This document shows, one piece after another, positions 1 through 64,000 of a DNA stretch of 64,000 nt; within the stretch, counting starts at the first letter, position 1; every line of letters begins with the position of its first letter. The DNA is from Desmonostoc muscorum LEGE 12446 (GTDB lineage Bacteria > Cyanobacteriota > Cyanobacteriia > Cyanobacteriales > Nostocaceae). The notes beneath the pieces are model-generated. The model was given only the letters and a program-made list of their open reading frames with translations. It was not told where the DNA came from and made no database searches. The position numbers and the translations under genes were made by a program. The stretch spans positions 7,215,001-7,279,000 of the forward strand of contig NZ_JADEXS020000001.1 of the NCBI RefSeq assembly GCF_015207005.2, given 5' to 3'.

Positions 1-1
1 A

Positions 2-169
2 AAACCACCAGCCGGACTTGAAGAAGTTCAAAGGAAGTCCAACGAAGGACTCAATGAAGTTCAAGGAGCTGCTGACTTTGATAAACAAAAGAGTCCTGAA
101 AATTCACAGAGTGCAACCTCGGTGGAAGAAAGTATCAAAAATGTGTTAGACAAAGTTACAGGTAAGTAA
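2..169 (+). CDS. C-terminal fragment of a small low-temperature-induced (Lti)-type protein
   Basis: An open frame enters from the left edge and ends at the TAA at 167-169, giving 55 residues. The fragment is very polar, with two near-repeats, LEEVQRKSNEG and LNEVQGAADF, and it ends in SVEESIKNVLDKVTGK. It resembles, from memory, the C-terminus of small cyanobacterial low-temperature-induced proteins that sit next to a Dps gene. The dps gene directly downstream supports this. The N-terminus, and any signal peptide, lies outside the window. The molecular function is unknown. Confidence 0.5.
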   Translation, partial: KPPAGLEEVQRKSNEGLNEVQGAADFDKQKSPENSQSATSVEESIKNVLDKVTGK

Positions 170-611
170 TACCATTTCACTTTAAAGTTGATACAAATAC
201 CTTGGTAGGGTAGCACAGCGGTGCTACCCTACGGTAAATCTAAATGTATCAATATTTTCGTGAAAATGGTATAAGATAATTAATACTTGACTTTGGTAAT
301 AATTTAGTAGTAGTAAGTGGTTGCTTTTAAGTAATCACTTATTACTATTTATTATCCTAAAGAAAAAATTAAATTTTATGTAGGCGATTGATAATTATAA
401 TGATTTGAAAATTTTTCTTGTCAATGCTGACCAAAAAACAATAACCCTAACTAATTACTAGTCCATCATCATAATACTACCTACTAAGACATAGGCATAA
501 TTCTCAATATGGTAATTAATCTAAACTGACAATGCGCCCTTTGGTTGATGTAGATGATACCGTAAATCTGTGATGTTAATAAATGATAAGTTTGTCTAGG
601 GATGAAAAACA
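170..611. other. Intergenic region upstream of dps
   Basis: The 442 bases between the Lti-type tail and dps are AT-rich. They hold one 28-bp palindromic element (205-232) and no open frame worth calling. The promoter of dps should lie in the 3' half. No clear boxes could be assigned by eye. Confidence 0.5.
205..232. repeat. 28-bp palindromic element, copy 1
   Basis: The arms GTAGGGTAGCACAG and CGGTGCTACCCTAC pair with one mismatch. The element and about 10 bases on each side reappear in inverted orientation at 53460-53487, so the repeat is longer than the hairpin. It may act as a transcript end for the upstream gene, but it has no T-tract. Confidence 0.8.
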
Positions 612-1151
612 ATGCGTGCGATCAACATTGGTTTGACACAAGAACAGCGTCAAGGTGTGATTAATCTGTTGAATCAAGATTTAGCAGATGCCTATTTACT
701 GTTAGTAAAAACCAAAAAGTACCATTGGGATGTTGTTGGCCCTCAATTCCGCTCTTTGCACCAACTTTGGGAAGAACATTACGAAAAGCTGACTGTTAAT
801 ATTGATGCGTTAGCAGAGCGGATTCGTGCTTTGGGTGGTTATCCAGTTGGCACGATGGAAGGATTTCTCAAAATTGCTACCCTCAAGGAACATGCTGGTA
901 GTGTGCCCACTGCAACCGGAATGGTAGCTAATCTAGTGCAAGATCACGAGCAAGTGATTCGCAATCTCAGAGATCATGTAGATCAGTCTGGTGAAAAGTT
1001 CCACGATCAAGGAACCGCTGATTTTCTGACTGGATTGATGGAACAACATGAGGAAATCGCTTGGATGTTGCGCTCATTTATTGAAGGGCAAGCACTAGAG
1101 GGAGACGGTACACAACCAGCAACACAAGCTAAAACTCCTGTAGGCGTGTAA
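612..1151 (+). CDS. dps: Dps family DNA-binding ferritin-like protein
   Basis: The 179-residue length is usual for Dps. These proteins form 12-subunit shells that oxidise Fe(II) with hydrogen peroxide and store the iron, protecting DNA from oxidation. The family signature is visible near residues 35-80: KKYHWDVVGPQFRSLHQLW followed by a helix with HYEKLTVNIDALAERI. The His, Asp and Glu residues there are those expected at the inter-subunit ferroxidase site. A second ferritin-like helix (LMEQHEEIAWMLRSF) lies near residues 138-155. The C-terminal tail of about 20 residues is Thr/Gln-rich and probably disordered. The gene lies between an Lti-type protein and a ChaB-domain protein, which suggests a cold or oxidative stress locus. 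Family assignment is secure; the trigger is inferred. Confidence 0.93.
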   Translation: MRAINIGLTQEQRQGVINLLNQDLADAYLLLVKTKKYHWDVVGPQFRSLHQLWEEHYEKLTVNIDALAERIRALGGYPVGTMEGFLKIATLKEHAGSVPTATGMVANLVQDHEQVIRNLRDHVDQSGEKFHDQGTADFLTGLMEQHEEIAWMLRSFIEGQALEGDGTQPATQAKTPVGV

Positions 1152-1298
1152 GCAATAGGGAATTTTAGATTTTAGATTTTAGATTTTGGATTGTTGATTT
1201 AAAACCTAAAATCTAGAAAATTCTGTTCGCCTAGCGTCTGGTAGAATTGCCCCCAAATTTATTTGTGGAACAAATCCAAAATCTACAATTGTTTACTC

Positions 1299-1324
1299 AG
1301 CCCCATACCTGAAGGTATGGGGCT
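1299..1324 (+). terminator. Hairpin downstream of dps
   Basis: A perfect 11-bp stem (AGCCCCATACC / GGTATGGGGCT) with a TGAA loop is followed, after ten bases, by a TTTTTT run. It fits a rho-independent terminator for dps. Just upstream (about 1165-1195) lies a TTTTAGA heptamer tandem repeat. Confidence 0.65.
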
Positions 1325-1382
1325 AATCCAAAATTTTTTGACTATATCTAGAGCAAAAAAACATAATCACAGGAGTATTTAA

Positions 1383-2150
1383 ATGCCAGAAGTATACAAA
1401 GCAGAACGTACTATTTCTGCTGTCTTCAAAGAACAAAAGCAAATTGATGATGTGATTAGACGTTTATTAGATAGAGGTGTGCCCAAAGATCACATTTCCG
1501 TCATGGGCAGAAACTTCCAGTCGGAAACTCGAATTTCTGGCTTTATTAGTAAAAAGGATGTGATTCTGGGAGGTTTAAGAACAGGGGCAGTTTTTGGTTC
1601 CTTGTTTGGTTCCTTTCTCAGCTTGCTCACGGGTGTAGGCGTACTATTTATTCCTTTTGTTGGCTCAGTTGTGGCAGGAGGTCCGATTGGTGCAGTGTTG
1701 TTAGGGGCTGCCAGTGGAGCGATCGCAGGTAGTGCAGGTGCCGGTCTAGTATCGGTTCTGACTACTTTGGGAATGCCAGAAGATAAAGCCGCTATTTACC
1801 AAACCCGCTTACAAGCTGGTGAGTTTTTATTGATGGCAGAAGTTCCAAGCGATCGCACCGGCGAATTTCAATTGCTCCTCGAAAGCGCTGGTGGCGAAGA
1901 AATTCAGGTAATTGAAAAAACCTTGGCTCGCCCTTGTCCAGGACTATGCAACAGCCCAGAGGACTTGTCACCTGAGGTTCGCGCTCATCTTTCTGATGAA
2001 GCTCAGCATACATTCATTGAGCGCTATAACACTGTATTCAATGAAAAAAGTGACGAGTTTAACGCTGAGCAAGCTGCTTGGGAAGCTGTTCACTCCTCAT
2101 ATGATGAAGATCAAAATGGTGTCTGGTCAAAAGCTAAAGTGAAAGCTTAA
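1383..2150 (+). CDS. Membrane-associated stress protein with C-terminal ChaB domain
   Basis: The 255-residue protein has three parts. Residues 1-60 form an alpha/beta segment ([20 protein letters not shown]). Residues about 63-130 are very hydrophobic and glycine-rich, with two or three membrane-spanning or glycine-zipper helices. The C-terminal 60 residues ([21 protein letters not shown] ... [18 protein letters not shown]) resemble ChaB, a small domain named after an Escherichia coli cation-transport regulator. The ATG follows a CAGGAG Shine-Dalgarno sequence about 6 bases upstream. The gene shares its orientation with dps but a hairpin separates them, so it may have its own promoter. The function is not established; a role in stress at the membrane is inferred from domain and neighbours. 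Confidence 0.75.
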
Positions 2151-2185
2151 TACCAATTCACGAAAACCATATATATAGACTTTTT

Positions 2186-2215
2186 GTGGGGGTACAGCAT
2201 TGCTGTGCCCCCTAC
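2186..2215. repeat. 30-bp palindromic element, copy 2
   Basis: The imperfect inverted repeat GTGGGGGTACAGCA / TTGCTGTGCCCCCTAC lies 35 bases after the ChaB-domain gene. It belongs to the same palindrome family as the elements at 205, 5767, 43801, 50799, 51962 and 53460. Confidence 0.7.
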
Positions 2216-2268
2216 CCATGTAATGACAAGACGACGCCACAATTGAAATAAATCTTCATCAAAATTCT

Positions 2269-2303
2269 ATTCCGATATATCGTGATATATTCCGATATAT
2301 CGT
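2269..2303. promoter_or_regulatory. Doubled palindromic operator upstream of the PadR gene
   Basis: The 15-mer ATTCCGATATATCGT occurs twice with a 20-bp offset (2269-2283 and 2289-2303). Each copy contains the palindrome CGATATATCG. A further inverted repeat, ATATC-GT-GATAT, bridges them. The offset of about two helical turns puts both sites on one face of the DNA. It ends 32 bp before the PadR start codon, where an autoregulatory PadR operator would be expected. Binding is inferred. Confidence 0.75.
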
Positions 2304-2334
2304 ATAGTAGAGAAAGTTGATTAGAAATTTAGTT

Positions 2335-2961
2335 ATGTTTAGACACTTTCGGTCACGGTTTGGAGTACCTGCATGGGCAGGAGTTAGCGAAGATGATTTT
2401 GTGTTTGTCAAGTCTCGGTTTGAGCATCGCAAGCACCATAGTGGACATCATGGCAAACACTTGGGCGATGAAATGTTTGGTCGTGGTTGGGGAGATGAAC
2501 ATCGGACTCGTCGGGGTGACATCAAGTTCATCTTGCTGGAATTGTTATCCGAGCATCCTAGTCATGGTTACGACCTGATTAAAGAGATGGAAACTCGTTA
2601 TGGTGGTTTCCGTCGCCTCAGTCCTGGCTCAGTGTATCCAACACTGCAATTGCTGGAGGAAGGTGGTTATTTAACCAGCTCACAGGAAGGCGGTAAGCGG
2701 ATTTATAGCATTACAGATGAGGGTAGACAACTTTTGGCAGAACGTACCCAAAAAGAAACTTCAGACTCTCCTTGGGATACCTTCAAAAGTTTGATCGCAG
2801 GTAAGCCCCAAGAGTTTATTGAGTTGCGGAATGCTGCAACAGAATTAGCTGGTGTGGTAGTGCAGGTTGCCCGCAGTGGTAATGTAGAGCGAATAAATCG
2901 AGTGCGTGAGCTTCTAGAGCAAGTTAAACGGGAAATTTACGCCATTTTGGCTGAAAAATAA
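2335..2961 (+). CDS. PadR family transcriptional regulator
   Basis: The winged-helix PadR core lies in residues about 60-135: RRGDIKFILLELLSEHPSHG, then GSVYPTLQLLEEGGYL and the wing RIYSITDEGR. PadR proteins are dimeric repressors that leave DNA when they sense a small molecule or protein partner. The N-terminal 55 residues are rich in His (HRKHHSGHHGKH), unusual for the family and a possible metal-binding stretch. The C-terminal helix of about 70 residues is the expected dimerisation arm. I chose the ATG at 2335, which gives 208 residues. A TTG at 2317 would add six residues but lies closer to the operator. The target is probably its own promoter and perhaps the ChaB/dps genes. Confidence 0.88.
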   Translation: MFRHFRSRFGVPAWAGVSEDDFVFVKSRFEHRKHHSGHHGKHLGDEMFGRGWGDEHRTRRGDIKFILLELLSEHPSHGYDLIKEMETRYGGFRRLSPGSVYPTLQLLEEGGYLTSSQEGGKRIYSITDEGRQLLAERTQKETSDSPWDTFKSLIAGKPQEFIELRNAATELAGVVVQVARSGNVERINRVRELLEQVKREIYAILAEK

Positions 2962-2963
2962 AT

Positions 2964-2987
2964 AGAGACGCAAAATTAGGCGTCTCT
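2964..2987. terminator. Bidirectional hairpin between convergent genes
   Basis: The stem AGAGACGC / GCGTCTCT with an 8-base loop lies between the stop codons of the padR gene and the minus-strand HAD gene. It could end transcription from both sides. Confidence 0.45.
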
Positions 2988-3012
2988 AGTATCAAAATTA
3001 TCAGCTTTGGGT

Positions 3013-3699
3013 TCAAAAATTAGAAGCGATCGCGCTTAAATCTGGTTCGATAAGCGAGTTGAGCAATGTCCACAACTGCAAATCAGTAAAATCTGGAATC
3101 GCCATAAATGCACCAACTTCCTGTAAGAGTTGGGGATTGTGGGTGGACGCTATACCGATGGTGCGGATATCTGCGCCCACCGCAGCCCGAATTCCAGAGG
3201 GAGAATCTTCTAGAGCGATCGCTTCCTCTGCTTGAATCCCTAAGTTGTTTAAGGCAACTTGATAGGGTGCCGGGTCAGGTTTACCTGCTATACAATCATC
3301 CGCTAAAACAATTGTATGGAAAGCTTCTTTTATCCCCAAAACTTCTAGCATATATTCTGCATTTAATCTTGGGGCATTAGTTACTAATGCACGTTTTAAT
3401 TGATGCGTATCTGTCCATGCTAGCAGTTCAGAAAATCCACTCAGCGGTTGTAGATCGGAGGCAACTTTGCGGAAAAGTGCCTCTTTTTCGTTTGCAAAAT
3501 TTTCCCTTTCTGCTAGTGATAATTGTGGCAGAATATCTTGAACAATTTCTGGATTTAGCCGCCCACTAATTCGGGATTTATAAAATGTTTCGTCAATTTC
3601 TATGCTGAAATCGAGCAGCATTTCTTTCCAAGCTCGGTAGTGTATTGGATCGCTATTGACAATAGTGCCGTCTAGGTCAAAGAGAATTGCAGCCAGCAT
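3013..3699 (-). CDS. HAD superfamily hydrolase, beta-phosphoglucomutase-like
   Basis: The 228-residue protein starts with the HAD motif I FDLDGTIVNSD (nucleophile Asp and the +2 Asp). Motif II is ALVTNAP near residue 105, the motif III Lys is in AGKPDPAPY, and motif IV is ALEDSPSGIRAA. The alpha-helical cap between motifs I and II is of the beta-phosphoglucomutase/phosphoglycolate phosphatase subclass. Such enzymes hydrolyse or move phosphate on small sugar phosphates in the cytosol. The exact substrate cannot be read from sequence. It is a single gene, divergent from the hydrolase at 3852 and convergent with padR. Confidence 0.85.
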   Translation of the reverse strand: MLAAILFDLDGTIVNSDPIHYRAWKEMLLDFSIEIDETFYKSRISGRLNPEIVQDILPQLSLAERENFANEKEALFRKVASDLQPLSGFSELLAWTDTHQLKRALVTNAPRLNAEYMLEVLGIKEAFHTIVLADDCIAGKPDPAPYQVALNNLGIQAEEAIALEDSPSGIRAAVGADIRTIGIASTHNPQLLQEVGAFMAIPDFTDLQLWTLLNSLIEPDLSAIASNF

Positions 3700-3851
3700 G
3701 ATTTTTGGGTAATATGTAAATAATTGTTAACTTTATTTAGATAGTTTACATTGTTTTCGTCTTTAGTGATTATTCTTTTGTGAATACAAGGGACTGGGGA
3801 AGAAATTCGCCCACCAAAAGCGAAGTTTTAACCAAATCTTAAGAGTCACAA

Positions 3852-4865
3852 ATGAAAATTGACATTGAAAAAACAGCAGAAATGCTGGAGCAAGTTCACC
3901 AATTAGAATCCACACAGGGTCTCAAGAACGAAGCCTGTCGTTCCAAATTTTTGATTCACCCTGACTTCACATCAAAAGTTTTCTTGTTTTTGCATGGTTT
4001 TACAGCAGGCCCTTACCAGTTTGAGCCGCTTGGTAAAGCCTTATTTAACAAGGGATATAACGTTTTGATTCCTTTACAGCCTGGTCATGGACGTTCAGGC
4101 AACTGGAGCGGTCAAAATCCTCCACCACTACCAACAGATATTCAGATATATCAACAATTTGTGCTTGAATGGTTGCAGTTTGCAAAAACGCTAGGTCAAG
4201 AAGTTGTAATTGGTGGATTATCAACAGGTGGAACTTTAGCTGCTTGGTTAGGTTTAGAGCATCCCCAGGAGATTGACCGCGCTTTATTGTTCACGCCTTA
4301 TTTGGGTAGCCGTTACTCACTATTCGATCAACTGCTGAAAATCCTGCCAATTTACTTTGAATGGTTCAACAAAGATGCACCTGGCAATTTTGGTTATAAA
4401 GGTTTTTGTCTTAAGGCATTACGGATATTTCTTCAATTGGCAGAGGAGGTTTTAAAAAAGGCTCAAGGCTCTGTTTGTGCCCCTAGTTTAATGGTATGTA
4501 GTGAGGCCGATCATGCTGTTAGTCGCTCCAAACAGCAGGATTTTTTCCGAAGGGTAGTTAACCAGCAACCAAAATCCTGGTACTACTGTTTCGATGATTC
4601 GCTTCACATTGAACACCGGATGATGACAAAACTAGAAGACAATGATTATGAGGAACTGGTAATTACCCTCGCTAAAGCATTTGTTGAGAGTGACTTGACT
4701 TGGGTAGAGTTTGAGCAAATGGCAAAGCTGATAGCCCAAGGACAAGCCGATGACAAAATCATGCAAGAATTCAACCTCAATGGTCAAGTTTTTCAACAGC
4801 TATCTGCAATGATGACTCAAGGTTTTGGTTGCGACGATCTTAAATGCATCAATCCATATTCCTGA
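3852..4865 (+). CDS. Alpha/beta hydrolase (carboxylesterase/lipase-like)
   Basis: The 337-residue protein has the alpha/beta-hydrolase fold. The oxyanion strand is FLFLHGFTAGPYQ, the nucleophile elbow is GGLSTGG, the probable acid is in SEADHAVS, and the probable His is in DSLHIEHRM. After the catalytic domain (about 260 residues) comes an acidic helical extension ending in a short Gly-rich tail, which is not part of the core fold. No signal peptide is seen, so it is probably cytosolic. It is followed by nagB on the same strand after 109 bases. The substrate is unknown; a short-chain ester or monoacylglycerol-like lipid is only a guess. Confidence 0.78.
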   Translation: MKIDIEKTAEMLEQVHQLESTQGLKNEACRSKFLIHPDFTSKVFLFLHGFTAGPYQFEPLGKALFNKGYNVLIPLQPGHGRSGNWSGQNPPPLPTDIQIYQQFVLEWLQFAKTLGQEVVIGGLSTGGTLAAWLGLEHPQEIDRALLFTPYLGSRYSLFDQLLKILPIYFEWFNKDAPGNFGYKGFCLKALRIFLQLAEEVLKKAQGSVCAPSLMVCSEADHAVSRSKQQDFFRRVVNQQPKSWYYCFDDSLHIEHRMMTKLEDNDYEELVITLAKAFVESDLTWVEFEQMAKLIAQGQADDKIMQEFNLNGQVFQQLSAMMTQGFGCDDLKCINPYS

Positions 4866-4974
4866 TGCATAATACTCTTTGATTAAGAACTTAGCCATAT
4901 TACCCAGAGATTGCTCAAAGGATTATGATAGCTGACTGGAATGGAATTTTATTAAAAAACTTCTGTGTAAGCAA

Positions 4975-5757
4975 ATGGTAGCTGCTACAAACTTTTTTCG
5001 CATTGACGATTTATTAGTGCAGATTTACAACTCTGAAGTCGAAATGGCGCTCTCAGTTGCAGAAATCACCCAACAGTATTTACAGCAGGTTCTCAACGAA
5101 CAGGATACCGCAGCTGTATTGTTAGCAACAGGTAACTCCCAACTGAAATTTCTTGATGCTTTGATTACATTGGGTGGTGTAGATTGGTCACGGATTACTC
5201 TGTTCCATTTAGATGAATATTTGGGAATTAGTGCGTATCATTCTGCTAGTTTCCGGCGTTATATGCGAGAACGTGTCGAAAAACGGGTTGCTCCTAAAGA
5301 ATTTCACTATATAGAAGGTGATACATTGCAACCAGTGGCAGAATGCGATCGCTACACCAAATTATTGCAAGCACAACCAATTGACTTGTGCTGTCTTGGT
5401 GTTGGCGAAAATGGACATTTAGCTTTTAACGATCCAGCTGTAGCAAATTTTCAAGATTCCTACAGTGTAAAGCTAGTAAAACTAGATAAAATCAACCGTC
5501 AGCAACAAGTTAACACAGGTCACTTTCCGAATCTTGAAACTGTCCCACAATACGCTTTTACTGTTACTATTCCAACCATTTGTTCAGCAAAAAAAATTAT
5601 TTGTCTTGCTCCAGAAATACGTAAAGCAAATGTGGTAAAACAAATATTACAAGGAGCTATAAGTGCAGAATGTCCGGCTTCTGTTCTCCGTCAACAATCG
5701 CAAGCAACGTTATTTTTGGATGTAAACTCTGCTAGTTTACTTGAAGTTGTAAAATGA
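4975..5757 (+). CDS. nagB: Glucosamine-6-phosphate deaminase
   Basis: The 260-residue length fits NagB, which converts glucosamine-6-phosphate to fructose-6-phosphate and ammonia. Visible signatures are the substrate loop LLATGNSQLKFLDAL near residue 45, the FHLDEYLG motif with the catalytic Asp near 80, and GVGENGHLAFNDP near 140, which carries the active-site His. The N-terminal MVAATNFFRIDDLLVQIYNS is slightly divergent. 6-phosphogluconolactonase is related, but the DEYLG and ENGHLAFNDP motifs favour NagB. A palindromic hairpin lies directly after the stop. Confidence 0.88.
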   Translation: MVAATNFFRIDDLLVQIYNSEVEMALSVAEITQQYLQQVLNEQDTAAVLLATGNSQLKFLDALITLGGVDWSRITLFHLDEYLGISAYHSASFRRYMRERVEKRVAPKEFHYIEGDTLQPVAECDRYTKLLQAQPIDLCCLGVGENGHLAFNDPAVANFQDSYSVKLVKLDKINRQQQVNTGHFPNLETVPQYAFTVTIPTICSAKKIICLAPEIRKANVVKQILQGAISAECPASVLRQQSQATLFLDVNSASLLEVVK

Positions 5758-5766
5758 AGTACACGG

Positions 5767-5794
5767 GTAGGGGCACAACATCTTGTGCCCCTAC
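5767..5794. repeat. 28-bp palindromic element, copy 3
   Basis: GTAGGGGCACAA-CATC-TTGTGCCCCTAC is a perfect 12-bp stem with a 4-base loop. It lies between convergent nagB and the Thr/Gly-repeat gene, where it may end both transcripts. It belongs to the palindrome family found seven times in this window. Confidence 0.8.
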
Positions 5795-5857
5795 AATTAT
5801 CTGTACCTCACGCCTGTTGCAATCTGCTGTAACTTTAGGGACGATGAGCCGATTAGC

Positions 5858-6625
5858 TTATCTAAAGCGAGAACCTGTTACTTCGTTAGGATCGCTATAA
5901 GTTCGGGGTTTTTCCCGATTACGAGCCAGACCTGCTAAACCAGCTAGACCAAACAAACCTAGCCAACCCCAATTGAAACCGCGATCGCTAGTTTGTTGGT
6001 AAGTTGTGACACCTGTGTTCCTGTTAGTACCTGTGCTATCAGTGCCAGTACCATCACTACCTGTAATACCAGTACCTGTGCCATCTGTAGTTGTGCCAGT
6101 ACCCGTTGTGCCTGTTCCAGTTGTGCCAGTGCCGGTTGTGCCGGTGCCGGTTGCGCCTGTTCCAGTTGTGCCTGTTCCAGTTGTGCCAGTGCCGGTTGTA
6201 TCAGTACCTGTTCCAGTTGTACCAGTACCCGTTGCGCCTGTTCCAGTTGTGCCAGTGCCGGTTGTGTCAGTACCTGTTCCAGTTGTGCCAGTGCCGGTTG
6301 TGCCAGTGCCGGTTGTGCCTGTTCCAGTTGTGCCAGTGCCGGTTGTGCCTGTTCCAGTTGTGTCAGTGCCGGTTGTGCCTGTTCCAGTTGTGCCAGTGCC
6401 GGTTGTGCCTGTTCCAGTTGTGCCTGTTCCAGTTGTGCCAGTGCCGGTTGTGCCGGTGCCACTTGTGCCTGTTCCAGTTGTGCCGGTACCAGAAGTAGTT
6501 CCTGAGCTAGTACCACCACCAGAGCTTCCGGTTTGGGCAGAGACAGAAACAGGTAAGGATGCAGAAGCAAAACTGATGGCAAAGAGACTAGCTACAACAG
6601 CTTTAGATAAATCAAAATGTCTCAT
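5858..6625 (-). CDS. Secreted Thr/Gly-repeat protein with WGxxGxxG-type C-terminal anchor
   Basis: The 255-residue protein has a signal peptide (residues 1-30, ending ASLPVSVSAQ), about 150 residues of near-perfect TGTGT/TTGTG repeats, and a C-terminal segment GWLGLFGLAGLAGLARNREK. The last matches the general form of the WGxxGxxG sorting-type tail seen in cyanobacterial surface proteins: a short hydrophobic helix followed by basic residues. Because of the repeat, other frames in this stretch are also open, but only this one has a signal peptide, an anchor and a composition that makes sense. The role is unknown; a cell-surface or envelope spacer is inferred. Repeat number is likely to vary between strains. 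Confidence 0.75.
   Translation of the reverse strand: MRHFDLSKAVVASLFAISFASASLPVSVSAQTGSSGGGTSSGTTSGTGTTGTGTSGTGTTGTGTTGTGTTGTGTTGTGTTGTGTTGTDTTGTGTTGTGTTGTGTTGTGTTGTGTTGTGTDTTGTGTTGTGATGTGTTGTGTDTTGTGTTGTGTTGTGATGTGTTGTGTTGTGTTGTGTTTDGTGTGITGSDGTGTDSTGTNRNTGVTTYQQTSDRGFNWGWLGLFGLAGLAGLARNREKPRTYSDPNEVTGSRFR
6080..6510. repeat. Coding minisatellite of about 15-bp units in the Thr/Gly-repeat gene
   Basis: Interleaved units of the type GTTCCAGTTGTGCC and GTGCCGGTTGTGCC (plus-strand reading) repeat across about 430 bases. This keeps several frames free of stop codons and produces spurious Val/Pro-, Cys/Ala- and Leu/Gln-rich open frames. Confidence 0.85.
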
Positions 6626-7121
6626 GATTATGGTTCCTTGTATGTTGTTATATTCCTGTGGTTTATTGATTTTCCAAACCGATATTTCCTACTCAATCTA
6701 CTACTTCATGAAGTAAATTTAGAGAATACAGATTGATGAAAATTTCACCTAAGTTAAAATGTTAAAAAACATTTGATCGGTATAGATGAAATCCAAAAAT
6801 AAACTTGAAAAAGTTTTAGTGCCATTTTATAAAAAATTTATAGCTCTGTTTTTCAGTATGTTATTTTCTCCAGAAAAATCATACTTTTTCCATGAACCTA
6901 AATTATTTAGATAATGGCATCAGCATAAGAAATCATTGTCTTGAGACTGCCGTGGCTTCAAATTTATACAAAAATTGCTGATCCGTTGAATTCACTATCA
7001 CTTAGAATACATACTATTCTTTTGCAAAACTTCTATCATAAGAATAAAATCAGTTATGTCGAAGGAGTTAGTTTATTATTAAGCTTGTTTGTATTTTTAC
7101 TATTAATGAAAAATAAAAATA
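6626..7121. other. Intergenic region between two minus-strand genes
   Basis: The stretch is AT-rich. The promoter of the Thr/Gly-repeat gene should lie in its left part. The only notable open frame (6941-7135, 64 codons, plus strand) has no recognisable motif and overlaps the next gene, so I do not call it. Confidence 0.4.
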
Positions 7122-7313
7122 TTATTCTCGCTTAAAATTAGATAAGCAAGCCTCAAGATAGATACAATCTTCACATTGGATATTTTGCCCTGGATTGTTA
7201 CATCCACAAGGCGGATCTATGTAACATTCAGAAACATTTTTAGGTATTGAAGACTTGTTAAATATGAAGTCTAAAGCTGCTTCTTGAAGACAAAAAATTA
7301 AATCTTTTACCAT
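7122..7313 (-). CDS. Small cysteine-rich protein of unknown function
   Basis: The 63-residue protein has seven cysteines, six of them in the C-terminal half: C-IDPP-CGC, then CEDCIYLEAC. This spacing suggests a small metal site (Zn or Fe-S). No signal peptide or membrane helix is seen. It sits about 400 bases after devA on the same strand and could be read with the exporter, though the gap is long. I do not recognise a family. The pattern of cysteines argues against a random open frame. Confidence 0.5.
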   Translation of the reverse strand: MVKDLIFCLQEAALDFIFNKSSIPKNVSECYIDPPCGCNNPGQNIQCEDCIYLEACLSNFKRE

Positions 7314-7728
7314 AATTTTTTGTAATTATTGTAGTTAGTATAACTAATTGACAAATTTGGGGATACTTTTGATAAATAATTAGAAAATCGAAACAGCCAG
7401 ATACTGGCAACTATTGAAAGTCTGTTAATATCACTTCTATATCTTCTTTCATTTGAGAACTTATAACTTCATACTCTAGGGGTGTCTGAGTTGAGACTCA
7501 AGGAATACTTTTATTGTCGATTAAGTAAATCGATACAATAAAACCAAACTGTGTGAAGAAAAGTAAACAAGGCTCACACCCTTTTTCCCACTGCCCCCTG
7601 CCTTATCCCAATAATAATTATTTACGCAGACTTACTTAGGTTGTAACTAAAGATATATGACAATCTACTTAGATACCGATTTTTGAAATAAATTGGGAAT
7701 ATTATTGTTTAATTCTCTTGGATTTGGG
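7314..7728. other. Intergenic region downstream of devA
   Basis: This AT-rich stretch holds no open frame or strong hairpin that I can support. The short GC-rich run near 7578-7608 (CCCACTGCCCCCTGCC) is a fragment of the C-rich repeats common elsewhere in the window. Confidence 0.4.
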
Positions 7729-8421
7729 CTATTGGGAAATTTCTTTGACCAGATGACCATCTTCCATATGAATTATGCGATCGGCAACATCTAAAATTCT
7801 GTTGTCGTGAGTAACCATTAAGATGGCACAATTCTGTTCCTTAGCTAATTCCTGCATTAGAGTGACAACATCTCGCCCTGTCTTACTGTCTAAAGCAGCT
7901 GTAGGTTCATCAGCTAAAACTAATTTAGGATGACTTACTAAAGCACGTGCAATGGCTACGCGTTGTTTTTGTCCTCCTGAGAGATCGGATGGATAGTAAT
8001 TAACTCTATTTTCTAATTTAACAGCATTAAGCATAGCTTCTGATTTGCTACGAGCCTCGTGTTCGGAAATATTTTTGTGTAATTCAAGCGACATTTGAAC
8101 ATTTTGTCTAGCTGTTAGGAAATCTAATAAATTGTGAGCTTGGAAAATATAGCCAATATGACGACGTACTTTGACTAATTGCTCATTACTAGCTCCAGAA
8201 AGCTCATGACCTAGAAATTTAAGACTTCCCTCTTGGACAGAGCGTAATCCACCAATTAAAGTGAGTAAAGTTGTTTTTCCTGAGCCTGATGGCCCAGTCA
8301 TAATCACAATTTCGCCAAATTTGATATGAAAGTTAATATCAAATAATGTTTGGGTACGAATTTTTTTTTCGCCAAAATAGTGATTGAGTTCTGTGATATT
8401 AACAATATATTTTGTTTTCAT
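7729..8421 (-). CDS. devA: ABC exporter ATP-binding protein, DevA family
   Basis: The 230-residue ATPase has Walker A (GPSGSGKTTLL), the Q-loop in IFQAHNLLDF, the signature LSGGQKQRVAIARAL, Walker B (LVLADEPTAALD) and the H-loop (MVTHDNRI). It is of the LolD/MacB type and pairs with the FtsX-like DevC and the adaptor DevB. In Anabaena, DevBCA with an outer-membrane TolC-type protein exports heterocyst glycolipids; several paralogues exist and serve other exports. The start codon lies 25 bases after devC, so the two are co-transcribed. Assignment to the family is firm; which lipid it moves is not shown. Confidence 0.9.
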   Translation of the reverse strand: MKTKYIVNITELNHYFGEKKIRTQTLFDINFHIKFGEIVIMTGPSGSGKTTLLTLIGGLRSVQEGSLKFLGHELSGASNEQLVKVRRHIGYIFQAHNLLDFLTARQNVQMSLELHKNISEHEARSKSEAMLNAVKLENRVNYYPSDLSGGQKQRVAIARALVSHPKLVLADEPTAALDSKTGRDVVTLMQELAKEQNCAILMVTHDNRILDVADRIIHMEDGHLVKEISQ

Positions 8422-8446
8422 ATTGCTTGTATGATGTATGCATTAT

Positions 8447-9619
8447 TTAAAAAATATCTGCTGGATCTACTTTCCTTAGTTTGTTTGTAGATAAAAATGC
8501 AGAAGTTAAACACATTAAAATTGCTGAAATTAATACTATTGTCGCTTTATCAGTACTCATGATAACTGGTAATTTAGTAGCATTTTTGGAGATATCATAG
8601 AGACCTATAGATATAATAAAACCTGGGACATAACCTAGAGATGCTAAAATTAAAGCTTGTTTAAAAACCACACTTAATAAATATTTGTTTTTGAATCCCA
8701 TTGCTTTTAAGGTTGCATATTCAGTTAAATGACTTGAAATATTACTATAAAGAATTTGATAGACAACGATTACACCAACAACAAACCCCATTAAGACCAT
8801 CAAGTTAAACACAAATCCAATGGGTGTTCTCAGAGACCAATAGCTTTTTTCAAGAGCAATAAAGTCTTTGCTAGTAATCAGTCTTACGTCTTGGGGTAAG
8901 TTAACTGATAAATCTGCCAAAACTTTTTCGGGATTAGCATTAGATTTGAGTTTAATTAAGCCTATATCTATCTTTTGTACTGGACGATCTTGAAATATCC
9001 TCAGAAATGTTGAAGAACTAACGATTAAATTTCCATCAACTCCAAATGAAGGTCCAAGATTAAATAAACCACCAATTTTAACTTTGTAACCAACTATTCC
9101 AGAATAACTGTAGATTTCAACTTTTACAGTTTTTCCTTGCTCAAAATCTTTAGCGATCGCTCCAAATTCTGGTCGAGAATCACGGTCAAATAAAACAATG
9201 TTAGGAATTCTCACTACATTGAGTTTATCTTGAATATTTGTAAATTTAAAAATTGATTTAACTGGATCAAAACCAAGCACATATAGTGGATATTTTAACC
9301 CATTATCTGGATTTTTAAATTTGGCAAATTGCACATATAAAGGGCTAACTGATTTGACACTTTCATAACCTAATAGTTGGTATAAATACGAACGATCAAA
9401 ACTTTGATTAGATGTCAGAGATTTATATTGAGCGCTAATTAAAAACAAGTCTCCTTCTAGATTATTATGTAGCTGTGTAGCACTGTCATAGAGAGCATCT
9501 TGGAAACCAATTTGCATAAACATGAGAACAGCGACAAAAGCAATCCCAGCCAAAGCTACAACAAATCGAATTCTTTGTCGGGCTAGTTGTAGCCAAGCCA
9601 GAGGTATATTGAGAATCAT
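8447..9619 (-). CDS. devC: ABC exporter permease, DevC family
   Basis: The 390-residue permease has one N-terminal membrane helix (residues about 18-40), a large periplasmic domain (about 45-260) and three C-terminal helices in an FtsX-like domain. This is the MacB/LolC layout. The sequence ALAGIAFVAVLMFMQIGFQDAL in the first helix and LTEYATLKAMGFKNKYLL before the third helix are typical of DevC. It lies between devB and devA on the minus strand. The substrate is inferred to be a lipid or glycolipid on family grounds. Confidence 0.9.
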   Translation of the reverse strand: MILNIPLAWLQLARQRIRFVVALAGIAFVAVLMFMQIGFQDALYDSATQLHNNLEGDLFLISAQYKSLTSNQSFDRSYLYQLLGYESVKSVSPLYVQFAKFKNPDNGLKYPLYVLGFDPVKSIFKFTNIQDKLNVVRIPNIVLFDRDSRPEFGAIAKDFEQGKTVKVEIYSYSGIVGYKVKIGGLFNLGPSFGVDGNLIVSSSTFLRIFQDRPVQKIDIGLIKLKSNANPEKVLADLSVNLPQDVRLITSKDFIALEKSYWSLRTPIGFVFNLMVLMGFVVGVIVVYQILYSNISSHLTEYATLKAMGFKNKYLLSVVFKQALILASLGYVPGFIISIGLYDISKNATKLPVIMSTDKATIVLISAILMCLTSAFLSTNKLRKVDPADIF

Positions 9620-9642
9620 TTAGTAAACCTCAACGATACAAA

Positions 9643-9738
9643 TTGGGCATTCGGCATGGGGCATTCAGCATCCCTTCGGCTTACCTCGGCTCCGCTCGGC
9701 ACGAGTCGCTCAGGGCAAGTGGGCATTGGGCATTTGTT
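9643..9738. repeat. GGGCATT-type interspersed repeat inside the devBCA operon
   Basis: The stretch carries GGGCATTCGG / GGGCATTCAG / GGGCATTGGGCATTTG heptamer-type units around a GC-rich core (CTTCGGCTTACCTCGGCTCC). It fills much of the 273-base gap between devB and devC and may weaken coupling between the two genes. Confidence 0.6.
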
Positions 9739-9892
9739 ATTTATTACCTTACTCTCTCATCTAGTTAATAGTCAGAATCCAGCTTGAAATTGGAAAATAA
9801 AGCGTACTATGATTTATTGATTTTATTGGTTATTATTAAGCTAGGTTATCAAAGTCTTCTGGATTCTGAATTCTGAATTCTGAATATTTACG

Positions 9893-11098
9893 TCAAATAT
9901 AAATCATCACCTCTACTTGTAAGTCAGTAAAACCAGTGACTTGTTGATTATCTGCCAGGTGATCAATACGAATTTTGACATCAACTATTTTGTTATCGGT
10001 GTCTGATTGGAGAGCATTATTAAAAATATTTTGTTTGCCAACTTGTAGACCAATATCTGCGACTTTTCCTCGTAATTTTCCTGGAAAAGCATCGCTAGTA
10101 ATAATGGCCGATTGACCTAGACGCACTTTTTGAATATCAGTTTCATAGACTTCTGCAACAACATACATCTGTTGTGTGCGACCTAAATCAGCTATTCCTG
10201 TAGTGCCGATAATTTCTCCAGGCCAAGTATTAATTTTCATGATTTGCCCAGTTATGGGCGATCGCACCACGCTTAAATCCCATTCTGCCTGAGCCTGTTT
10301 AACTGAGGCGATCGCACTGTCAACATCGGCTTCTGCTGCTGCTACATCGGTGGGACGAACTTCGGCAATACTCTTGAGTCTGGCTTTGGCCTCGATTAAC
10401 TGCTTTTGCAGAGTTTCGATAGTGCGCTTGAGAGAGGCTTTAGCTTCATTAAGCTGCTGCCCAACAGTATCGACTCGCAAACGTTTAGTATCTGCATCGG
10501 AAGCAGAAATCGCACCGTCTTTGTATAACTGCTGATATCGCTGGTTTTCGCTTTCAGCATTACGCCACTCTGCCTCTAAGCGAGCGATGGTTGCTTGTTG
10601 TGCAGAAGTTTCTCCCTCCAACTCAGCTTCTAAACGAGCGATGGTTGCTTGTTGTGCAGAGATATCTCCGGCTTTTGCTCCCGCTTTTACCTGGTTGAGA
10701 CTAGCTTGGGCAACTAAGACTTGTCGTTGGGCTTTTTCTAGCGCTGCAAGACGAGGAAAGTAAGTGTCAAGAATTGCAACTATTTGCCCCTCCCGCACCA
10801 TATTTCCCTTATTTACCAGCAGTTTTGTGACTCGAACACCCGCTTGGGAGTCAGGGGCCGACAGACGAATAACTTCTCCTTGGGGTTCTAAACGTCCCAA
10901 AGCAGAAACAGCAGTCATTCTAGGAGAACTACTTGGAGTAGCTACAGGCTCTACTTTAGAAGACAATTGAAATTGTGAAAAGGTATAAAATGAAACTGTA
11001 CCAGTAGCTACAGCCATAATAGTTGCAAATATGACTGACGACCAACCTACAGGTTTGATGAATGGTTTTGTAAATGACTGTTTTTGTTTTGGTACCAT
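9893..11098 (-). CDS. devB: Membrane fusion protein, DevB family
   Basis: The 401-residue adaptor has an N-terminal membrane helix (about residues 20-42), a lipoyl/barrel-sandwich half (TAVSALGRLEPQGEVIRLSA), a long coiled coil (about 110-255), the second lipoyl half (VVRSPITGQIMKINTWPGE) and a beta-barrel (YVVAEVYETDIQKVRLGQ). The opening ALGRLEPQGEV is typical of DevB. Within the coiled coil the block AQQATIARLEAE is present twice, about 17 residues apart, an internal duplication that lengthens the hairpin. DevB joins the inner-membrane DevCA pump to a TolC-like outer-membrane channel, which is not encoded here. It is the first gene of devBCA, divergent from the polyketide cluster about 2 kb away. 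Confidence 0.9.
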   Translation of the reverse strand: MVPKQKQSFTKPFIKPVGWSSVIFATIMAVATGTVSFYTFSQFQLSSKVEPVATPSSSPRMTAVSALGRLEPQGEVIRLSAPDSQAGVRVTKLLVNKGNMVREGQIVAILDTYFPRLAALEKAQRQVLVAQASLNQVKAGAKAGDISAQQATIARLEAELEGETSAQQATIARLEAEWRNAESENQRYQQLYKDGAISASDADTKRLRVDTVGQQLNEAKASLKRTIETLQKQLIEAKARLKSIAEVRPTDVAAAEADVDSAIASVKQAQAEWDLSVVRSPITGQIMKINTWPGEIIGTTGIADLGRTQQMYVVAEVYETDIQKVRLGQSAIITSDAFPGKLRGKVADIGLQVGKQNIFNNALQSDTDNKIVDVKIRIDHLADNQQVTGFTDLQVEVMIYI

Positions 11099-11138
11099 AA
11101 CTATCTTTTAAAGTTACCCAATAAGGTAAAAGAAAGAA

Positions 11139-11249
11139 GAATTCAGAATTCAGAATTCAGAATCCAGAATTCAGAATTCAGAATTCTCATATTTTTACTT
11201 TTATGCATTGTAAGAATTCAGAATTCTGAGTCCTGAATTCTGAATTCCG
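11139..11249. repeat. AGAATTC heptamer tandem repeat
   Basis: Seven units of AGAATTC (one with a C change) lie at 11139-11187. Further units and their complement (GAATTCTGA, CCTGAATTCTGAATTCC) lie at 11214-11249. This is the short tandemly repeated repetitive (STRR) type known from heterocyst-forming cyanobacteria. It occupies the devB 5' region. Confidence 0.85.
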
Positions 11250-11274
11250 ACTATGCATTTACCCGGAGCTATTT

Positions 11275-11598
11275 CTATTTGTTTAGCACTGCCTCTTTTT
11301 TACTTTTCATAATCGCTAAGTATTCGCTGCGAGTTCCATCTATTCGATAGTGGTCGCAAATTTGGCAGAGTTTCAATATATCCAATCTGCTGAATACTTT
11401 TTGATGTTCAATTCCGTTGTCATTTCTCCACCGCCAAAAAGTTGTTCGGTCAATGCGGCGATTGCTTTCAGGCCATCTTCGTCGTGATAAGAAATCTACC
11501 AGTTCTTCTTCATAAAACGAGTAGCCTTTTGGCAACTTTAGGAGTTCTTCTCTTAACTCAGTTAGCGGTATGAGTGGATCTAGCTCAGATAGTCTCAT
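11275..11598 (-). CDS. Conserved-looking small protein of unknown function
   Basis: The 107-residue basic protein has predicted helices throughout, with the patterns LPKGYSFYEEELVDFLSRRR, RTTFWRWRNDNGIE and FSRLDILKLCQICDHYRI. The RTTFWRWRNDNGI block, followed by a helix, could be a helix-turn-helix of the type that selects a repeat or site, but I cannot place it in a family. No signal peptide. It is upstream of devB on the same strand with the heptamer repeat between them. A regulatory role near devBCA is only a suggestion. Confidence 0.6.
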   Translation of the reverse strand: MRLSELDPLIPLTELREELLKLPKGYSFYEEELVDFLSRRRWPESNRRIDRTTFWRWRNDNGIEHQKVFSRLDILKLCQICDHYRIDGTRSEYLAIMKSKKEAVLNK

Positions 11599-12406
11599 GC
11601 CAGCAAGCCCTTATAATTTCATGACAGTTTAATTATGCAGAACGCTTCATACAACACGGGTCATCGCATAAATTAGATTGTAATACTGTGCATTTAGGAA
11701 TATATGGAATGATCGAGTAATCAGAGGAATTTTTATTTTTATTCTTTCTAATTTTAGATATTTCCACTTTCCTCAACAAACAGTATTGAATTTCACTATT
11801 TAATTACATACGATAAACTGAGTGATACTCAATTGCAATCCATATGCAACATTTTTGTTAATAAACCACTAGCAATATGTTGGATAAATTGAAACAAAAT
11901 ATTTCCAAATATTGATGATTTTTGAACATGGTGATGTCCTCACTGTTACTCAGCATTTGAAAATATGTATTTAATTTGTTATGGGTCTGTTGTTGAGCAG
12001 GATTTTTCATTCTTTAGATATAGCTGCTAGTGGCTAATTTTACTTGCCGAGACAACTCATTGTTTGGGAGCAAGAATTTATTCAGAAAATTCACTGATTG
12101 ATTAAGACATAAAAATTTTTCAAATAAATCAACTTTGGGATAGATGTAAAAGCTGTTGAAGGTAGCAAGAAAATTAATTAATTTAGATAAAAAATTAGCT
12201 CTAGCATAGAGTTAACGTTTTGACTTGATAATTTTTCACCCATTAGTAAAGAGCTTGATAACTGATAACTATTTACTGTTAAATTCGCAGATGTGCAATT
12301 TGTATGCAATTTTTGCAATGTATTTTTGCGGTATGAGATACTAATTGAAAAGAGTTTTAATAGTTATGTGAATGATAGCGATCGCCCCCGAAAGACCCTG
12401 AACAAA
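11599..12406. other. Long AT-rich intergenic region
   Basis: About 800 bases contain no open frame of gene-like quality. It lies between minus-strand and plus-strand small genes, so it should hold divergent promoters. I looked for GTA-N8-TAC (NtcA-type) sites and saw none I would stand behind. A small non-coding RNA could be hidden here. Confidence 0.4.
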
Positions 12407-12691
12407 ATGAAACTACAGCGATTCATGCTCTCATTGCCAAGCTTTGATAACCAGCGACTGATTTTTCATGCAGCTCGCCAGACCCTTCGCAAAGCTGAGA
12501 TGGCCCGCGTTGCGGTGCGTGAATGGCTCAACGAACATGATTGTGAGCTAGAAGAGTGGAAACGCAAAACAGCTTCTGAGCTTGGAATTAGTATTAGTAG
12601 ACTTGAGCAAAAGCTCTTAGCATCTGCTCAGCATCAGGTGATAACTAGTCAAGGAGATGATGATGCTCATTCAGAAGACAATTCTGTATAA
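12407..12691 (+). CDS. Small helical protein of unknown function
   Basis: The frame is open from 12293, but the first 38 residues are Cys/Phe-rich, overlap a HIP1 site and look non-coding. I therefore choose the ATG at 12407, giving 94 residues starting MKLQRFMLSLPSF. The protein is helical and charged (LIFHAARQTLRKAEMARVAV, CELEEWKRKTASELGISISRL), with an acidic tail (GDDDAHSEDNSV). No domain is recognised. It is the last gene before the polyketide cluster, 500 bases away. Confidence 0.5.
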   Translation: MKLQRFMLSLPSFDNQRLIFHAARQTLRKAEMARVAVREWLNEHDCELEEWKRKTASELGISISRLEQKLLASAQHQVITSQGDDDAHSEDNSV

Positions 12692-13194
12692 GTTAAGGTG
12701 TGGGTTCTAATTAATTTACACATTTTGACCCGTAAATTTACAACCCAACATACAGTATTGTTAATTGGAAATTACCTAAGAACTATGATCGAGGAACATT
12801 TCGTCTAGCCACACGCATCTAATTGTATCTAAGTTGCATATCAATTGTAATGAAGAAACAATGAGTTTAATATTAACTGTAAGCCCCACTTTAATAGAAA
12901 TTCTGACTCTGACAATTATCACCTAAATCTGATTAAAAATTTATGTTGCAACATTGAGTCTAACTAATGTACATAAATATTGTACTATTTTCGGTGAAAA
13001 TTGTCACTCATCTGAAGTTACACCGTGAAAATGTACTAGAAAACCTTGCAAAGATTGCTGTGCAGTCAATCCAACAATTGATGCTTCATCTACTGCACCC
13101 ACGTAAACTTTAGAACTAAAGGCAGATGTCATTTATCATTTGCAAATAACTAATGACCAATGACTAATGACTAATAATCAATGACCAATGACCA
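12692..13194 (+). promoter_or_regulatory. Upstream region of the PfaA-like biosynthetic cluster
   Basis: The region holds no gene. It should contain the promoter of the cluster. An inverted repeat GTACA-N7-TGTAC at 12969-12985 is a candidate regulator site. The last 45 bases are heptamer repeats. No regulator gene lies inside the cluster, so control may come from elsewhere in the genome. Confidence 0.4.
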
Positions 13195-13204
13195 ATGACT
13201 AATA
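13150..13204. repeat. ATGACCA/ATGACTA heptamer repeat overlapping the PfaA-like start
   Basis: Units such as AATGACCAATGACTAATGAC run into the coding sequence, so the first in-frame ATG (13195) is itself part of the repeat. The array may place translation starts in a variable-length repeat. Confidence 0.75.
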
Positions 13205-16200
13205 GTGAAGATAAAGTCATGGCTGCTTCTAGAATTGAAGCTGTTTTGGCACAGTTGCAAGAGGAAGTGAGCAATTGTGAACAGGCTGTACTCAAACTCA
13301 TACAGGGAAAAAAAATTATGGTTGAGAATGCACCATTAAATAGCAAAATCAACACACAGCGGCAACAAGTTGATATCGCTATCATCGGCATGGCTTCTAT
13401 ATTCCCGCAATCCAAAAATCTACAGGAATACTGGGAAAAAATCATTCATAAAGTTGATTGTATTACTGATGTTCCTCCTTCACGTTGGAACATAGATGAT
13501 TATTACGATCCTAACCCTAGAACACCTGATAAAACCTACTGTAAAAGAGGCGGATTTATCCCGGATGTTAATTTCAATCCGATGGAATTTGGGCTACCAC
13601 CCAATATTTTGGAAGTTACAGATATTTCCCAGTTGCTAGGTTTGATTGTTGCTAAAGCAGCGATGGAAGATGCGGGTTACGGCGAATCTCGACAGTTTAA
13701 TCACGAGGCTACTGGCGTAATCTTAGGTGTAGCACTAGGTAGACAGTTGGGGGTGCCACTGACTTCGAGAATGCAGTATCCAGTTTGGGAAAAAGCTCTT
13801 AAAAGTAGTGGTTTATCCGATGAGGATACACAAAAAATTATCGAGAAAATCAAAAGTGCATATGTGCAGTGGGAGGAAAACGCCTTCCCTGGTATGCTTG
13901 CAAATGTTGTTTCTGGACGCATTGCTAATCGCCTAGATTTTGGAGGGACTAACTGTGTTGTTGATGCCGCCTGTGCTAGTTCATTAGGTGCCCTGAAAAT
14001 GGCAATTAGTGAGCTAGCTGAACATCGCGCCGACATGATGCTGACTGGCGGAGTTGACACCGACAACTCAATTTTGGCGTATATGTGTTTCAGTAAAACT
14101 CCTGCTGTTTCGCCGGGTGAAAATGTCAAACCTTTCGATGCAGAATCTGATGGGATGATGTTGGGTGAAGGCGTGGGGATGTTAGTACTGAAACGCCTTG
14201 AAGATGCCGAACGAGATGGCGATCGCATTTATGCAATCATCAAAGGTATTGGTACTTCTAGCGATGGCCGTTATAAAAGCATTTACGCGCCGCGTCCAGA
14301 AGGCCAAGTCAGAGCATTACGCCGTGCTTACGAAGATGCCGGATTTTCCCCTGCTAGCGTCGGTTTGATTGAGGCACACGGCACCGGTACAATGGCTGGA
14401 GATCCAGCAGAATTTAGTTCAATCAAAGAAGTTTTTGGCGAAAATAATCCCAAAAAACAATATATTGCCTTGGGAACTGTCAAATCACAAATTGGACATA
14501 CAAAAGCGGCTGCGGGTGCGGCAAGTCTGATCAAAACAGCCTTAGCTTTGCACCACAAAGTATTACCAGCCACAATTAACGTCACCAAACCCCATCCTAA
14601 ATTAGATATTGATAATTCCCCATTTTATTTAAATACCGAAACCAGACCTTGGGTTACTAGCGATGACGAGCCAAGACGTGCAGGGGTGAGTTCTTTTGGC
14701 TTTGGTGGCACAAATTATCACGTCATTTTAGAAGAATACAAAACCCAAAGCGATCGCCCTTATCGTTTACACAAATCTGCTCAATCAGTGTTGCTATTTG
14801 CGTCAACACCCGAAGAATTGTTATCCCGTTGTCAAGCAACTAAAGACCAATTGCAATCCGATACGGGAGAGCGGCATTATGCAGAATTGATTGCCGCCTC
14901 TCAATCTTTAGATATTCCCGTCACAAATGCCAGACTTGGATTTGTTGCCGATTCTCTCACTCAAGCTTGTAACTTATTGCAAACAAGTATTGATTTGCTG
15001 AAAAACAAACTGCAAGCAAAATCTTGGGAGCATCCCCAAGGAATTTACTACCGCAAAACTGGCATAGTCACAGAAGGAAAAGTAGTTGCTCTATTTTCTG
15101 GACAAGGCTCACAATATTTAGAGATGGGTCGGGAACTCGCAATCAATTTTCCTTCCTTGGGACAGACTTATACTCAAATTGACAGCCTTTTACGCCAAGA
15201 TGGTTTACACGGTGTTTCAGAGGTTGTTTTCCCAGCGCCTGTGTTCGATTTAGATCAAAAAACTGCCCAGATGAAACTGTTGCAGCAAACAGAATATGCA
15301 CAGCCAGCGATTGGGGCTTTTAGCGCTGGTTTGTACAAGATATTGCAACAAGCTGGATTCAAAGCGGATTTTGTCGCAGGTCATAGCTTTGGAGAACTTA
15401 CCGCTTTATGGGCTGCGGGGGTTTTGAGTGAGGAAGATTACTTTTTCCTGGTGAAAGCTAGGGGTCAAGCGATGGCTACGCCAACAGATCCCCAGTTTGA
15501 TGCAGGAGCTATGTTAGCGGTGAAAGGGGATGTCAGTCAGGTTACAGAACTAATTGAGAGTTTTCCCGAAATCAGCATTGCTAACTTGAATTCCCAAAAT
15601 CAAATGGTGTTAGCTGGGACAAAAGCTGAAATTGCTAATGTGGAGGAAGCTCTAAAAACTCAAGGATTCTCTACAATTTTGTTGGGAGTTTCCGCAGCTT
15701 TTCACACTTCACTAGTGGCTTATGCACAGCAACCTTTTGCTAAAGCAATTGAGAAAGTTAATTTCAAAGAGCCACAAATCCCGGTTTACACCAATGTGAC
15801 CGGAAAACGTTACCCAGACGAAGCGCAAGTTATTCAAAAAGTCCTCAAAGAACACTTGAGAAATCAAGTATTATTCAAACAGGAAATTGAAAATATTTAT
15901 GCTGAAGGCGGTTACTGCTTTGTTGAATTTGGCCCGCGAAGCGTTCTCACCAACTTAGTAAAAGATATTTTGGGCGATCGCCCTCATTTAGCTGTAGCCT
16001 TAAATCCCAGTCACCTCAAAGATAGCGATCGCTCTTTAAGAGAAGCTGTTGTCCAGTTGCGCGTTGCTGGATTATCTTTACAAAACTTAGACCCCTATCA
16101 ACTTGAGCAGAAAATCCCAGAAGTTTCTCCCAATAAGGTTTTGAATGTCCGCTTAAATAGCACTAACTATGTGTCAGAAAAAACCAAGCAGTCCTTTGAA

Positions 16201-19200
16201 AAAGCTATGCAAAATGGGCATCAAGTGAAATTTACTGCTACTAACGGCAATACACCGCACTCGCCAACACCCTCTCAAATAACAGAGAAAGTAGCAGTTA
16301 ATGGTCAATCTACTGTTACTAATGGCAATAACCATAACTCAGTAACATATAACCCTCCTCTACCAACAGAGAAAGTAACACTTAATGGTGGAGCGAAATC
16401 TGTGCAGAACGGGCAATCAGACCTCAAATCTTTACAAACTAGCCCAGAACTTCCTCTAAATTACCTCACAGCTATAGACAACTTAGAGTACACATTAATA
16501 GAATTCAATCGCCATCAACATGACATCTTGCAGGTTCATGAACAATCTTTAAAGCATCAGACAGAATATACCAAAACCTTCTTCCAACTCATGGAACAAC
16601 AACATGGTTTGTGGGGAAATAGTAAGTTTAACGAGTCACCAACACCAACAAAGGAACTGATAGTATCGAGTTCAGAACGTAGCATCATACGGTTTCATGA
16701 CCATCAAGGTGAAAGCCTCCGCATCCATGAGCAATATCTGAACTATCAGCAAGAATACACTAACAACTTTTTCCAATTGCTCCAGCGGCATTATCAACTA
16801 CCATCTTCTAGCAATACTACTCAGCAAAGTCTAATAGCACCAGTCAACTATCAAGATAGTCCTAAAGTTCCATCATCCCCACAAGACAATCTTGTTCTGA
16901 AAAATGCATCAGTTAGTCTACCCAGCAACGGATTCGCCAGCAAATCTGAGTCAGTTTTAACTAATGGTAACGGCACAAGTAACGGCGCAAATCATCAAGC
17001 AATAGCAGTTCTAGATATTACTCCACCACAAGAGAATCAAACCGTAACTGCAACGCAAATATCTGCTCCAGCAACTCTGGATATTACTCCACCACAAGAG
17101 AATCAAACCGTAACGGTAGCACCCCCAGCACCAGTAGTCATTGACCAAGTTACCCTGAGTCAAACTCTGCTGAACGTCGTTAGTGATAAAACAGGCTACC
17201 CAACCGAGATGTTAGACCTAACGATGGATATCGAAGCAGATTTGGGGATTGATTCCATCAAACGCGTAGAAATTCTGGGAGCATTGTTAGAACTATACCC
17301 CGATTTGCCCAGACCAAATCCCGAAGAAGTGGGACAGCTACGCACTCTGGCTCAAATAACTGAGTACATGGTGAAAATCGCATCAGACATCTCAGCTGGT
17401 CTTGCACCGGCGATCGCAGTAGGGAGAGATGAGGGAGCAGGGGGAGATGAGGGAGATGGGGGGGTAGGAGTAATATCGCCCTCATCTCCCTCATCCCCCT
17501 TATCCCCCTCATCTCCCTCATCCCCCTCATCCCCAGAACTTACTAACAATTTTCTCAAGGTCGTTAGCGATAAAATGGGCTATCCAACCACGATGTTGGA
17601 TCTGTCAATGGATATCGAGACAGATTTGGGAATTGATGGCGTCAAACTTGTGGAAATTCAGGGAGGATTGTCAGAACTATACCCCGATCTACCCAAGCTG
17701 AATGCAGAAACACTGGCTCAAGTGCATACTCTTGGACAACTTGTTGAATATCTACAAGAGGGACTAGGGACTGGGGACTGGGGACTAGGGACTGGGAAAG
17801 AGTTTTCTCAATTTCCAATCCCCAGTACCCAATCCCCAGTACCCAATACCCAATCCCGAATTCTTCGCAGTCCCGTCAGACTGAAATATCTTCCCGAACC
17901 TGATGTTTTAGATTTCGCCTTACCCGATGAGCATATCGCCTTGCTTACCGATGATGGTTCTCTCATCACGGCGGAACTTGCTCAGAGTTTGTGCAAGCGT
18001 GGTTGGAAAATTGTTGTCTTAACTTTTCCCCAAAGTTTGATTCCTCAACGATCGCCTTTACCTGAAGAGATTAGTCGCGTGGTGCTTGCAGATTTGAGCG
18101 AGGAGCATTTGCAAGAACAGTTAGGAGCGATCGCAATTAACTATGGTAAAGTCGCTGCGTTTATCCATCTCAATCCTTCAAGTCACGAAGCTACCAGTAA
18201 TGAAGTCCGCTATTTGGAATCAGAAAAAGCTATCCTTCGCCACGTCTTTCTGATTGCCAAATATCTTAAAGAGCCACTCAATCAAGCAGCGAGTCAAGGA
18301 CGCAGTTGTTTTGTAACTGTAGCTCGTCTTGATGGTCAGTTCGGACTGGGACAAAAAACCAACTTCGGTGCAATTGGCGCTGGATTATTTGGACTGACCA
18401 AAACTTTGAACCAGGAATGGGAAAGTGTATTTTGTCGAGCGATCGACCTCAGTCCTGATTTAGATCCTCAAACATCAGCACAGCATATCTTCGCCGAACT
18501 TCACGACCCCAATCTATTGGTCGTCGAAGCCGGATATAGTTCACAAGGACGAGCAACCCTAGTTTGTGAACAGGGATTAGGGACTAGGGACTGGGGACTA
18601 GGGACTGGGGAAGAGTTTTCCCAATCCCCAGTACCCAATCCCCAATCGCAAGTTTTTCTCGTAAGTGGCGGTGCCAAAGGAATAACGGCTCAATGCGCGA
18701 TCGAGCTAGCGCAGCGTTATCAATGCAAATTTATTCTGCTAGGTCGTTCTGCTGCCGATCCTCAACCGGTGTGGGCAGAAAAGTACTTGAGTCAAGCAGA
18801 TTTGAAAAAGCAGATTATGGAGGATTTCCTAGCTAGAGGTGAAAAGCCGACACCTGCAATGGTGCAGAAAAAGTTTAACGCTATTTCATCTAGTCGGGAA
18901 ATTGCCGCAACCTTACAAGCTATTGAGCAGGCGGGTGGACAAGCTGAATATTTGAGCGTTGATGTGACTGATGGATTGGCTCTTTCTGAACAAGTTGCTG
19001 ATGTAGTTGAGCGTTTTGGTGCGGTAACAGGAATTATTCACGGGGCTGGTAACCTAGCCGATAAGCGGATTGAGAAAAAATCAATCCAAGATTTTGAAAC
19101 AGTTTACACTGCTAAAGTTAAAGGTTTAGAAAACCTGCTGCGCTGCGTCTCGCCGAATCAATTGAATTACTTAGTTCTGTTTTCTTCCGTAGTTGGCTTC

Positions 19201-20346
19201 TACGGAAATGTGGGACAATCGGATTATGCGATCGCTAATGAAATTCTCAACAAATCAGCCCACCTTTTCAAACTCAATTATCCCAATTCTCATGTCGTAG
19301 CAATTAATTGGGGTCCTTGGGATAGTGGTATGGTTTCTCCGGAATTAAAGCAAGCTTTTGCTGAACGGAATATCGAGACTATTCCCATTGAAATTGGCAC
19401 AAAAATGTTAGCTGATGAACTAGCTAGCGCTAATCAAGAAACCGTGCAAGTTGTGATTGGTAGTCCCTTGGTATATATCCCAGATAAATTACCAAGCGAG
19501 TTGAAAACATTTCGTATCCACAGGCATCTAACATTAGCAGCAAATCCATTTTTACAAGACCACGTAATTGCTGGTTATCCAGTTTTACCAGCGACTTGTG
19601 GACTCTTATGGATTGCTAATACCTGCGAACAACTCTATCCTGGTTTCAAAGCCTTCAGTTGTACAAACTATAAAGTTTTAAAGGGACTAATTTTCGATGA
19701 AAATTTACCAAATGAATACACTTTAGATTTGCAAGAAATTGCTAAAAATGGTATCTCTGAAATAGACTTTGATGCCAAAATCTGGAGTAAAAATTCAGAG
19801 GGTAAAATACGTTATCATTTCAGTAGTCAAATGAAACTAAAGCGGGAAGTTCCTGGTGCCCCAGTACACGAATTTATCAACTTAAGCCAGGATCATAAAA
19901 TCACCGCCACCGCTTCATCACTTTATCAAAATGGGGCAACTACTTTATTTCACGGAGCTACTTTTCAAGGTGTCAAATCCGTCTTAAATGCCAATCTCGA
20001 CAAGATCACCATAGAATGCTATCTGCCAAAGCCTGGAGAAAGGCAACAAGGACAATTCCCAGTACAAACATTTAATCCCTATATTGCAGATGTGGAGATT
20101 CATGCATTTTGGATTTGGGCACAACATTTTCATCAGGTAGCTTGCTTACCTTCAGAAATCACAAACTTTGAACAGTTTGTACCTGTCCCATTTGATGAAA
20201 CATTTTACGTTTCATGTCAAATCAAATCTAAGACAGAATCGAGTTTAGTTGTTGATGTCATCGCCCATAATCAGCAAGGACAAATATATACCCGAATGCT
20301 AGGAGCCAAAGGAACTATTTTGCCCAAGCAATTAGATGAAATCTAA
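13195..20346 (+). CDS. PfaA-like multidomain polyketide/PUFA-type synthase (KS-AT-ACP-ACP*-psiKR/KR-DH)
   Basis: The 2383-residue protein builds an acyl chain by repeated condensation. Domains: KS at about 58-515 (Cys260 in DAACAS, His395 in EAHGTGT, His435 in QIGHTKAAAG); AT at about 628-950 (Ser731 in GHSFGE, His837 in AAFHTS); ACP1 near 1317-1392 (Ser1354 in GIDSIKRVEI); ACP2 near 1445-1520, where GIDGVKLVEI has Gly1482 instead of the phosphopantetheine Ser; psiKR about 1560-1790; KR about 1815-2090 (LVSGGAKGIT, Tyr2011 in YAIAN); and a C-terminal hotdog DH about 2105-2370 (His2123 in DHVIAGYPVLP). Two similar helical repeats lie between AT and ACP1. The layout resembles PfaA of omega-3 synthases and HglE-type proteins. 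Three palindromic repeats encode linkers. The ATG at 13219 is an alternative start. Confidence 0.92.
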   Translation: MTNSEDKVMAASRIEAVLAQLQEEVSNCEQAVLKLIQGKKIMVENAPLNSKINTQRQQVDIAIIGMASIFPQSKNLQEYWEKIIHKVDCITDVPPSRWNIDDYYDPNPRTPDKTYCKRGGFIPDVNFNPMEFGLPPNILEVTDISQLLGLIVAKAAMEDAGYGESRQFNHEATGVILGVALGRQLGVPLTSRMQYPVWEKALKSSGLSDEDTQKIIEKIKSAYVQWEENAFPGMLANVVSGRIANRLDFGGTNCVVDAACASSLGALKMAISELAEHRADMMLTGGVDTDNSILAYMCFSKTPAVSPGENVKPFDAESDGMMLGEGVGMLVLKRLEDAERDGDRIYAIIKGIGTSSDGRYKSIYAPRPEGQVRALRRAYEDAGFSPASVGLIEAHGTGTMAGDPAEFSSIKEVFGENNPKKQYIALGTVKSQIGHTKAAAGAASLIKTALALHHKVLPATINVTKPHPKLDIDNSPFYLNTETRPWVTSDDEPRRAGVSSFGFGGTNYHVILEEYKTQSDRPYRLHKSAQSVLLFASTPEELLSRCQATKDQLQSDTGERHYAELIAASQSLDIPVTNARLGFVADSLTQACNLLQTSIDLLKNKLQAKSWEHPQGIYYRKTGIVTEGKVVALFSGQGSQYLEMGRELAINFPSLGQTYTQIDSLLRQDGLHGVSEVVFPAPVFDLDQKTAQMKLLQQTEYAQPAIGAFSAGLYKILQQAGFKADFVAGHSFGELTALWAAGVLSEEDYFFLVKARGQAMATPTDPQFDAGAMLAVKGDVSQVTELIESFPEISIANLNSQNQMVLAGTKAEIANVEEALKTQGFSTILLGVSAAFHTSLVAYAQQPFAKAIEKVNFKEPQIPVYTNVTGKRYPDEAQVIQKVLKEHLRNQVLFKQEIENIYAEGGYCFVEFGPRSVLTNLVKDILGDRPHLAVALNPSHLKDSDRSLREAVVQLRVAGLSLQNLDPYQLEQKIPEVSPNKVLNVRLNSTNYVSEKTKQSFEKAMQNGHQVKFTATNGNTPHSPTPSQITEKVAVNGQSTVTNGNNHNSVTYNPPLPTEKVTLNGGAKSVQNGQSDLKSLQTSPELPLNYLTAIDNLEYTLIEFNRHQHDILQVHEQSLKHQTEYTKTFFQLMEQQHGLWGNSKFNESPTPTKELIVSSSERSIIRFHDHQGESLRIHEQYLNYQQEYTNNFFQLLQRHYQLPSSSNTTQQSLIAPVNYQDSPKVPSSPQDNLVLKNASVSLPSNGFASKSESVLTNGNGTSNGANHQAIAVLDITPPQENQTVTATQISAPATLDITPPQENQTVTVAPPAPVVIDQVTLSQTLLNVVSDKTGYPTEMLDLTMDIEADLGIDSIKRVEILGALLELYPDLPRPNPEEVGQLRTLAQITEYMVKIASDISAGLAPAIAVGRDEGAGGDEGDGGVGVISPSSPSSPLSPSSPSSPSSPELTNNFLKVVSDKMGYPTTMLDLSMDIETDLGIDGVKLVEIQGGLSELYPDLPKLNAETLAQVHTLGQLVEYLQEGLGTGDWGLGTGKEFSQFPIPSTQSPVPNTQSRILRSPVRLKYLPEPDVLDFALPDEHIALLTDDGSLITAELAQSLCKRGWKIVVLTFPQSLIPQRSPLPEEISRVVLADLSEEHLQEQLGAIAINYGKVAAFIHLNPSSHEATSNEVRYLESEKAILRHVFLIAKYLKEPLNQAASQGRSCFVTVARLDGQFGLGQKTNFGAIGAGLFGLTKTLNQEWESVFCRAIDLSPDLDPQTSAQHIFAELHDPNLLVVEAGYSSQGRATLVCEQGLGTRDWGLGTGEEFSQSPVPNPQSQVFLVSGGAKGITAQCAIELAQRYQCKFILLGRSAADPQPVWAEKYLSQADLKKQIMEDFLARGEKPTPAMVQKKFNAISSSREIAATLQAIEQAGGQAEYLSVDVTDGLALSEQVADVVERFGAVTGIIHGAGNLADKRIEKKSIQDFETVYTAKVKGLENLLRCVSPNQLNYLVLFSSVVGFYGNVGQSDYAIANEILNKSAHLFKLNYPNSHVVAINWGPWDSGMVSPELKQAFAERNIETIPIEIGTKMLADELASANQETVQVVIGSPLVYIPDKLPSELKTFRIHRHLTLAANPFLQDHVIAGYPVLPATCGLLWIANTCEQLYPGFKAFSCTNYKVLKGLIFDENLPNEYTLDLQEIAKNGISEIDFDAKIWSKNSEGKIRYHFSSQMKLKREVPGAPVHEFINLSQDHKITATASSLYQNGATTLFHGATFQGVKSVLNANLDKITIECYLPKPGERQQGQFPVQTFNPYIADVEIHAFWIWAQHFHQVACLPSEITNFEQFVPVPFDETFYVSCQIKSKTESSLVVDVIAHNQQGQIYTRMLGAKGTILPKQLDEI
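17421..17535 (+). repeat. In-frame G-rich/C-rich palindromic repeat in the ACP1-ACP2 linker
   Basis: A G-rich arm (GGGAGATGAGGGAG units) followed by a C-rich arm (CCCTCATCTCCCTCATCC units) can fold into a long hairpin. It is read in frame as a Gly/Asp/Glu stretch and then a Ser/Pro stretch (SPSSPSSPLSPSSP). Similar repeats occur between genes at 55087-55145 and 56697-56907. Confidence 0.8.
17760..17857 (+). repeat. In-frame GGGACTGGGGACT palindromic repeat between ACP2 and psiKR
   Basis: The G-rich arm GGGACTAGGGACTGGGG and the C-rich arm CCAATCCCCAGTACCC flank the loop core AGAGTTTTCTCAA. It is translated as GLGTGDWGLGTGKEF then IPSTQSPVPNTQS. The same element recurs at 18573 and, as a non-coding copy, near 56697. 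Confidence 0.85.
18573..18647 (+). repeat. Second in-frame GGGACT palindromic repeat, between psiKR and catalytic KR
   Basis: The arms and the loop core AGAGTTTTCCCAA are shared with the copy at 17760. It is translated as GLGTRDWGLGTGEEF then SQSPVPNPQS. It sits exactly at the boundary between the structural and catalytic KR halves, where an added linker is tolerated. Confidence 0.85.
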
Positions 20347-20369
20347 ATAGAACCAGTTAAAAAACGGTC

Positions 20370-20426
20370 GTTGCTGAATCCTTCTCCCTCTGCGCCTCTG
20401 CGTGACCCTTTCCCCGATTCAGCAAC
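20370..20426. repeat. 57-bp MITE-like element with 11-bp terminal inverted repeats
   Basis: GTTGCTGAATC at the left end and GATTCAGCAAC at the right end are perfect inverted repeats around a CTCTGCGCCTCTGCGTGACCC core. It sits in the gap between the PfaA-like and PfaB-like genes and is a probable non-autonomous element. Confidence 0.7.
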
Positions 20427-20463
20427 ACCAAAAAATCCATAAATCAGCTTGAGGAGATAGGTG

Positions 20464-23400
20464 ATGGAAGAATTTGCAAAAAATAAAACTCCTAAAATAG
20501 CAATTGTGGGAATGGATTGTTATTTAGGCGGCGGTTGCAAAGGATTAGATACCTTTGAACGCAGTATTTATGAAGGAACTCAGCATTTTATTCCCATACC
20601 TCCTCAGCGATGGCAAGGAATAGAAACACAAGAAGAGTTCCTGAAAAACTATGATTTTGCCGACGGTGCAGCACCATTAGGCGCATACATTAAAGATTTT
20701 GAAATTGATACTTTACGTTTAGAAATCCCACCAGAAGATGTAGAGAATTTTAATCCTCAAGAATTGTTGATGCTTGAAGTAGCCGATCGCACTTTAAAAG
20801 ATGCGGCACTTCCTCAAGGAAAAAGAATAGCAATTATTATTGTTACAGCTACAGAATTGACTATAAATCAACTTCCGAAAACAGATATTGATAAAGACAG
20901 TGAATCTCCAAGTTACATCGAAAACAACCTGGCTAATTATATTTCCAAAATATGGAATTTTGCTGGACCTGCCTTCACATTAACTGCCGAAGAAAATTCT
21001 GTTTTTAAAGCCTTGGAACTTGCACAAAAACTACTCGCTATTAGAGAAGTAGATGCTGTTTTAGTTGGTGCAGTCGAGCTTGCTGGAGATGGCGCTAGTG
21101 TTTTATTAAGAAATAAAATCACAAAAGTCAACACAGGCGTAAATACTCTCAGTTACGATGAAAATGTCAATGGCTGGATAGTAGGCGAAGGTGCAGCGGC
21201 TGTAGTATTGAAGCTCCACGAAACAGCGAAACAAGAAAATAATCGCATCTATGCAACGATTGATGCTCTCAGTCTCGTAGAGAATTCAAAATTTGAAATT
21301 GATGCTTTGAATGTGCCAATTTCTGAAGCAGTAACACAAGCTTGTAAAGTAGCTTTTGAGCTTGCAAATATCAAACCAACAGATATTAATTATTTAGAAG
21401 TTGTTGCTAGTGGAATTCCACACCAAGATGAATCAGAAATTCAAGGTTTGATTCAGGCATATCGCACATCTGAAGTAAATTTAACTTGTGCGATCGGTAG
21501 TGTCAAAGCGAATATTGGTCATACCTATGCTGTATCGGGAATAGTTAGTTTAATTAAAACAGCATTGTGTTTATATCACCGCTATATTCCCGCAGTTCCC
21601 CAATGGTCTAAACCCAAAATGCCAGAGGTTTGGCAAGATAGTCCTTTTTATATTGCTCTTGAATCAAAACCTTGGTTTTTAGAAAAAGGAGGTATTAGAA
21701 GAATAGCTGCGATTAATGGGATGGAGGTAGATGGAAGTTACACACATTTAATTTTGTCAGAGGAACTATATCAAAAAAATCACAGCAGCAAATATTTACA
21801 GCAAATGCCTTATTATTTATTTGCGATCGCTGCTGACGATCAATCAACTTTATTAGAAGAAATCGGCAATCTTCAAGAAAGTATTAAAAATTCTTCTTCT
21901 CTATCTACTGCTGCTAGCCAGACTTTTGCAACTTTTCAACAGCGTCAACAAGCGACTTATGCTGTAGCAATTCTCGGACACAATCAAGATGAATTACAGC
22001 GAGAAATTCAGCATTCCCTCAAAGGTATTACTAATGCTTTCGAGACAGGGAAAGACTGGCAAAGTCCTTTAGGCAGCTATTTTACAGCAAAACCACTGGG
22101 ACAAAAAAGTAAAATCGCTTTCGTTTACCCAGGTGCTTTTAGTGCTTATCTCGGACTAGGCCGAAATCTGTTTCGTTTGTTTCCTCAACTTTATAACGAT
22201 CCGTTCATCGGTAGTATTTATCAGCGTGTCGCCAACGTAGAAAAACTTATTTATCCCCGAAGCTTAGAAAAATTATCAAACAGACAACTAGAAGCTCTTG
22301 AAAAACAATTGCTCAATGATTCAGTAGCAGTACTCGAATCAGAAATGGCCTGTGCTGGACTGATGACAGCAATTTTGAAAAATTATTTTCAAGTCAAGGC
22401 TGAATGTGCTTTTGGTTATAGTCTGGGCGAAATTAGCATGATATTGGCTCAGGGTATCTGGACTCAGTTTCAAGAAGGTAGCGAGGGCTTTAACTCATCA
22501 TCTCTGCTGAAGACAAGACTATCTGGCCCGAAAAATGCTGTGCGGGAGTATTGGGGATTATCTCAAAGAGAGGATGAGAAAAACGAAGATTTCTGGCGCA
22601 ACTATATTCTGATGTGTCCAGTATCTCGGGTTAAAGAAGCGATTAAGCATGAAAAGCGGGTTTATTTGCCTTTAATTAATACTACAGAAGAAGTGGCGAT
22701 CGCTGGTGATATCCAAGCCTGTCAGCGCGTAATTGCCAATCTCAATTGTGATGCTTTTTCTGCTCCCTTCACCCATGTTATCCATTGCGAGCCAATGTGT
22801 TCTGAGTACGATGAACTTGTGAGATTGAATACATTCCCTACTCAAAACGTACCAGAAACTATCTTTTATTCCGCAGCCGAGTATAAACCAATTAAACTAG
22901 ACAGCCATTCTATTGCTCACAATATTGCTAAAAACCTGTGTCAGCAGCTTAATTTTCCTCAATTAATTAACCGTGTTTATCAAGATGGGTTCAACATATT
23001 CATCGAAGTAGGTGCTGGTAGCAACTGTTCTCGATGGATTGATAAAGTCCTCAACCAAAAAGAACACATCACAGTAACTCTTAATAAAAGAGGTATAGAC
23101 GATCATACTTCTTTCATTAAAGCTTTAGCAAAATTGCTTAGTTATAGAGTTAATCTAGATTTATCACTACTATATTCTCAGGTACAAGAAGTTTCCCAAA
23201 AAAGCCAATCTAGAGCTAGAAATATAACTCTAGATAGCAGCAAAATTAATTACACATCTTTGAGTAAGCACAATCAAAAAATTGCTCAAGATATATCTTT
23301 ACATACCATCAAAAATGTGAATCAACACGAATATACACTACCAACCTTAAAGGAATTTGCACCCATGAATCCTTCTTTTACAGAAAGTCCTATCAAAAAT

Positions 23401-23745
23401 CCTGAAAACGTCTCTCACAAACTAGAGAATATTCCGGAGCCAGTCAATCTTCAAAATAACAATGAATCGACTCGATTGTTGGTACAAGAACGAAATTTAC
23501 AACCTGTAGAAAATTTACCAACAGAAGAAGAAAATAATCAATACAATTTCACTACTTACAGTGTTGCTGAAGAACCACATTTGCTGAACTTGCATAGTCC
23601 TTTTTATCAAAAGCTGAGTGAGAATGCTTCCCGCATGACCAAAGCTCATACTGTTTTTTTACAAGCGCGACAAGAGTCGCTAAAGCAAATCAGCACCATG
23701 ATTCAGTTACAAATAGCTTATTATCAAAAGTTATTTGAATCATAA
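20464..23745 (+). CDS. PfaB-family protein: degenerate ketosynthase plus acyltransferase (HglC-like)
   Basis: The 1093-residue protein starts with a KS-like domain (about 1-430). Its active-site Cys is replaced by Glu (TLTAEENSV aligned with VVDAACASS, Glu177), and the first catalytic His motif (EAHGTGT) is lost (VASGIPHQDES). NIGHTYAVSG keeps the second His. It therefore cannot condense and probably acts as a chain-length-factor-like or structural partner. An AT domain follows (about 555-890; YPGAFSAYLGLGRNL, Ser653 in GYSLGE). The C-terminal 60 residues form a helix with HTVFLQARQESLKQ, like helical repeats in the PfaA-like protein. The family is typical of PfaB and heterocyst-glycolipid HglC proteins. 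I chose the ATG at 20464, 7 bases after GAGGAG; a GTG at 20461 adds one residue. It is followed by the PfaD-like gene. Confidence 0.85.
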   Translation: MEEFAKNKTPKIAIVGMDCYLGGGCKGLDTFERSIYEGTQHFIPIPPQRWQGIETQEEFLKNYDFADGAAPLGAYIKDFEIDTLRLEIPPEDVENFNPQELLMLEVADRTLKDAALPQGKRIAIIIVTATELTINQLPKTDIDKDSESPSYIENNLANYISKIWNFAGPAFTLTAEENSVFKALELAQKLLAIREVDAVLVGAVELAGDGASVLLRNKITKVNTGVNTLSYDENVNGWIVGEGAAAVVLKLHETAKQENNRIYATIDALSLVENSKFEIDALNVPISEAVTQACKVAFELANIKPTDINYLEVVASGIPHQDESEIQGLIQAYRTSEVNLTCAIGSVKANIGHTYAVSGIVSLIKTALCLYHRYIPAVPQWSKPKMPEVWQDSPFYIALESKPWFLEKGGIRRIAAINGMEVDGSYTHLILSEELYQKNHSSKYLQQMPYYLFAIAADDQSTLLEEIGNLQESIKNSSSLSTAASQTFATFQQRQQATYAVAILGHNQDELQREIQHSLKGITNAFETGKDWQSPLGSYFTAKPLGQKSKIAFVYPGAFSAYLGLGRNLFRLFPQLYNDPFIGSIYQRVANVEKLIYPRSLEKLSNRQLEALEKQLLNDSVAVLESEMACAGLMTAILKNYFQVKAECAFGYSLGEISMILAQGIWTQFQEGSEGFNSSSLLKTRLSGPKNAVREYWGLSQREDEKNEDFWRNYILMCPVSRVKEAIKHEKRVYLPLINTTEEVAIAGDIQACQRVIANLNCDAFSAPFTHVIHCEPMCSEYDELVRLNTFPTQNVPETIFYSAAEYKPIKLDSHSIAHNIAKNLCQQLNFPQLINRVYQDGFNIFIEVGAGSNCSRWIDKVLNQKEHITVTLNKRGIDDHTSFIKALAKLLSYRVNLDLSLLYSQVQEVSQKSQSRARNITLDSSKINYTSLSKHNQKIAQDISLHTIKNVNQHEYTLPTLKEFAPMNPSFTESPIKNPENVSHKLENIPEPVNLQNNNESTRLLVQERNLQPVENLPTEEENNQYNFTTYSVAEEPHLLNLHSPFYQKLSENASRMTKAHTVFLQARQESLKQISTMIQLQIAYYQKLFES

Positions 23746-23795
23746 AATTTTCATACTTTGATTCAGCTACATCATTTGATCAGAGGGCTAAAAAC

Positions 23796-25454
23796 ATGAT
23801 TGGCACAAACAATATACTAAATAAAAGCAGTAATTACCTGATATTTTCAGATAATTACCATCATAATCAAATTTGGCAAGGTGTTTTAGATTCTGTATCC
23901 TTTAACGAAACAGGCATAAAATCTAAGTTGCTAAATTTAGATAAACCTTGTTATATTATTAGAGTCGAAGGGAAAATTGGCGCAACTAACGAAGGTTCTC
24001 TACATCCTTACAACCAAGAAAAAACCGAACAAGCAGAAATAATAATAGCTGTTCCACCAATATCAACTCAACAGTTAGGCGATCCAAATTTTCTCAAATT
24101 TCATGGTGTAAAATATGCTTATGCCACAGGAGCAATGGCTCAAGGTATTGCTTCCGAAGAACTGGTAATTGCTCTTGGAAAAGAAAGAATATTAAGTTCA
24201 TTTGGGGCTGGTGGCTTGTCTCCTGCTCGCGTCGAAGCAGCCATTAACCGTATTCAAAAAGCTTTACCCCAAGGGCCTTATGCTTTTAACTTACTCCACA
24301 GTCCCAGCGAACCTGCAATTGAACGCGGTGTAGTTGATTTATATCTTAAATATCAGGTAAGAACAATAGAAGCTTCTGCCTTCTTAGATTTGACTGATAA
24401 CATCATCTATTACCGAGCTGCTGGACTTAGTTTGAATGCAGCTAATCAAATCGAAATCAAAAATAAAATCATTGCCAAAATTTCTCGCCGAGAAGTTGCG
24501 ATTAAATTTCTTCAACCGGCTCCCACAAAAATTTTAAAACAATTAGTTGACCAAGGTCTAATCAGTGAATTACAAGCAAGTCTAGCTGAAAAAATTCCTG
24601 TAGCTGATGATATTACCGTAGAAGCCGATTCTGGTGGTCATACAGATAATCGTCCTCTAGTTTGTTTGTTACCTTCTATCTTGGAATTGAGAGATGAAAT
24701 TCAAAAGAAATATTCTTTTGAAAAACCAGTTAGAGTTGGAGTAGCAGGAGGAATTGCTACACCACAATCAGCCTTAGCTGCTTTTATGATGGGGGCTGCT
24801 TATGTTGTGACTGGCTCAATTAATCAGTCTTGTATTGAAGCTGGAACTTCTGAACATACTAAACATTTGCTAGCTCAAGCCGAGATGGCTGATGTGATGA
24901 TGGCTCCAGCAGCAGATATGTTTGAAATGGGGGTAAAACTCCAAGTTCTTAAAAGAGGAACTCTCTTCCCTTTACGAGCGCAAAAATTGTTTGAACTATA
25001 CAAAAATTATGACTCAATTGAAGATATTCCATTAGCAGAAAGAGACAAATTAGAAAAACAAGTTTTGAGAAAAAGCTTAGAAGCAGTTTGGGAAGAGACA
25101 GTTACTTATTTGTCTCAACGTAATCCTGATAAATTAGCCAAGGCTGTTAACAATCCCAAATTGAAGATGGCTCTAATTTTCCGCTGGTATCTAGGATTAT
25201 CATCTCGTTGGTCTAACTTTGGTGAAAAAGGAAGAGAAATGGATTATCAAATCTGGTGTGGCCCAGCTATGGGTAGCTTCAATGACTGGGTTAGAGGTTC
25301 TTATTTATCTGATTCAAAAAATCGCCATGTAGTTGATGTTGCTAACCACATTATGACTGGAGCGGCATTTTTATACCGGATTCAAAATTTGAAAATCCAG
25401 GGTTTACAAATGCCAGCTTCCTATAGTGAATATCGCCCAGCTAATTTTCAATAA
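23796..25454 (+). CDS. PfaD-family FMN-dependent enoyl reductase
   Basis: The 552-residue protein has the 2-nitropropane dioxygenase/FabK-type TIM barrel. Visible parts are LSSFGAGGLSPARVEAAI, the loop VEADSGGHTDNRPL, the FMN-phosphate loop GVAGGIATPQSALAAF with GAAYVVTGSINQ, and a late segment RWYLGLSSRW. In PUFA synthases and trans-acting polyketide systems this family reduces enoyl-ACP intermediates made on PfaA. The gene follows the PfaB-like gene by 50 bases with a GAGGG ribosome site before the ATG, and precedes the diiron oxygenase by 12 bases, so the three are translated from one transcript. Assignment is firm. Confidence 0.93.
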   Translation: MIGTNNILNKSSNYLIFSDNYHHNQIWQGVLDSVSFNETGIKSKLLNLDKPCYIIRVEGKIGATNEGSLHPYNQEKTEQAEIIIAVPPISTQQLGDPNFLKFHGVKYAYATGAMAQGIASEELVIALGKERILSSFGAGGLSPARVEAAINRIQKALPQGPYAFNLLHSPSEPAIERGVVDLYLKYQVRTIEASAFLDLTDNIIYYRAAGLSLNAANQIEIKNKIIAKISRREVAIKFLQPAPTKILKQLVDQGLISELQASLAEKIPVADDITVEADSGGHTDNRPLVCLLPSILELRDEIQKKYSFEKPVRVGVAGGIATPQSALAAFMMGAAYVVTGSINQSCIEAGTSEHTKHLLAQAEMADVMMAPAADMFEMGVKLQVLKRGTLFPLRAQKLFELYKNYDSIEDIPLAERDKLEKQVLRKSLEAVWEETVTYLSQRNPDKLAKAVNNPKLKMALIFRWYLGLSSRWSNFGEKGREMDYQIWCGPAMGSFNDWVRGSYLSDSKNRHVVDVANHIMTGAAFLYRIQNLKIQGLQMPASYSEYRPANFQ

Positions 25455-25466
25455 AGGAGAAAAATC

Positions 25467-26765
25467 ATGAATGCTGTCAAAATTGATAACCGAATTCCTA
25501 AAATTCAAAACAAGCTTTTTGAGCAGGCACATAGCCATTCCTTAGAATTAAAACCTGTCGCTATAGCTATGAGCAAACAGGGAATTAAAGGAGAAAAGCT
25601 CTACTCTCATCCTGGAATGCTTCCTTTACCTGTACCCATTTGTGAGTATTTACTTTCCTTCAATGCTCGTCAAATGTCAATTTTATCTGCGACATTCTTT
25701 GCTAACTTCTATAAGTATGTTGCTAATAGCGAATATCAGTCTCTGATATCCAATATGAGCATTGCTGAAAAAGTTTTTGCTCAATACTCAGATGAGTTTA
25801 TGATTCTTCATCAGGAAACTAATGAAGAGATGGATCATATTTGGTCTTTTAGAACCGTATATAGTATGGTCTGTCGAGAAATAGGAATTCAAAGCTCGTT
25901 TGACGAACCCGGTTTTTTCTATGGAACTGTTGGTGTAATACCCCAGTCAGATTTTGAAAAGTTCGATACCCGTTTTAGTTTTGATGAAAATTTCCATACA
26001 ATTCTGTCTCATCTCCAGAAAGGGAAAAACTTTCTGAAAAACATAGTGGAAGAGACGCAGCAGCAAGATCAAAATTCCACATATCGAACTTTACGGTTTA
26101 TGATTGGGGACGCCATGAGAATGCTACCTGCCGAAAAAGTTCAAGAAAGTGGCTTGGGTAGTTTGACTCTGCTGTATCGGTACATGGCTAATATAGAGCT
26201 AAAAAAAAGCGAAGCATATTTATTTGATTCTCCGGAGAATTTTGATTATGAACCATTAGCTTTTGAATTGAATCAGGGTCATTTAACAGATGAAGCACGT
26301 CACTACACAACGTCTTTTGAGTTAGGAGTAGAACTGTATAAAGCAGCTCCTCCAGAGGGTCAAGATTTCGTTAAACATTTCCTACAGATAATTGTGGAAG
26401 ACTACATTAGTGCGAGTTTCACCACTTATTTGGAGAAGTTAGATCTCACCGCCCAAGGAATGCTATTAACTGATACTAGAATTGGACTCAATTCACTACG
26501 TATGTCTCTGCATCATCCTGAATTAGCTGATAAGCAGGTAGATATAAATCAACTAGTTCATTCTTGGAGACAGGTAAGTTCAAAGTGGCGAAATATAATT
26601 GGTTACATCGAACAAAAGAGTTGGCAATATAAATCTCAGCAACTAGAGCGTTTGATAAAAGAACTGGGATTAGAGTTAAATACAACTAAGTTGGGTAATC
26701 GCTATGAGCGTTATAAAGATGCTCTGGCAATTAAAGAGATTCAAAAACTTGTTGAAGTTGCCTAA
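25467..26765 (+). CDS. AurF-type diiron oxygenase
   Basis: The 432-residue helical protein has two carboxylate/His motifs: EExxH at 120-124 (NEEMDHIW) and H-x3-E-x2-H at 272-279 (HLTDEARH). The second pattern is that of AurF, the p-aminobenzoate N-oxygenase, and its relatives; the family includes N-oxygenases and some C-H oxidising or hydroxylating enzymes. The intervening helices contain further Glu residues (for example RYMANIELKKSEAY) that could complete the site. The ATG follows AAAGGAG and lies 12 bases after pfaD. A ferredoxin gene comes next and could supply electrons. The substrate may be an ACP-bound or free lipid from the synthase. N- versus C-oxidation cannot be decided from sequence. 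Confidence 0.8.
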   Translation: MNAVKIDNRIPKIQNKLFEQAHSHSLELKPVAIAMSKQGIKGEKLYSHPGMLPLPVPICEYLLSFNARQMSILSATFFANFYKYVANSEYQSLISNMSIAEKVFAQYSDEFMILHQETNEEMDHIWSFRTVYSMVCREIGIQSSFDEPGFFYGTVGVIPQSDFEKFDTRFSFDENFHTILSHLQKGKNFLKNIVEETQQQDQNSTYRTLRFMIGDAMRMLPAEKVQESGLGSLTLLYRYMANIELKKSEAYLFDSPENFDYEPLAFELNQGHLTDEARHYTTSFELGVELYKAAPPEGQDFVKHFLQIIVEDYISASFTTYLEKLDLTAQGMLLTDTRIGLNSLRMSLHHPELADKQVDINQLVHSWRQVSSKWRNIIGYIEQKSWQYKSQQLERLIKELGLELNTTKLGNRYERYKDALAIKEIQKLVEVA

Positions 26766-26770
26766 TAGTT

Positions 26771-26805
26771 GTCAGAATGGGCTACGCCCCGCTGCGCTAA
26801 CAGAA
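26771..26805. repeat. 35-bp dispersed repeat, copy 1
   Basis: GTCAGAATGGGCTACGCCCC followed by GCTGCGCTAACAGAA is repeated without change at 53361-53395. It contains the hairpin GGGC-TAC-GCCC. It lies just after the AurF-type gene. Confidence 0.85.
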
Positions 26806-26962
26806 GTTAGAATTATGGAAGCATCAAAATAATATTTGATGAATGAATATAGCAATAATGCTAGATGAGTGAAATTTTCTGACTTCTGATTTTCTAGTGG
26901 TAAATGCTTGGAATATTAGCTACATTTGTTAACTTTGTTTCAGAATCAGGGTGAATCTAGAA

Positions 26963-27250
26963 ATGGTAGTGTCTATTCATTTTGAAGATGATGATAAAAC
27001 AGTTCAAGTCGAAGCAAACCAACGTTTAACTAAAATTTGTGACGATCATCCTAGTTCAATTTTTTTTGGTTGTCGTAGTGTAGCTTGTGGAACCTGTCTC
27101 ATAGAAATTGTGAGTGGGATAGAAAATTTAGCTCCTGTCATGGATGAAGAGCAGATTTTACTTGATGTGTTGGCTCCAGATAATTCCAATATTCGCCTAG
27201 CTTGTCAATGCGTAGTGGAAGGTGATATTCGGATTAGGGTAGCTAATTAA
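26963..27250 (+). CDS. 2Fe-2S plant-type ferredoxin
   Basis: The 95-residue protein has the plant-type ferredoxin cluster pattern C-x4-C-x2-C (GCRSVACGTC) with a last Cys in RLACQC. It is a one-electron carrier. I chose the ATG at 26963; an AGGGTG lies upstream of it, and the GTG at 26951 adds four residues. Its place directly after the AurF-type diiron gene suggests it feeds that enzyme. The loop spacing differs from photosynthetic PetF (an extra Cys in ACQCVVEG), so it is probably dedicated to this cluster. Confidence 0.87.
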   Translation: MVVSIHFEDDDKTVQVEANQRLTKICDDHPSSIFFGCRSVACGTCLIEIVSGIENLAPVMDEEQILLDVLAPDNSNIRLACQCVVEGDIRIRVAN

Positions 27251-27397
27251 TTGATAGTTCTCACATAGCCCGATAGAAATAGATGTAATTTGGACACTGC
27301 TACAAACATGAAAATAGGGGTTTTAGCATCGGTATATAGTGCCCAAACTACAAAAATATAGAGACAAAACACTAGCGAAAGCTAAATCTATTATCTC

Positions 27398-27488
27398 AGG
27401 ACTTACGCAAAATTATGAAAAAACGAACCGCAAAGGACGCAAAGGGCACAAAGAAATAAGAGTTTTAGAGGGTTTTTGCGTAAGTCCT
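27398..27488. mobile_element. 91-bp MITE-like element before the ACP gene
   Basis: The terminal inverted repeats AGGACTTACGCAAAA and TTTTGCGTAAGTCCT are perfect over 15 bp. The core holds the GAACCGCAAAGGACGCAAAGG motif family common in cyanobacterial genomes. It has extended an upstream open frame, so the longer start of the ACP is spurious. Confidence 0.85.
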
Positions 27489-27515
27489 ATATCTAATGAA
27501 TTTAAAGGTGTGAAA

Positions 27516-27821
27516 ATGAGCCAGTCTATTCCTGAAACAATCAAAAAACAGTCTTATAGCGCAGAAGAAATTCAAGCTTGGTTAGTCTCTCATATTGCAG
27601 AGCAGCTAGGAGTTGAACCTAAAGATATAGATGTACGACAGCCTTTAGATAGTTACGGTTTAGAGTCAGCACAGGCAATGTTTCTTGTTAGCAAAGCGGA
27701 GAAGTTATTTGGTTTTGAGCTATCTCCAATTTTATTGTGGCACTACCCCACTATTGAAACATTGTCTGTGCGTTTAGCGGAAGAATCTAAAGCTTCACAG
27801 TCTGAAATTTTTGAGATTTAA
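27516..27821 (+). CDS. Stand-alone acyl carrier protein
   Basis: The 101-residue protein has the ACP core with the phosphopantetheine Ser in YGLESAQAM (LES rather than LDS) near residue 50, after the helix-1 motif [20 protein letters not shown]. Start: the ATG at 27516 has AAAGGTG seven bases upstream. The longer open frame from 27339 is made by a MITE and is not homologous. It would carry an acyl chain to the following HHxxxDG transferase or to the diiron enzyme. Confidence 0.85.
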
Positions 27822-27859
27822 ACTTCAAAGCTGCTCTTGAACAGACATCAAAAGTAAAA

Positions 27860-29182
27860 ATGATTTACAACAGAAAGCTGGGACGCCTTGAACAGGCTAT
27901 GGAAATTTTAAATAGCCGTGCTAAAACCTGGAACATAGTTACTATTAGTCGTATCAATGGCTGTATCTATGAAGAAACTATGAGAGAGGCTTTAGACATG
28001 ATTCAGTGTCGCCATCCTCGTCTTAATTCTCGAATTGTGCGTTCTAAGAATAGTCTCAGCTTTCAAACTCAAGAAACAGCAAATATTCCTTTACGTTTTG
28101 TCAAATTGTTAGAGAATAACCAGTGGCAAAAAGTTGTTTATGAAGAGATGAACCAGGGAATTGATAGTAGTAAAATCCTACTACGAGTGGTTCTTGTCCA
28201 TGTTTTGGAGGATGTTCCTATAAACTATTTGATAACAACAGTACATCATGCGGTCGCAGATGGTTTATCATGCATCCGACTTCATTCAGAAATCTTAACT
28301 TTTTGTCAAAAAATTGTCTCGGGTGAACCAATTAATTCAGTTCCTAGCTTAACTCCACTTCCACCCATCGAAGAACTAATGCCTGAATGGACTAAGGGGT
28401 TCACAGGTAAGATAAACAGCACAATATTTTTGTTGCAGCTTGGATTACAAGAAATCTGGAATCGACCAAAAACATTAGGTTTTGAAAAGTATGTGTCTAT
28501 TGGAAAGCGTAGTTCCAATATTATCCACAGACAACTTGACCAAGAATTAACCCAAAAGCTTGTAAATTGTTGTAGGCAAGAAAATACAACAGTACACAAT
28601 GCTTTATGTGCTGCAATGATGTTGACAGTAGCTAGAACAATCACTAAAGGTCATAGAAAAGATATACGAGTAAATTGCCTATCATATCTTGATTTGAGAA
28701 GACATTTAGAACCTGCAATTAGTGATGAAGATCTGGCTGTATTAGCCTCATCCATTATGGGATTTCACCTCATAAAATCAAACAGTTCCTTCTGGGAGTT
28801 AGCTAGAGAAGTGAAATATAAGCTGGAAGCGAGTAAAAATCACGGTGATCTCTTTAGAATGATTTTAATCGCCAAGCATCTGATTGATATTTGTTGTATT
28901 TATCCCAAAAAAATAGCTGCCACAGTGTCTGTTTCTAATGTTGGCAAAATTAATATACCCAAAAATTACGGTAAATTTGAACTCGAAGAAATCAGTTTCA
29001 TCAGTTCTAATGCTTTTTTTGCAGGTATTTTTGCTATCCATGTTTCCACATTCCAAGAAAAAATGCTGTTGAATTTTGCATTTTCTCAACCTTCAATTAG
29101 CTCCAATACTATGGAGGATCTTGTAAATAATCTCATGTCCTATATTTCTGGTATTTGCGAATTAAATTGTGATTCTTCTTAA
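27860..29182 (+). CDS. Condensation-domain-like acyltransferase (HHxxxDG)
   Basis: The 440-residue protein has one condensation/PapA-like fold. The HHxxxDG motif is at 129-135 (HHAVADGLS). The second half contains the NALCAAMMLTVART helix and ISNVGKI-like SVSNVGKINI strand near residue 360. Such proteins form ester or amide bonds between an ACP-bound acyl group and a hydroxyl or amine; PapA5-type enzymes esterify lipid diols. No adenylation or carrier domain is attached, so it is free-standing. The gene follows the ACP by 38 bases. I infer that it releases or decorates the polyketide by esterification. Confidence 0.82.
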   Translation: MIYNRKLGRLEQAMEILNSRAKTWNIVTISRINGCIYEETMREALDMIQCRHPRLNSRIVRSKNSLSFQTQETANIPLRFVKLLENNQWQKVVYEEMNQGIDSSKILLRVVLVHVLEDVPINYLITTVHHAVADGLSCIRLHSEILTFCQKIVSGEPINSVPSLTPLPPIEELMPEWTKGFTGKINSTIFLLQLGLQEIWNRPKTLGFEKYVSIGKRSSNIIHRQLDQELTQKLVNCCRQENTTVHNALCAAMMLTVARTITKGHRKDIRVNCLSYLDLRRHLEPAISDEDLAVLASSIMGFHLIKSNSSFWELAREVKYKLEASKNHGDLFRMILIAKHLIDICCIYPKKIAATVSVSNVGKINIPKNYGKFELEEISFISSNAFFAGIFAIHVSTFQEKMLLNFAFSQPSISSNTMEDLVNNLMSYISGICELNCDSS

Positions 29183-29338
29183 AGTTATTAAATTATGAAT
29201 ATTTAATGATTAAAATATAGCTTATTTTGCTCCTATTAGCACGATATGGGGTAGCTAATTCTGATTCCTAAATTAATCAATCATGGTGGAATAAGCTGAG
29301 AAATTAAAAGTTTAAAACAATTAGGAGATTATGAAACT

Positions 29339-31219
29339 ATGAACGTATCAGAACTTGTAGAAAACCTGATAAAACAGGGTGTTCATTTGTGGGTTGATGA
29401 TAACGAAAAATTAAAGATTCGCTCACCAAAAGGAGTAATTACGTCAGAAATTCAGGAAAAAATAGTTGCTTATAAATCAGAAATTGTGGCATTTCTGCAC
29501 GATATAGACGTAGCTAAAGATTTAGAGTCTGTCCCTTTAAGCCAGGGATTAAATCTACAAACTATAGGTCGTTTAATTGGTGGATTTGCTGAGCAATTAT
29601 CTGTGGAGTATAAGCCACCAATTATTGATCCTAAAATTATGGCTCAAAAGCTAATAGTTACATTTAAACCTTTACCTAGTAGTTACAATAATCAAGAAAT
29701 TCTCAACTTTCGCCAAGAACTAAAAGAGAAACTGAGAGATTATGGTGTCAAAATATTATCTTGGGAGGAAGCGATCGCAGAATTTAATTATGACCTGATG
29801 CTGCCAATAATTAACAAAAAGAAAAATTTTAAATTTAAGGGAGTTAAATCAGAAGTCAATGCAATTATTGATGTAGAAATACCTCCTTCTTTCATCAGGA
29901 GATTGGGCATCATTGTAGCAGAATTTGTCTACCAAATTTATTCTAGCTTAATCTTAAATGAGCGAAAACTTCCTGTAATAAAAATAGCTAGATTGAGCAG
30001 TTGGGCTGAGGATTATGCAGCTAAATATGTTGATAATCCTAGCAAAACACAAGTAATTGTAATTACGAAGATAGACCATGATTTTATCAATCCTGTCATT
30101 CCATATAAACAAAAGATAAATATTGGTTTAAATACTTTAATTAGAACATTCTCCGAAATTGTCATTGGAGTATCATCAGACAAAATTTCCATATTAAATA
30201 TGAATCTGTCAGATTCTATTTTTACAAGAAATGAGATTAGTAATTTTGTTTTAAAATCACTAATTCCTAAAGTATTTGTACCAATTGCTCCACTTTTACT
30301 AAGTAGATTTGAAGTAGAGCAGTATAATCCTCAAGAATCTATCTATGCTGCAAAATTAGTCAAATTAGGTCAAGAGTTAGCATCAACGGGTTTATTTCCT
30401 CCTGGTTTTAAGCTGGATCAAGTTATTAAAAGAAAGTCCCATAGAGATATAGTCAGTATTATTATAAATGGTAGGACGGGAGTTTCTTATGGTTTTGTCG
30501 CTTATGCTGAACCACCACAATATTTTGGGGAACCACAAATAAGCAAAAATGATTGGGAAAATCTATTACCTATTAAAGGATTTAATAATAATGAAATTCG
30601 TCAAAATGACAAGGGAAGACGTTATGTCAAAATCAAAAAAGCAGAAGAATATGTATTTAGACAAATACCAGATATTTGGCTTGTAAGTTCTCGGTCAGGT
30701 TCAAACAAAACAGATTTGAATATCGCTGACGATGTTATCAGAATTGGTTTGAAAGAAAAACTATATCTCCAACTACCTAAAGTCATTCGTTCGGAGCTAG
30801 TAGACATGAAACCTTCTTATGATATCTATGTCATGCTTGCCATCAGTCTTTCTGCTGCTTTATATACACCAGAATTAATCAAAAATGGTGCGCCAATTGT
30901 TCATTTCCACGGCTATCCAGCATTCGATTGGTTTCAAGCAAATGAATACTGCGTTGGAGTAGATAATCCTTCTGTACCTTGTGGAACTTATGAATCTGGG
31001 GTATTCAATTTTCTAGGTATTTCTAGCTTAGCTAATCAACAAGCAAGCAACATATCTTTAGTTAGTTTGATAGAACCAGATCATGGCGCAAATTTTATAG
31101 CTCATGATTTAGAATATTTAGTTCAAAGATTGAAAGATGGGTGTACACAGGGACAAATTGAACTAGGTGGAAAACATTTTACTTCTCTGAAATCTAAGAT
31201 AGAAGAATGCAGAATTTAA
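29339..31219 (+). CDS. TubC-type docking domain fused to a protein of unknown function
   Basis: The 626-residue protein begins with a typical TubC N-terminal docking domain (residues about 1-55: NVSELVENLIKQGVHLWVDD, then LKIRSPKGVITSEIQEKI). Such domains recruit assembly-line proteins through short C-terminal tails. The remaining about 570 residues are not recognised; I found no Walker, ACP, KS or HHxxxDG motif. Notable stretches are RQNDKGRRYVKIKKAEEYVF, a LNIADDVIRIGLKEKLYLQLP region and VHFHGYPAFDWFQANEYCVG with VPCGTYESG near 525-550. The HFHGYP and PCGTYESG parts look like a conserved active site. The ATG is preceded by TAGGAGA. The gene is 157 bases after the acyltransferase. It may be a new tailoring enzyme; function unassigned. 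Confidence 0.8.
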   Translation: MNVSELVENLIKQGVHLWVDDNEKLKIRSPKGVITSEIQEKIVAYKSEIVAFLHDIDVAKDLESVPLSQGLNLQTIGRLIGGFAEQLSVEYKPPIIDPKIMAQKLIVTFKPLPSSYNNQEILNFRQELKEKLRDYGVKILSWEEAIAEFNYDLMLPIINKKKNFKFKGVKSEVNAIIDVEIPPSFIRRLGIIVAEFVYQIYSSLILNERKLPVIKIARLSSWAEDYAAKYVDNPSKTQVIVITKIDHDFINPVIPYKQKINIGLNTLIRTFSEIVIGVSSDKISILNMNLSDSIFTRNEISNFVLKSLIPKVFVPIAPLLLSRFEVEQYNPQESIYAAKLVKLGQELASTGLFPPGFKLDQVIKRKSHRDIVSIIINGRTGVSYGFVAYAEPPQYFGEPQISKNDWENLLPIKGFNNNEIRQNDKGRRYVKIKKAEEYVFRQIPDIWLVSSRSGSNKTDLNIADDVIRIGLKEKLYLQLPKVIRSELVDMKPSYDIYVMLAISLSAALYTPELIKNGAPIVHFHGYPAFDWFQANEYCVGVDNPSVPCGTYESGVFNFLGISSLANQQASNISLVSLIEPDHGANFIAHDLEYLVQRLKDGCTQGQIELGGKHFTSLKSKIEECRI

Positions 31220-31729
31220 AATTACGCAACAACCTATAGGATTAGTAATAACAATTCTATATGAATTGTGAGAATTAAAAGTCACAAAACCCCGATTTCT
31301 CAAAGAAGTCGGGGTTTTGTTTACAGATTTATCCCCATTTTTAAAATCTCTATATGATGAGTTGCATATGAGTTGCAATTGAGTATCTCCCTGAGATAAT
31401 ATCCTTATAAATCAAAACTAGATGGGTTAATTAAGCAATTTAAACACCGTCTTGACAGCAGTAATATGATTGTTAACAGACACTAGCTGAAGGAAACTTC
31501 TGTTTTCAGATGTCTCCAACCTGATAGCTGATTTTCGACTCAGTAAAACTTTAATTTGTATTGCTCATACTAAAAAGTTATTCAGTCGTCGCAGTTGATT
31601 TAAACATTTTCAATACTAAATGTGAAATTATTCAGCATATATGGATGGTAAGTATTAGACCATGACTAAACAACATCGATCAAACCAAATGCTGTGCGTT
31701 GTTAATTAATCATATTATGAACCTGATGA
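31220..31729. other. Intergenic region after the TubC-docking gene
   Basis: It contains the terminator-like hairpin at 31284-31320 and then AT-rich DNA without an open frame. It leads into the remnant of an ABC exporter. The break separates the synthase genes from the glycosyltransferase group, which may form a second transcription unit. Confidence 0.5.
31284..31320 (+). terminator. Hairpin after the TubC-docking gene
   Basis: ACAAAACCCCGA paired with TCGGGGTTTTGT forms a strong stem around a TTTCTCAAAGAAG loop region. The same hairpin family (core CCCCGA...AAGTCGGGG) recurs at 36349 and 59361. It probably ends the first transcript of the cluster. Confidence 0.7.
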
Positions 31730-31977
31730 GTGCTTTCTCAAGGACAACGCAAGCGCCTTGCTCTGCTTACTGCCTACCTTGAAGATCGTCCTATCTATAT
31801 GTTTGATGAATGGGCATCAGATCAAGATTCTATATTCAAGGAAATTTTTTACACTCAATCCCACAGCTAAAAAGTAGAGGAAAAACTGTACTGCTTATTA
31901 GTCACGACGACCAATATTTTTACCTAGCAGATCGAATTATCAAACTGGAATACGGCAAGTTAAAACTGAACATTTGA
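31730..31977 (+). pseudogene. Remnant of a cyclic-peptide-type ABC exporter ATPase
   Basis: The reading frame VLSQGQRKRLALLTAYLEDR begins with the ABC signature LSQGQ. It is followed by PIYMFDEWASDQDSIFKEIF (Walker B) and then breaks near 31855. The second frame continues LKSRGKTVLLISHDDQYFYL (the His of the H-loop) and LADRIIKLEYGKL to a TGA. Together these make the end of an ATPase of the SyrD/PvdE-type cyclic peptide exporters, with a single-base frameshift and loss of the membrane half. It implies that a transporter for a peptide-like product once lay here. The next gene starts 22 bases later and may have used its promoter. Confidence 0.75.
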
Positions 31978-31998
31978 ATATTGGAAAGGAGCAAATTA

Positions 31999-33366
31999 AT
32001 GTTTTTGAATAATTTCTTCAAAACATCTGAGCAGTCCAGCAAATTTTTAGGAGAGGAAAAAATTACATTACGAGAAAAACAAAACAGAACTTTAAACGCA
32101 GATGTAAAATCTGTTCTGTATTATAGAACCTGGATTCAGACTACAACTAATAATACTTTCGATAGCACCCGAATATTAGGAATAGTTGCAACTACTAAAG
32201 GAGCCGAAAATTATTTACCTTATACTATCCCTAAAATCATTAAACAAATCTCGAAAATAGGGATGGCGGCTGATATAGTCATTGGTTTAAATAATGGCTT
32301 TGAATGTCCGGCTGTTATAGAGAGTTTTATTTTGCTGCCAAATGTCCAAATCATTCATCTATATACTGAGGAAAAGTTAGCAAACAATATTCCAGCACCA
32401 ATATTTGACAATTTGATGTGCCAAGGCAAACCATATTGTTTAACTAATATTCACCCTCACCAATACAAACATAGAATATTTGTTGTCCATCAAAAACCGG
32501 GGCAACACTCAGCAGGCAAAATTCGAGTTCTGGGAGATATTTATGCTTCATTACTGCTTAAAAGTATCGAACATGGATGGATACCACCGACTATTTTGAT
32601 GACTTTTGATGCTGAATCTCAGTTTTTAGTGGCGCATAATTATTCAGATATAGATCTAGAGTCCAATGGCTTAAAATTTATGGTAAGTCAACTGCAAAAT
32701 CATCCTCAAATCGATATTTTAGGTACAAGGAATAAGTTCGCTGTTTACCAAAAAGCAATGGTAAATGGAATTGAAGTTTTACTGCCTGATTTTAGTGAAC
32801 AACTGCCTCCTATCCAATGGTTTATAGATATCGTTCATGGTAGATTTAGCGGCTTTCAGTGTAAATGGGGAGGAGGCACATTTGGTAAAACTGATGTGAT
32901 AGTTAGCTTGTTAGTAGTGATTTCTAGAAATTATCCAGGTGTCAGAACTGAAGATACTCAACTCACTATCTTAGCTAAGTATGCAGGCTTTATAGGTGAC
33001 ATATTTTTAGATGTGATTTCTACGAACAGAACTCCTAGTATAACGGATATGACAATAGAACAGCCACAAAAAAAAGCTTGGATAGAACAAATATATAGAT
33101 GGTTAGCTTCTGTTCAGGGATTAAAATTACTTTATGGAGAACATAATATGAAAATGTTTGTAAATGACGGTTTTCCTTGGTTTACGTTGACTAATCCAAC
33201 TAAGTTTTTGAAATTGTTAATAGCTAGTAGAAAGAGCAGTATTTCTTCAAAAATTTATCAGCTTAAATTGATAATTAATGCGTTTTATAATTATCAAACA
33301 ATAAAAACTTGTAGTAAAAAGAAACCTGATATATTACAAGGCAGTGAAGCAAAAGCTTTTTGGTAA
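31999..33366 (+). CDS. GT-A-type glycosyltransferase-like protein
   Basis: The 455-residue protein opens its core with ILGIVATTKGAENYLPYTIP, as expected for the first strand of a GT-A fold. It has MTFDAESQFLVA with a DxE-like metal motif near residue 205, a GGGTFGKTDV loop near 297 and RTEDTQLTILAKYAGF near 320, which resembles the acceptor-side ED motif of GT2 enzymes. No membrane helix is evident. Start: ATG at 31999 with GGAAAGGAG at 31982-31990. It would add a sugar to a lipid or to another acceptor from the cluster. The family (GT2-like) is tentative. Confidence 0.65.
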   Translation: MFLNNFFKTSEQSSKFLGEEKITLREKQNRTLNADVKSVLYYRTWIQTTTNNTFDSTRILGIVATTKGAENYLPYTIPKIIKQISKIGMAADIVIGLNNGFECPAVIESFILLPNVQIIHLYTEEKLANNIPAPIFDNLMCQGKPYCLTNIHPHQYKHRIFVVHQKPGQHSAGKIRVLGDIYASLLLKSIEHGWIPPTILMTFDAESQFLVAHNYSDIDLESNGLKFMVSQLQNHPQIDILGTRNKFAVYQKAMVNGIEVLLPDFSEQLPPIQWFIDIVHGRFSGFQCKWGGGTFGKTDVIVSLLVVISRNYPGVRTEDTQLTILAKYAGFIGDIFLDVISTNRTPSITDMTIEQPQKKAWIEQIYRWLASVQGLKLLYGEHNMKMFVNDGFPWFTLTNPTKFLKLLIASRKSSISSKIYQLKLIINAFYNYQTIKTCSKKKPDILQGSEAKAFW

Positions 33367-33554
33367 AAATTCCAAATTCAGTGGGAAATATGACGTAGAG
33401 TCTTAGTTTATTTGATTTAAATTATCAAATTGTGTCAAGAGAGCATAAAATTCTCCAAAAATAGATAGCAAATAACTTCTAAACCAACTATTATGTAGAG
33501 CTTAAATTTCTGAAATAATTTGACAGCAACAGGATAAGGTTTAAGGTGTTTATC

Positions 33555-34442
33555 ATGACAACTTTAGCAGCTAAAACAGTACTTTTGACAGGTGCATCAC
33601 GCGGTTTAGGAGTATATATTGCTCGCGCTCTAGCTAGAGAGCAAGCAACTGTGCTTTGCGTTTCTCGTTTTAAGTCAGGACTAGATACAACATGTGCTCA
33701 AATCAAAGCTTTGGGTGGAAAAGGGATAAGTATTCCCTTTGATATTAAAAACGTGACAGAATTATCAAATCTCAAACAGCAAATTAATAAACTTGCTGGA
33801 CCAGTAGATATTATAATTAATAATGCTGGCATAGAAATTTACCGAGATTTTGTTGATTATTCTCTAGAGGATCTCCAGTCAATATTGACAATTAATCTAC
33901 TCGCTGCTGTTGAATTAACCCGTTTGTTTCTGCCAAGTATGTTGGAACGGCGTACTGGTCACATTGTTAATATTGCTTCTCTAGCTGGTAAAAAGGGAGT
34001 CCCTTACAACAGCATTTATTCTGCTAGTAAAGCTGGTTTGATTATGTGGACTGATGCTATGCGACAAGAACTAGCTGCTACTGATACTAATATCTCGGTA
34101 ATCTGTCCAGGATATATCTCTGAAACTGGTATGACTGTTAATAGTCGCGTATCTGCTCCTTGGTTAGCAGGTACATCTACACCAATAGATGTAGCAAATG
34201 CAGTAATTAGAGCTATTAAACAAAACAAAGCAGAGATAATTGTTAATCAAAATTCGCTAACAGCAAATATGACTAAACTAATGTTTGCTATTGGCCAATT
34301 TTGCCCAGAATTTGTAGATAGAGTTTATCATTGCTTGGACATAGTTAAGCTTAACCGCAGGCGTGTAAATGCGAAAATTTTTGCCACAGATCATATAAAT
34401 GTGCCAATTGATCATTATGGAATACGTCACAAAAAGAGTTAA
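33555..34442 (+). CDS. HetN-like short-chain dehydrogenase/reductase, without the RGSGR motif
   Basis: The 295-residue protein has the SDR signature: TGASRGLGVYIA (nucleotide binding), NNAGIEIY, catalytic Ser in NIASLAGKK and YSASK. It looks very close to HetN, the ketoacyl reductase whose RGSGR motif inhibits heterocyst formation; for example KKGVPYNSIYSASKAGLIMW and CPGYISETGMTVNSRV match the HetN style from memory. At the place of the HetN ERGSGR hexapeptide this protein has ERRTGH (residues 131-136), so the inhibitory peptide is missing. I therefore predict it is a catalytic reductase of the lipid pathway and not a pattern inhibitor. I chose the ATG at 33555; a GTG at 33546 adds three residues. 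Confidence 0.85.
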   Translation: MTTLAAKTVLLTGASRGLGVYIARALAREQATVLCVSRFKSGLDTTCAQIKALGGKGISIPFDIKNVTELSNLKQQINKLAGPVDIIINNAGIEIYRDFVDYSLEDLQSILTINLLAAVELTRLFLPSMLERRTGHIVNIASLAGKKGVPYNSIYSASKAGLIMWTDAMRQELAATDTNISVICPGYISETGMTVNSRVSAPWLAGTSTPIDVANAVIRAIKQNKAEIIVNQNSLTANMTKLMFAIGQFCPEFVDRVYHCLDIVKLNRRRVNAKIFATDHINVPIDHYGIRHKKS

Positions 34443-34855
34443 GTCCTGTTAAGAATTTGCTTTCAGGTAGATGAAGAAATTTCCGGCAGTATTTAAATTC
34501 CTTCGTAACTTCTAGCCTTATACAGCAGAATTCAGGATACAGAATTCAGGAGTAAAACACGCTTTATACCTGGATAACAGACTAAGCTTGTGTACCTTAC
34601 TAACTTGAAATCTGCTGTATGTGGTGGCGATCGCTCTTGCAATAGATAAACCAAAATCAGATCCACCTTGATTATAAAAACGATGCATATCAGTTGCAAT
34701 AAAATATCTTATTCAAATAAGATATTTGTGTATAGAAATAAATGAATTTGATGATTAAATTATGATGTTGTTGAGTATTAAATATTAACAATAAGCCGAA
34801 TTAATTTCATCCATAGTTCATACTAACAATTCTCCAATTTCAGGAAAAGAAAAAT
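34443..34855. other. Intergenic region with a MITE-like element
   Basis: It carries the 99-bp element at 34521-34619 and then AT-rich sequence to the methyltransferase start. The inverted repeat AAAATATCTTATT / AATAAGATATTTG near 34701-34729 could be a regulatory site or hairpin. No gene is seen. Confidence 0.5.
34521..34619. mobile_element. 99-bp MITE-like element, TACAGCAGA family, copy 1
   Basis: The left end TACAGCAGAATTC and the right end GAAATCTGCTGTA are inverted repeats with one mismatch. The interior has AGAATTC heptamers and GTGTACCTTAC. A second copy at 43708-43793 shares both ends and the GTGTACTT interior. Confidence 0.8.
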
Positions 34856-35767
34856 ATGATATTTTTTACTTCCCCGCGTGTAAATCTTCCTTCTCCTCTT
34901 GTTGAACCACTTGATGATAACAACAGGATTATTAATTTGATTGCTGAAATTACTAATGAATCTGTTGAAATTGTTCGCCATAATCTAGAAGAAGAAGAAA
35001 TTCGCCTTGGTAGTAAACAAATCCGTGAATTTCATGACCAGGGTTTGTTACCCCATGTCTGGAGTGAAGAAATGAGCGAGTTTTACAATAATACAGATGC
35101 ATTTTTGTACAATTTGGTGGCGTGGAACCGTAATCATATTAAGCTACAAATGCGTGATTGGATCGGGAAGTATTTGAGCCGCGAAGAGAGTTCTGGTTTG
35201 GATATTCTCTGTTTAGGAGATGGGTTGGGCATTGATACTCTTTATTTGGCTCAGGCAGGACATAATGTTACTTATTATGATGTACCAGGCTATACCGAAA
35301 CATTTGCTCGTCGACTCTTTGAAGACTCTGGTTTGCCAGTATATATTGTTAATGATATTGAGGCAATTTCTAAAGAAGCTTATGATGTGGTTTTGTGCTT
35401 AGATGTGCTGGAACACGTTTCCAATCCACCCTCTTTTGTGGCTGAAATTTATGGCTATTTGCGATTTGGAGGAAGAGCTATTATCCATGCCCCGTTCTAT
35501 TTAGTTAATGAGAATCATTTGACACATCTGAAGTCAAATCAGAAGTATAGTGGCAGGTTGGATCTGTTTACCAAGCAGGGATTACATTTGGTTGATGGGC
35601 AACTTGGCTGGAACCCGATTGTACTTCGTAAAATTGACCAGAAAGCCCAACTGCCCAGTTTATGGAATTTACATTTGTGGGGTATTCAATTAATGGGACT
35701 GTATATTGCCATTACCACTCGTATGTGGGGAAATCCATTTTTCTGGATTATTCCGAAGAATAAATAG
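34856..35767 (+). CDS. Class I SAM-dependent methyltransferase
   Basis: The 303-residue protein has an N-terminal helical part of about 110 residues (possible substrate lid) and a Rossmann methyltransferase core. Motif I is ILCLGDGLGIDTLYLAQAG near residue 118, motif II acid is in TYYDVPG, and the later motifs are DVVLCLDVLEHV and GYLRFGGRAIIHAPF. A hydrophobic segment near the C-terminus (LMGLYIAITTRMWGNPFFW) may touch the membrane. It lies at the end of the cluster on the same strand. O- or C-methylation of the lipid or its sugar is inferred. Confidence 0.82.
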   Translation: MIFFTSPRVNLPSPLVEPLDDNNRIINLIAEITNESVEIVRHNLEEEEIRLGSKQIREFHDQGLLPHVWSEEMSEFYNNTDAFLYNLVAWNRNHIKLQMRDWIGKYLSREESSGLDILCLGDGLGIDTLYLAQAGHNVTYYDVPGYTETFARRLFEDSGLPVYIVNDIEAISKEAYDVVLCLDVLEHVSNPPSFVAEIYGYLRFGGRAIIHAPFYLVNENHLTHLKSNQKYSGRLDLFTKQGLHLVDGQLGWNPIVLRKIDQKAQLPSLWNLHLWGIQLMGLYIAITTRMWGNPFFWIIPKNK

Positions 35768-35952
35768 ACCTGTGTTGAAAATAGAGACTAGGAAATAGGG
35801 AGTGGGGAGAAAAAAGTGGCGATCGCTCTTCCAATGGATAAACCCATACCATCTCCAATTCTATAAAAGAAGCGATCGCTATTACAACTCGACAAGCGCT
35901 TAAAAAGAGAGTTTATTACGGCTTGTCAAGCAATTTTCTTAATCAAACTTGT

Positions 35953-36312
35953 ATGAATATGAACTTTAGTTGGAGCACATGGAGTTTCGTCTTCGCTGCT
36001 AGCATTAATACTTGCATTGGAAATCTGCTATTGAAGCGATCGCGCCTTGAAGCCCCCGACCCTGGTTTAGTATCATTGCTATTGTCCCCTTGGTTTATCA
36101 GCGGACTGGTTTTCTACAGCATAAATGTAGTGCTATTTGGCAAAGCATTAGATAAATTGCCAGTTTCAACGGCTTACCCTGTCTTCGCTGGGTTGGGATT
36201 TGGCTTGATTGCCATTACTGGAAGTTGGTTTTTTGGAGAACGCCTTGGTCTCAACCAATACGTTGGACTAGGAATAATTTTGATTGGAATCATTATCATG
36301 TCGCGTTCCTAA
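35953..36312 (+). CDS. Small multidrug-resistance/EamA-type membrane protein
   Basis: The 119-residue protein has four membrane helices, as in the SMR family (VFAASINTCIGNLLL, LVSLLLSPWFISGLVFYS, YPVFAGLGFGLIAITGSWFF, VGLGIILIGIIIM). SMR-like proteins export cations or flip lipid-linked sugars (ArnE/ArnF type). Its position after a glycosyltransferase and methyltransferase suits the second role, but that is inference. The ATG at 35953 gives the four-helix form; an upstream TTG at 35923 would add ten polar residues. Confidence 0.7.
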   Translation: MNMNFSWSTWSFVFAASINTCIGNLLLKRSRLEAPDPGLVSLLLSPWFISGLVFYSINVVLFGKALDKLPVSTAYPVFAGLGFGLIAITGSWFFGERLGLNQYVGLGIILIGIIIMSRS

Positions 36313-36348
36313 TTCTATCGATCTCTATTTGCGATCTTTACAAGCCCC

Positions 36349-36381
36349 AGATCCCCGACTTTTAGCAGAAGTCGGGGATCT
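36349..36381. terminator. Bidirectional hairpin between the SMR and RTX genes
   Basis: A 13-bp stem AGATCCCCGACTT / AAGTCGGGGATCT with a 7-base loop sits between two convergent genes. It belongs to the CCCCGACTT hairpin family also found at 31284 and 59361. Confidence 0.75.
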
Positions 36382-36519
36382 TGTTTCTCACCATCGGTGA
36401 GAGGTTGAGGTAATTGCATTTTTGTCAAGTGTGTGCAGTAAAGGCGATAAATCCAGCTTGTACACTGGCTTTCAGAGATATTTAACCGCGCTTAAGTCTT
36501 GATTCTGTGGGGCAGCAGG

Positions 36520-38163
36520 TTAAAAGTACTGTACTACGAAGTCTGCGGCTGTAAGAGTAGATAGATTATTCAGATTCGCAAACTGGGCACCTGTTCCCAA
36601 GCCATCTGTAGCTCCGTTTTGGTTATAGAACAATCCACCTGTTATGCTGTTATAAACAATCAAAGCACTACTTTTAGCTGCGTCTCCATCATTGACAACA
36701 GTGGCAAACATTTGCTCAGATAAAGGTCCACTAGCCAATCCAAAAGTCATAGGGTTTAGAGCAATTTTGTCAGTACCAGACTCAAAATCTTCAATAGTAT
36801 CTACTCCTAACCATTGAGTATTAAAAGCTGCATTGAACCCGAAACCAAAACGATCTGCACCAGTACCACCTATTAACAGGTCGTTGCCATCTTGACCTAC
36901 TAATAAATCATTGCCACTAGACCCAGTAATGGAGTCTTTACCGACACCACCCAGGATAGTATCATTGCCTTCGCCGCCATCCAATAAATCATCCCCACCG
37001 TAACTATTAATAGAATCATTACCACTATTACCAGCTATTTGATCGTTAAAGTTACCAGTTCGGATCAAGTCAGCTGCGTTAGTACCCTTGATATCAAACC
37101 GCTCAATGTTTGAGTAAACCACTTGATCGGAAGTTGAACTACTGTTGCGTGCATATAATGAGCCAGAGTAAGTGGCTGTATTTACATCTAAAAAAAGACC
37201 AGCGTTTGATCCAGTGTAAGTATTGGCAGAATAGTCTACTTTTAATACATCGATACCAGTACCACCGTCTACTACGTCATATCCAATCCCAGCTGTAACT
37301 GTGTCGTTTCCTGCACCTGTTTTAATTATTTGGTTCCGACTAGATGTGTAGGTGATAGTGTCGTCACCACTACCGATAATAAGTTCGTCTACATATTCAA
37401 CATCAACAAGTTTGGCTCCATTAGATAAGCTAACCTCTGTCTGAGTGACACCTAAGTCGTTGAATACAAGCCCAGTGGTAGCAGCAGAGAGATCAATTCC
37501 TTTGACGACATCAATCCCAGATCCACCATCAATTACATCAATACCTCCACCTGCAATAATAGTGTCATTGCCGCTACCAGCATAAACTTGATCGTTTCCA
37601 GCACCGGTTACACCTAGCCAATCTGCTTTTATGAGATCATCACCATCGCCGCCATAAATAGTATCATTGCCATTGCCATAATTATTGCCTGCGGTGATTG
37701 TATCATTGCCATTGCCACCATCTAGGAAGTTGTTGCCACTGCGACCATCAATAGTGTCATTGCCTGCATTGCCATAGATTTTATCGTCATAATTTAGACC
37801 GAAGAGAAAGTCATTTGCGAAAGTGCCCGTAATCTGAAGTTTTTCAATATTGGTAAAGTGAACTGAATCGGCGTATGCACCACTGGGATCTGGGGTTCGC
37901 CATGCATGTATCTGAAATTGGCTCCCATAGTCGTACATCTTAATGCCAGATTCATACACTCCTTGGTAGTTATTAGCGGAGTAATCCACTATTAATGTGT
38001 CAATCCCATCGCCACCATTAACTGTGTCTCCTCCATGTCCAGTTGTTGCATAAAAAGTATCATCGCCTTCCTGCCCATAGTACCGTTGAATCTTTCCGAC
38101 TTCATCCGGCACTAAAAACATTACATCATTACCTGTAGTTCCATAAAAATCAACGTATGACAT
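36520..38163 (-). CDS. RTX-type (hemolysin-type) calcium-binding repeat protein
   Basis: The 547-residue protein has no signal peptide. It contains many nine-residue Ca-binding repeats of the form GGxGxDxxx (NGNDTIYGGDGDDLI, NDSINSYGGDDLLDGGEG, GNDLLVGQDGNDLLIGG) which fold into a beta-roll. The C-terminal end GADRFGFGF ... DTIEDFESGTDKI ... TLTAADFVVQYF is the usual exporter signal for type I secretion. Such proteins are secreted in large numbers by cyanobacteria; no catalytic domain is seen. It is transcribed toward the biosynthetic cluster but separated from it by a hairpin. It probably acts at the cell surface or in the medium. Confidence 0.88.
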   Translation of the reverse strand: MSYVDFYGTTGNDVMFLVPDEVGKIQRYYGQEGDDTFYATTGHGGDTVNGGDGIDTLIVDYSANNYQGVYESGIKMYDYGSQFQIHAWRTPDPSGAYADSVHFTNIEKLQITGTFANDFLFGLNYDDKIYGNAGNDTIDGRSGNNFLDGGNGNDTITAGNNYGNGNDTIYGGDGDDLIKADWLGVTGAGNDQVYAGSGNDTIIAGGGIDVIDGGSGIDVVKGIDLSAATTGLVFNDLGVTQTEVSLSNGAKLVDVEYVDELIIGSGDDTITYTSSRNQIIKTGAGNDTVTAGIGYDVVDGGTGIDVLKVDYSANTYTGSNAGLFLDVNTATYSGSLYARNSSSTSDQVVYSNIERFDIKGTNAADLIRTGNFNDQIAGNSGNDSINSYGGDDLLDGGEGNDTILGGVGKDSITGSSGNDLLVGQDGNDLLIGGTGADRFGFGFNAAFNTQWLGVDTIEDFESGTDKIALNPMTFGLASGPLSEQMFATVVNDGDAAKSSALIVYNSITGGLFYNQNGATDGLGTGAQFANLNNLSTLTAADFVVQYF

Positions 38164-38387
38164 TTGTATTTCTCCTTTGTAGGGTCTGTTAGGATGGTTG
38201 CGAAGTGTTCTTCATGTCTATAGCTTCCTAAATCAACCCTTCATAGTCGATAGATAAAGTTCGTATACTCAGCCTACTAATATCTAGATAAACTTCGTAT
38301 TCCTTGTTATTCAGCTTGAAACCCATTGATTTGGGGGCATTACAAGCTATTAATCAATAGCAAGCTCAAACCCTTACTCAATATAAA

Positions 38388-38633
38388 TCAGGAACGACGT
38401 AGGGAGGTAAGATCACTTTCTTCGAGGACAGAAGTAATATCAGAATAGCTAGTTTTACCAACTTTGATCTCAATTAAACGTAAAGTCAGTACTGGTGCGC
38501 CACAACGAATAGTACCAAGTTGAATCAATCGGTCTTTAACCCAATGGTCATAGCTGAAAATTTTAATGAAATAGTTGATTTCAGAATATCTACGGTAACG
38601 ATAACCAAAGCGATCGCGGTATTTTAATCTCAA
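38388..38633 (-). CDS. Small uncertain protein or gene fragment
   Basis: The open frame of 81 codons encodes a basic, Tyr-rich N-terminus (MRLKYRDRFGYRYRRYSEIN) and then DHWVKDRLIQLGTIRCGAPV and LIEIKVGKTSYSDI. It looks like part of a conserved protein, but no motif is complete. The lack of an obvious ribosome site and the short length leave open a pseudogene. It lies between the RTX gene and the ethylene-receptor-like kinase. Confidence 0.35.
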   Translation of the reverse strand: MRLKYRDRFGYRYRRYSEINYFIKIFSYDHWVKDRLIQLGTIRCGAPVLTLRLIEIKVGKTSYSDITSVLEESDLTSLRRS

Positions 38634-38900
38634 TCAATCTTAAATTATCAGGTTAAAAATCTCACAAAGTATGACAATTCGAGAATGTATAAGCCCTCGC
38701 CAATGTCCAGCCGCACTCAAACCTAGCCTACAGCTTGTGCTTTATAGTACAGCAAAACTCTGACAAACGCCGAACCTCTTCTCTTCTAGAATGTGAGAAG
38801 CCACACTCTAGGCGTCTTGGCGTTTATGAAGCCAGGTAGAAAACCTCTTTTTTCGCGCTCTGGCTTCGATGAAGACTTGTGCTGTGTATGGGTTTTGATC
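38634..38900. other. Intergenic and 5' region of the sensor kinase
   Basis: It should hold the kinase promoter. Three in-frame start codons are possible (GTG 38793, ATG 38826, GTG 38901). The translated part before 38901 (with FSRSGFDEDLCC) does not look like the family's N-terminus. Confidence 0.4.
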
Positions 38901-40853
38901 GTGGAATTTTTAAATAATTTTTTCTCTACTAACCAGTTTATTCCCCACGGACATTGCTACCTCTGGAAACCAGGATTGGTATGGTTGCATCTGCTTTCAG
39001 ATGTACTAACTGGACTTGCTTATTATTCAATTCCAGTCATGCTAGTTTATTTTGTTCGCAAACGGCGAGATGTGCCTTTTGGCTGGATGTTCCTGATGTT
39101 TAGCACATTTATTGTTGCTTGTGGCACAACCCATTTAATGGATGTGTGGACGCTTTGGTATCCTACCTATTGGCTATCGGGCTTCATCAAAGCTATCACC
39201 GCTTTTGTCTCCGTAGTTACGGCGTTAGAACTTGTGCCATTAATACCCCAGGCATTAGCTTTACCGAGTCCTGCCCAACTTGAGGGGGCTAACAGCCAAC
39301 TTGCAAACGAAATTGCTGAGCGCAAACGAACTGAGGAAATTTTAAGAGAAAGTGAACAACGTTGGCAATTAGCTTTACGTGGCAATAATGATGGAATTTG
39401 GGATTGGAATGTTAAAACTAATGAAGTTTTCTTTTCGATTCGTTGGAAGGAAATGCTCGGTTACCAAGACCACGAAATTTCTAACCATTTAGATGAAATG
39501 TTGACACGAGTGCATCCTGAAGATCTCCATTGGGTAACACAAGCAGTTCAAGATCACTTTGCGAGGAAAACACCTTTTTACATTACCGAGCATCGAGTTT
39601 TATGTAAAGATGGCAGCTACAAATGGATTTTAAATCGAGGTCAAGGACTGTGGGATGAAAACGGTAACGTAGTGCGGATGACAGGCTCACACACGGATAT
39701 CACTGAGCGCAAGCAAGCAGAGGAAGCACTCAGTAGTCTACTTAACCAATTAGAAAGCATCGTTGACGAACGGACAGCAGAATTAACAAGAATTAATCAA
39801 TCACTACAAGCAGAAATTACTCAGCGCCAACGAATGGAAGCAGCATTGCGGGAAAGCGAACAGCGATTCCGGGCTACATTTGATCGAGCTGCTGTTGGCA
39901 TTGCTCATGTAGCAATAGATGGAAGATGGTTGTTAGTTAACCAGAGGCTTTGTGATATTCTCGGTTACACGCTCCAAGAGCTACAGTTGTTAACTTTCCA
40001 AGATATTACCCACCCAGACGATCTTGAAACTGACCTGAAATACGTTAACGAGATTCTAGCAGATCGGATTCAAACTTTCTCAACAGAAAAGCGCTATTTC
40101 CGCAAAGATACTTCCATAGTTTGGGTTAACCTCACGGTAGCTTTAATGCGTGAATCTAGCACAGAGCCAAAGTATTTTATTTCTGCGATTGAAGATATTA
40201 GCGATCGCAAGCATTCACAAGAACAAATCAAAGCATCACTCTTAGAAAAAGAGGTATTATTAAAAGAAATTTACCATCGTGTCAAAAACAATTTACAGGT
40301 GATTTCTAGTTTGCTAAATTTGCAATCTGCGTATATCAAAGACAAAGACGATTTAGTAATATTCCAACAAAGCCAGCAGCGAATTGCATCAATAGCTCTG
40401 ATTCACGAAAAATTGTATCAATCTCAAGATTTAGCGAGGATTAATTTTGGTGAATATACTCGAGATTTAGTAGCGAGTTTATTTACTACATACGAAGTCA
40501 ATGAAGATGCCATCACCGCCCGAATAAATATTGATGAGGATGTTTCACTAGGCTTGGATACAGCGATTCCTTGTAGCTTAATTATCCATGAGCTTGTATC
40601 CAATTCTTTAAAATATGCATTTCCTCAAGGTAGAAATGGTTCAATTTATATTGAACTTTATCAAAGTCATGACAATAATTTGATCCTGAGAGTTAGTGAT
40701 GATGGTATTGGTTTACCTTCAAATTTTGATTTCAAAAAAATAGGCTCATTAGGTTTACAATTAGTAGATGCTCTCACTTCTCAATTAGCAGGAAGTATCA
40801 TTATAAAAGGCGACAGTGGAGTAAAATGTCAGTTGATATTTCCATTTATGTAA
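38901..40853 (+). CDS. Ethylene-receptor-like membrane histidine kinase (HisKA_2 type)
   Basis: The N-terminus (VEFLNNFFSTNQFIPHGHCY) leads into three membrane helices of the ETR1 type. The third holds IVACGTTHLMDVWTLW, where Cys and His correspond to the copper-binding residues of plant ETR1 (Cys65, His69). A coiled coil, two PAS/PAC domains (residues about 150-275 and 325-445) and a HisKA_2 kinase (LLKEIYHRVKNNLQVISSLL, phosphorylated His) with a HATPase domain (LVSNSLKYAFPQGRNG, GDG region DDGIGLPS) follow. It may sense ethylene or light-generated signals, as does Synechocystis SynEtr1. The next gene is a receiver-kinase and the likely partner. The start is uncertain (38793 or 38826 possible). 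Confidence 0.85.
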   Translation: MEFLNNFFSTNQFIPHGHCYLWKPGLVWLHLLSDVLTGLAYYSIPVMLVYFVRKRRDVPFGWMFLMFSTFIVACGTTHLMDVWTLWYPTYWLSGFIKAITAFVSVVTALELVPLIPQALALPSPAQLEGANSQLANEIAERKRTEEILRESEQRWQLALRGNNDGIWDWNVKTNEVFFSIRWKEMLGYQDHEISNHLDEMLTRVHPEDLHWVTQAVQDHFARKTPFYITEHRVLCKDGSYKWILNRGQGLWDENGNVVRMTGSHTDITERKQAEEALSSLLNQLESIVDERTAELTRINQSLQAEITQRQRMEAALRESEQRFRATFDRAAVGIAHVAIDGRWLLVNQRLCDILGYTLQELQLLTFQDITHPDDLETDLKYVNEILADRIQTFSTEKRYFRKDTSIVWVNLTVALMRESSTEPKYFISAIEDISDRKHSQEQIKASLLEKEVLLKEIYHRVKNNLQVISSLLNLQSAYIKDKDDLVIFQQSQQRIASIALIHEKLYQSQDLARINFGEYTRDLVASLFTTYEVNEDAITARINIDEDVSLGLDTAIPCSLIIHELVSNSLKYAFPQGRNGSIYIELYQSHDNNLILRVSDDGIGLPSNFDFKKIGSLGLQLVDALTSQLAGSIIIKGDSGVKCQLIFPFM

Positions 40854-40875
40854 ATATAAATAAAAAACCTCAATT

Positions 40876-42390
40876 ATGACAAATGCCAGAATATTAGTTG
40901 TAGAAGATGAAGCTATTGTTGCCAAGGATTTACAGTATCGACTAAACAAATTTGGTTATACGGTTCCTGCCATAGCTTCTTCTGGGGAAGAAGCTATTAA
41001 TAAAGCAATGGAAATTTTGCCAGATTTGGTGCTAATGGATATTAGACTCAAAGGTAAAATTGACGGGATAGAAGCTGCTCAAGAAATCTATAAACGCTTG
41101 GATATTCCCATAATTTATTTGACCGCTTATGCAGATGATAAAACATTAGAACGAGCCAAGATAACTGAACCGTTCGGCTATCTACTCAAACCTTTTAAAG
41201 AAAAGGAATTACAAACTAATATTGAGATAACTTTGGTGAAACATGGTCTAGAAAAGCAATTAAAAGCAAATAAAAAATGGCTGGATGCACTTTTAAAAAG
41301 TATCAGCGATGGTGTGATTGCTAGCGACCTGCAAGAATTGATCACTTTTATGAATCCTGTGGCTGAAAATCTGACCGGATGGAAACAGGAAGAAGCTTGT
41401 GGCAGAAATTCATCAGAAGTATTTAATATTGCCAATGCAGAAACTCATCACCCTCTTGAAAATCCGATTATCAAAGTTCTTCAAGATGGTACTATTGTAA
41501 ATCTACCAGCAGAAACTATTTTGATTGCTAAAGACGGCGCAGAAATACCGATTGATGATAGTGTTGCACCAATTAAAGATGACAAAGATAAAATTACGGG
41601 TGCTGTGTTGATATTTCGGGATATTACTGAGCGCAAACGAGCCATTGAAGCACGTCAAAAGCAAATCGAGCAAGAGCAACTTGTAAGCCAATTAGAGGAG
41701 ATAAATGAACTCAAAAATGACTTCTTGAGCTTAGTTTCTCATGAATTGCGATCGCCTCTGAGCAATATCAAGGTAATGATTCAAATGTTACAAACTTCTA
41801 CTGGTACTGAGGAAACTCAGCATTATCTAGAATTGATGGACGGTGAGTGCGATCGCGAGCTAGAACTCATCAACGATTTACTAGACTTACAACGCCTAGA
41901 AAGCTCATCCTACTCAATAATTACACCTGATGCGTTGTTCTTACAACAGTGGCTACCTTGGGTGATTGAGCCATTTCAAACCCGTATTCAAGAACATCAG
42001 CAAACTTTACAGATAAATCTAAGAGCAGATCTGCCGCCACTTTCCTCAGACAGCACTAGCTTAGAACGAATCTTAGTAGAATTGCTCAATAATGCCTGTA
42101 AATACACACCTGCGGGTGGTGAAATTCTGCTCAGTGTACTTCACAATTCTTCAGAAACACCCCCAAATACTATTATTAGTATTAGTAATTCAGCAGAAAT
42201 TCCGGCAACAGAATTACCGCGAATCTTTGAGAAATTCTATCGCCTCCCTCATGCAGACATCTGGAATCAAGGTGGTTCAGGATTAGGTCTACCTATAGTA
42301 CAGAAATTAATCGAACAACTGCAAGGAAAGATTCAAGTAGAAAGCAACAATGGATGGACGACATTCACCCTGACGTTACATGATTTATAG
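40876..42390 (+). CDS. Hybrid response regulator-histidine kinase (REC-PAS-HisKA-HATPase)
   Basis: The 504-residue protein starts with a receiver domain (ILVVEDEAIVAKDL, phospho-acceptor Asp in LVLMDIRLKG, Lys in LLKPFKEKEL). A PAS domain (about 135-255, ending RDITERKR), a HisKA dimer (LKNDFLSLVSHELRSPLSNI) and a HATPase (LVELLNNACKYTPAGGE, GSGLGLPIVQKL) follow. It starts 22 bases after the ethylene-receptor-like kinase, so the pair is co-transcribed. I infer a phosphorelay from the membrane sensor to this protein. No DNA-binding domain is present, so the final output lies elsewhere. Confidence 0.92.
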   Translation: MTNARILVVEDEAIVAKDLQYRLNKFGYTVPAIASSGEEAINKAMEILPDLVLMDIRLKGKIDGIEAAQEIYKRLDIPIIYLTAYADDKTLERAKITEPFGYLLKPFKEKELQTNIEITLVKHGLEKQLKANKKWLDALLKSISDGVIASDLQELITFMNPVAENLTGWKQEEACGRNSSEVFNIANAETHHPLENPIIKVLQDGTIVNLPAETILIAKDGAEIPIDDSVAPIKDDKDKITGAVLIFRDITERKRAIEARQKQIEQEQLVSQLEEINELKNDFLSLVSHELRSPLSNIKVMIQMLQTSTGTEETQHYLELMDGECDRELELINDLLDLQRLESSSYSIITPDALFLQQWLPWVIEPFQTRIQEHQQTLQINLRADLPPLSSDSTSLERILVELLNNACKYTPAGGEILLSVLHNSSETPPNTIISISNSAEIPATELPRIFEKFYRLPHADIWNQGGSGLGLPIVQKLIEQLQGKIQVESNNGWTTFTLTLHDL

Positions 42391-42486
42391 TTTGTCAGCT
42401 TCTATTAGTTCCAAAAACTGAGATAATTAGAAGGAAGAATTCAGAATTCAGAATTCAGGAATCAGAATAAGAAAGTTAGGTATTTA

Positions 42487-43650
42487 ATGTCATTAACTAC
42501 ATCTTCCACACCTCAAGGATTTAGCGCATTTATTACTAACTTGGGAATCCGAGATACAACAGATGATTTTGTCTTGATTAAATCAGAAGTTCCTTGTGTA
42601 GCTGATGGAGTTTTTACTCAAAGTCTTTTCGCCGGACCGAGTGTTACTATTAGCCGCGATAACTTAAAAGATTCACAAGCACAAGCAATTGTCGTTATAT
42701 CTAAGAATGCAAATGTCGCTAATGGTTCTGTTGGTATCGCTGATGCCCAAGAGGTTTTGCAATTAGTTGCAACTGAAACTGGAATTGCTGCACATAATAT
42801 TGTGATAGCTTCTACAGGTGTAATTGGTAGACGTTACCCCATTGAAAAAATCCGCGCCGGTTTATTAGGATTGGGGAAAAAATTGACTGCTGCTGATTTT
42901 CATGCCGCAGCCCGTGGTATTATGACCACCGATACAGTAGCGAAACTAGCTACACGGCAAATCGGAAATGCCAAGCTGGTGGGAATTGCCAAAGGTGTCG
43001 GTATGATTGAGCCGAATATGGCTACCCTCCTAACTTTCTTTTTTACTGATGCTGCTATTGAAGCAAACAGCCTACGTTCTATTTTTCGTTCTACTATCGA
43101 TAAAACATTTAATTGCCTGAGTGTAGACACTGACACTTCTACTAGTGACTCCGCCGTAATTTTAGCAAATGGTTTAGCAGGTGAAGTTCCAGAAGCAGAT
43201 TTTGCTAATGCATTGCAAGAAGTTGCACATGAATTAGTCCTGAAAATTGCCAGAGATGCAGAAGGCGCTACTAAGATTATTCAGGTAACTGTAGATTCCG
43301 CTATTAACTATGCACAAGCTAAAAAAGTAGCTAAAGCAATTGTCAATTCACCATTAGTAAAAACCGCCGTCTATGGAGCAGATCCAAACTGGGGACGAGT
43401 CGCTATGGCTATAGGCAAATGTGAAAATGAACAACAAATAAATCCAGAAAAAGTTGTTATTAGATTTGACAATGTGAAAGTTTATCCTGATAGTTTAACC
43501 GAGGAAAATCTGGAACAATTACGGCAAATTATGTCCAAAGACAAAGTAGATATTCATGTTAGTCTTAATATTGGGGAAACTTCTGCAACTGTGTGGGGTT
43601 GCGATCTTTCAGAAGGTTACATAGAAATTAATGGCAAATACTCAACTTGA
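42487..43650 (+). CDS. argJ: ArgJ: bifunctional glutamate N-acetyltransferase/amino-acid acetyltransferase
   Basis: The 387-residue protein carries the ArgJ autocleavage site KGVGMIEPNMATLLTFFFTDA, where Thr (after MA) is the nucleophile that appears at the start of the beta-chain. Other landmarks are FTQSLFAGPSV, STGVIGRRYPIEKI, DTDTSTSDSAVILANG and ADPNWGRVAMAIG. ArgJ moves the acetyl group from N-acetylornithine to glutamate, the cyclic step of arginine synthesis. The length is somewhat below the usual of about 410 residues. A paralogue elsewhere in the genome is possible. AGAATTC heptamers precede the ATG. Confidence 0.92.
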   Translation: MSLTTSSTPQGFSAFITNLGIRDTTDDFVLIKSEVPCVADGVFTQSLFAGPSVTISRDNLKDSQAQAIVVISKNANVANGSVGIADAQEVLQLVATETGIAAHNIVIASTGVIGRRYPIEKIRAGLLGLGKKLTAADFHAAARGIMTTDTVAKLATRQIGNAKLVGIAKGVGMIEPNMATLLTFFFTDAAIEANSLRSIFRSTIDKTFNCLSVDTDTSTSDSAVILANGLAGEVPEADFANALQEVAHELVLKIARDAEGATKIIQVTVDSAINYAQAKKVAKAIVNSPLVKTAVYGADPNWGRVAMAIGKCENEQQINPEKVVIRFDNVKVYPDSLTEENLEQLRQIMSKDKVDIHVSLNIGETSATVWGCDLSEGYIEINGKYST

Positions 43651-43707
43651 TTATACTGGCTCCCGCACCGATAAGCTAAGGAAAAAATAATTAACCACAG
43701 ATTAACA

Positions 43708-43793
43708 TACAGCAGAATTCTGAATTAGTATAGCTTCTGTGCCTAGCTACCAGTCCCAGATGGTGTACTTCACGCTTCTTGAAATCTGCTGTA
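43708..43793. mobile_element. 86-bp MITE-like element, TACAGCAGA family, copy 2
   Basis: Both ends (TACAGCAGAATTC and GAAATCTGCTGTA) equal those of the element at 34521-34619, and the interior shares GTGTACTT. It is 13 bases shorter than copy 1. Confidence 0.8.
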
Positions 43794-43800
43794 GATCCTC

Positions 43801-43828
43801 GTAGCGTGGCACATCTGTGCTACCCATA
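43801..43828. repeat. 28-bp palindromic element, copy 4
   Basis: GTAGCGTGGCACAT / CTGTGCTACCCATA is a degenerate member of the palindrome family. It is immediately right of a MITE. Confidence 0.6.
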
Positions 43829-43863
43829 TACCAATACATTTCAGATAAACCCAAAACCCTCAT

Positions 43864-43905
43864 GTAGAGACGCGATTTATCGCGTCTTGGGTTTATCGCG
43901 TCTTC
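43864..43905. repeat. GTAGAGACGCGATTTATCGCGTCT repeat, copy 1
   Basis: The hairpin AGACGCGAT-TTATCGCGTCT is followed by a second TTTATCGCGTCT half. A similar array is at 48602-48652. Confidence 0.7.
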
Positions 43906-44127
43906 AAATACCAATTGCTTGGTAAATTAATTTGACACAGACATTCATTATGTATTATAGTGTAATACATAAAAGATGAGTTAGATTAAGAAGACTTGCT
44001 AGCCAGTACAGCACAGTGAAAATAAACTTAACATTTGTACGCAATTAGTTGATATTACGAGAGAAATTTTTCAAAATCTCCTAGTTCAGCACCAAGTAAC
44101 TCGATAACGCTATATAACTAGATAAAT

Positions 44128-45330
44128 ATGGATTTTGACTATTATAGAAGCAATGATGGCACTCCTGCGAATAATACTCGTCAAAGCTTACTTGCTAGCG
44201 GTTGGCGGCCGTTTCACCGAGAATTAGACTTGGGCTTTTTCTGGCATTTATTATCTCATGATTCACGGGAATTAACTCAAAAAAGCTTGAATTTAGCGAG
44301 TAATGTCGCTGATATTTTGGGGCGAAATAATTATGCTTGGTGGGCAAATTTATTAAGTGTTGTATCGGATAATACGCGTTACGAAATTGAAAAATTTTGG
44401 AATTATATTACACCAGATCCTCAATCACCAGATCATCGCTACAAAGATGTTTTGAGTAGCGAAACGCCCATCGTCCAATTTGTCAGTCGCAGCAGTATTC
44501 CCATTGATTACGTTCTCAACCGATTGCAAGAAATTACTATACTAAGAGTTTTACATTTGTTGGCTCGTCCTGATATTATTACCCAATATTATTCAGAAAG
44601 AGATTTTTACTTTCCTGTAGAAAAGTTTTTTAGCTGGGAAAGGTTAGATGTAATCAATACTGTTTATGCGTACTGGTCTCAATATGACGTTTGGTTGCAA
44701 ATTGATCCTTACGATCGCGGGCGACGACAATATACTTTAATGGCGAGAAATTTAGCGCCATTAATTAACAAAGCAACTTACGACTTAGCAGTCATGCTGA
44801 GTGGATATCAAAGTCGTGTCGGCAAAGTTCACAGTCAATTTCCCATTCGCACATTTCCAGCAGATATCCAAAACTTTACTGATTCTGTACAGCAAGCAAT
44901 TCTCAATCAAAATCAGTTAGCAGTTGTTGTACATGGAGAACCGGGGACTGGTAAAACAGCTTGGACACAAGCAGTAGCAAAAGAAATTCTTATACCTTTA
45001 GGTTTTGTCATTTTCATTTTAGATCATGATGCGATCGCCAACTTTGTCCCACCAACTTACTTAGAGCGAATTTGTATCGTAATTAACGAAGCTGATAATT
45101 TAGCCCAAAATCGTGCATCTGAAGTAGCGCAATACAATAACAAAACCGAACACATTCTGAGTTTGTTAGATGGCACTTTGTATCAGAGTGTAATTGATGA
45201 CTCTGGTATTCAAATGCAGCAACGCTTAGTTGTCTTAATGACTTGCAACACTACTGAAAGATTAGATCCAGCCATGTTGCGTAAAGGCAGGGTGGATTTA
45301 ATGTATGAGTTTACGCAATTATTTGTGTAA
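44128..45330 (+). CDS. AAA ATPase, first of a pair
   Basis: The 400-residue protein has an N-terminal helical domain of about 245 residues and a C-terminal AAA module. Walker A is HGEPGTGKTAWTQ near residue 271, Walker B ICIVINEADNLAQ near 310 has Asn at the usual Asp, and the sensor region is VVLMTCNTTERLDPAMLRKG. The lost Asp may lower hydrolysis. No signal peptide. The next gene on the same strand is another AAA ATPase of similar length. The function is unknown; a chaperone-like or remodelling role for the pair is inferred. Confidence 0.75.
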   Translation: MDFDYYRSNDGTPANNTRQSLLASGWRPFHRELDLGFFWHLLSHDSRELTQKSLNLASNVADILGRNNYAWWANLLSVVSDNTRYEIEKFWNYITPDPQSPDHRYKDVLSSETPIVQFVSRSSIPIDYVLNRLQEITILRVLHLLARPDIITQYYSERDFYFPVEKFFSWERLDVINTVYAYWSQYDVWLQIDPYDRGRRQYTLMARNLAPLINKATYDLAVMLSGYQSRVGKVHSQFPIRTFPADIQNFTDSVQQAILNQNQLAVVVHGEPGTGKTAWTQAVAKEILIPLGFVIFILDHDAIANFVPPTYLERICIVINEADNLAQNRASEVAQYNNKTEHILSLLDGTLYQSVIDDSGIQMQQRLVVLMTCNTTERLDPAMLRKGRVDLMYEFTQLFV

Positions 45331-45513
45331 CTATCAACCATTCAAAGGGAACAGGTAACAGAAACCAACGTTTCGACTTTTTTAGATGTGGGTTATATTC
45401 TGAATTCTGACTCCTGAATTCTGCTTTATTTATCTGGAATTAATCCGAGATGTCTTGTAGCTAAACTTCAATGTGAAGATTCAAGACCATAACGTATCAG
45501 CGAAAAAATAACT

Positions 45514-46734
45514 GTGAAAATTCAACAATTGATTACAGAAGCACTCAGTCTACCGAATAATGCCATCGCCTACCACATCAGTCAGGAATTAGCAGCAATT
45601 TATCCCCATAAAGGACTGGTAGAGGGAAACGATTCGACATTTAATTTAGAGAAGTATGCCAAGGTAAACCTCTGTACTCTTCAACAGAATATCTTTATCC
45701 ACAACCAGATAATTACTAGCTGGGATGGGATGGAGCAAGAAATTTACAATTATACCGAAAATGCCAGTTTTGAAGTTACATGGCAAGGGCAAAAACTTGA
45801 TATCCTCTTAATGAGTTGGCAGGAAGGTTATTGTAAAAATCGATATTACTGGATTTTAGCTGAGAGCAAAGAAATAGCTGAAGAATTTTTTGTTGCAGTT
45901 TGTGATTGGAATTCCGAAATTCGTGACGAGGTTTTAGTCTTTGAAGATGGTTATTGGGACAAAAATCAAGACTTATTTCAATCCATTAAAGGTGCTACTT
46001 TTAATAATTTGATTTTGCAGGGTAATCTCAAGCAAGATATTCAAGATGACCTGAATACATTCTTTGCATCCCGCGAAACCTACGCAGCTTATGGTGTACC
46101 TTGGAAGCGGGGTATTTTGTTCATTGGTTCACCGGGAAATGGCAAAACCCACACAGTAAAAGCATTGATTAATCAAATGCAACAACCTTGCTTATACGTG
46201 AAAAGCTTCAAGTCTGAGTATCAGACTGATAGCGAAAATATTCGGCAAGTATTCAAACAAGCTAGGCAATCAGCACCTTGTATTTTGGTACTAGAAGATA
46301 TCGATTCTCTCTTGAGTGAAGAAAATCGCTCTTTCTTTTTAAATGAATTGGATGGCTTCGCCTTGAACGAAGGAATTATCACCATTGCAACTACAAATCA
46401 TCCAGAACGTTTAGATTCAGCAATTAGCGATCGCCCCAGCCGCTTTGACCGCAAATATCACTTTGAATTGCCCGATATCCTAGCGAGACAAGCTTACATA
46501 ACTTTGTGGAACCAGAAATTAAAAACTGCAATGCAGTTGTCTGATGAAGCTATAAATCATATAGTTAAATTGACAGATGACTTTTCTTTTGCGTATCTTA
46601 AAGAACTATTTCTATCATCGATGATTCGTTGGATGGTAACCTTAGAAACTGGGGCAATGGAGAAAATTATGCTTTCTCAAGTTGCGGTTTTGCGAGAACA
46701 AATGAGCAGCACAACTATTGGTAGTGAAAGCTGA
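45514..46734 (+). CDS. AAA ATPase, second of a pair
   Basis: The 406-residue protein has an N-terminal part of about 180 residues and a C-terminal classical AAA module: Walker A FIGSPGNGKTHTVKAL near residue 207, Walker B CILVLEDIDSLLSE near 266, and the sensor/arginine finger TTNHPERLDSAISDRPSRFD. It resembles the BCS1/FtsH-type AAA group by its motif style. The start is a GTG at 45514. It follows the other AAA gene after 183 bases that hold AATTCTGA-type heptamers. The GNAT gene starts 10 bases after its stop. Confidence 0.8.
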   Translation: MKIQQLITEALSLPNNAIAYHISQELAAIYPHKGLVEGNDSTFNLEKYAKVNLCTLQQNIFIHNQIITSWDGMEQEIYNYTENASFEVTWQGQKLDILLMSWQEGYCKNRYYWILAESKEIAEEFFVAVCDWNSEIRDEVLVFEDGYWDKNQDLFQSIKGATFNNLILQGNLKQDIQDDLNTFFASRETYAAYGVPWKRGILFIGSPGNGKTHTVKALINQMQQPCLYVKSFKSEYQTDSENIRQVFKQARQSAPCILVLEDIDSLLSEENRSFFLNELDGFALNEGIITIATTNHPERLDSAISDRPSRFDRKYHFELPDILARQAYITLWNQKLKTAMQLSDEAINHIVKLTDDFSFAYLKELFLSSMIRWMVTLETGAMEKIMLSQVAVLREQMSSTTIGSES

Positions 46735-46744
46735 GGGAACTAGA

Positions 46745-47581
46745 ATGAAAGTCTATCGATTTCAAAATGCTACTGAATTTTATGCCAGAGTGAAAGACTA
46801 CTTGCTAAATCAGGAAGCAATGCATAACTTACTGTTGGGAATTAGCCATACCTTAATTGAAAATCCCGAACGCTTTGAGGAAAAGCCTTATTTGTCAACA
46901 GTGGAGGTAAATGGAGATATTGTGGCTGTAGCCATGAGAACACCACCTAGACCATTGCTACTCTCCGAGATTAAAGATTTCCAAGCAGTGGAGTTACTTG
47001 CTCAAGATTTATCTATCTCCTACCCATCACTACCAGGAGTAAATGCTCCCACAGATGAGGCGCAAGCTTTTACTCTGGCGTGGCATTCGCTGACTGGTCA
47101 ATCCTATCAGTTGAAAGTAGCTTTGCGTACCTTTAAATTAGAAAAGGTAAAGCCAATTTCTCAAGTCACAGGTTATTTACGTCTAGCCACAGAGGATGAC
47201 CGAGAACTTTTGAAGAATTGGCATGAAGCCTTTTCTCTAGAAGCTTTGGGCGAGATTGAATTAGATGCAGAACGCTGGGTTCAAGGAGTTTTACGCCAAG
47301 GTACTGCTTACCTTTGGCAGGACGAAGTAGCAGTTTCAATAGCTTGTCATGGTGGAACCACGCCCAATGGTGCGCGGGTTGGTATGGTGTACACACCGCC
47401 TGAACATCGCCGTAGAGGCTACGCCAGCGCTTCTGTTGCAGCTTTGAGTCAGACTTTATTAGATCGAGGAAATCGATTCTGTTTTTTATTCACAGATTTG
47501 GCAAACCCAACATCCAATCATATATATCAGGAAATTGGTTACCAACCAGTGGGCGATTGGCATAATTACTCGTTCGTCTGA
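46745..47581 (+). CDS. GNAT family N-acetyltransferase
   Basis: The 278-residue protein has a divergent N-terminal half and a C-terminal GNAT fold. YLRLATEDDRELLKNWHEAF begins the domain near residue 140, and the acetyl-CoA loop is VYTPPEHRRRGYASASVAAL (R-x-x-G-x-A). The substrate is unknown. Start: ATG at 46745 with GAGGGAAC upstream; an upstream TTG at 46718 would overlap the AAA gene. It is probably co-transcribed with the second AAA ATPase. Confidence 0.87.
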   Translation: MKVYRFQNATEFYARVKDYLLNQEAMHNLLLGISHTLIENPERFEEKPYLSTVEVNGDIVAVAMRTPPRPLLLSEIKDFQAVELLAQDLSISYPSLPGVNAPTDEAQAFTLAWHSLTGQSYQLKVALRTFKLEKVKPISQVTGYLRLATEDDRELLKNWHEAFSLEALGEIELDAERWVQGVLRQGTAYLWQDEVAVSIACHGGTTPNGARVGMVYTPPEHRRRGYASASVAALSQTLLDRGNRFCFLFTDLANPTSNHIYQEIGYQPVGDWHNYSFV

Positions 47582-47615
47582 CAATAAAGAGCAACAATCT
47601 TTAATACTGCCATCG

Positions 47616-48587
47616 ATGCTGAAGCATAACTTAGTTACAATAACTGATGTCCAAGCAGCACAAGGGCGACTTTTGGGAATTGCCCACCGTACACCCGTGC
47701 TGACTTCTAGAATTGTTAACGATCGCACTAATAGCCAAGTATTTTTTAAGTGCGAAAATTTTCAACGCACCGGTTCATTTAAATTTCGAGGTGCATACAA
47801 CGCCTTAACGCAACTATCAGTAGCACAAAAACAAACAGGTGTTATCGCTTATTCATCGGGAAATCATGCCCAAGCGATCGCCTTAGCTGGACAATTACTC
47901 AATATTCCCACCACCATTGTCATGCCTGATGATGCACCGGCTGTCAAACAAACTGCCACTCGCAGTTATGGTGCAGAGGTAATTTTGTACAATCGTCAGA
48001 CAACAAACCGGGAAGAATTAGCCCAAAATTTAGGAAGCGATCGCCATCTGACACTTATTCCGCCATACGATCATCCCCATGTAGTCGCAGGACAAGGTAC
48101 AGCAGCTTTAGAACTGATTCAAGAAGTTGGTGAATTGGACTTGCTGTTAGTTTGTTGTGGTGGTGGTGGATTACTGTCCGGTAGTGCGATCGCCACCAAA
48201 GCACTTCTACCTGATTGTAAAGTAATCGGCACAGAACCAACACTTGCCGACGATGCCACCCGTTCCTTTCACAGCAAAACCCTGCAAACCGTCAAAAATC
48301 CCAATACCATAGCAGACGGTGCCCGGACTCCTAGCCTTGGTGAAATTACTTTCCCCCTAGTGCTGCATTACGTCGATGATATGGTAACCGTATCTGAAGA
48401 AGCGATTGTTCGCACCATGTTTTTCATGTGGGAACGCTTGAAAATCGTAGTCGAACCCACCGGAGTACTCGCCGCCGCCGCCTTACTCGAAGCTGTGGTA
48501 ACAGCACCACAAGCAAAGATTGGTATCATCATCAGCGGTGGAAACGTAGATTTGGCGCAAGTTGGTAAATTGTTTTCTCGGTATTGA
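47616..48587 (+). CDS. PLP-dependent threonine/serine dehydratase (serine racemase-like)
   Basis: The 323-residue length fits catabolic threonine dehydratase or serine racemase of fold type II. Visible signatures are the PLP Lys in TGSFKFRGAYNAL near residue 56, the substrate loop SSGNHAQAIALAG and the phosphate loop CCGGGGLLSGSAIA near 175. There is no regulatory ACT domain, unlike biosynthetic IlvA. Product: 2-oxobutanoate or pyruvate plus ammonia, or a D-amino acid. The ATG at 47616 is chosen; an upstream GTG-rich frame overlaps the GNAT gene. Confidence 0.87.
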   Translation: MLKHNLVTITDVQAAQGRLLGIAHRTPVLTSRIVNDRTNSQVFFKCENFQRTGSFKFRGAYNALTQLSVAQKQTGVIAYSSGNHAQAIALAGQLLNIPTTIVMPDDAPAVKQTATRSYGAEVILYNRQTTNREELAQNLGSDRHLTLIPPYDHPHVVAGQGTAALELIQEVGELDLLLVCCGGGGLLSGSAIATKALLPDCKVIGTEPTLADDATRSFHSKTLQTVKNPNTIADGARTPSLGEITFPLVLHYVDDMVTVSEEAIVRTMFFMWERLKIVVEPTGVLAAAALLEAVVTAPQAKIGIIISGGNVDLAQVGKLFSRY

Positions 48588-48601
48588 TGAAATTCAATTG
48601 G

Positions 48602-48652
48602 TCGCGTCTTGTAGAGACGGCGATTTATCGCGTCTCATTTATCGCGTCTCTT
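48602..48652. repeat. GTAGAGACGCGATTTATCGCGTCT repeat, copy 2
   Basis: TCGCGTCTTGTAGAGACGG followed by CGATTTATCGCGTCTC and ATTTATCGCGTCTC forms nested hairpins just after the dehydratase stop. It shares units with 43864-43905. Confidence 0.7.
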
Positions 48653-48736
48653 GCTGAAAAATTTGCCCAAAAAATAGTAAATTAGGGGTTTTTGCTAAAA
48701 TTATTTACATATATTAACATTCTCTCCTTAATTTAG

Positions 48737-50047
48737 GTGCAATTACTCAATATGACCCTCATGAAGCCTGTTCTCAAGGATTCAGAGCAAGTAACTCGGT
48801 TGTTTTCTCACGTGCAATTTGATGGAAATAAACTCAATCATCAACCAGGTAGTGTATTAGGTAGTACAGCAATGATTGCGGGAACCACGGTTGGGGCTGG
48901 GATTCTCGCCCTACCAGCGGTCACCCTCCCATCAGGAATTTTACCATCGACATTTGGGTTGATTGCAGTTTGGCTGTACGCTTTAGTTTCAGGTTTGTTG
49001 ATTGCAGAGGTGACTTTAAACACCATGCGTTTAGAAGGGCGTCCGAGTATAGGTCTGTTGGGAATTGTTGAAAAGAACCTGGGGAAGGTGGGAGCGCTAG
49101 TTGCTAGCGGTGCATATTTATTCATGCACTACGCTCTGTTGGTAGCATACATCACCCAAGGTGGAGAGATTTTAGGAACTGCGATCGCCAAACTCTGGAA
49201 TGTACACAACTCATTACCTACGTGGGTGGGTACAACGACTTTCACGCTGATCTTTGGCGGTGTGATGTATCTTGGGCGAGAAAAGTTTATTGAGAAATTA
49301 AACACCGCCTTTGTGGCAATTGTCATTGTTTCCTTCTTGGGACTCTTATTGCTAGCAGGAGGACAAGTTAAGAGTAGCCAACTCTTAATTCAGAACTGGA
49401 GTGCCCTTGGTAGCGCAATTTCAGTTATGTGTGTAGCAATGTTTTTTCAAAACATAGTACCGGTGGTTGTGACGCAACTTGAAGGAGATGTCCGCAAAAT
49501 TCGTCAGTCCATCTTGATTGGTTCCTTGATTCCCCTAATCATGTTCTTGGCGTGGAATGCTGTAATTTTGGCAAGCGTCAGTCCTGATATGGTACACAGC
49601 ACATCTGGCGGCAAAACTGTTTTTGATCCACTACAAATTTTACGAGCCGGTGGTGCGGGAGAATGGTTAGGAGTGCTAGTATCAGTTTTTTCAGAGTTTG
49701 CGATCGTTACATCATTCATTGGATTTGTATACGGATTATTGGATTTGTTCAAAGATATTTTTCTCATTACACAGGGCGATATTTCTAGTCGCCTACCCCT
49801 CTATTCGCTGGTTCTTTTCCCTCCGATGACTCTCGGTACACTCAATCCCAGCATCTTTTTTACTGCCCTAGATTACACAGGAACATTCAGCATCTCAGTT
49901 CTAGGTGGAATCATCCCGGCGTTAATGACTTGGAAGCAACGTCAAGAACAAAAAAACTCTAATAGCATCAATCAACCACTCATTCCTGGTGGTAAACTGA
50001 CACTCATGGCGATGATTGTAGTAGCATTAGTCCTGATGCTCAAATAA
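48737..50047 (+). CDS. Aromatic amino acid permease (Mtr/TyrP family)
   Basis: The 436-residue membrane protein has about eleven helices. The first holds GSTAMIAGTTVGAGILALPA, the broken helix with the substrate-binding glycines typical of the APC/hydroxy-aromatic amino acid permease family. A later part is VTSFIGFVYGLLDLFKDIF. Members import tryptophan or tyrosine by proton symport across the inner membrane. A GTG at 48737 or an ATG at 48752 could start. It follows the dehydratase after a repeat, so co-transcription is unlikely. Confidence 0.85.
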   Translation: MQLLNMTLMKPVLKDSEQVTRLFSHVQFDGNKLNHQPGSVLGSTAMIAGTTVGAGILALPAVTLPSGILPSTFGLIAVWLYALVSGLLIAEVTLNTMRLEGRPSIGLLGIVEKNLGKVGALVASGAYLFMHYALLVAYITQGGEILGTAIAKLWNVHNSLPTWVGTTTFTLIFGGVMYLGREKFIEKLNTAFVAIVIVSFLGLLLLAGGQVKSSQLLIQNWSALGSAISVMCVAMFFQNIVPVVVTQLEGDVRKIRQSILIGSLIPLIMFLAWNAVILASVSPDMVHSTSGGKTVFDPLQILRAGGAGEWLGVLVSVFSEFAIVTSFIGFVYGLLDLFKDIFLITQGDISSRLPLYSLVLFPPMTLGTLNPSIFFTALDYTGTFSISVLGGIIPALMTWKQRQEQKNSNSINQPLIPGGKLTLMAMIVVALVLMLK

Positions 50048-50141
50048 ATTCTATCAATTCACACAAATTAAAACTAGCAATCAAATTTCTCATGTATTAT
50101 ATTTTATCTATAAATGTAGTATAAAATTTCAACCCAATCAA

Positions 50142-50687
50142 ATGAGTGATTCTCGGCTCATCAAAATCAGCAAATATCTCAGCAAATATCTGCGACACAC
50201 ACCAGATGCAATTGGAATTGAACTTGCTCCCGGTGGTTGGGTTGCTGTTGATCAACTACTTACAGCTTGTGCTAAAAACAAGTTTCCAATTAGCCGTCAG
50301 GAATTAGAGTTAGTAGTAGAATCTAGCGATAAACAACGCTTTTCTTTTGACTCTACAGGTACTCTGATTCGTGCTAATCAAGGACATAGTGTAGAAATTG
50401 ATTTACAATTGGAACCTGTTGTTCCTCCAGATCAGCTTTATCACGGTACGGGACACAAATCTGTAAAGTCAATTCTAGAAACAGGACTTTGCAAAATGTC
50501 GCGTCACCACGTTCATTTATCGAGGGATATTGCCACAGCCCAGAACGTGGGAGCAAGACATGGGAAACCAGTAGTTTTTATTGTAGATGCTGCCGCAATG
50601 CATCAGGCTGGTTACATCTTTTATTGTTCTGATAACGGTGTGTGGTTAGTGGATAATGTGCCACCTGAATATCTCCAAAAAATTTGA
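50142..50687 (+). CDS. kptA: RNA 2'-phosphotransferase (Tpt1/KptA)
   Basis: The 181-residue protein matches KptA: the N-terminal winged-helix part has SKYLSKYLRHTPDAIGIEL, with the conserved Arg-His, and the C-terminal ADP-ribosyltransferase part has LYHGTGHKSVKSILETGL and a late GARHGKPVVFIVDAA. The enzyme removes an RNA 2'-phosphate with NAD, making an ADP-ribose cyclic phosphate. The eukaryotic role is tRNA splicing; the bacterial role is unclear because no such splicing exists. The gene has its own ATG after an AT-rich leader. Confidence 0.92.
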   Translation: MSDSRLIKISKYLSKYLRHTPDAIGIELAPGGWVAVDQLLTACAKNKFPISRQELELVVESSDKQRFSFDSTGTLIRANQGHSVEIDLQLEPVVPPDQLYHGTGHKSVKSILETGLCKMSRHHVHLSRDIATAQNVGARHGKPVVFIVDAAAMHQAGYIFYCSDNGVWLVDNVPPEYLQKI

Positions 50688-51119
50688 AGAAGAATACAGA
50701 ATTCTGAATTCTAAATCAATATAGCGTTGACATTCTAGCGACATTTCGATGATTTCTTTTTTATAGCAGTTTGTAATTGCGTGGAGTACAGGCAATTCGT
50801 AGAGTAGCACAACTGTGCTACCCCACCCAGTACCCATTCAAATGAAAATCATTACAAGTAGTTCAACTTGGCGATCGCTCAAAATACCAGCGTCAATCGT
50901 CCATTTGATAATGATAACAGTCATGACGATTGATTCTTCCCTATGATTTTTTTATATTTTCCCATCTTAATAGGAAATTTTGGAATTTCTTGGTCAGAAA
51001 GTGTAATCACATTGGCACAAAACTACAATCTCACAAATTTAATACCTATATCCTACGGTAGAAGGAAAACAATATTGTAATTTCTAAGCTAGTTATTATC
51101 TTTTCTGATGGATTAAATT
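50688..51119. other. Intergenic region
   Basis: It contains AGAATTC-type heptamers (about 50694-50715), a palindrome (50799-50826) and then AT-rich sequence leading to the GlsB-type gene. No open frame is supported. Confidence 0.5.
50799..50826. repeat. 28-bp palindromic element, copy 5
   Basis: GTAGAGTAGCACAA / CTGTGCTACCCCAC is a degenerate copy of the palindrome family, 112 bases after kptA. Confidence 0.7.
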
Positions 51120-51395
51120 ATGCTGAACATTATTGCTTGGATAATTCTGGGTTTAATTGCTGGTGCCATAGCAAAAGCTATTTATCCCGGTCGTCAAGGT
51201 GGTGGAATCGTTGCAACTATGGTATTGGGTATCGTAGGTGCTGTACTTGGCGGAATTTTAGTTACTCTTTTAGAGACGGGTAGATTTCAATTAGCTGCCG
51301 CATCTCTCAGCATACCTGGTATAATTGTTGCCGTCATTGGTGCAATTATCGCTATATTTATATGGAATTTAGTAGCTGGACGTACCAGTTATTAG
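51120..51395 (+). CDS. GlsB/YeaQ/YmgE-type stress membrane protein
   Basis: The 91-residue protein has three membrane helices with the signature IAWIILGLIAGAIAKAIYPG and a GIVGAVLGG loop. The family is called transglycosylase-associated or GlsB-like and is induced by stress. It is single, and a hairpin lies between it and the convergent csbD-like gene. Confidence 0.87.
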   Translation: MLNIIAWIILGLIAGAIAKAIYPGRQGGGIVATMVLGIVGAVLGGILVTLLETGRFQLAAASLSIPGIIVAVIGAIIAIFIWNLVAGRTSY

Positions 51396-51463
51396 TTGAA
51401 TCGAATTGCTAGAAAAATTATGGTTAGAGGTAAGTTGTTAGCAGATTTTTCCCCAATACAAAA

Positions 51464-51490
51464 ACTCCACTAAGTTTTAGTAAGTGGAGT
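51464..51490. terminator. Hairpin between convergent stress genes
   Basis: ACTCCACT paired with AGTGGAGT, flanked by AAAA on the left and TAGTTAATG on the right, forms an 8-bp stem. It may end transcription from both sides. Confidence 0.55.
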
Positions 51491-51559
51491 AGTTAATGTT
51501 AGACTATGAGTAATGAACCATCATTAAAATTACTTACGATTTACATTGCACAAGCTAAA

Positions 51560-51742
51560 CTAGCTTAAAGCTTTCTTGATTTCATCTTTGATGTTTTCTA
51601 CAACGTGAATACCTTGGGCTTGGGCTTGCTTGGCTTGTCCTTCAGCTTTATCTTGGGGATTACCTGTTAATTCACCCACAACCTCTTGAATTTTTCCTTC
51701 AATATTTTTTGCAGTAGCTTCGATTCTTTTTTCGGCACTCAT
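51560..51742 (-). CDS. CsbD family stress protein
   Basis: The 60-residue hydrophilic protein fits CsbD: KRIEATAKNIEGKIQEVVGE with GNPQDKAEGQAKQAQAQ and a helical tail KDEIKKALS. CsbD-like proteins are small, induced by stress and of unknown molecular role. Convergent with the GlsB-type gene. The ATG is preceded by CCGGAGATAAA on the coding strand. Confidence 0.87.
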   Translation of the reverse strand: MSAEKRIEATAKNIEGKIQEVVGELTGNPQDKAEGQAKQAQAQGIHVVENIKDEIKKALS

Positions 51743-51961
51743 GGTTTTATCTCCGGCTTGTCTTGTAGTTGGTTAACCTATTACTAAATTTATTAGTGAT
51801 GTATTGTTTTTTACCTCCATCAGGGGAGAGAAAAATTACATAAGTTATAGTATCTTCAGATAGATGTGGAATGGCATAGCAGCATGTAGTGTAAAATATG
51901 AAAGTATTATAAGTAAAATTTATATATTTTGAAGAAGAAGTCATAATGCAATCAGCAGATA

Positions 51962-51989
51962 GTAGGGGCGTACAGCTGTACGCCCCTAC
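51962..51989. repeat. 28-bp perfect palindrome, copy 6
   Basis: GTAGGGGCGTACAG / CTGTACGCCCCTAC is a perfect palindrome without a loop, the most regular copy of the family. It is upstream of the TIGR02587-type gene. Confidence 0.85.
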
Positions 51990-52072
51990 AGCAAATTTAT
52001 GTGTTGCTCACCAATTTATTTATATGTAGCGATCGCTTTACAAATTGTAATTATGAAAAGGAAAGTCAAGGA

Positions 52073-52948
52073 GTGGCAACAAAACGTCAGAAAAATGTCT
52101 GGAGAAGTGAGATTAATGACATCATTCGGGGTGCTTGCGGAGGTTTTTTATTTGGTATACCTTTGCTGTATACAATGGAGGTTTGGTGGATTGGATCGCT
52201 TGCCAAACCACAAATGATGATGATGGCGATCGCACTGATGTTTATTGTAGTTTTCTTCCTCAATCAAACAGAAGGTTTTCGCAAACGCAGATATAACTGG
52301 CAAGCTCGTCAAGCTGCAATGGATACCATAGAAGCAATGGCGATCGGCATAGCTTGCTCTGCGTTTATCCTGCTACTATTACGAGAATTAACGCCAGAAA
52401 CTTCCCTCAAGGAATCTTTAGGTAAAATAATCTTTGAAAGTGTACCTTTCACTCTCGGTGTAGCATTAGCCAACCAGTTTTTGGGAGATACTAGAAACGG
52501 CAATGGGGACGGGCAAACATATGATGCAGCTAACAAAAACGAGAGTGAAATAGACGCCACTTTAGCAGATATAGGTGCAACTTTAATTGGTGCGATCGTC
52601 ATTGCATTTAACATCGCTCCAACAGATGAAATTACCATGTTAGCAGCCGCAGCTTCACCACTTTGGGAATTGGCAATCATCGCCGCATCTTTGCTAATTT
52701 CTTATGGCATTGTATTTCAGGCAGGCTTTTCTGACCAGCGAAAGCGAAGACAACAAAAAGGAATTTTCCAACGGCCATCTAGCGAAACGATCATGTCTTA
52801 CCTAGTGTCACTACTAGCAGGCGCTTTTATGCTGTGGTTTTTTCAAAAGTTGACTTTTAGCGACCCTTGGACAATGTGGTTAGATCACACCTTAATGTTA
52901 GGTTTACCTGCAACTATTGGCGGTGCAGCTGGTAGGTTAGCGATATGA
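52073..52948 (+). CDS. TIGR02587-type integral membrane protein
   Basis: The protein has about seven membrane helices. The start of the conserved part is INDIIRGACGGFLFGIPLLY, followed by TMEVWWIGS. It matches the cyanobacterial membrane protein family TIGR02587, from memory. I chose the GTG at 52073, giving 291 residues, because AAAAGGAAAG lies just upstream; a GTG at 52001 would add a less plausible Cys-rich segment. The next gene overlaps by four bases, typical of a translationally coupled pair. Function unknown. Confidence 0.8.
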   Translation: MATKRQKNVWRSEINDIIRGACGGFLFGIPLLYTMEVWWIGSLAKPQMMMMAIALMFIVVFFLNQTEGFRKRRYNWQARQAAMDTIEAMAIGIACSAFILLLLRELTPETSLKESLGKIIFESVPFTLGVALANQFLGDTRNGNGDGQTYDAANKNESEIDATLADIGATLIGAIVIAFNIAPTDEITMLAAAASPLWELAIIAASLLISYGIVFQAGFSDQRKRRQQKGIFQRPSSETIMSYLVSLLAGAFMLWFFQKLTFSDPWTMWLDHTLMLGLPATIGGAAGRLAI

Positions 52949-53343
52949 CTAAAACAGAACAACAACCAAAGCGTTCCCTTGCTGAGTGGGTGACATTCAG
53001 TATCGCCTCGTTTATCTTAGCCATCATTGTGAGTTTGGTGGGCTACACTTGGCTAAACGAAAAAAATCAACCTCCTATTATTTCTGTCGCCAAAAAAGAA
53101 ACAATTCGGGAAATTGATGGACAATTTTATGTAGCCTTTGAAGTCGTCAACACCGGAGGAGACACAGCCGAGTCAGTTCAAATTATGGCTGAGTTACTAA
53201 TTGATGGCAAAGTTGCAGAATCAGGAGAACAACAAATTGACTTTTTATCTAGTGGTGAAAGAGAAGAAGGCGCATTTATATTCAGCCAAAACCCCCGCCA
53301 AGGTAAGTTAAATCTGCGTATTGCTAGCTATAAATTGCCATAA
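52945..53343 (+). CDS. TIGR02588-type membrane-anchored protein
   Basis: The 132-residue protein has an N-terminal membrane helix (about 15-37: WVTFSIASFILAIIVSLVGY) and an outside beta-sandwich (FYVAFEVVNTGGDTAESVQI, GEREEGAFIFSQNP). It overlaps the TIGR02587-type gene by four bases. The two families co-occur in cyanobacteria and probably form a complex. Function unknown. Confidence 0.8.
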   Translation: MTKTEQQPKRSLAEWVTFSIASFILAIIVSLVGYTWLNEKNQPPIISVAKKETIREIDGQFYVAFEVVNTGGDTAESVQIMAELLIDGKVAESGEQQIDFLSSGEREEGAFIFSQNPRQGKLNLRIASYKLP

Positions 53344-53360
53344 TGGAGCAGAATTCAGAA

Positions 53361-53395
53361 GTCAGAATGGGCTACGCCCCGCTGCGCTAACAGAA
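53361..53395. repeat. 35-bp dispersed repeat, copy 2
   Basis: Identical over 35 bases to 26771-26805, including GGGCTACGCCCCGCTGCG. It is embedded in AGAATTC-type heptamers (CAGAATTCAGAA on either side). Confidence 0.85.
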
Positions 53396-53459
53396 TTCAG
53401 AATCTGAATAATAAGTGGTATTAAGTCCGGTTAATTGCTTGTAATTATATGGATTTACC

Positions 53460-53487
53460 GTAGGGTAGCACAGCTGTGCTACCCTAC
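53460..53487. repeat. 28-bp perfect palindrome, copy 7
   Basis: GTAGGGTAGCACAG / CTGTGCTACCCTAC is a perfect palindrome. The flanks (TTTACC before, CAAGGTATTTATATC after) equal, in reverse complement, those of copy 1 at 205-232, so about 50 bp are conserved. Confidence 0.85.
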
Positions 53488-53536
53488 CAAGGTATTTATA
53501 TCAACCTTAATCCAAAATCTAAAATTGTATTAGAAG

Positions 53537-54433
53537 TTATGATTTCTCGATTGTCAAGACTTGCTCAACAAAAGACTCTACCCATTGCAAATATTGTGAA
53601 CCGGCAACTAGTGCGGTATTATTATGCTCTGCTGCTGGAATTAACAATAGTTGCTTCGGTTCGGGAGCAGCAGCATAAAGTTTTTGGCTCATGAAAGAAG
53701 GTACAACGAAATCGTCAACGCCATGAATGAATAAAACGGGCATTTTTAAGTTTGGCAATTTTTTAATCGATTCAAACTGCTGTGTCAAGATTAAATCCAC
53801 AGGAAACATCCAAAACATGTTTCGATAAGCGATCAAATCACGGACAGAAGTAAAAGAACTTTCCACAATTAAACCAGCGGCTTGTGAGTGTTTCACTGCC
53901 AAATCGATGGCGATGGCACCCCCCAATGAATGACCATAAATAAAAATTTGCCTGGGTGAAATCTCTTGTTGCTGTACTAAGTAATTCCAAGCTGTGGCTG
54001 CATCCTCATAAACCCGCTTTTCATTGGGAAAAGAACCTTCACTGCGACCATAACCCCGATAATCAATTAGCAATACTGAAAATCCTAACTGATAAAATCG
54101 ATTTGCATGACCTATATTTGCACCAATATTAATACCGTTACCATGCAGGTATAGCAACACCTTGGCATTAGGTTGTTTAGCTTTTATCCACCAACCATGA
54201 ATGTGTTCTACCTTGCCTGTTTTAACAGCTACAGGTAACCAAACCTCTTCGTAAGGGAGATTAAAAAACTCTGGTGTCTTTTCAATCACAACAGAGGGAA
54301 AGAAAATAAACCGAGTTTGGCTAATAAAAAGAAATAGACAGATGGCAAAGTAGACAAATGCTGCAATTATCCCAGCCCAGAGGAGCGATCGCGTAATTAC
54401 TGGTATTATAAATTGCAGGTTTTTGCTTGTCAT
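53537..54433 (-). CDS. Membrane-anchored alpha/beta hydrolase
   Basis: The 298-residue protein has an N-terminal membrane helix (about 15-37: LLWAGIIAAFVYFAICLFLF) and an alpha/beta hydrolase domain. The oxyanion strand is VLLYLHGNGINIGANIGHA, the nucleophile elbow is IYGHSLGGAIAIDLA, the acid is in FIHGVDDFVVP and the His is in PAAEHNNT. It resembles the Bem46/YfhR-type serine hydrolases. The ATG at 54433 is chosen (a TTG three codons upstream is possible). Substrate unknown. Confidence 0.85.
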   Translation of the reverse strand: MTSKNLQFIIPVITRSLLWAGIIAAFVYFAICLFLFISQTRFIFFPSVVIEKTPEFFNLPYEEVWLPVAVKTGKVEHIHGWWIKAKQPNAKVLLYLHGNGINIGANIGHANRFYQLGFSVLLIDYRGYGRSEGSFPNEKRVYEDAATAWNYLVQQQEISPRQIFIYGHSLGGAIAIDLAVKHSQAAGLIVESSFTSVRDLIAYRNMFWMFPVDLILTQQFESIKKLPNLKMPVLFIHGVDDFVVPSFMSQKLYAAAPEPKQLLLIPAAEHNNTALVAGSQYLQWVESFVEQVLTIEKS

Positions 54434-54633
54434 TATACCCAAAATTTTGCTTTATAAAGTATTTATCATAACAGAAAAAATACTTAGTATGAGATGCTTT
54501 AGCATTTTAAAATCCTGGATTAAGCCATAATGAAAAAAATTTATCTGAAAATCAAATATTCAGTAAATTTACGTATGCATGTTTCAGTCTTCTCTATGAA
54601 AGTAGAATTAGCTAGCCCATACAGGAGAAGACT

Positions 54634-55089
54634 GTGACACCCTTAAATGAAGCTCAACTAGAGCAACTAAAGGAAATCAGCACACACTTGCGACAAGTAA
54701 GACAACAAAAATCCATACGCATCGAAGAAATCGCCGCTCAAACAATGATTCGATTGGGCGTTTTGCAAGCATTAGAACAAGAGCGATTTGAAGAATTGCC
54801 TGAGCCTATTTTTCTTCAAGGATTCATCCGTCGTTATGGAGATGCCTTAGGGCTAGATGGAAATGCTTTATCACACATGTTGATAACCAATGTTGTCCGC
54901 CAAAACTCTAAAAATGCTCATAAGAATTTAGATAAAAAACGAAATACATACATACCTCTTGTTCTGACCTATATTTTATTATTAGTAGGTGCATCTGCTG
55001 GTCTTCTTCATACACTTAATCCACGGCTGACAGCTGAATCAGTAACTCCAGAAGATGATAATCAACAGTCGATAGTTAGTAATCAGTGA
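54634..55089 (+). CDS. RodZ-like protein with N-terminal HTH and one membrane helix
   Basis: The 151-residue protein has a helix-turn-helix domain (HLRQVRQQKSIRIEEIAAQT, then LEQERFEELPEPIFLQGFIR) as in RodZ, and a membrane helix (about 110-130: YIPLVLTYILLLVGASAGLL). RodZ links MreB to the cell wall machinery; it usually has a longer periplasmic part. The start is GTG at 54634 after CAGGAGAAGA. This short form may be a truncated or RodZ-related regulator of cell shape. Confidence 0.75.
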   Translation: MTPLNEAQLEQLKEISTHLRQVRQQKSIRIEEIAAQTMIRLGVLQALEQERFEELPEPIFLQGFIRRYGDALGLDGNALSHMLITNVVRQNSKNAHKNLDKKRNTYIPLVLTYILLLVGASAGLLHTLNPRLTAESVTPEDDNQQSIVSNQ

Positions 55090-55185
55090 GGGAGATGGGG
55101 GAGGTAAGAGAGCAGGGGGAGCAGGGGGAGCAGGGGAGGCAGGGGGAGAAAGAATAACCAATGCCCCATGCCCCATGCCCAATTT
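55090..55185. repeat. G-rich repeat and GCCCCAT repeat before gatA
   Basis: GGGAGATGGGGGAGG and GGAGCAGGGGGAGCAGGGG units are followed by CAATGCCCCATGCCCCATGC. It is the intergenic type of the repeats that are in frame in the PfaA-like gene. Confidence 0.7.
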
Positions 55186-56646
55186 TCAAGATATTTGCGG
55201 TTTACGCAGATGCCAAGTAGTGGATTGCTCATAAGCATAAGCTACCTGAAAAAGTTGGTCTTCCCGTAGCACATTACCAATGAGCTGTAATCCTATGGGT
55301 AGTCCTTGTTCGTCAAAACCACATGGCACACTTAAACTAGGTAAACCAGCAAGATTTACGGGAATAGTCATTAAGTCATTTAAATACATACTTAAGGGGT
55401 CAGTAGTTTTTTCCCCTGCTTTGAATGCTGTAGTGGGAGATGTGGGACAGACTAACACATCAACCACGCCAAAAGCTTTTTCAAAGTCTTGCTTAATCAG
55501 GGTGCGGACTTTTTGAGCTTTCAAGTAGTAGGCGTCATAATAGCCAGCTGAAAGCGCGTAAGTGCCAATCATAATCCGGCGTTTGACTTCTGTACCAAAA
55601 CCAGTGGCACGGGTACGAGTGTACATCGATAGGAGATTATCGGCATCAGCAGCGCGGTAACCGTATTTAACGCCATCGTAACGAGCTAGGTTTGCTGACG
55701 CTTCTGATGGGGCGATAATGTAGTAAGTAGGTAAGCCATAACGAAAGCGGGGACAGGAAACTATGTGAATTTCTGCTCCCAAACTTTGTAGTTGATCCAC
55801 TGCTTTGGTAACAGCTTCTTCCACTACAGAATCTAGACCTTCGCCAAAAGTTTCTTTAATGATACCAACTCTTAACAGACCTCTGGGTTTGAAATCTGGT
55901 TTTAAGCTAGCAGCGTAGTTGGGAATGGGAACTTTGAGGCTAGTGGAGTCTTGGCGATCGTAACCTGCGATCGCATTCAATAATATTGCAGCATCTTCTA
56001 CTGTGTTTGCAAATGGCCCAATTTGATCTAAAGACGAAGCATAAGCCACCAAACCATAACGCGAAACCAAACCATAAGTTGGTTTCATCCCCACAACACC
56101 GCAGAAAGACGCTGGTTGGCGAATTGAACCGCCAGTATCAGAACCGAGAGCAACCACACATTCTTCGGCTGCTACCGCAGCAGCCGAACCTCCCGAAGAA
56201 CCACCTGGAACTCGTGACAAATCCCAAGGGTTAGCCGTGACTTGGTAGGCAGAGTTCTCTGTGGAACTACCCATCGCAAACTCATCTAAGTTGGTTTTAC
56301 CCACCATTACCGCCCCAGCATCTGCCAGTTTTTGTGTCACTGTTGATTCATAGGGCGGCACAAAATTTTCCAAAATGCGGGAGCCGCAGGTAGTAGGAAT
56401 CCCCTTGGTACACATATTGTCCTTGATTCCCACAGGAATACCTGCTAGCAGTCCAATTTCTTCTCCCGCAGCGATTTTGGCATCCACAGTACCCGCCTGC
56501 TCTAATGCCCGTTCTGCTGTCACACATAAAAAGCTGTGCAATTTCGGCTCTAAGGCTTGAATGCGCTCTAAAGCTTCTTGGGTAATTTCAACAGCAGAAC
56601 GTTCTTTTTTTACTAGCTGTTCGTGCAACTCGCGGATGGATACCAT
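55186..56646 (-). CDS. gatA: Glutamyl-tRNA(Gln) amidotransferase subunit A
   Basis: The 486-residue protein is GatA: the amidase signature [20 protein letters not shown] (catalytic Lys), [16 protein letters not shown], and the Gly/Ser-rich [20 protein letters not shown] with [12 protein letters not shown] (Ser-cisSer-Lys triad). It releases ammonia from glutamine for Glu-tRNA(Gln), a needed step in cyanobacteria, which lack GlnRS. It acts with GatB and GatC, which are not in the window. The upstream region (56647-56900) is a G/C-rich repeat. Confidence 0.95.
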
Positions 56647-57157
56647 GATTGCTCTCTTTATGACTCAAGTCCTTGATTTTAGTACATATTGAATCGATTG
56701 GGGAGTGGGGGGTGGGGATTGGGGACTGGGGATTGGGGACTGGGGATTGGGGAGTGGGGACTGGGGATTGGGGATTGGGGATTATACATGGAGGAGAAGG
56801 GAAACACTTACTACAATTTCTCCTCTGCTCCCTCATCCCCCTCATCTCCCCTACTCCCCACTCCCCTACTCCCCACTCCCCTACTCCCCACTCCCCACTC
56901 CCCACTTATCTGACTAAACGGATTAATATGTATTTATATGTGTTTAATAAGCTTTTAAAACGCCGATTATCTGCCTATTAACTGTGTATTTATTCGTTTA
57001 TTAAACTTTTGATATATTGTGGTTAACTTTGTGTCAGAGTATAGCAATGTTTTCTAGTATTGAGGAATTGTATTATCAGTAATACTCTATCTACAATTTT
57101 CATCATTTTATCAATTAATGAATTTTGTTTGCAAAATTTGTTTTCAGAGGGGGTAGG
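56647..57157. other. Repeat-rich region between gatA and dnaE-C
   Basis: It holds the 56697-56907 palindromic minisatellite and then an AT-rich stretch that should contain the dnaE-C promoter. Open frames here are by-products of the repeat. Confidence 0.6.
56697..56907. repeat. G-rich/C-rich hairpin minisatellite
   Basis: The left arm is made of GGGGATTGGGGACTGGG units and the right arm of CTCCCCACTCCCCTA units; they can pair imperfectly. It is the non-coding counterpart of the elements at 17421, 17760 and 18573. Confidence 0.8.
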
Positions 57158-58510
57158 ATGGTAAAAATAGTGACACGCAAATATTTAGGCAGACAAAATG
57201 TCTATGATATTGGGGTTGAGCGTGACCATAATTTTGCGATCAAAAATGGTTTAATAGCTTCCAATTGTTTCAATAAATCCCATTCAACTGCATACGGTTA
57301 TGTAACTTATCAAACAGCATATTTAAAAGCCAATTATCCATTGGAATATATGGCGGCACTGTTGACGGCTAACAGTGGTGATACAGATAAGGTACAGAAA
57401 TATATTACTAACTGTACGAATATGGGTATTCCCATAGATCCGCCAGATATTAATCGTTCTGGTGTTGATTTTACGCCGGCGGCAGGAAAGATTTTGTTTG
57501 GATTTTCGGCGGTGCGTAACGTGGGACAAAATGCGATCGCCTCTATTTTGTCAGCCAGAAATGAGACAGGAGAGTTTAAATCTCTAGCTGATTTTTGCGA
57601 TCGCGTGGATTTACGTGCAGTTAACCGCCGAACTCTGGAGTCGCTCATTTACTGTGGAGCTTTTGATAAAATTGAACACAACCGTCAACAGTTAATCAAT
57701 GACTTAGAATTAGTATATGATTGGGCACAATCTCGCGCTAAAGACAGAGCCAGCGGTCAAGGAAATCTCTTTGATTTATTAGGCGATGGATTTTCTCAGG
57801 CTCAAAATAAAAGAGCAAGTAATGCCTTTGAAACTGCTCCTAAAGCTAAACCTGTGGGGGACTTTACTCCACAGGAAAAGTTGCAGAAGGAGAAAGAATT
57901 ATTAGGTTTTTATGTATCAGATCATCCACTGAAATCTTTACGGCAAATAGCACCACTATTGACTCCGATTAATCTTTCACAGCTTGGAGAACAAAAAGAA
58001 GATACAAGACTTTGTGCAGTTGTCATGTTGAATAATGTCAAAAAAGTTGTTACTAAAAAAGGTGACCAAATGGCAATTCTGCAAATAGAAGACTTAACTA
58101 CACAATTAGAAGCTGTAGTCTTTCCCAAAACCTATGAACGCATTAGTTCCGTACTCCAAGTTGATACCAGATTGATTATTTGGGGAAAAGTAGATCGACG
58201 TGATGACCAAACTCAATTTATCCTTGAAGATGCAGAACCTGTGGAAACAGTACAAATGGTAATGGTGGAGTTAAATCCCCAGCAAGCAGTTAATATTGAA
58301 GAATTACATCGCTTAAAAACAATTTTGCAAGAACACTCACCAGACAAAGAAAAGGCAAAAATGCCAGTAATTGGAATTATACAAACTGAAAATTCGCGTA
58401 AACTTGTTCGTTTGGGTTGGCAATTTTGCGTACAAGATTCTAGAATAACTGTTCAAGCTTTGCAAAACGCCAGTTTTACTGCTCATATGAAATCGCTGAC
58501 TGGTAGCTGA
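57158..58510 (+). CDS. dnaE-C: DNA polymerase III alpha subunit, C-terminal part, with the C-terminal half of the DnaE split intein
   Basis: The first 36 residues are the Int-C segment: MVKIVTRKYLGRQNVYDIG, ERDHNFAIKNG and ending ASN. They are followed by CFNKSHSTAYGYVTYQTAY, the start of the C-extein, with Cys+1 at 57266-57268. Int-C (57158-57265) pairs with Int-N encoded elsewhere on the chromosome, and trans-splicing makes one DnaE. The C-extein continues with the polymerase tail and the OB-fold domain (DTRLCAVVMLNNVKKVVTKK, TTQLEAVVFPKTYERI). Residues shared by active split inteins (YDIGVERDHNFA, HN, ASN, CFN) are present. Start: ATG at 57158 after AGAGGGGGTAGG. Confidence 0.96.
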   Translation: MVKIVTRKYLGRQNVYDIGVERDHNFAIKNGLIASNCFNKSHSTAYGYVTYQTAYLKANYPLEYMAALLTANSGDTDKVQKYITNCTNMGIPIDPPDINRSGVDFTPAAGKILFGFSAVRNVGQNAIASILSARNETGEFKSLADFCDRVDLRAVNRRTLESLIYCGAFDKIEHNRQQLINDLELVYDWAQSRAKDRASGQGNLFDLLGDGFSQAQNKRASNAFETAPKAKPVGDFTPQEKLQKEKELLGFYVSDHPLKSLRQIAPLLTPINLSQLGEQKEDTRLCAVVMLNNVKKVVTKKGDQMAILQIEDLTTQLEAVVFPKTYERISSVLQVDTRLIIWGKVDRRDDQTQFILEDAEPVETVQMVMVELNPQQAVNIEELHRLKTILQEHSPDKEKAKMPVIGIIQTENSRKLVRLGWQFCVQDSRITVQALQNASFTAHMKSLTGS

Positions 58511-58712
58511 TTTTAAAAGTGAAAAGTCCACTAGTACTAAAAGCAAATTCTGTTAGAAGTTTTACTCAACTGTCAACAGTAGATTGCCTTAAGTATTTAG
58601 GATTTTAATAGTTTTTTTAGTTACTTATGCGGATGAAATTTCTCTTAATGAAATGGTATCTTTTTATGCCATAGGCCTTAAGACTGTGACCGGGGGAAGG
58701 AGTTATAACTTG

Positions 58713-59279
58713 ATGATGGTCAACGAGCTACATAAATTTGTTTCATACTGTAAAAGAATTCAACCGCAAACTCAGGAGGACATTCAAAAATTTTTTGAAG
58801 GAGTGCTGTTGTTTCCTTATGATAAGGAGCTTCTGTTACAAGCTTATTTATTTTTGAATATTAGAGACTTGTTTCCCTCGTGCGCTGAATTGTTGTTATT
58901 TGAAAAATCGCCAATATCAGATTATACAGATTTAGGTAAGTGCGATTTTGTTTACCTGACTTTTAAAGGTACTTTGTTTTTAGTTGAAACTAAGTTTATT
59001 GATACAGAAGCAACAGGAGCAACAGAAAGAAAAAGAAGAAATAAACACAGAAATAAGGTATTTGAGCAAGTTATTACCTTAAAAGGTCGATTTAGTGAAT
59101 ATTGGAATATTAGGCTAGAGCAATTAGAATGTGGAGTTTTCACAACAGATCCAGAAGTTGCTTGGCGAGGAAATGGTGTGAACGTCATATCTAAATCAAT
59201 ATCTATAGAACATCTGGAAAAATGGCGAAGAAATTATCACATCAGTCAAAAAAGTTGTGAGGTAAGTAAACATTATTAA
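58713..59279 (+). CDS. Orphan PD-(D/E)XK nuclease-like protein
   Basis: The 188-residue protein shows a PD-(D/E)XK pattern: Glu59 in a helix, Asp78 and E92-x-K94 (CDFVYLTFKGTLFLVETKF). The rest is a compact alpha/beta sequence with HRNKVFEQVITLKGRFSEYW. No methyltransferase or second nuclease partner is near, so it does not look like a complete restriction system. I chose the ATG at 58713 because GGAAGGAG lies upstream (58695-58702); the ATG at 58653 would add 20 residues. Function unknown; DNA or RNA cleavage is inferred from the motif only. Confidence 0.6.
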   Translation: MMVNELHKFVSYCKRIQPQTQEDIQKFFEGVLLFPYDKELLLQAYLFLNIRDLFPSCAELLLFEKSPISDYTDLGKCDFVYLTFKGTLFLVETKFIDTEATGATERKRRNKHRNKVFEQVITLKGRFSEYWNIRLEQLECGVFTTDPEVAWRGNGVNVISKSISIEHLEKWRRNYHISQKSCEVSKHY

Positions 59280-59360
59280 TTTCCAGTCAAAATTCATTTT
59301 CTCTCAATAGAAGTTTGCTCTATGGCAATCATGTGTGATTTCGTTCAAATTACCGATATT

Positions 59361-59395
59361 TAGATCCCCGACTTCTTTTAGAAGTCGGGGATCTA
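59361..59395. terminator. Hairpin of the CCCCGACTT family
   Basis: TAGATCCCCGACTTC / GAAGTCGGGGATCTA with a TTTTA loop is a 15-bp perfect stem, the strongest of the three copies. It lies after the PD-(D/E)XK-like gene. Confidence 0.75.
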
Positions 59396-59546
59396 AGTTT
59401 TGAACTGCGATCGCCAACACTAGTATTCAAGAAAACCAACTAGTAAAAACAATTTCGTCTTTGTCCAATCATCAGTATCTTTGACCCGGAAAATATGTCA
59501 GATTACTTGAATAAGTACCAAACGTCTGACAGGAAAATCAAAAAAA

Positions 59547-60083
59547 ATGAGAATTTGGGCTACTACTGCTGTGCTAGCTTCTTCTTGGCTTATATTTGGG
59601 ATCATAGCTTCTGAGCCAATCAACGCTAATTCTGTTGTTGTACAAAATGCCACATCATTTCCTACACCAACAAGCCTCAAAAAGATTACTGTTAGTAACG
59701 CTGAGTTTGGGTTGAAGAGAGTTGACAGCAAAGGTAACGTTACCATTTTTGAGACAAGAAGTGTGCCACTCCAGGAAGGAAATGCCTACGGATGGCGAAT
59801 TAAACTCAAAGATTACCAAAGTGAAGTCAAATGGCGCGAAGTCTTGCGTTTACCAAAACCTCCAGAAACTTGGGGTACAGATAATGGTGAAAACTTCGCA
59901 ATCTCAGCAGATGGTACTACATCCATAACGCGGCGCATAGAATCTGCTCCCGACGGCGTGATTGAGAATTTTTGGACGATCGCTCCTGGCGATCCACTTG
60001 GTAAATATAAAATACAGGTCTATATTGATGACCGTTTAATTAATACTTTCGAGTTTGAAGTGATTCCAGTCAAGCGGATTTGA
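59547..60083 (+). CDS. Secreted protein of unknown function
   Basis: The 178-residue protein has a signal peptide (about 1-28: MRIWATTAVLASSWLIFGII, then ASEPINANS) and a beta-rich domain with YGWRIKLKDYQSEVKWREVL, a Ser/Thr stretch and VYIDDRLINTFEFEVIPVKR. It looks like an extracytoplasmic beta-sandwich. No catalytic motif is seen. Followed by C-rich repeats on the way to the next genes. Confidence 0.6.
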   Translation: MRIWATTAVLASSWLIFGIIASEPINANSVVVQNATSFPTPTSLKKITVSNAEFGLKRVDSKGNVTIFETRSVPLQEGNAYGWRIKLKDYQSEVKWREVLRLPKPPETWGTDNGENFAISADGTTSITRRIESAPDGVIENFWTIAPGDPLGKYKIQVYIDDRLINTFEFEVIPVKRI

Positions 60084-60084
60084 A

Positions 60085-60263
60085 AGGGGATGGGGCATTG
60101 GGAATTGGGCATTGGGCATTAGAAGTGCTGTACATGGATAGCGTGGCGTTTAGCCCATTAAGAGTTATTATTCTTCCCCTGCTCCCCCTGCCTCCTCTGC
60201 TCCCCCTGCCTCCCTGAAGGAGTATCTTAAAGATAGAAGTTTGATTTTTCTTGGGTGGCGATC
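60085..60263. repeat. GGGCATTG and CTCCCCCTGCC repeats
   Basis: A stretch of GGGGCATTGGGAATTGGGCATTGGGCATT (split here by type) is followed by CCCCTGCTCCCCCTGCC units at about 60176-60212. The same families as at 9643 and 55090. Confidence 0.6.
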
Positions 60264-60578
60264 GTGAATACAGAGGAATTCTTGCGATTGATGGAAAAAC
60301 AGCGCCCATGTCCTCAGACATTGCCAAAAGCGCTGCAAGCAATGTGGTATGACCAAAAAGGTGATTGGAGCAAAGCTCATGAAATAGTTCAAGATGCTGG
60401 CGATGCTGATAGTGCTTGGGTTCATGCTTACCTGCACCGCAAAGAAGGCGATTTGAATAATGCGCGTTACTGGTATCGACGCTGTGGCCAGCAAGAGTTT
60501 TCAGGAGGGCTAAGCCAAGAATGGGAACAAATAACTTCTGTACTGCTGAGAAAGGTGAATGTGATGCATGGATGCTGA
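60264..60578 (+). CDS. Small protein of unknown function, upstream of a pentapeptide-repeat gene
   Basis: The 104-residue protein contains a repeated helical pattern (KALQAMWYDQKGDWSKAHEI, then AWVHAYLHRKEGDLNNARYW) like tetratricopeptide helices. I chose the GTG at 60264; another GTG at 60255 adds three residues. The stop overlaps the start of the following pentapeptide-repeat gene by 11 bases, so the two are coupled. The helical pairs suggest a protein-binding role. Family not recognised. Confidence 0.65.
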   Translation: MNTEEFLRLMEKQRPCPQTLPKALQAMWYDQKGDWSKAHEIVQDAGDADSAWVHAYLHRKEGDLNNARYWYRRCGQQEFSGGLSQEWEQITSVLLRKVNVMHGC

Positions 60579-60936
60579 AGAATTGAAAAGGCGTTATGCC
60601 GGAGGGGAAAGATATTTTCCAGCTGTCAACTTGAGTAGGGACAAGTTGATTGGAGCCTACTTACCTGGAATTAATTTATGGGGATCTGACTTGACTGGAG
60701 CTAATTTAGCTAAAGCCAAACTCTGGGGAGCTGATTTGAGTAGAACTAACTTAGCCAGAGCGAATTTGACTAGAGCAAATTTGAGCGGTGTCAAACTCAA
60801 TGAAGCGAATCTCCGGGGAGCTAAACTCAAATATGCCAAGTTGTATGGAGCAAATCTGACTGGTGCTTACTATGATGAAAGCACCCGTTTTTCTAAAGGT
60901 TTTGACCCCATCAGCCAAAATATGCGGAAGGTCTAA
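60568..60936 (+). CDS. Pentapeptide-repeat protein
   Basis: The 122-residue protein has about ten A(D/N)LxX repeats (GANLAKAKLWGADLSRTNLA, RANLTRANLSGVKLNEANLR). They fold into a right-handed quadrilateral beta-helix. Such proteins are frequent in cyanobacteria; some bind gyrase, most are unassigned. No signal peptide, so cytosolic. It overlaps the preceding gene by 11 bases. Confidence 0.85.
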   Translation: MDAEELKRRYAGGERYFPAVNLSRDKLIGAYLPGINLWGSDLTGANLAKAKLWGADLSRTNLARANLTRANLSGVKLNEANLRGAKLKYAKLYGANLTGAYYDESTRFSKGFDPISQNMRKV

Positions 60937-62648
60937 ATAGCTTGATTTATGCTACCTGGGGTAATTTCACCACCTGGTTGTCTGTAGTTTGGTTGACTAG
61001 GAGGGAAAGTAGGAGGTGATGACTGCAAGCGTTGAATTGCGTACATTGCTTTTTGGTAATTAGCGGTATCCCTAGCTTGCTGGAATAAATCAGCTGCTCT
61101 TTGTAAATCGGCAAATGCACCTTGACGATCGCCAGCATCGCGTCGGAACAAACCACGTTGGTAAATGGCTATGGCATTATTTGGCTCGTAACTCAGCACC
61201 GTGTTTAAATCCTGAATCGCTGCGGGTAACTGTCCCAAACGGCGCATTGTCTGGGAGCGATTGATGTAGGCGTTGCTAAATCGGGGGTTGAGAGCGATCG
61301 CTTGAGTGAAATCAGCAACAATTCCTTGGCGATCGTTAAAAAAGGCACGAGCCAGGGCGCGGTTATAATAAGACTCAGGCAGATGAGGTGCAAGGCGAAC
61401 AACCTGGTCAAAATCGGCAAATGTACCGCGCCCGTCTCTCATAGTGCGAAATACAGATCCCCGGCTATAGTAAGCCAAAATATCATCAGGAGAGAAATGT
61501 AGGGCAACGGTAAAGTCTGCAATTGCACCTTGCTTATCGCCGAGATAATATCGCACTACCCCTCTGTTATAGTAAGCATTGGCATGATAGGGGTTAAAGC
61601 GAATGGCCTCATTATAGTCAGCAAGCGCCCCTTGTTTATCACCCATATCGTATCGAGTATTACCACGATTGTAATAAGCCATACTATTTTTAGGATCGAG
61701 AGCGATCGCTTGGCTAAAATCATTAATTGCTAAGGTACGATTATTACTTGTTTGAGACAGTCCCCGTGCTAAGAAATCATTAGGTTCTTGAGGATTTGTT
61801 ATCCGTTGCTTGGGGTTATCTGTACTGGCAGAAGTGTCTACCTTCAAACCATAAATTCCAATCTGCTGAGATAGAATGATTGCACTTTCAATGGGAACTG
61901 CTGCACTAATTCCTGATTTAATATCTGTTGTTAATTGATCCCCCGATTGGAGTTGCTTAACATCTGTTTCTGTGTCAGCTTTACCATGAACCCCAATTAC
62001 TTTCGCATCCACATCTAACACTGGACCCCCACTCATCCCACCTGCTGTTTGAGCGGCATATTGCAACGAGTACCCACCATCGCTCAAACTCGCATCTTTG
62101 GATTCCCAAATCGTTCCTGATTGGAAATCATAAACACGATTTTCAGCAATTCTGTTTAAATCATTGTTAACTGGATAACCAAAAATAAACGCCTTACTGC
62201 CCAATTTTGCTTGATTAGGACTTCTTAATTCTGCAACTGCATAGTCTTTGTCGCTATTAAAAGTAAATAAGGCTAAATCGTTACTCCCTTTAGTGTTAGT
62301 TCCTAAACTTTTCACGCTTGTGGGATTAATGATATGAGAAAGTCCATCGTTGGTGCGAATTCTCACTGGTTTTGGACCGTCCGATGGATTAATAACATGA
62401 TTGCAAGTTAGGACAATGTAAGTGTTTCCCTCGCGCTTGATAATAAATCCAGAACCATCACTTGCTAAACCAGCACCAACTCCAGCAGGTCTGTTTACTT
62501 GCACGGTAATGGTGTTAGCATATTGGGCAATTTCCTGAGAAGATTTAGCAGCAAAAGCGGCAGATTGAACGAATACTATTGCTGCAAAACAAGCAGATCC
62601 ACTAATTACAGTATCAGCAAACTTAGAGCTAATAAATTGTAGGTTCAT
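60933..62648 (-). CDS. Secreted trypsin-like serine protease with TPR repeats
   Basis: The 571-residue protein has a signal peptide (about 1-33, ending SAAFAAKSS), a trypsin-like domain (about 45-265) with the catalytic His in TCNHVIN, Asp in SNDLALFTF and Ser in GGMSGGPVLD, and at least seven TPR units (NSMAYYNRGNTRYDMGDKQG and similar, each with about 34 residues). A Pro-rich tail follows. It is probably periplasmic, cleaving proteins that dock on the TPR part. A decayed paralogue (62749-63450) lies directly upstream on the same strand, as in a tandem pair. Confidence 0.88.
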   Translation of the reverse strand: MNLQFISSKFADTVISGSACFAAIVFVQSAAFAAKSSQEIAQYANTITVQVNRPAGVGAGLASDGSGFIIKREGNTYIVLTCNHVINPSDGPKPVRIRTNDGLSHIINPTSVKSLGTNTKGSNDLALFTFNSDKDYAVAELRSPNQAKLGSKAFIFGYPVNNDLNRIAENRVYDFQSGTIWESKDASLSDGGYSLQYAAQTAGGMSGGPVLDVDAKVIGVHGKADTETDVKQLQSGDQLTTDIKSGISAAVPIESAIILSQQIGIYGLKVDTSASTDNPKQRITNPQEPNDFLARGLSQTSNNRTLAINDFSQAIALDPKNSMAYYNRGNTRYDMGDKQGALADYNEAIRFNPYHANAYYNRGVVRYYLGDKQGAIADFTVALHFSPDDILAYYSRGSVFRTMRDGRGTFADFDQVVRLAPHLPESYYNRALARAFFNDRQGIVADFTQAIALNPRFSNAYINRSQTMRRLGQLPAAIQDLNTVLSYEPNNAIAIYQRGLFRRDAGDRQGAFADLQRAADLFQQARDTANYQKAMYAIQRLQSSPPTFPPSQPNYRQPGGEITPGSINQAI

Positions 62649-62748
62649 TGATAAAAAAGCCTCAGCAAGAATAACTTAAGTCAGCAATGGCGGCACTGCA
62701 ACCCGGAATAAATGAAAGAGAGAGTTTTTCTTCCCCTACACCATTCGA

Positions 62749-63450
62749 TTAATAATTAGCTAGAATCGAATTAGGAGAATGTCCAAATAATTGTTGAAAT
62801 TTACCAATTGGAATAGCCAAACTCAAAGCTTCCATTTGTTTACAGCGATTTTCATCTAAGAGCATGTTTGAAAAGTCCTCTTCTTGGTAACAAAACGTTC
62901 CAGATCCCCCTAAATCCCCCTTAAGAAGGGGGACTTTAAGAAGTTTTCCCCCCTTTTTAAGGGGGGTTAGGGGGGATCAAGAAGTGCCTAAAGTCACAGC
63001 GAAATACTTGTTCATTCAACCTCTAAATGAACCACGTTTTTATATCTCACGCAATCGCGCTTCGCGATCCCGTAGGGTAGGCGCAAAGGAAGAAAGAAGT
63101 ACAGATATCAGCATGTGGTCTAAATACATGAAAACTGCTGTAAATAAAGCTGGATTTGGTATTGTGCTATCGGTAAAAATAAAGGCGATGATACCCTGGA
63201 TAGGGTATTTTAAACCGCCATTAATTGTAGTTAAGCGACTATTTTGATCTAAAACAGGACTACCGCTCATTTCGGGTTCAATCTGGAGCGATCGCTGACA
63301 CCGATTTAGCAATAGTAGTTCTCGTTTCTGGATATTGAGCGTAGACTACAGGGCTTGCCACAGGCATCGCCAGATAATTCTGATGCAGAGGCTGATTATC
63401 CGTGAAGTCTGGGTTAGCTGCTAAAGAAGGCGATACGAACAAGACCTACC
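62749..63450 (-). pseudogene. Decayed paralogue of the trypsin-like protease
   Basis: Reading the minus strand from 63450, an N-terminal part FVSPSLAANPDFTDNQPLHQ and ARPVAS-like MPVASPVVYAQYPETRTT is visible. After a frame change near 63290 comes IEPEMSGSPVLDQNSRLTTI (the catalytic Ser region) and NGGLKYPIQGIIAFIFTDST. A break follows. The end LLDENRCKQMEALSLAIPIG and KFQQLFGHSPNSILANY reappears at 62865-62752 up to the TAA at 62749. The domain with catalytic His and Asp is missing and a repeat (62903-62978) interrupts the gene. It is a relic of a protease gene with an internal deletion, a frameshift and insertions. Confidence 0.75.
62903..62978. repeat. GATCCCCCTAAATCCCCC inverted repeat inside the protease relic
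   Basis: GATCCCCCTAAATCCCCCTT at the left and AAGGGGGGTTAGGGGGGATC at the right are inverted repeats around a TTAAGAAGGGGGACTT core. This repeat is common in cyanobacterial genomes. Here it splits a former reading frame. Confidence 0.85.
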
Positions 63451-63546
63451 TAACTGAACAGCTTACAAACAGACTGGACTTAAAAATAGCGATCGTCAAG
63501 CAAGTTTGTAGAACTTACACATAGTCTCTACTAGGACTTACTGAAC

Positions 63547-64000
63547 CTAGATGGGGCCACCACCAGGAGCAGGAGCAGTATAGCCTCCAGGAGCAGGAGC
63601 AGTATAACCTCCAGGAGCAGGAGCAGTATAACCTCCAGGAGCAGGAGCAGTATAACCTCCAGGAGCAGGGGCAGTAGGCATTCCGCCGGATTCATTGACT
63701 AGTTGATTAATAGCTTCCTCGATGCTGACAGCAGTGGGAATAATTTCTGCCTCACCAACTACACCACCTGTAAAGCCACCGCTTTCAATTACATTTAAAC
63801 CTGTACCGTATCTACCAAACCGGATAATTCGGGTTAAGACGTTACCAGGATTGCGAGCATTTTCCCTTCTGAGCAAGGTCATGATCACGTTCTCGGATTT
63901 GCAACTTTCGGCAGCATTAACAAAACAAATTACGTTGTAACCATTGATCTTACCAGTCGCCAGCAGCAAGTTACTCAATTTGCCACCATTTTGTGCTACT
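63547..64000 (-). CDS. Partial protein with C-terminal APAPGGYT repeats
   Basis: The frame continues to the window's right edge, so the N-terminus is missing; the in-window TTG at 63978 is not the true start. The visible part (VAQNGGKLSNLLLATGKING, then CFVNAAESCKSENVIMTLLR and LTRIIRFGRYGTGLN) is followed by four to five copies of the 8-residue unit TAPAPGGY, encoded by a 24-bp tandem repeat. The body looks like the Cys-containing cyanobacterial proteins next to secreted proteases, but I do not recognise it. It precedes the protease relic on the same strand. Confidence 0.6.
   Translation of the reverse strand, partial: VAQNGGKLSNLLLATGKINGYNVICFVNAAESCKSENVIMTLLRRENARNPGNVLTRIIRFGRYGTGLNVIESGGFTGGVVGEAEIIPTAVSIEEAINQLVNESGGMPTAPAPGGYTAPAPGGYTAPAPGGYTAPAPGGYTAPAPGGGPI
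63563..63668. repeat. 24-bp coding tandem repeat
   Basis: About four and a half copies of GGAGCAGGAGCAGTATAACC plus TCCA encode TAPAPGGY on the minus strand. Copies are nearly identical, so length variation is expected. Confidence 0.85.

Follow-up and report, generated by a model that had tools for sequence, protein, structure and literature searches.

A variant of the hgl-like gene island with a proposed oxidation module in Desmonostoc muscorum LEGE 12446

We analyzed a stretch of 64,000 nucleotides, hereafter the window (G000:C1:7215001-7279000), from the 9.6 Mb genome of Desmonostoc muscorum LEGE 12446. By the diiron protein described below, the window is closest, among named relatives, to Nostoc sp. 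FACHB-973 (100%) and Desmonostoc geniculatum (99%). Eight plus-strand genes at 13195-31219 encode, in order, a PfaA-type synthase, a CLF-AT protein, PfaD, a diiron protein, a ferredoxin, an ACP, a PapA5-type acyltransferase, and a TubC-domain protein. The features, in window coordinates, are as follows.

7729-11098, minus strand: HgdBC-type exporter with ABC ATPase (7729-8421), FtsX permease (8447-9619), and HlyD adaptor (9893-11098) (Pfam)
13195-20346, plus strand: PfaA/HglE-type synthase, KS-AT-ACP-(ACP, Ser to Gly)-KR-DH (Pfam, TIGR02813)
20461-23745, plus strand: CLF-like KS and AT, scoring as PfaB and corresponding to the C-terminal half of HglC (TIGR02816; 53% to HglC)
23796-25454, plus strand: PfaD enoyl reductase (TIGR02814)
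25467-26765, plus strand: CylC-related diiron protein of the Glu type (E117xxE120E121xxH124, H272xxD275E276xxH279)
26951-27250, plus strand: 2Fe-2S ferredoxin (Fer2)
27516-27821 (listed ORF 27339-27821), plus strand: free ACP with the C-terminal tail SQSEIFEI (PP-binding)
27860-29182, plus strand: PapA5-type acyltransferase with HHAVADG (Pfam PapA_C; PDB 8s6l, E 3.8e-27)
29339-31219, plus strand: TubC protein with docking hairpin (29339-29509; TubC_N) and, from models and fold matches, a predicted CoaB-like middle part (29633-30292) and a predicted class II aldolase-like domain (30326-31216)
31981-33366, plus strand: 461-aa protein, no family match
33546-34442, plus strand: SDR reductase (Pfam)
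34856-36312, plus strand: methyltransferase (34856-35767) and SMR transporter (35923-36312) (family matches)

The first-pass annotation had recognized a 2Fe-2S ferredoxin, an ACP, an HHxxxDG protein, a TubC-docking protein, a HetN-like reductase, a methyltransferase, and an SMR-like transporter; the Fer2 ferredoxin, the ACP, the PapA-type protein with HHAVADG, the TubC_N protein, the SDR, the methyltransferase, and the SMR transporter were all confirmed. Its glycosyltransferase label for the 461-aa protein was not supported by any Pfam or NCBIfam match. For the ACP, the inner ATG at 27516 is the probable start codon, since the ORFs of its relatives encode 101-108 aa. Beyond the cluster, an RTX-repeat protein of 547 aa (36520-38163, minus strand) adjoins it, as is also seen in L001. 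A sensor kinase with an ethylene-receptor-like N terminus and a hybrid kinase follow at 38793-42390; in L009, L016, and L073 a homologous kinase pair is likewise found close to the island, and these kinases are possible regulators.

The synthase genes were compared with the PUFA synthase models. The first gene scored 2318 bits with TIGR02813 (cut-off 1010) and the third 667.8 bits with TIGR02814 (cut-off 449), so that their earlier description as PfaA-like and PfaD-like stands. The second gene, described as PfaB-like, passed TIGR02816 just above the cut-off (147.8 versus 144.3 bits), but its KS site, read by eye, is TAEENSV in place of the DAACASS of the PfaA KS and contains no Cys. We therefore regard it as a CLF-like gene, with CLF-AT arranged as in the C-terminal half of HglC. 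The AT Ser of CLF-AT is kept in all 48 loci with a match; KS-site counts across the loci were set aside, as the single best match per locus sometimes belonged to the other KS. In the synthase itself, the second ACP (residues about 1440-1560) has Gly at the phosphopantetheine Ser site (GIDGV). Among 44 loci with a match, this site is Ser in 29, Gly in 11, Ala in 3, and Arg in 1, indicating that the second ACP was lost repeatedly or in some branches. In PUFA synthases of the PfaABCD type, PfaC carries the KS-CLF and DH. No PfaC-type gene was found among the annotated ORFs of the window unit, in line with the first-pass annotation, and this absence is common to the hgl island of the same genome.

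The full hgl island occupies about 7.348-7.364 Mb of G000:C1, at a distance of ~111 kb from the PfaD gene of the window, and encodes HglE, a separate KR-DH protein, HglC, PfaD, HglB, and an SDR, in addition to FtsX and HlyD genes (names after the gene table of PMC8073705). The window synthase is 64% identical to HglE and 54% identical to the part formed by the HglE end and KR-DH. Identities are 53% for CLF-AT (to HglC), 76% for PfaD, 51% for HlyD, 60% for FtsX, and 62% over 80 residues for the window ACP against the ACP part of HglB. The earlier choice of heterocyst glycolipid genes for comparison was right; synthase, PfaD, and exporter are homologous. At E 1e-5, none of the diiron, ferredoxin, PapA, TubC, and 461-aa proteins had a match in the hgl island. 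A second kind of island, termed hgl-like, is described in PMC11804610 as hgdCB and hglEAFGCA homologues on five ORFs, with no product assigned; it is reported there as widespread in heterocyst formers in addition to the hgl island, and the authors consider it not to be involved in forming heterocytes or akinetes. In the window, HlyD, FtsX, and the three synthase ORFs match the hgl region of the same genome, giving five ORFs to which the single hgl names are assigned by homology, and this island exists in addition to the more extended hgl island. These results indicate that the window locus is a variant of the published hgl-like kind to which a putative oxidation module has been added, and that the upstream ABC/FtsX/HlyD exporter belongs to it. 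An HlyD match on the opposite strand was found upstream in 17 of 34 relatives, within reach of their stretches. Diiron, ferredoxin, PapA, and TubC genes are not named for hgl-like islands in PMC11804610, and its main text contains neither "aurf" nor "acyltransferase."

Conservation was assessed in 16 loci found by the diiron protein together with the window (n = 17); the diiron gene is therefore present in this set by selection, which does not apply to the other genes. PfaA, CLF-AT, PfaD, ferredoxin, ACP, and TubC genes were present in 17/17 loci, and a full-length diiron gene and PapA in 16/17 each. The exception in both cases is L016, where the diiron gene is a fragment and PapA is missing. 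The neighborhood of core families proposed from the window is thus conserved and not a chance arrangement. The downstream genes vary: an ABC transporter family was found in at least 11/17 loci, the SDR in at least 9/17, the 461-aa family in at least 8/17, SMR in at least 3/17, and the methyltransferase in at least 2/17, all lower bounds because many stretches end early. The methyltransferase and SMR transporter occur in the nearest relatives only and are probably not core. The SDR relatives are situated after the TubC gene both in hgl-like loci and in the ngl-type loci described below; this position is not universal, since the downstream stretches L074-L078 and L080 gave no SDR match. The ACP and the TubC protein are the most constant pair among the loci examined, and the TubC protein is accordingly not the orphan it was first taken for.

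The diiron protein had been annotated as AurF type. Its diiron nature was upheld and the AurF fold was supported by prediction, the closest structure matches of the model being AurF and CmlI, but it matches no family in Pfam or NCBIfam searches, AurF model included, and by sequence it is a CylC relative with Glu at the position of the halogenase Gln. The metal-site columns 89, 117, 121, 124, 272, 275, 276, and 279 are identical to those of CylC types; HxxDExxH and the other metal-site residues are present, whereas ExxQExxH with the halogenase Gln is not. All 58 readable family members have the Glu-type ExxEExxH, and all 63 relatives outside the family, among the matches listed, have Gln. This Gln of ExxQExxH is called halogenase specific in PMC12871659, and exchange of the Gln for Ala in NocO abolished chlorination according to PMC12101540. 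Replacement of the halogenase Gln by Glu makes C-H oxygenation likelier than chlorination or N-oxidation.

Other aspects of this family were also examined. Precomputed labels give PF28091, with PF11583 (AurF) in addition for some relatives, and the diiron profile found only a chance match among PDB sequences. A phmmer alignment had suggested DENFH as the AurF DExxH motif; it is not conserved in the family, and the metal-site motif is E117xxE120E121xxH124. Members of the Glu-type family are further encoded by Candidatus Cyanaurora vandensis and are found among many metagenome proteins, and P0045-like Glu-type proteins of 383-407 aa lack about 40 middle residues. The same genome encodes, away from the window, QExxH CylC-type and AurF-family proteins (G000:C1:147119-147445 and G000:C3:71773-72600; L104 and L083). 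The possibility of a true CylC-type halogenase hidden in window-type loci was rejected after a six-frame motif scan of 53 loci, in which ExxQExxH ORFs were found only in five ngl-type loci. In PMC8406957, CylC clusters termed "nitronate monooxygenase-containing" are listed with PKSI, ferredoxin, ACP, or glycosyltransferase and with the product unassigned. The diiron-ferredoxin pair is an accessory of the island and, matched by this description, probably represents that class. The island type and, very probably, the cluster class are already in print, without a product, and the first-pass statement that the locus has no described counterpart has to be withdrawn.

Sequence comparison of 19 loci indicated that the diiron gene alone has been exchanged between two island lineages. 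The diiron proteins form two types that are about 67% alike. L011 and L012 follow the window lineage (PfaD 90-92%, PapA 84%, and TubC 88-89% to the window), and L013 and L014 belong to another lineage by their island genes other than the diiron gene. However, the diiron proteins of L011-L014 are 88-89% alike across the lineages, compared with 66-70% to their own lineages. The DNA breakpoints are near the two ends of the diiron gene (25467 and 26765): in window coordinates the first falls at about 25.4-25.5 kb and the second at about 26.8-27.0 kb. The ferredoxin was not co-transferred. Two constrained topologies were rejected, one uniting the window lineage in the diiron tree (AU p 2.1e-8) and one uniting L011-L014 in the tree built from PfaD, ferredoxin, PapA, and TubC (p 3.6e-5); these p values are too kind because the groups were chosen after the identities were known. 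We read the diiron gene as the product-varying part of the island. The six Cys of the ferredoxin are kept in 20/20 loci with a match. In L070:9495-11268 (G452), the diiron gene and, after 22 bases, the ferredoxin gene are found with an HlyD-type gene upstream and no island synthase; in this context the pair may act on ordinary fatty acids as well. In L072:8512-8987 (G528), about 44 kb away from the complete diiron-ferredoxin pair, both genes are present a second time in partial form; this copy overlaps an RRXRR/HNH endonuclease ORF and is probably a broken duplicate.

The three proteins encoded after the ferredoxin were characterized by motif and predicted fold. The conserved C-terminal tail of the ACP was found in 53/53 loci and in none of five control ACPs. 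The PapA-type protein has, besides its family match, similarity to PDB 8s6l over about 410 residues, and HHxxxDG is present in 35/35 loci with a match. For the TubC protein, a TubC-type docking (bHD) domain is indicated by family match and predicted fold, and the models suggest a CoaB-like domain and a C-terminal class II aldolase-like domain behind it. Residues D495, H522, H524, and H582 are kept in 53/53 loci; they may correspond to the metal-binding His triad (HxH...H) and acidic residue of class II aldolases. Residues 330-626 gave no Pfam family up to E 10. That the protein is an NRPS remnant was considered and ruled out, as it forms a family of its own, with 558 proteins at E <= 0.001 among the candidates scored.

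Relatives of the TubC protein (54-58%), the tailed ACP, and the SDR (55-63%) were also found in a different cluster in five of 34 loci (L064 and L066-L069). These loci have a true ExxQExxH CylC-type ORF and no PfaD match. Family searches of L067 identified a FAAL, a fatty acid desaturase, and a KS-AT-ACP protein. L079, which continues L066, encodes two MGDG-synthase-like glycosyltransferases, a UDP-galactopyranose mutase-like protein, a methyltransferase, an MFS transporter, and a CylK-like protein (7fh8, E 4.5e-103). A second KS without EAHGT is present in L064, L066, and L067. The ngl cluster of Nostoc punctiforme, described in PMC10849952, contains CylC and CylK homologues, a FAAL, a glycosyltransferase, an epimerase, and a KS*. 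Its products, the nostochlorosides, have a C21 chain made of palmitate and five further carbons, with a vicinal diol bearing 6-O-methylgulose. By gene set, the five loci fit this type. In that paper the odd-chain diol head is left unexplained, and the acyltransferase for the fatty-acid ester forms was not found in the cluster; the words "TubC" and "aldolase" do not occur in its main text. The TubC protein, with its predicted docking domain and aldolase fold, is common to both kinds of cluster and is a natural candidate for the head step of the nostochlorosides, and we infer that it makes or trims the odd-chain diol head.

From the gene set, its conservation, the motif difference, the ACP tail, and the diiron exchange, which are read in the sequences, and from the predicted folds, we propose a scheme for the hgl-like island with its added oxidation module, which we consider somewhat favored as a whole. 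The PfaA/CLF-AT/PfaD synthase would build a long, reduced acyl chain, which would then pass to the free ACP, the counterpart of the HglB ACP without its thioester reductase. The diiron protein, with its own ferredoxin, would oxygenate an unactivated C-H of the ACP-bound chain, by hydroxylation or desaturation rather than chlorination. The TubC protein would dock with its hairpin on the ACP tail and act on the acyl-ACP through its putative metal site. The PapA-type enzyme would form an ester in place of reductive release, and the HgdBC-type pump would export the lipid. The core of the first-pass reading, a PUFA/Hgl-type synthase joined to an oxidizing diiron enzyme, a ferredoxin, a free ACP, and an acyltransferase, is retained in this scheme.

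Three other explanations were weighed against it. The diiron protein might be a working dimetal-carboxylate halogenase, with a chlorinated lipid as the product of the island. Its nearest characterized relatives by sequence are CylC types with the same metal-site columns, the adjoining free ACP and ferredoxin suit ACP-bound chlorination, and the CylC cluster class of PMC8406957 has the same parts, a window-type island being carried by LEGE strain L010. The ExxEExxH motif in every readable member argues against halogenation, which we consider unlikely. An N-oxygenase of the AurF type, making a product with oxidized nitrogen as the first-pass annotation had suggested, would agree with the top structure matches, the AurF label of some relatives, and the score of the relative P0024 with the AurF model (30.5 bits versus a cut-off of 29.6, which the relative P0045 does not reach). 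However, the window protein has no match; AurF has an Asp (D135) ahead of the first ExxH where the window protein has Glu120; the protein is closer in sequence to CylC types than to AurF; and no aminotransferase or adenylation gene was seen in the conserved unit. The CylC-type grouping and the lack of a visible nitrogen-adding gene make this explanation highly improbable.

The locus might instead encode a redundant or cell-type-specific synthase for heterocyst glycolipids or PUFA, with the diiron, PapA, and TubC proteins as minor trimmings. Homology of the synthase and exporter to hgl genes, and of the synthase to PfaA/B/D, is consistent with this, but the window unit lacks both an HglB-type reductase and PfaC, and the hgl island of the same genome lacks the added genes. 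In PMC11804610, moreover, hgl-like islands are not linked to HG structures, some akinete formers are without them, and one heterocyte-less strain has such an island as its only one. We regard this explanation as improbable.

A bolder, joint reading of both cluster kinds is possible but doubtful. The tailed ACP and the TubC protein may be a general head-group module of cyanobacterial PKS lipids, in which a metalloenzyme of aldolase fold binds the final ACP by docking and forms or cleaves a C-C bond of the acyl-ACP, so that an odd-chain vicinal-diol head like that of the nostochlorosides results. On this view, hgl-like islands would start from an Hgl-type chain and yield nostochloroside-like ether glycolipids, with the Glu-type CylC relative of the window group placing oxygen where the ngl pathway puts chlorine. 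If true, this reading would explain the origin of the odd-chain diol head of nostochlorosides, and it could be tested in a genetically tractable strain. The Glu motif, the diiron exchange, the domain make-up of the TubC protein with the ACP tail, and the link to ngl are new here. In the open literature searched, hgl-like islands were not joined with AurF-like or P-aminobenzoate N-oxygenase proteins, and no paper listed joined the hgl island with a docking domain or TubC; heterocyst glycolipids and docking domains occur together in two of eight papers, a review of efflux systems and a siderophore paper. The analysis connects one branch of hgl-like islands with a defined set of enzymes and, by way of the TubC protein, with a pathway of known product. 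In addition, the Glu-for-Gln family is a natural test of the role of a single residue in diiron halogenases.

Compared with known systems, the window is related to several. PapA5 acyltransferases (8s6l) share similarity over about 410 residues and HHxxxDG with the window protein. The clusters of PMC8406957, from Nostocales of the LEGE collection, combine a CylC homologue with a PfaD-type gene (nitronate monooxygenase family), PKSI, and ferredoxin, ACP, or glycosyltransferase, but their proteins are treated as halogenase homologues there, whereas the window protein does not have the halogenase Gln. The ngl-type loci have the tailed ACP, the TubC protein, and the SDR in common with the window; by contrast, they have CylC and CylK homologues and a FAAL-started modular PKS, a set absent from the window, and no PfaD match. 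The hgl island has a homologous synthase, PfaD, and exporter, and only there does HglB (ACP with thioester reductase) occur; the window instead has a free ACP with the PapA gene following, together with the diiron, ferredoxin, and TubC genes. The closest correspondence is with the hgl-like islands of PMC11804610, which have the same hgdCB/hglEAFGCA make-up on five ORFs and likewise form a second island besides hgl.
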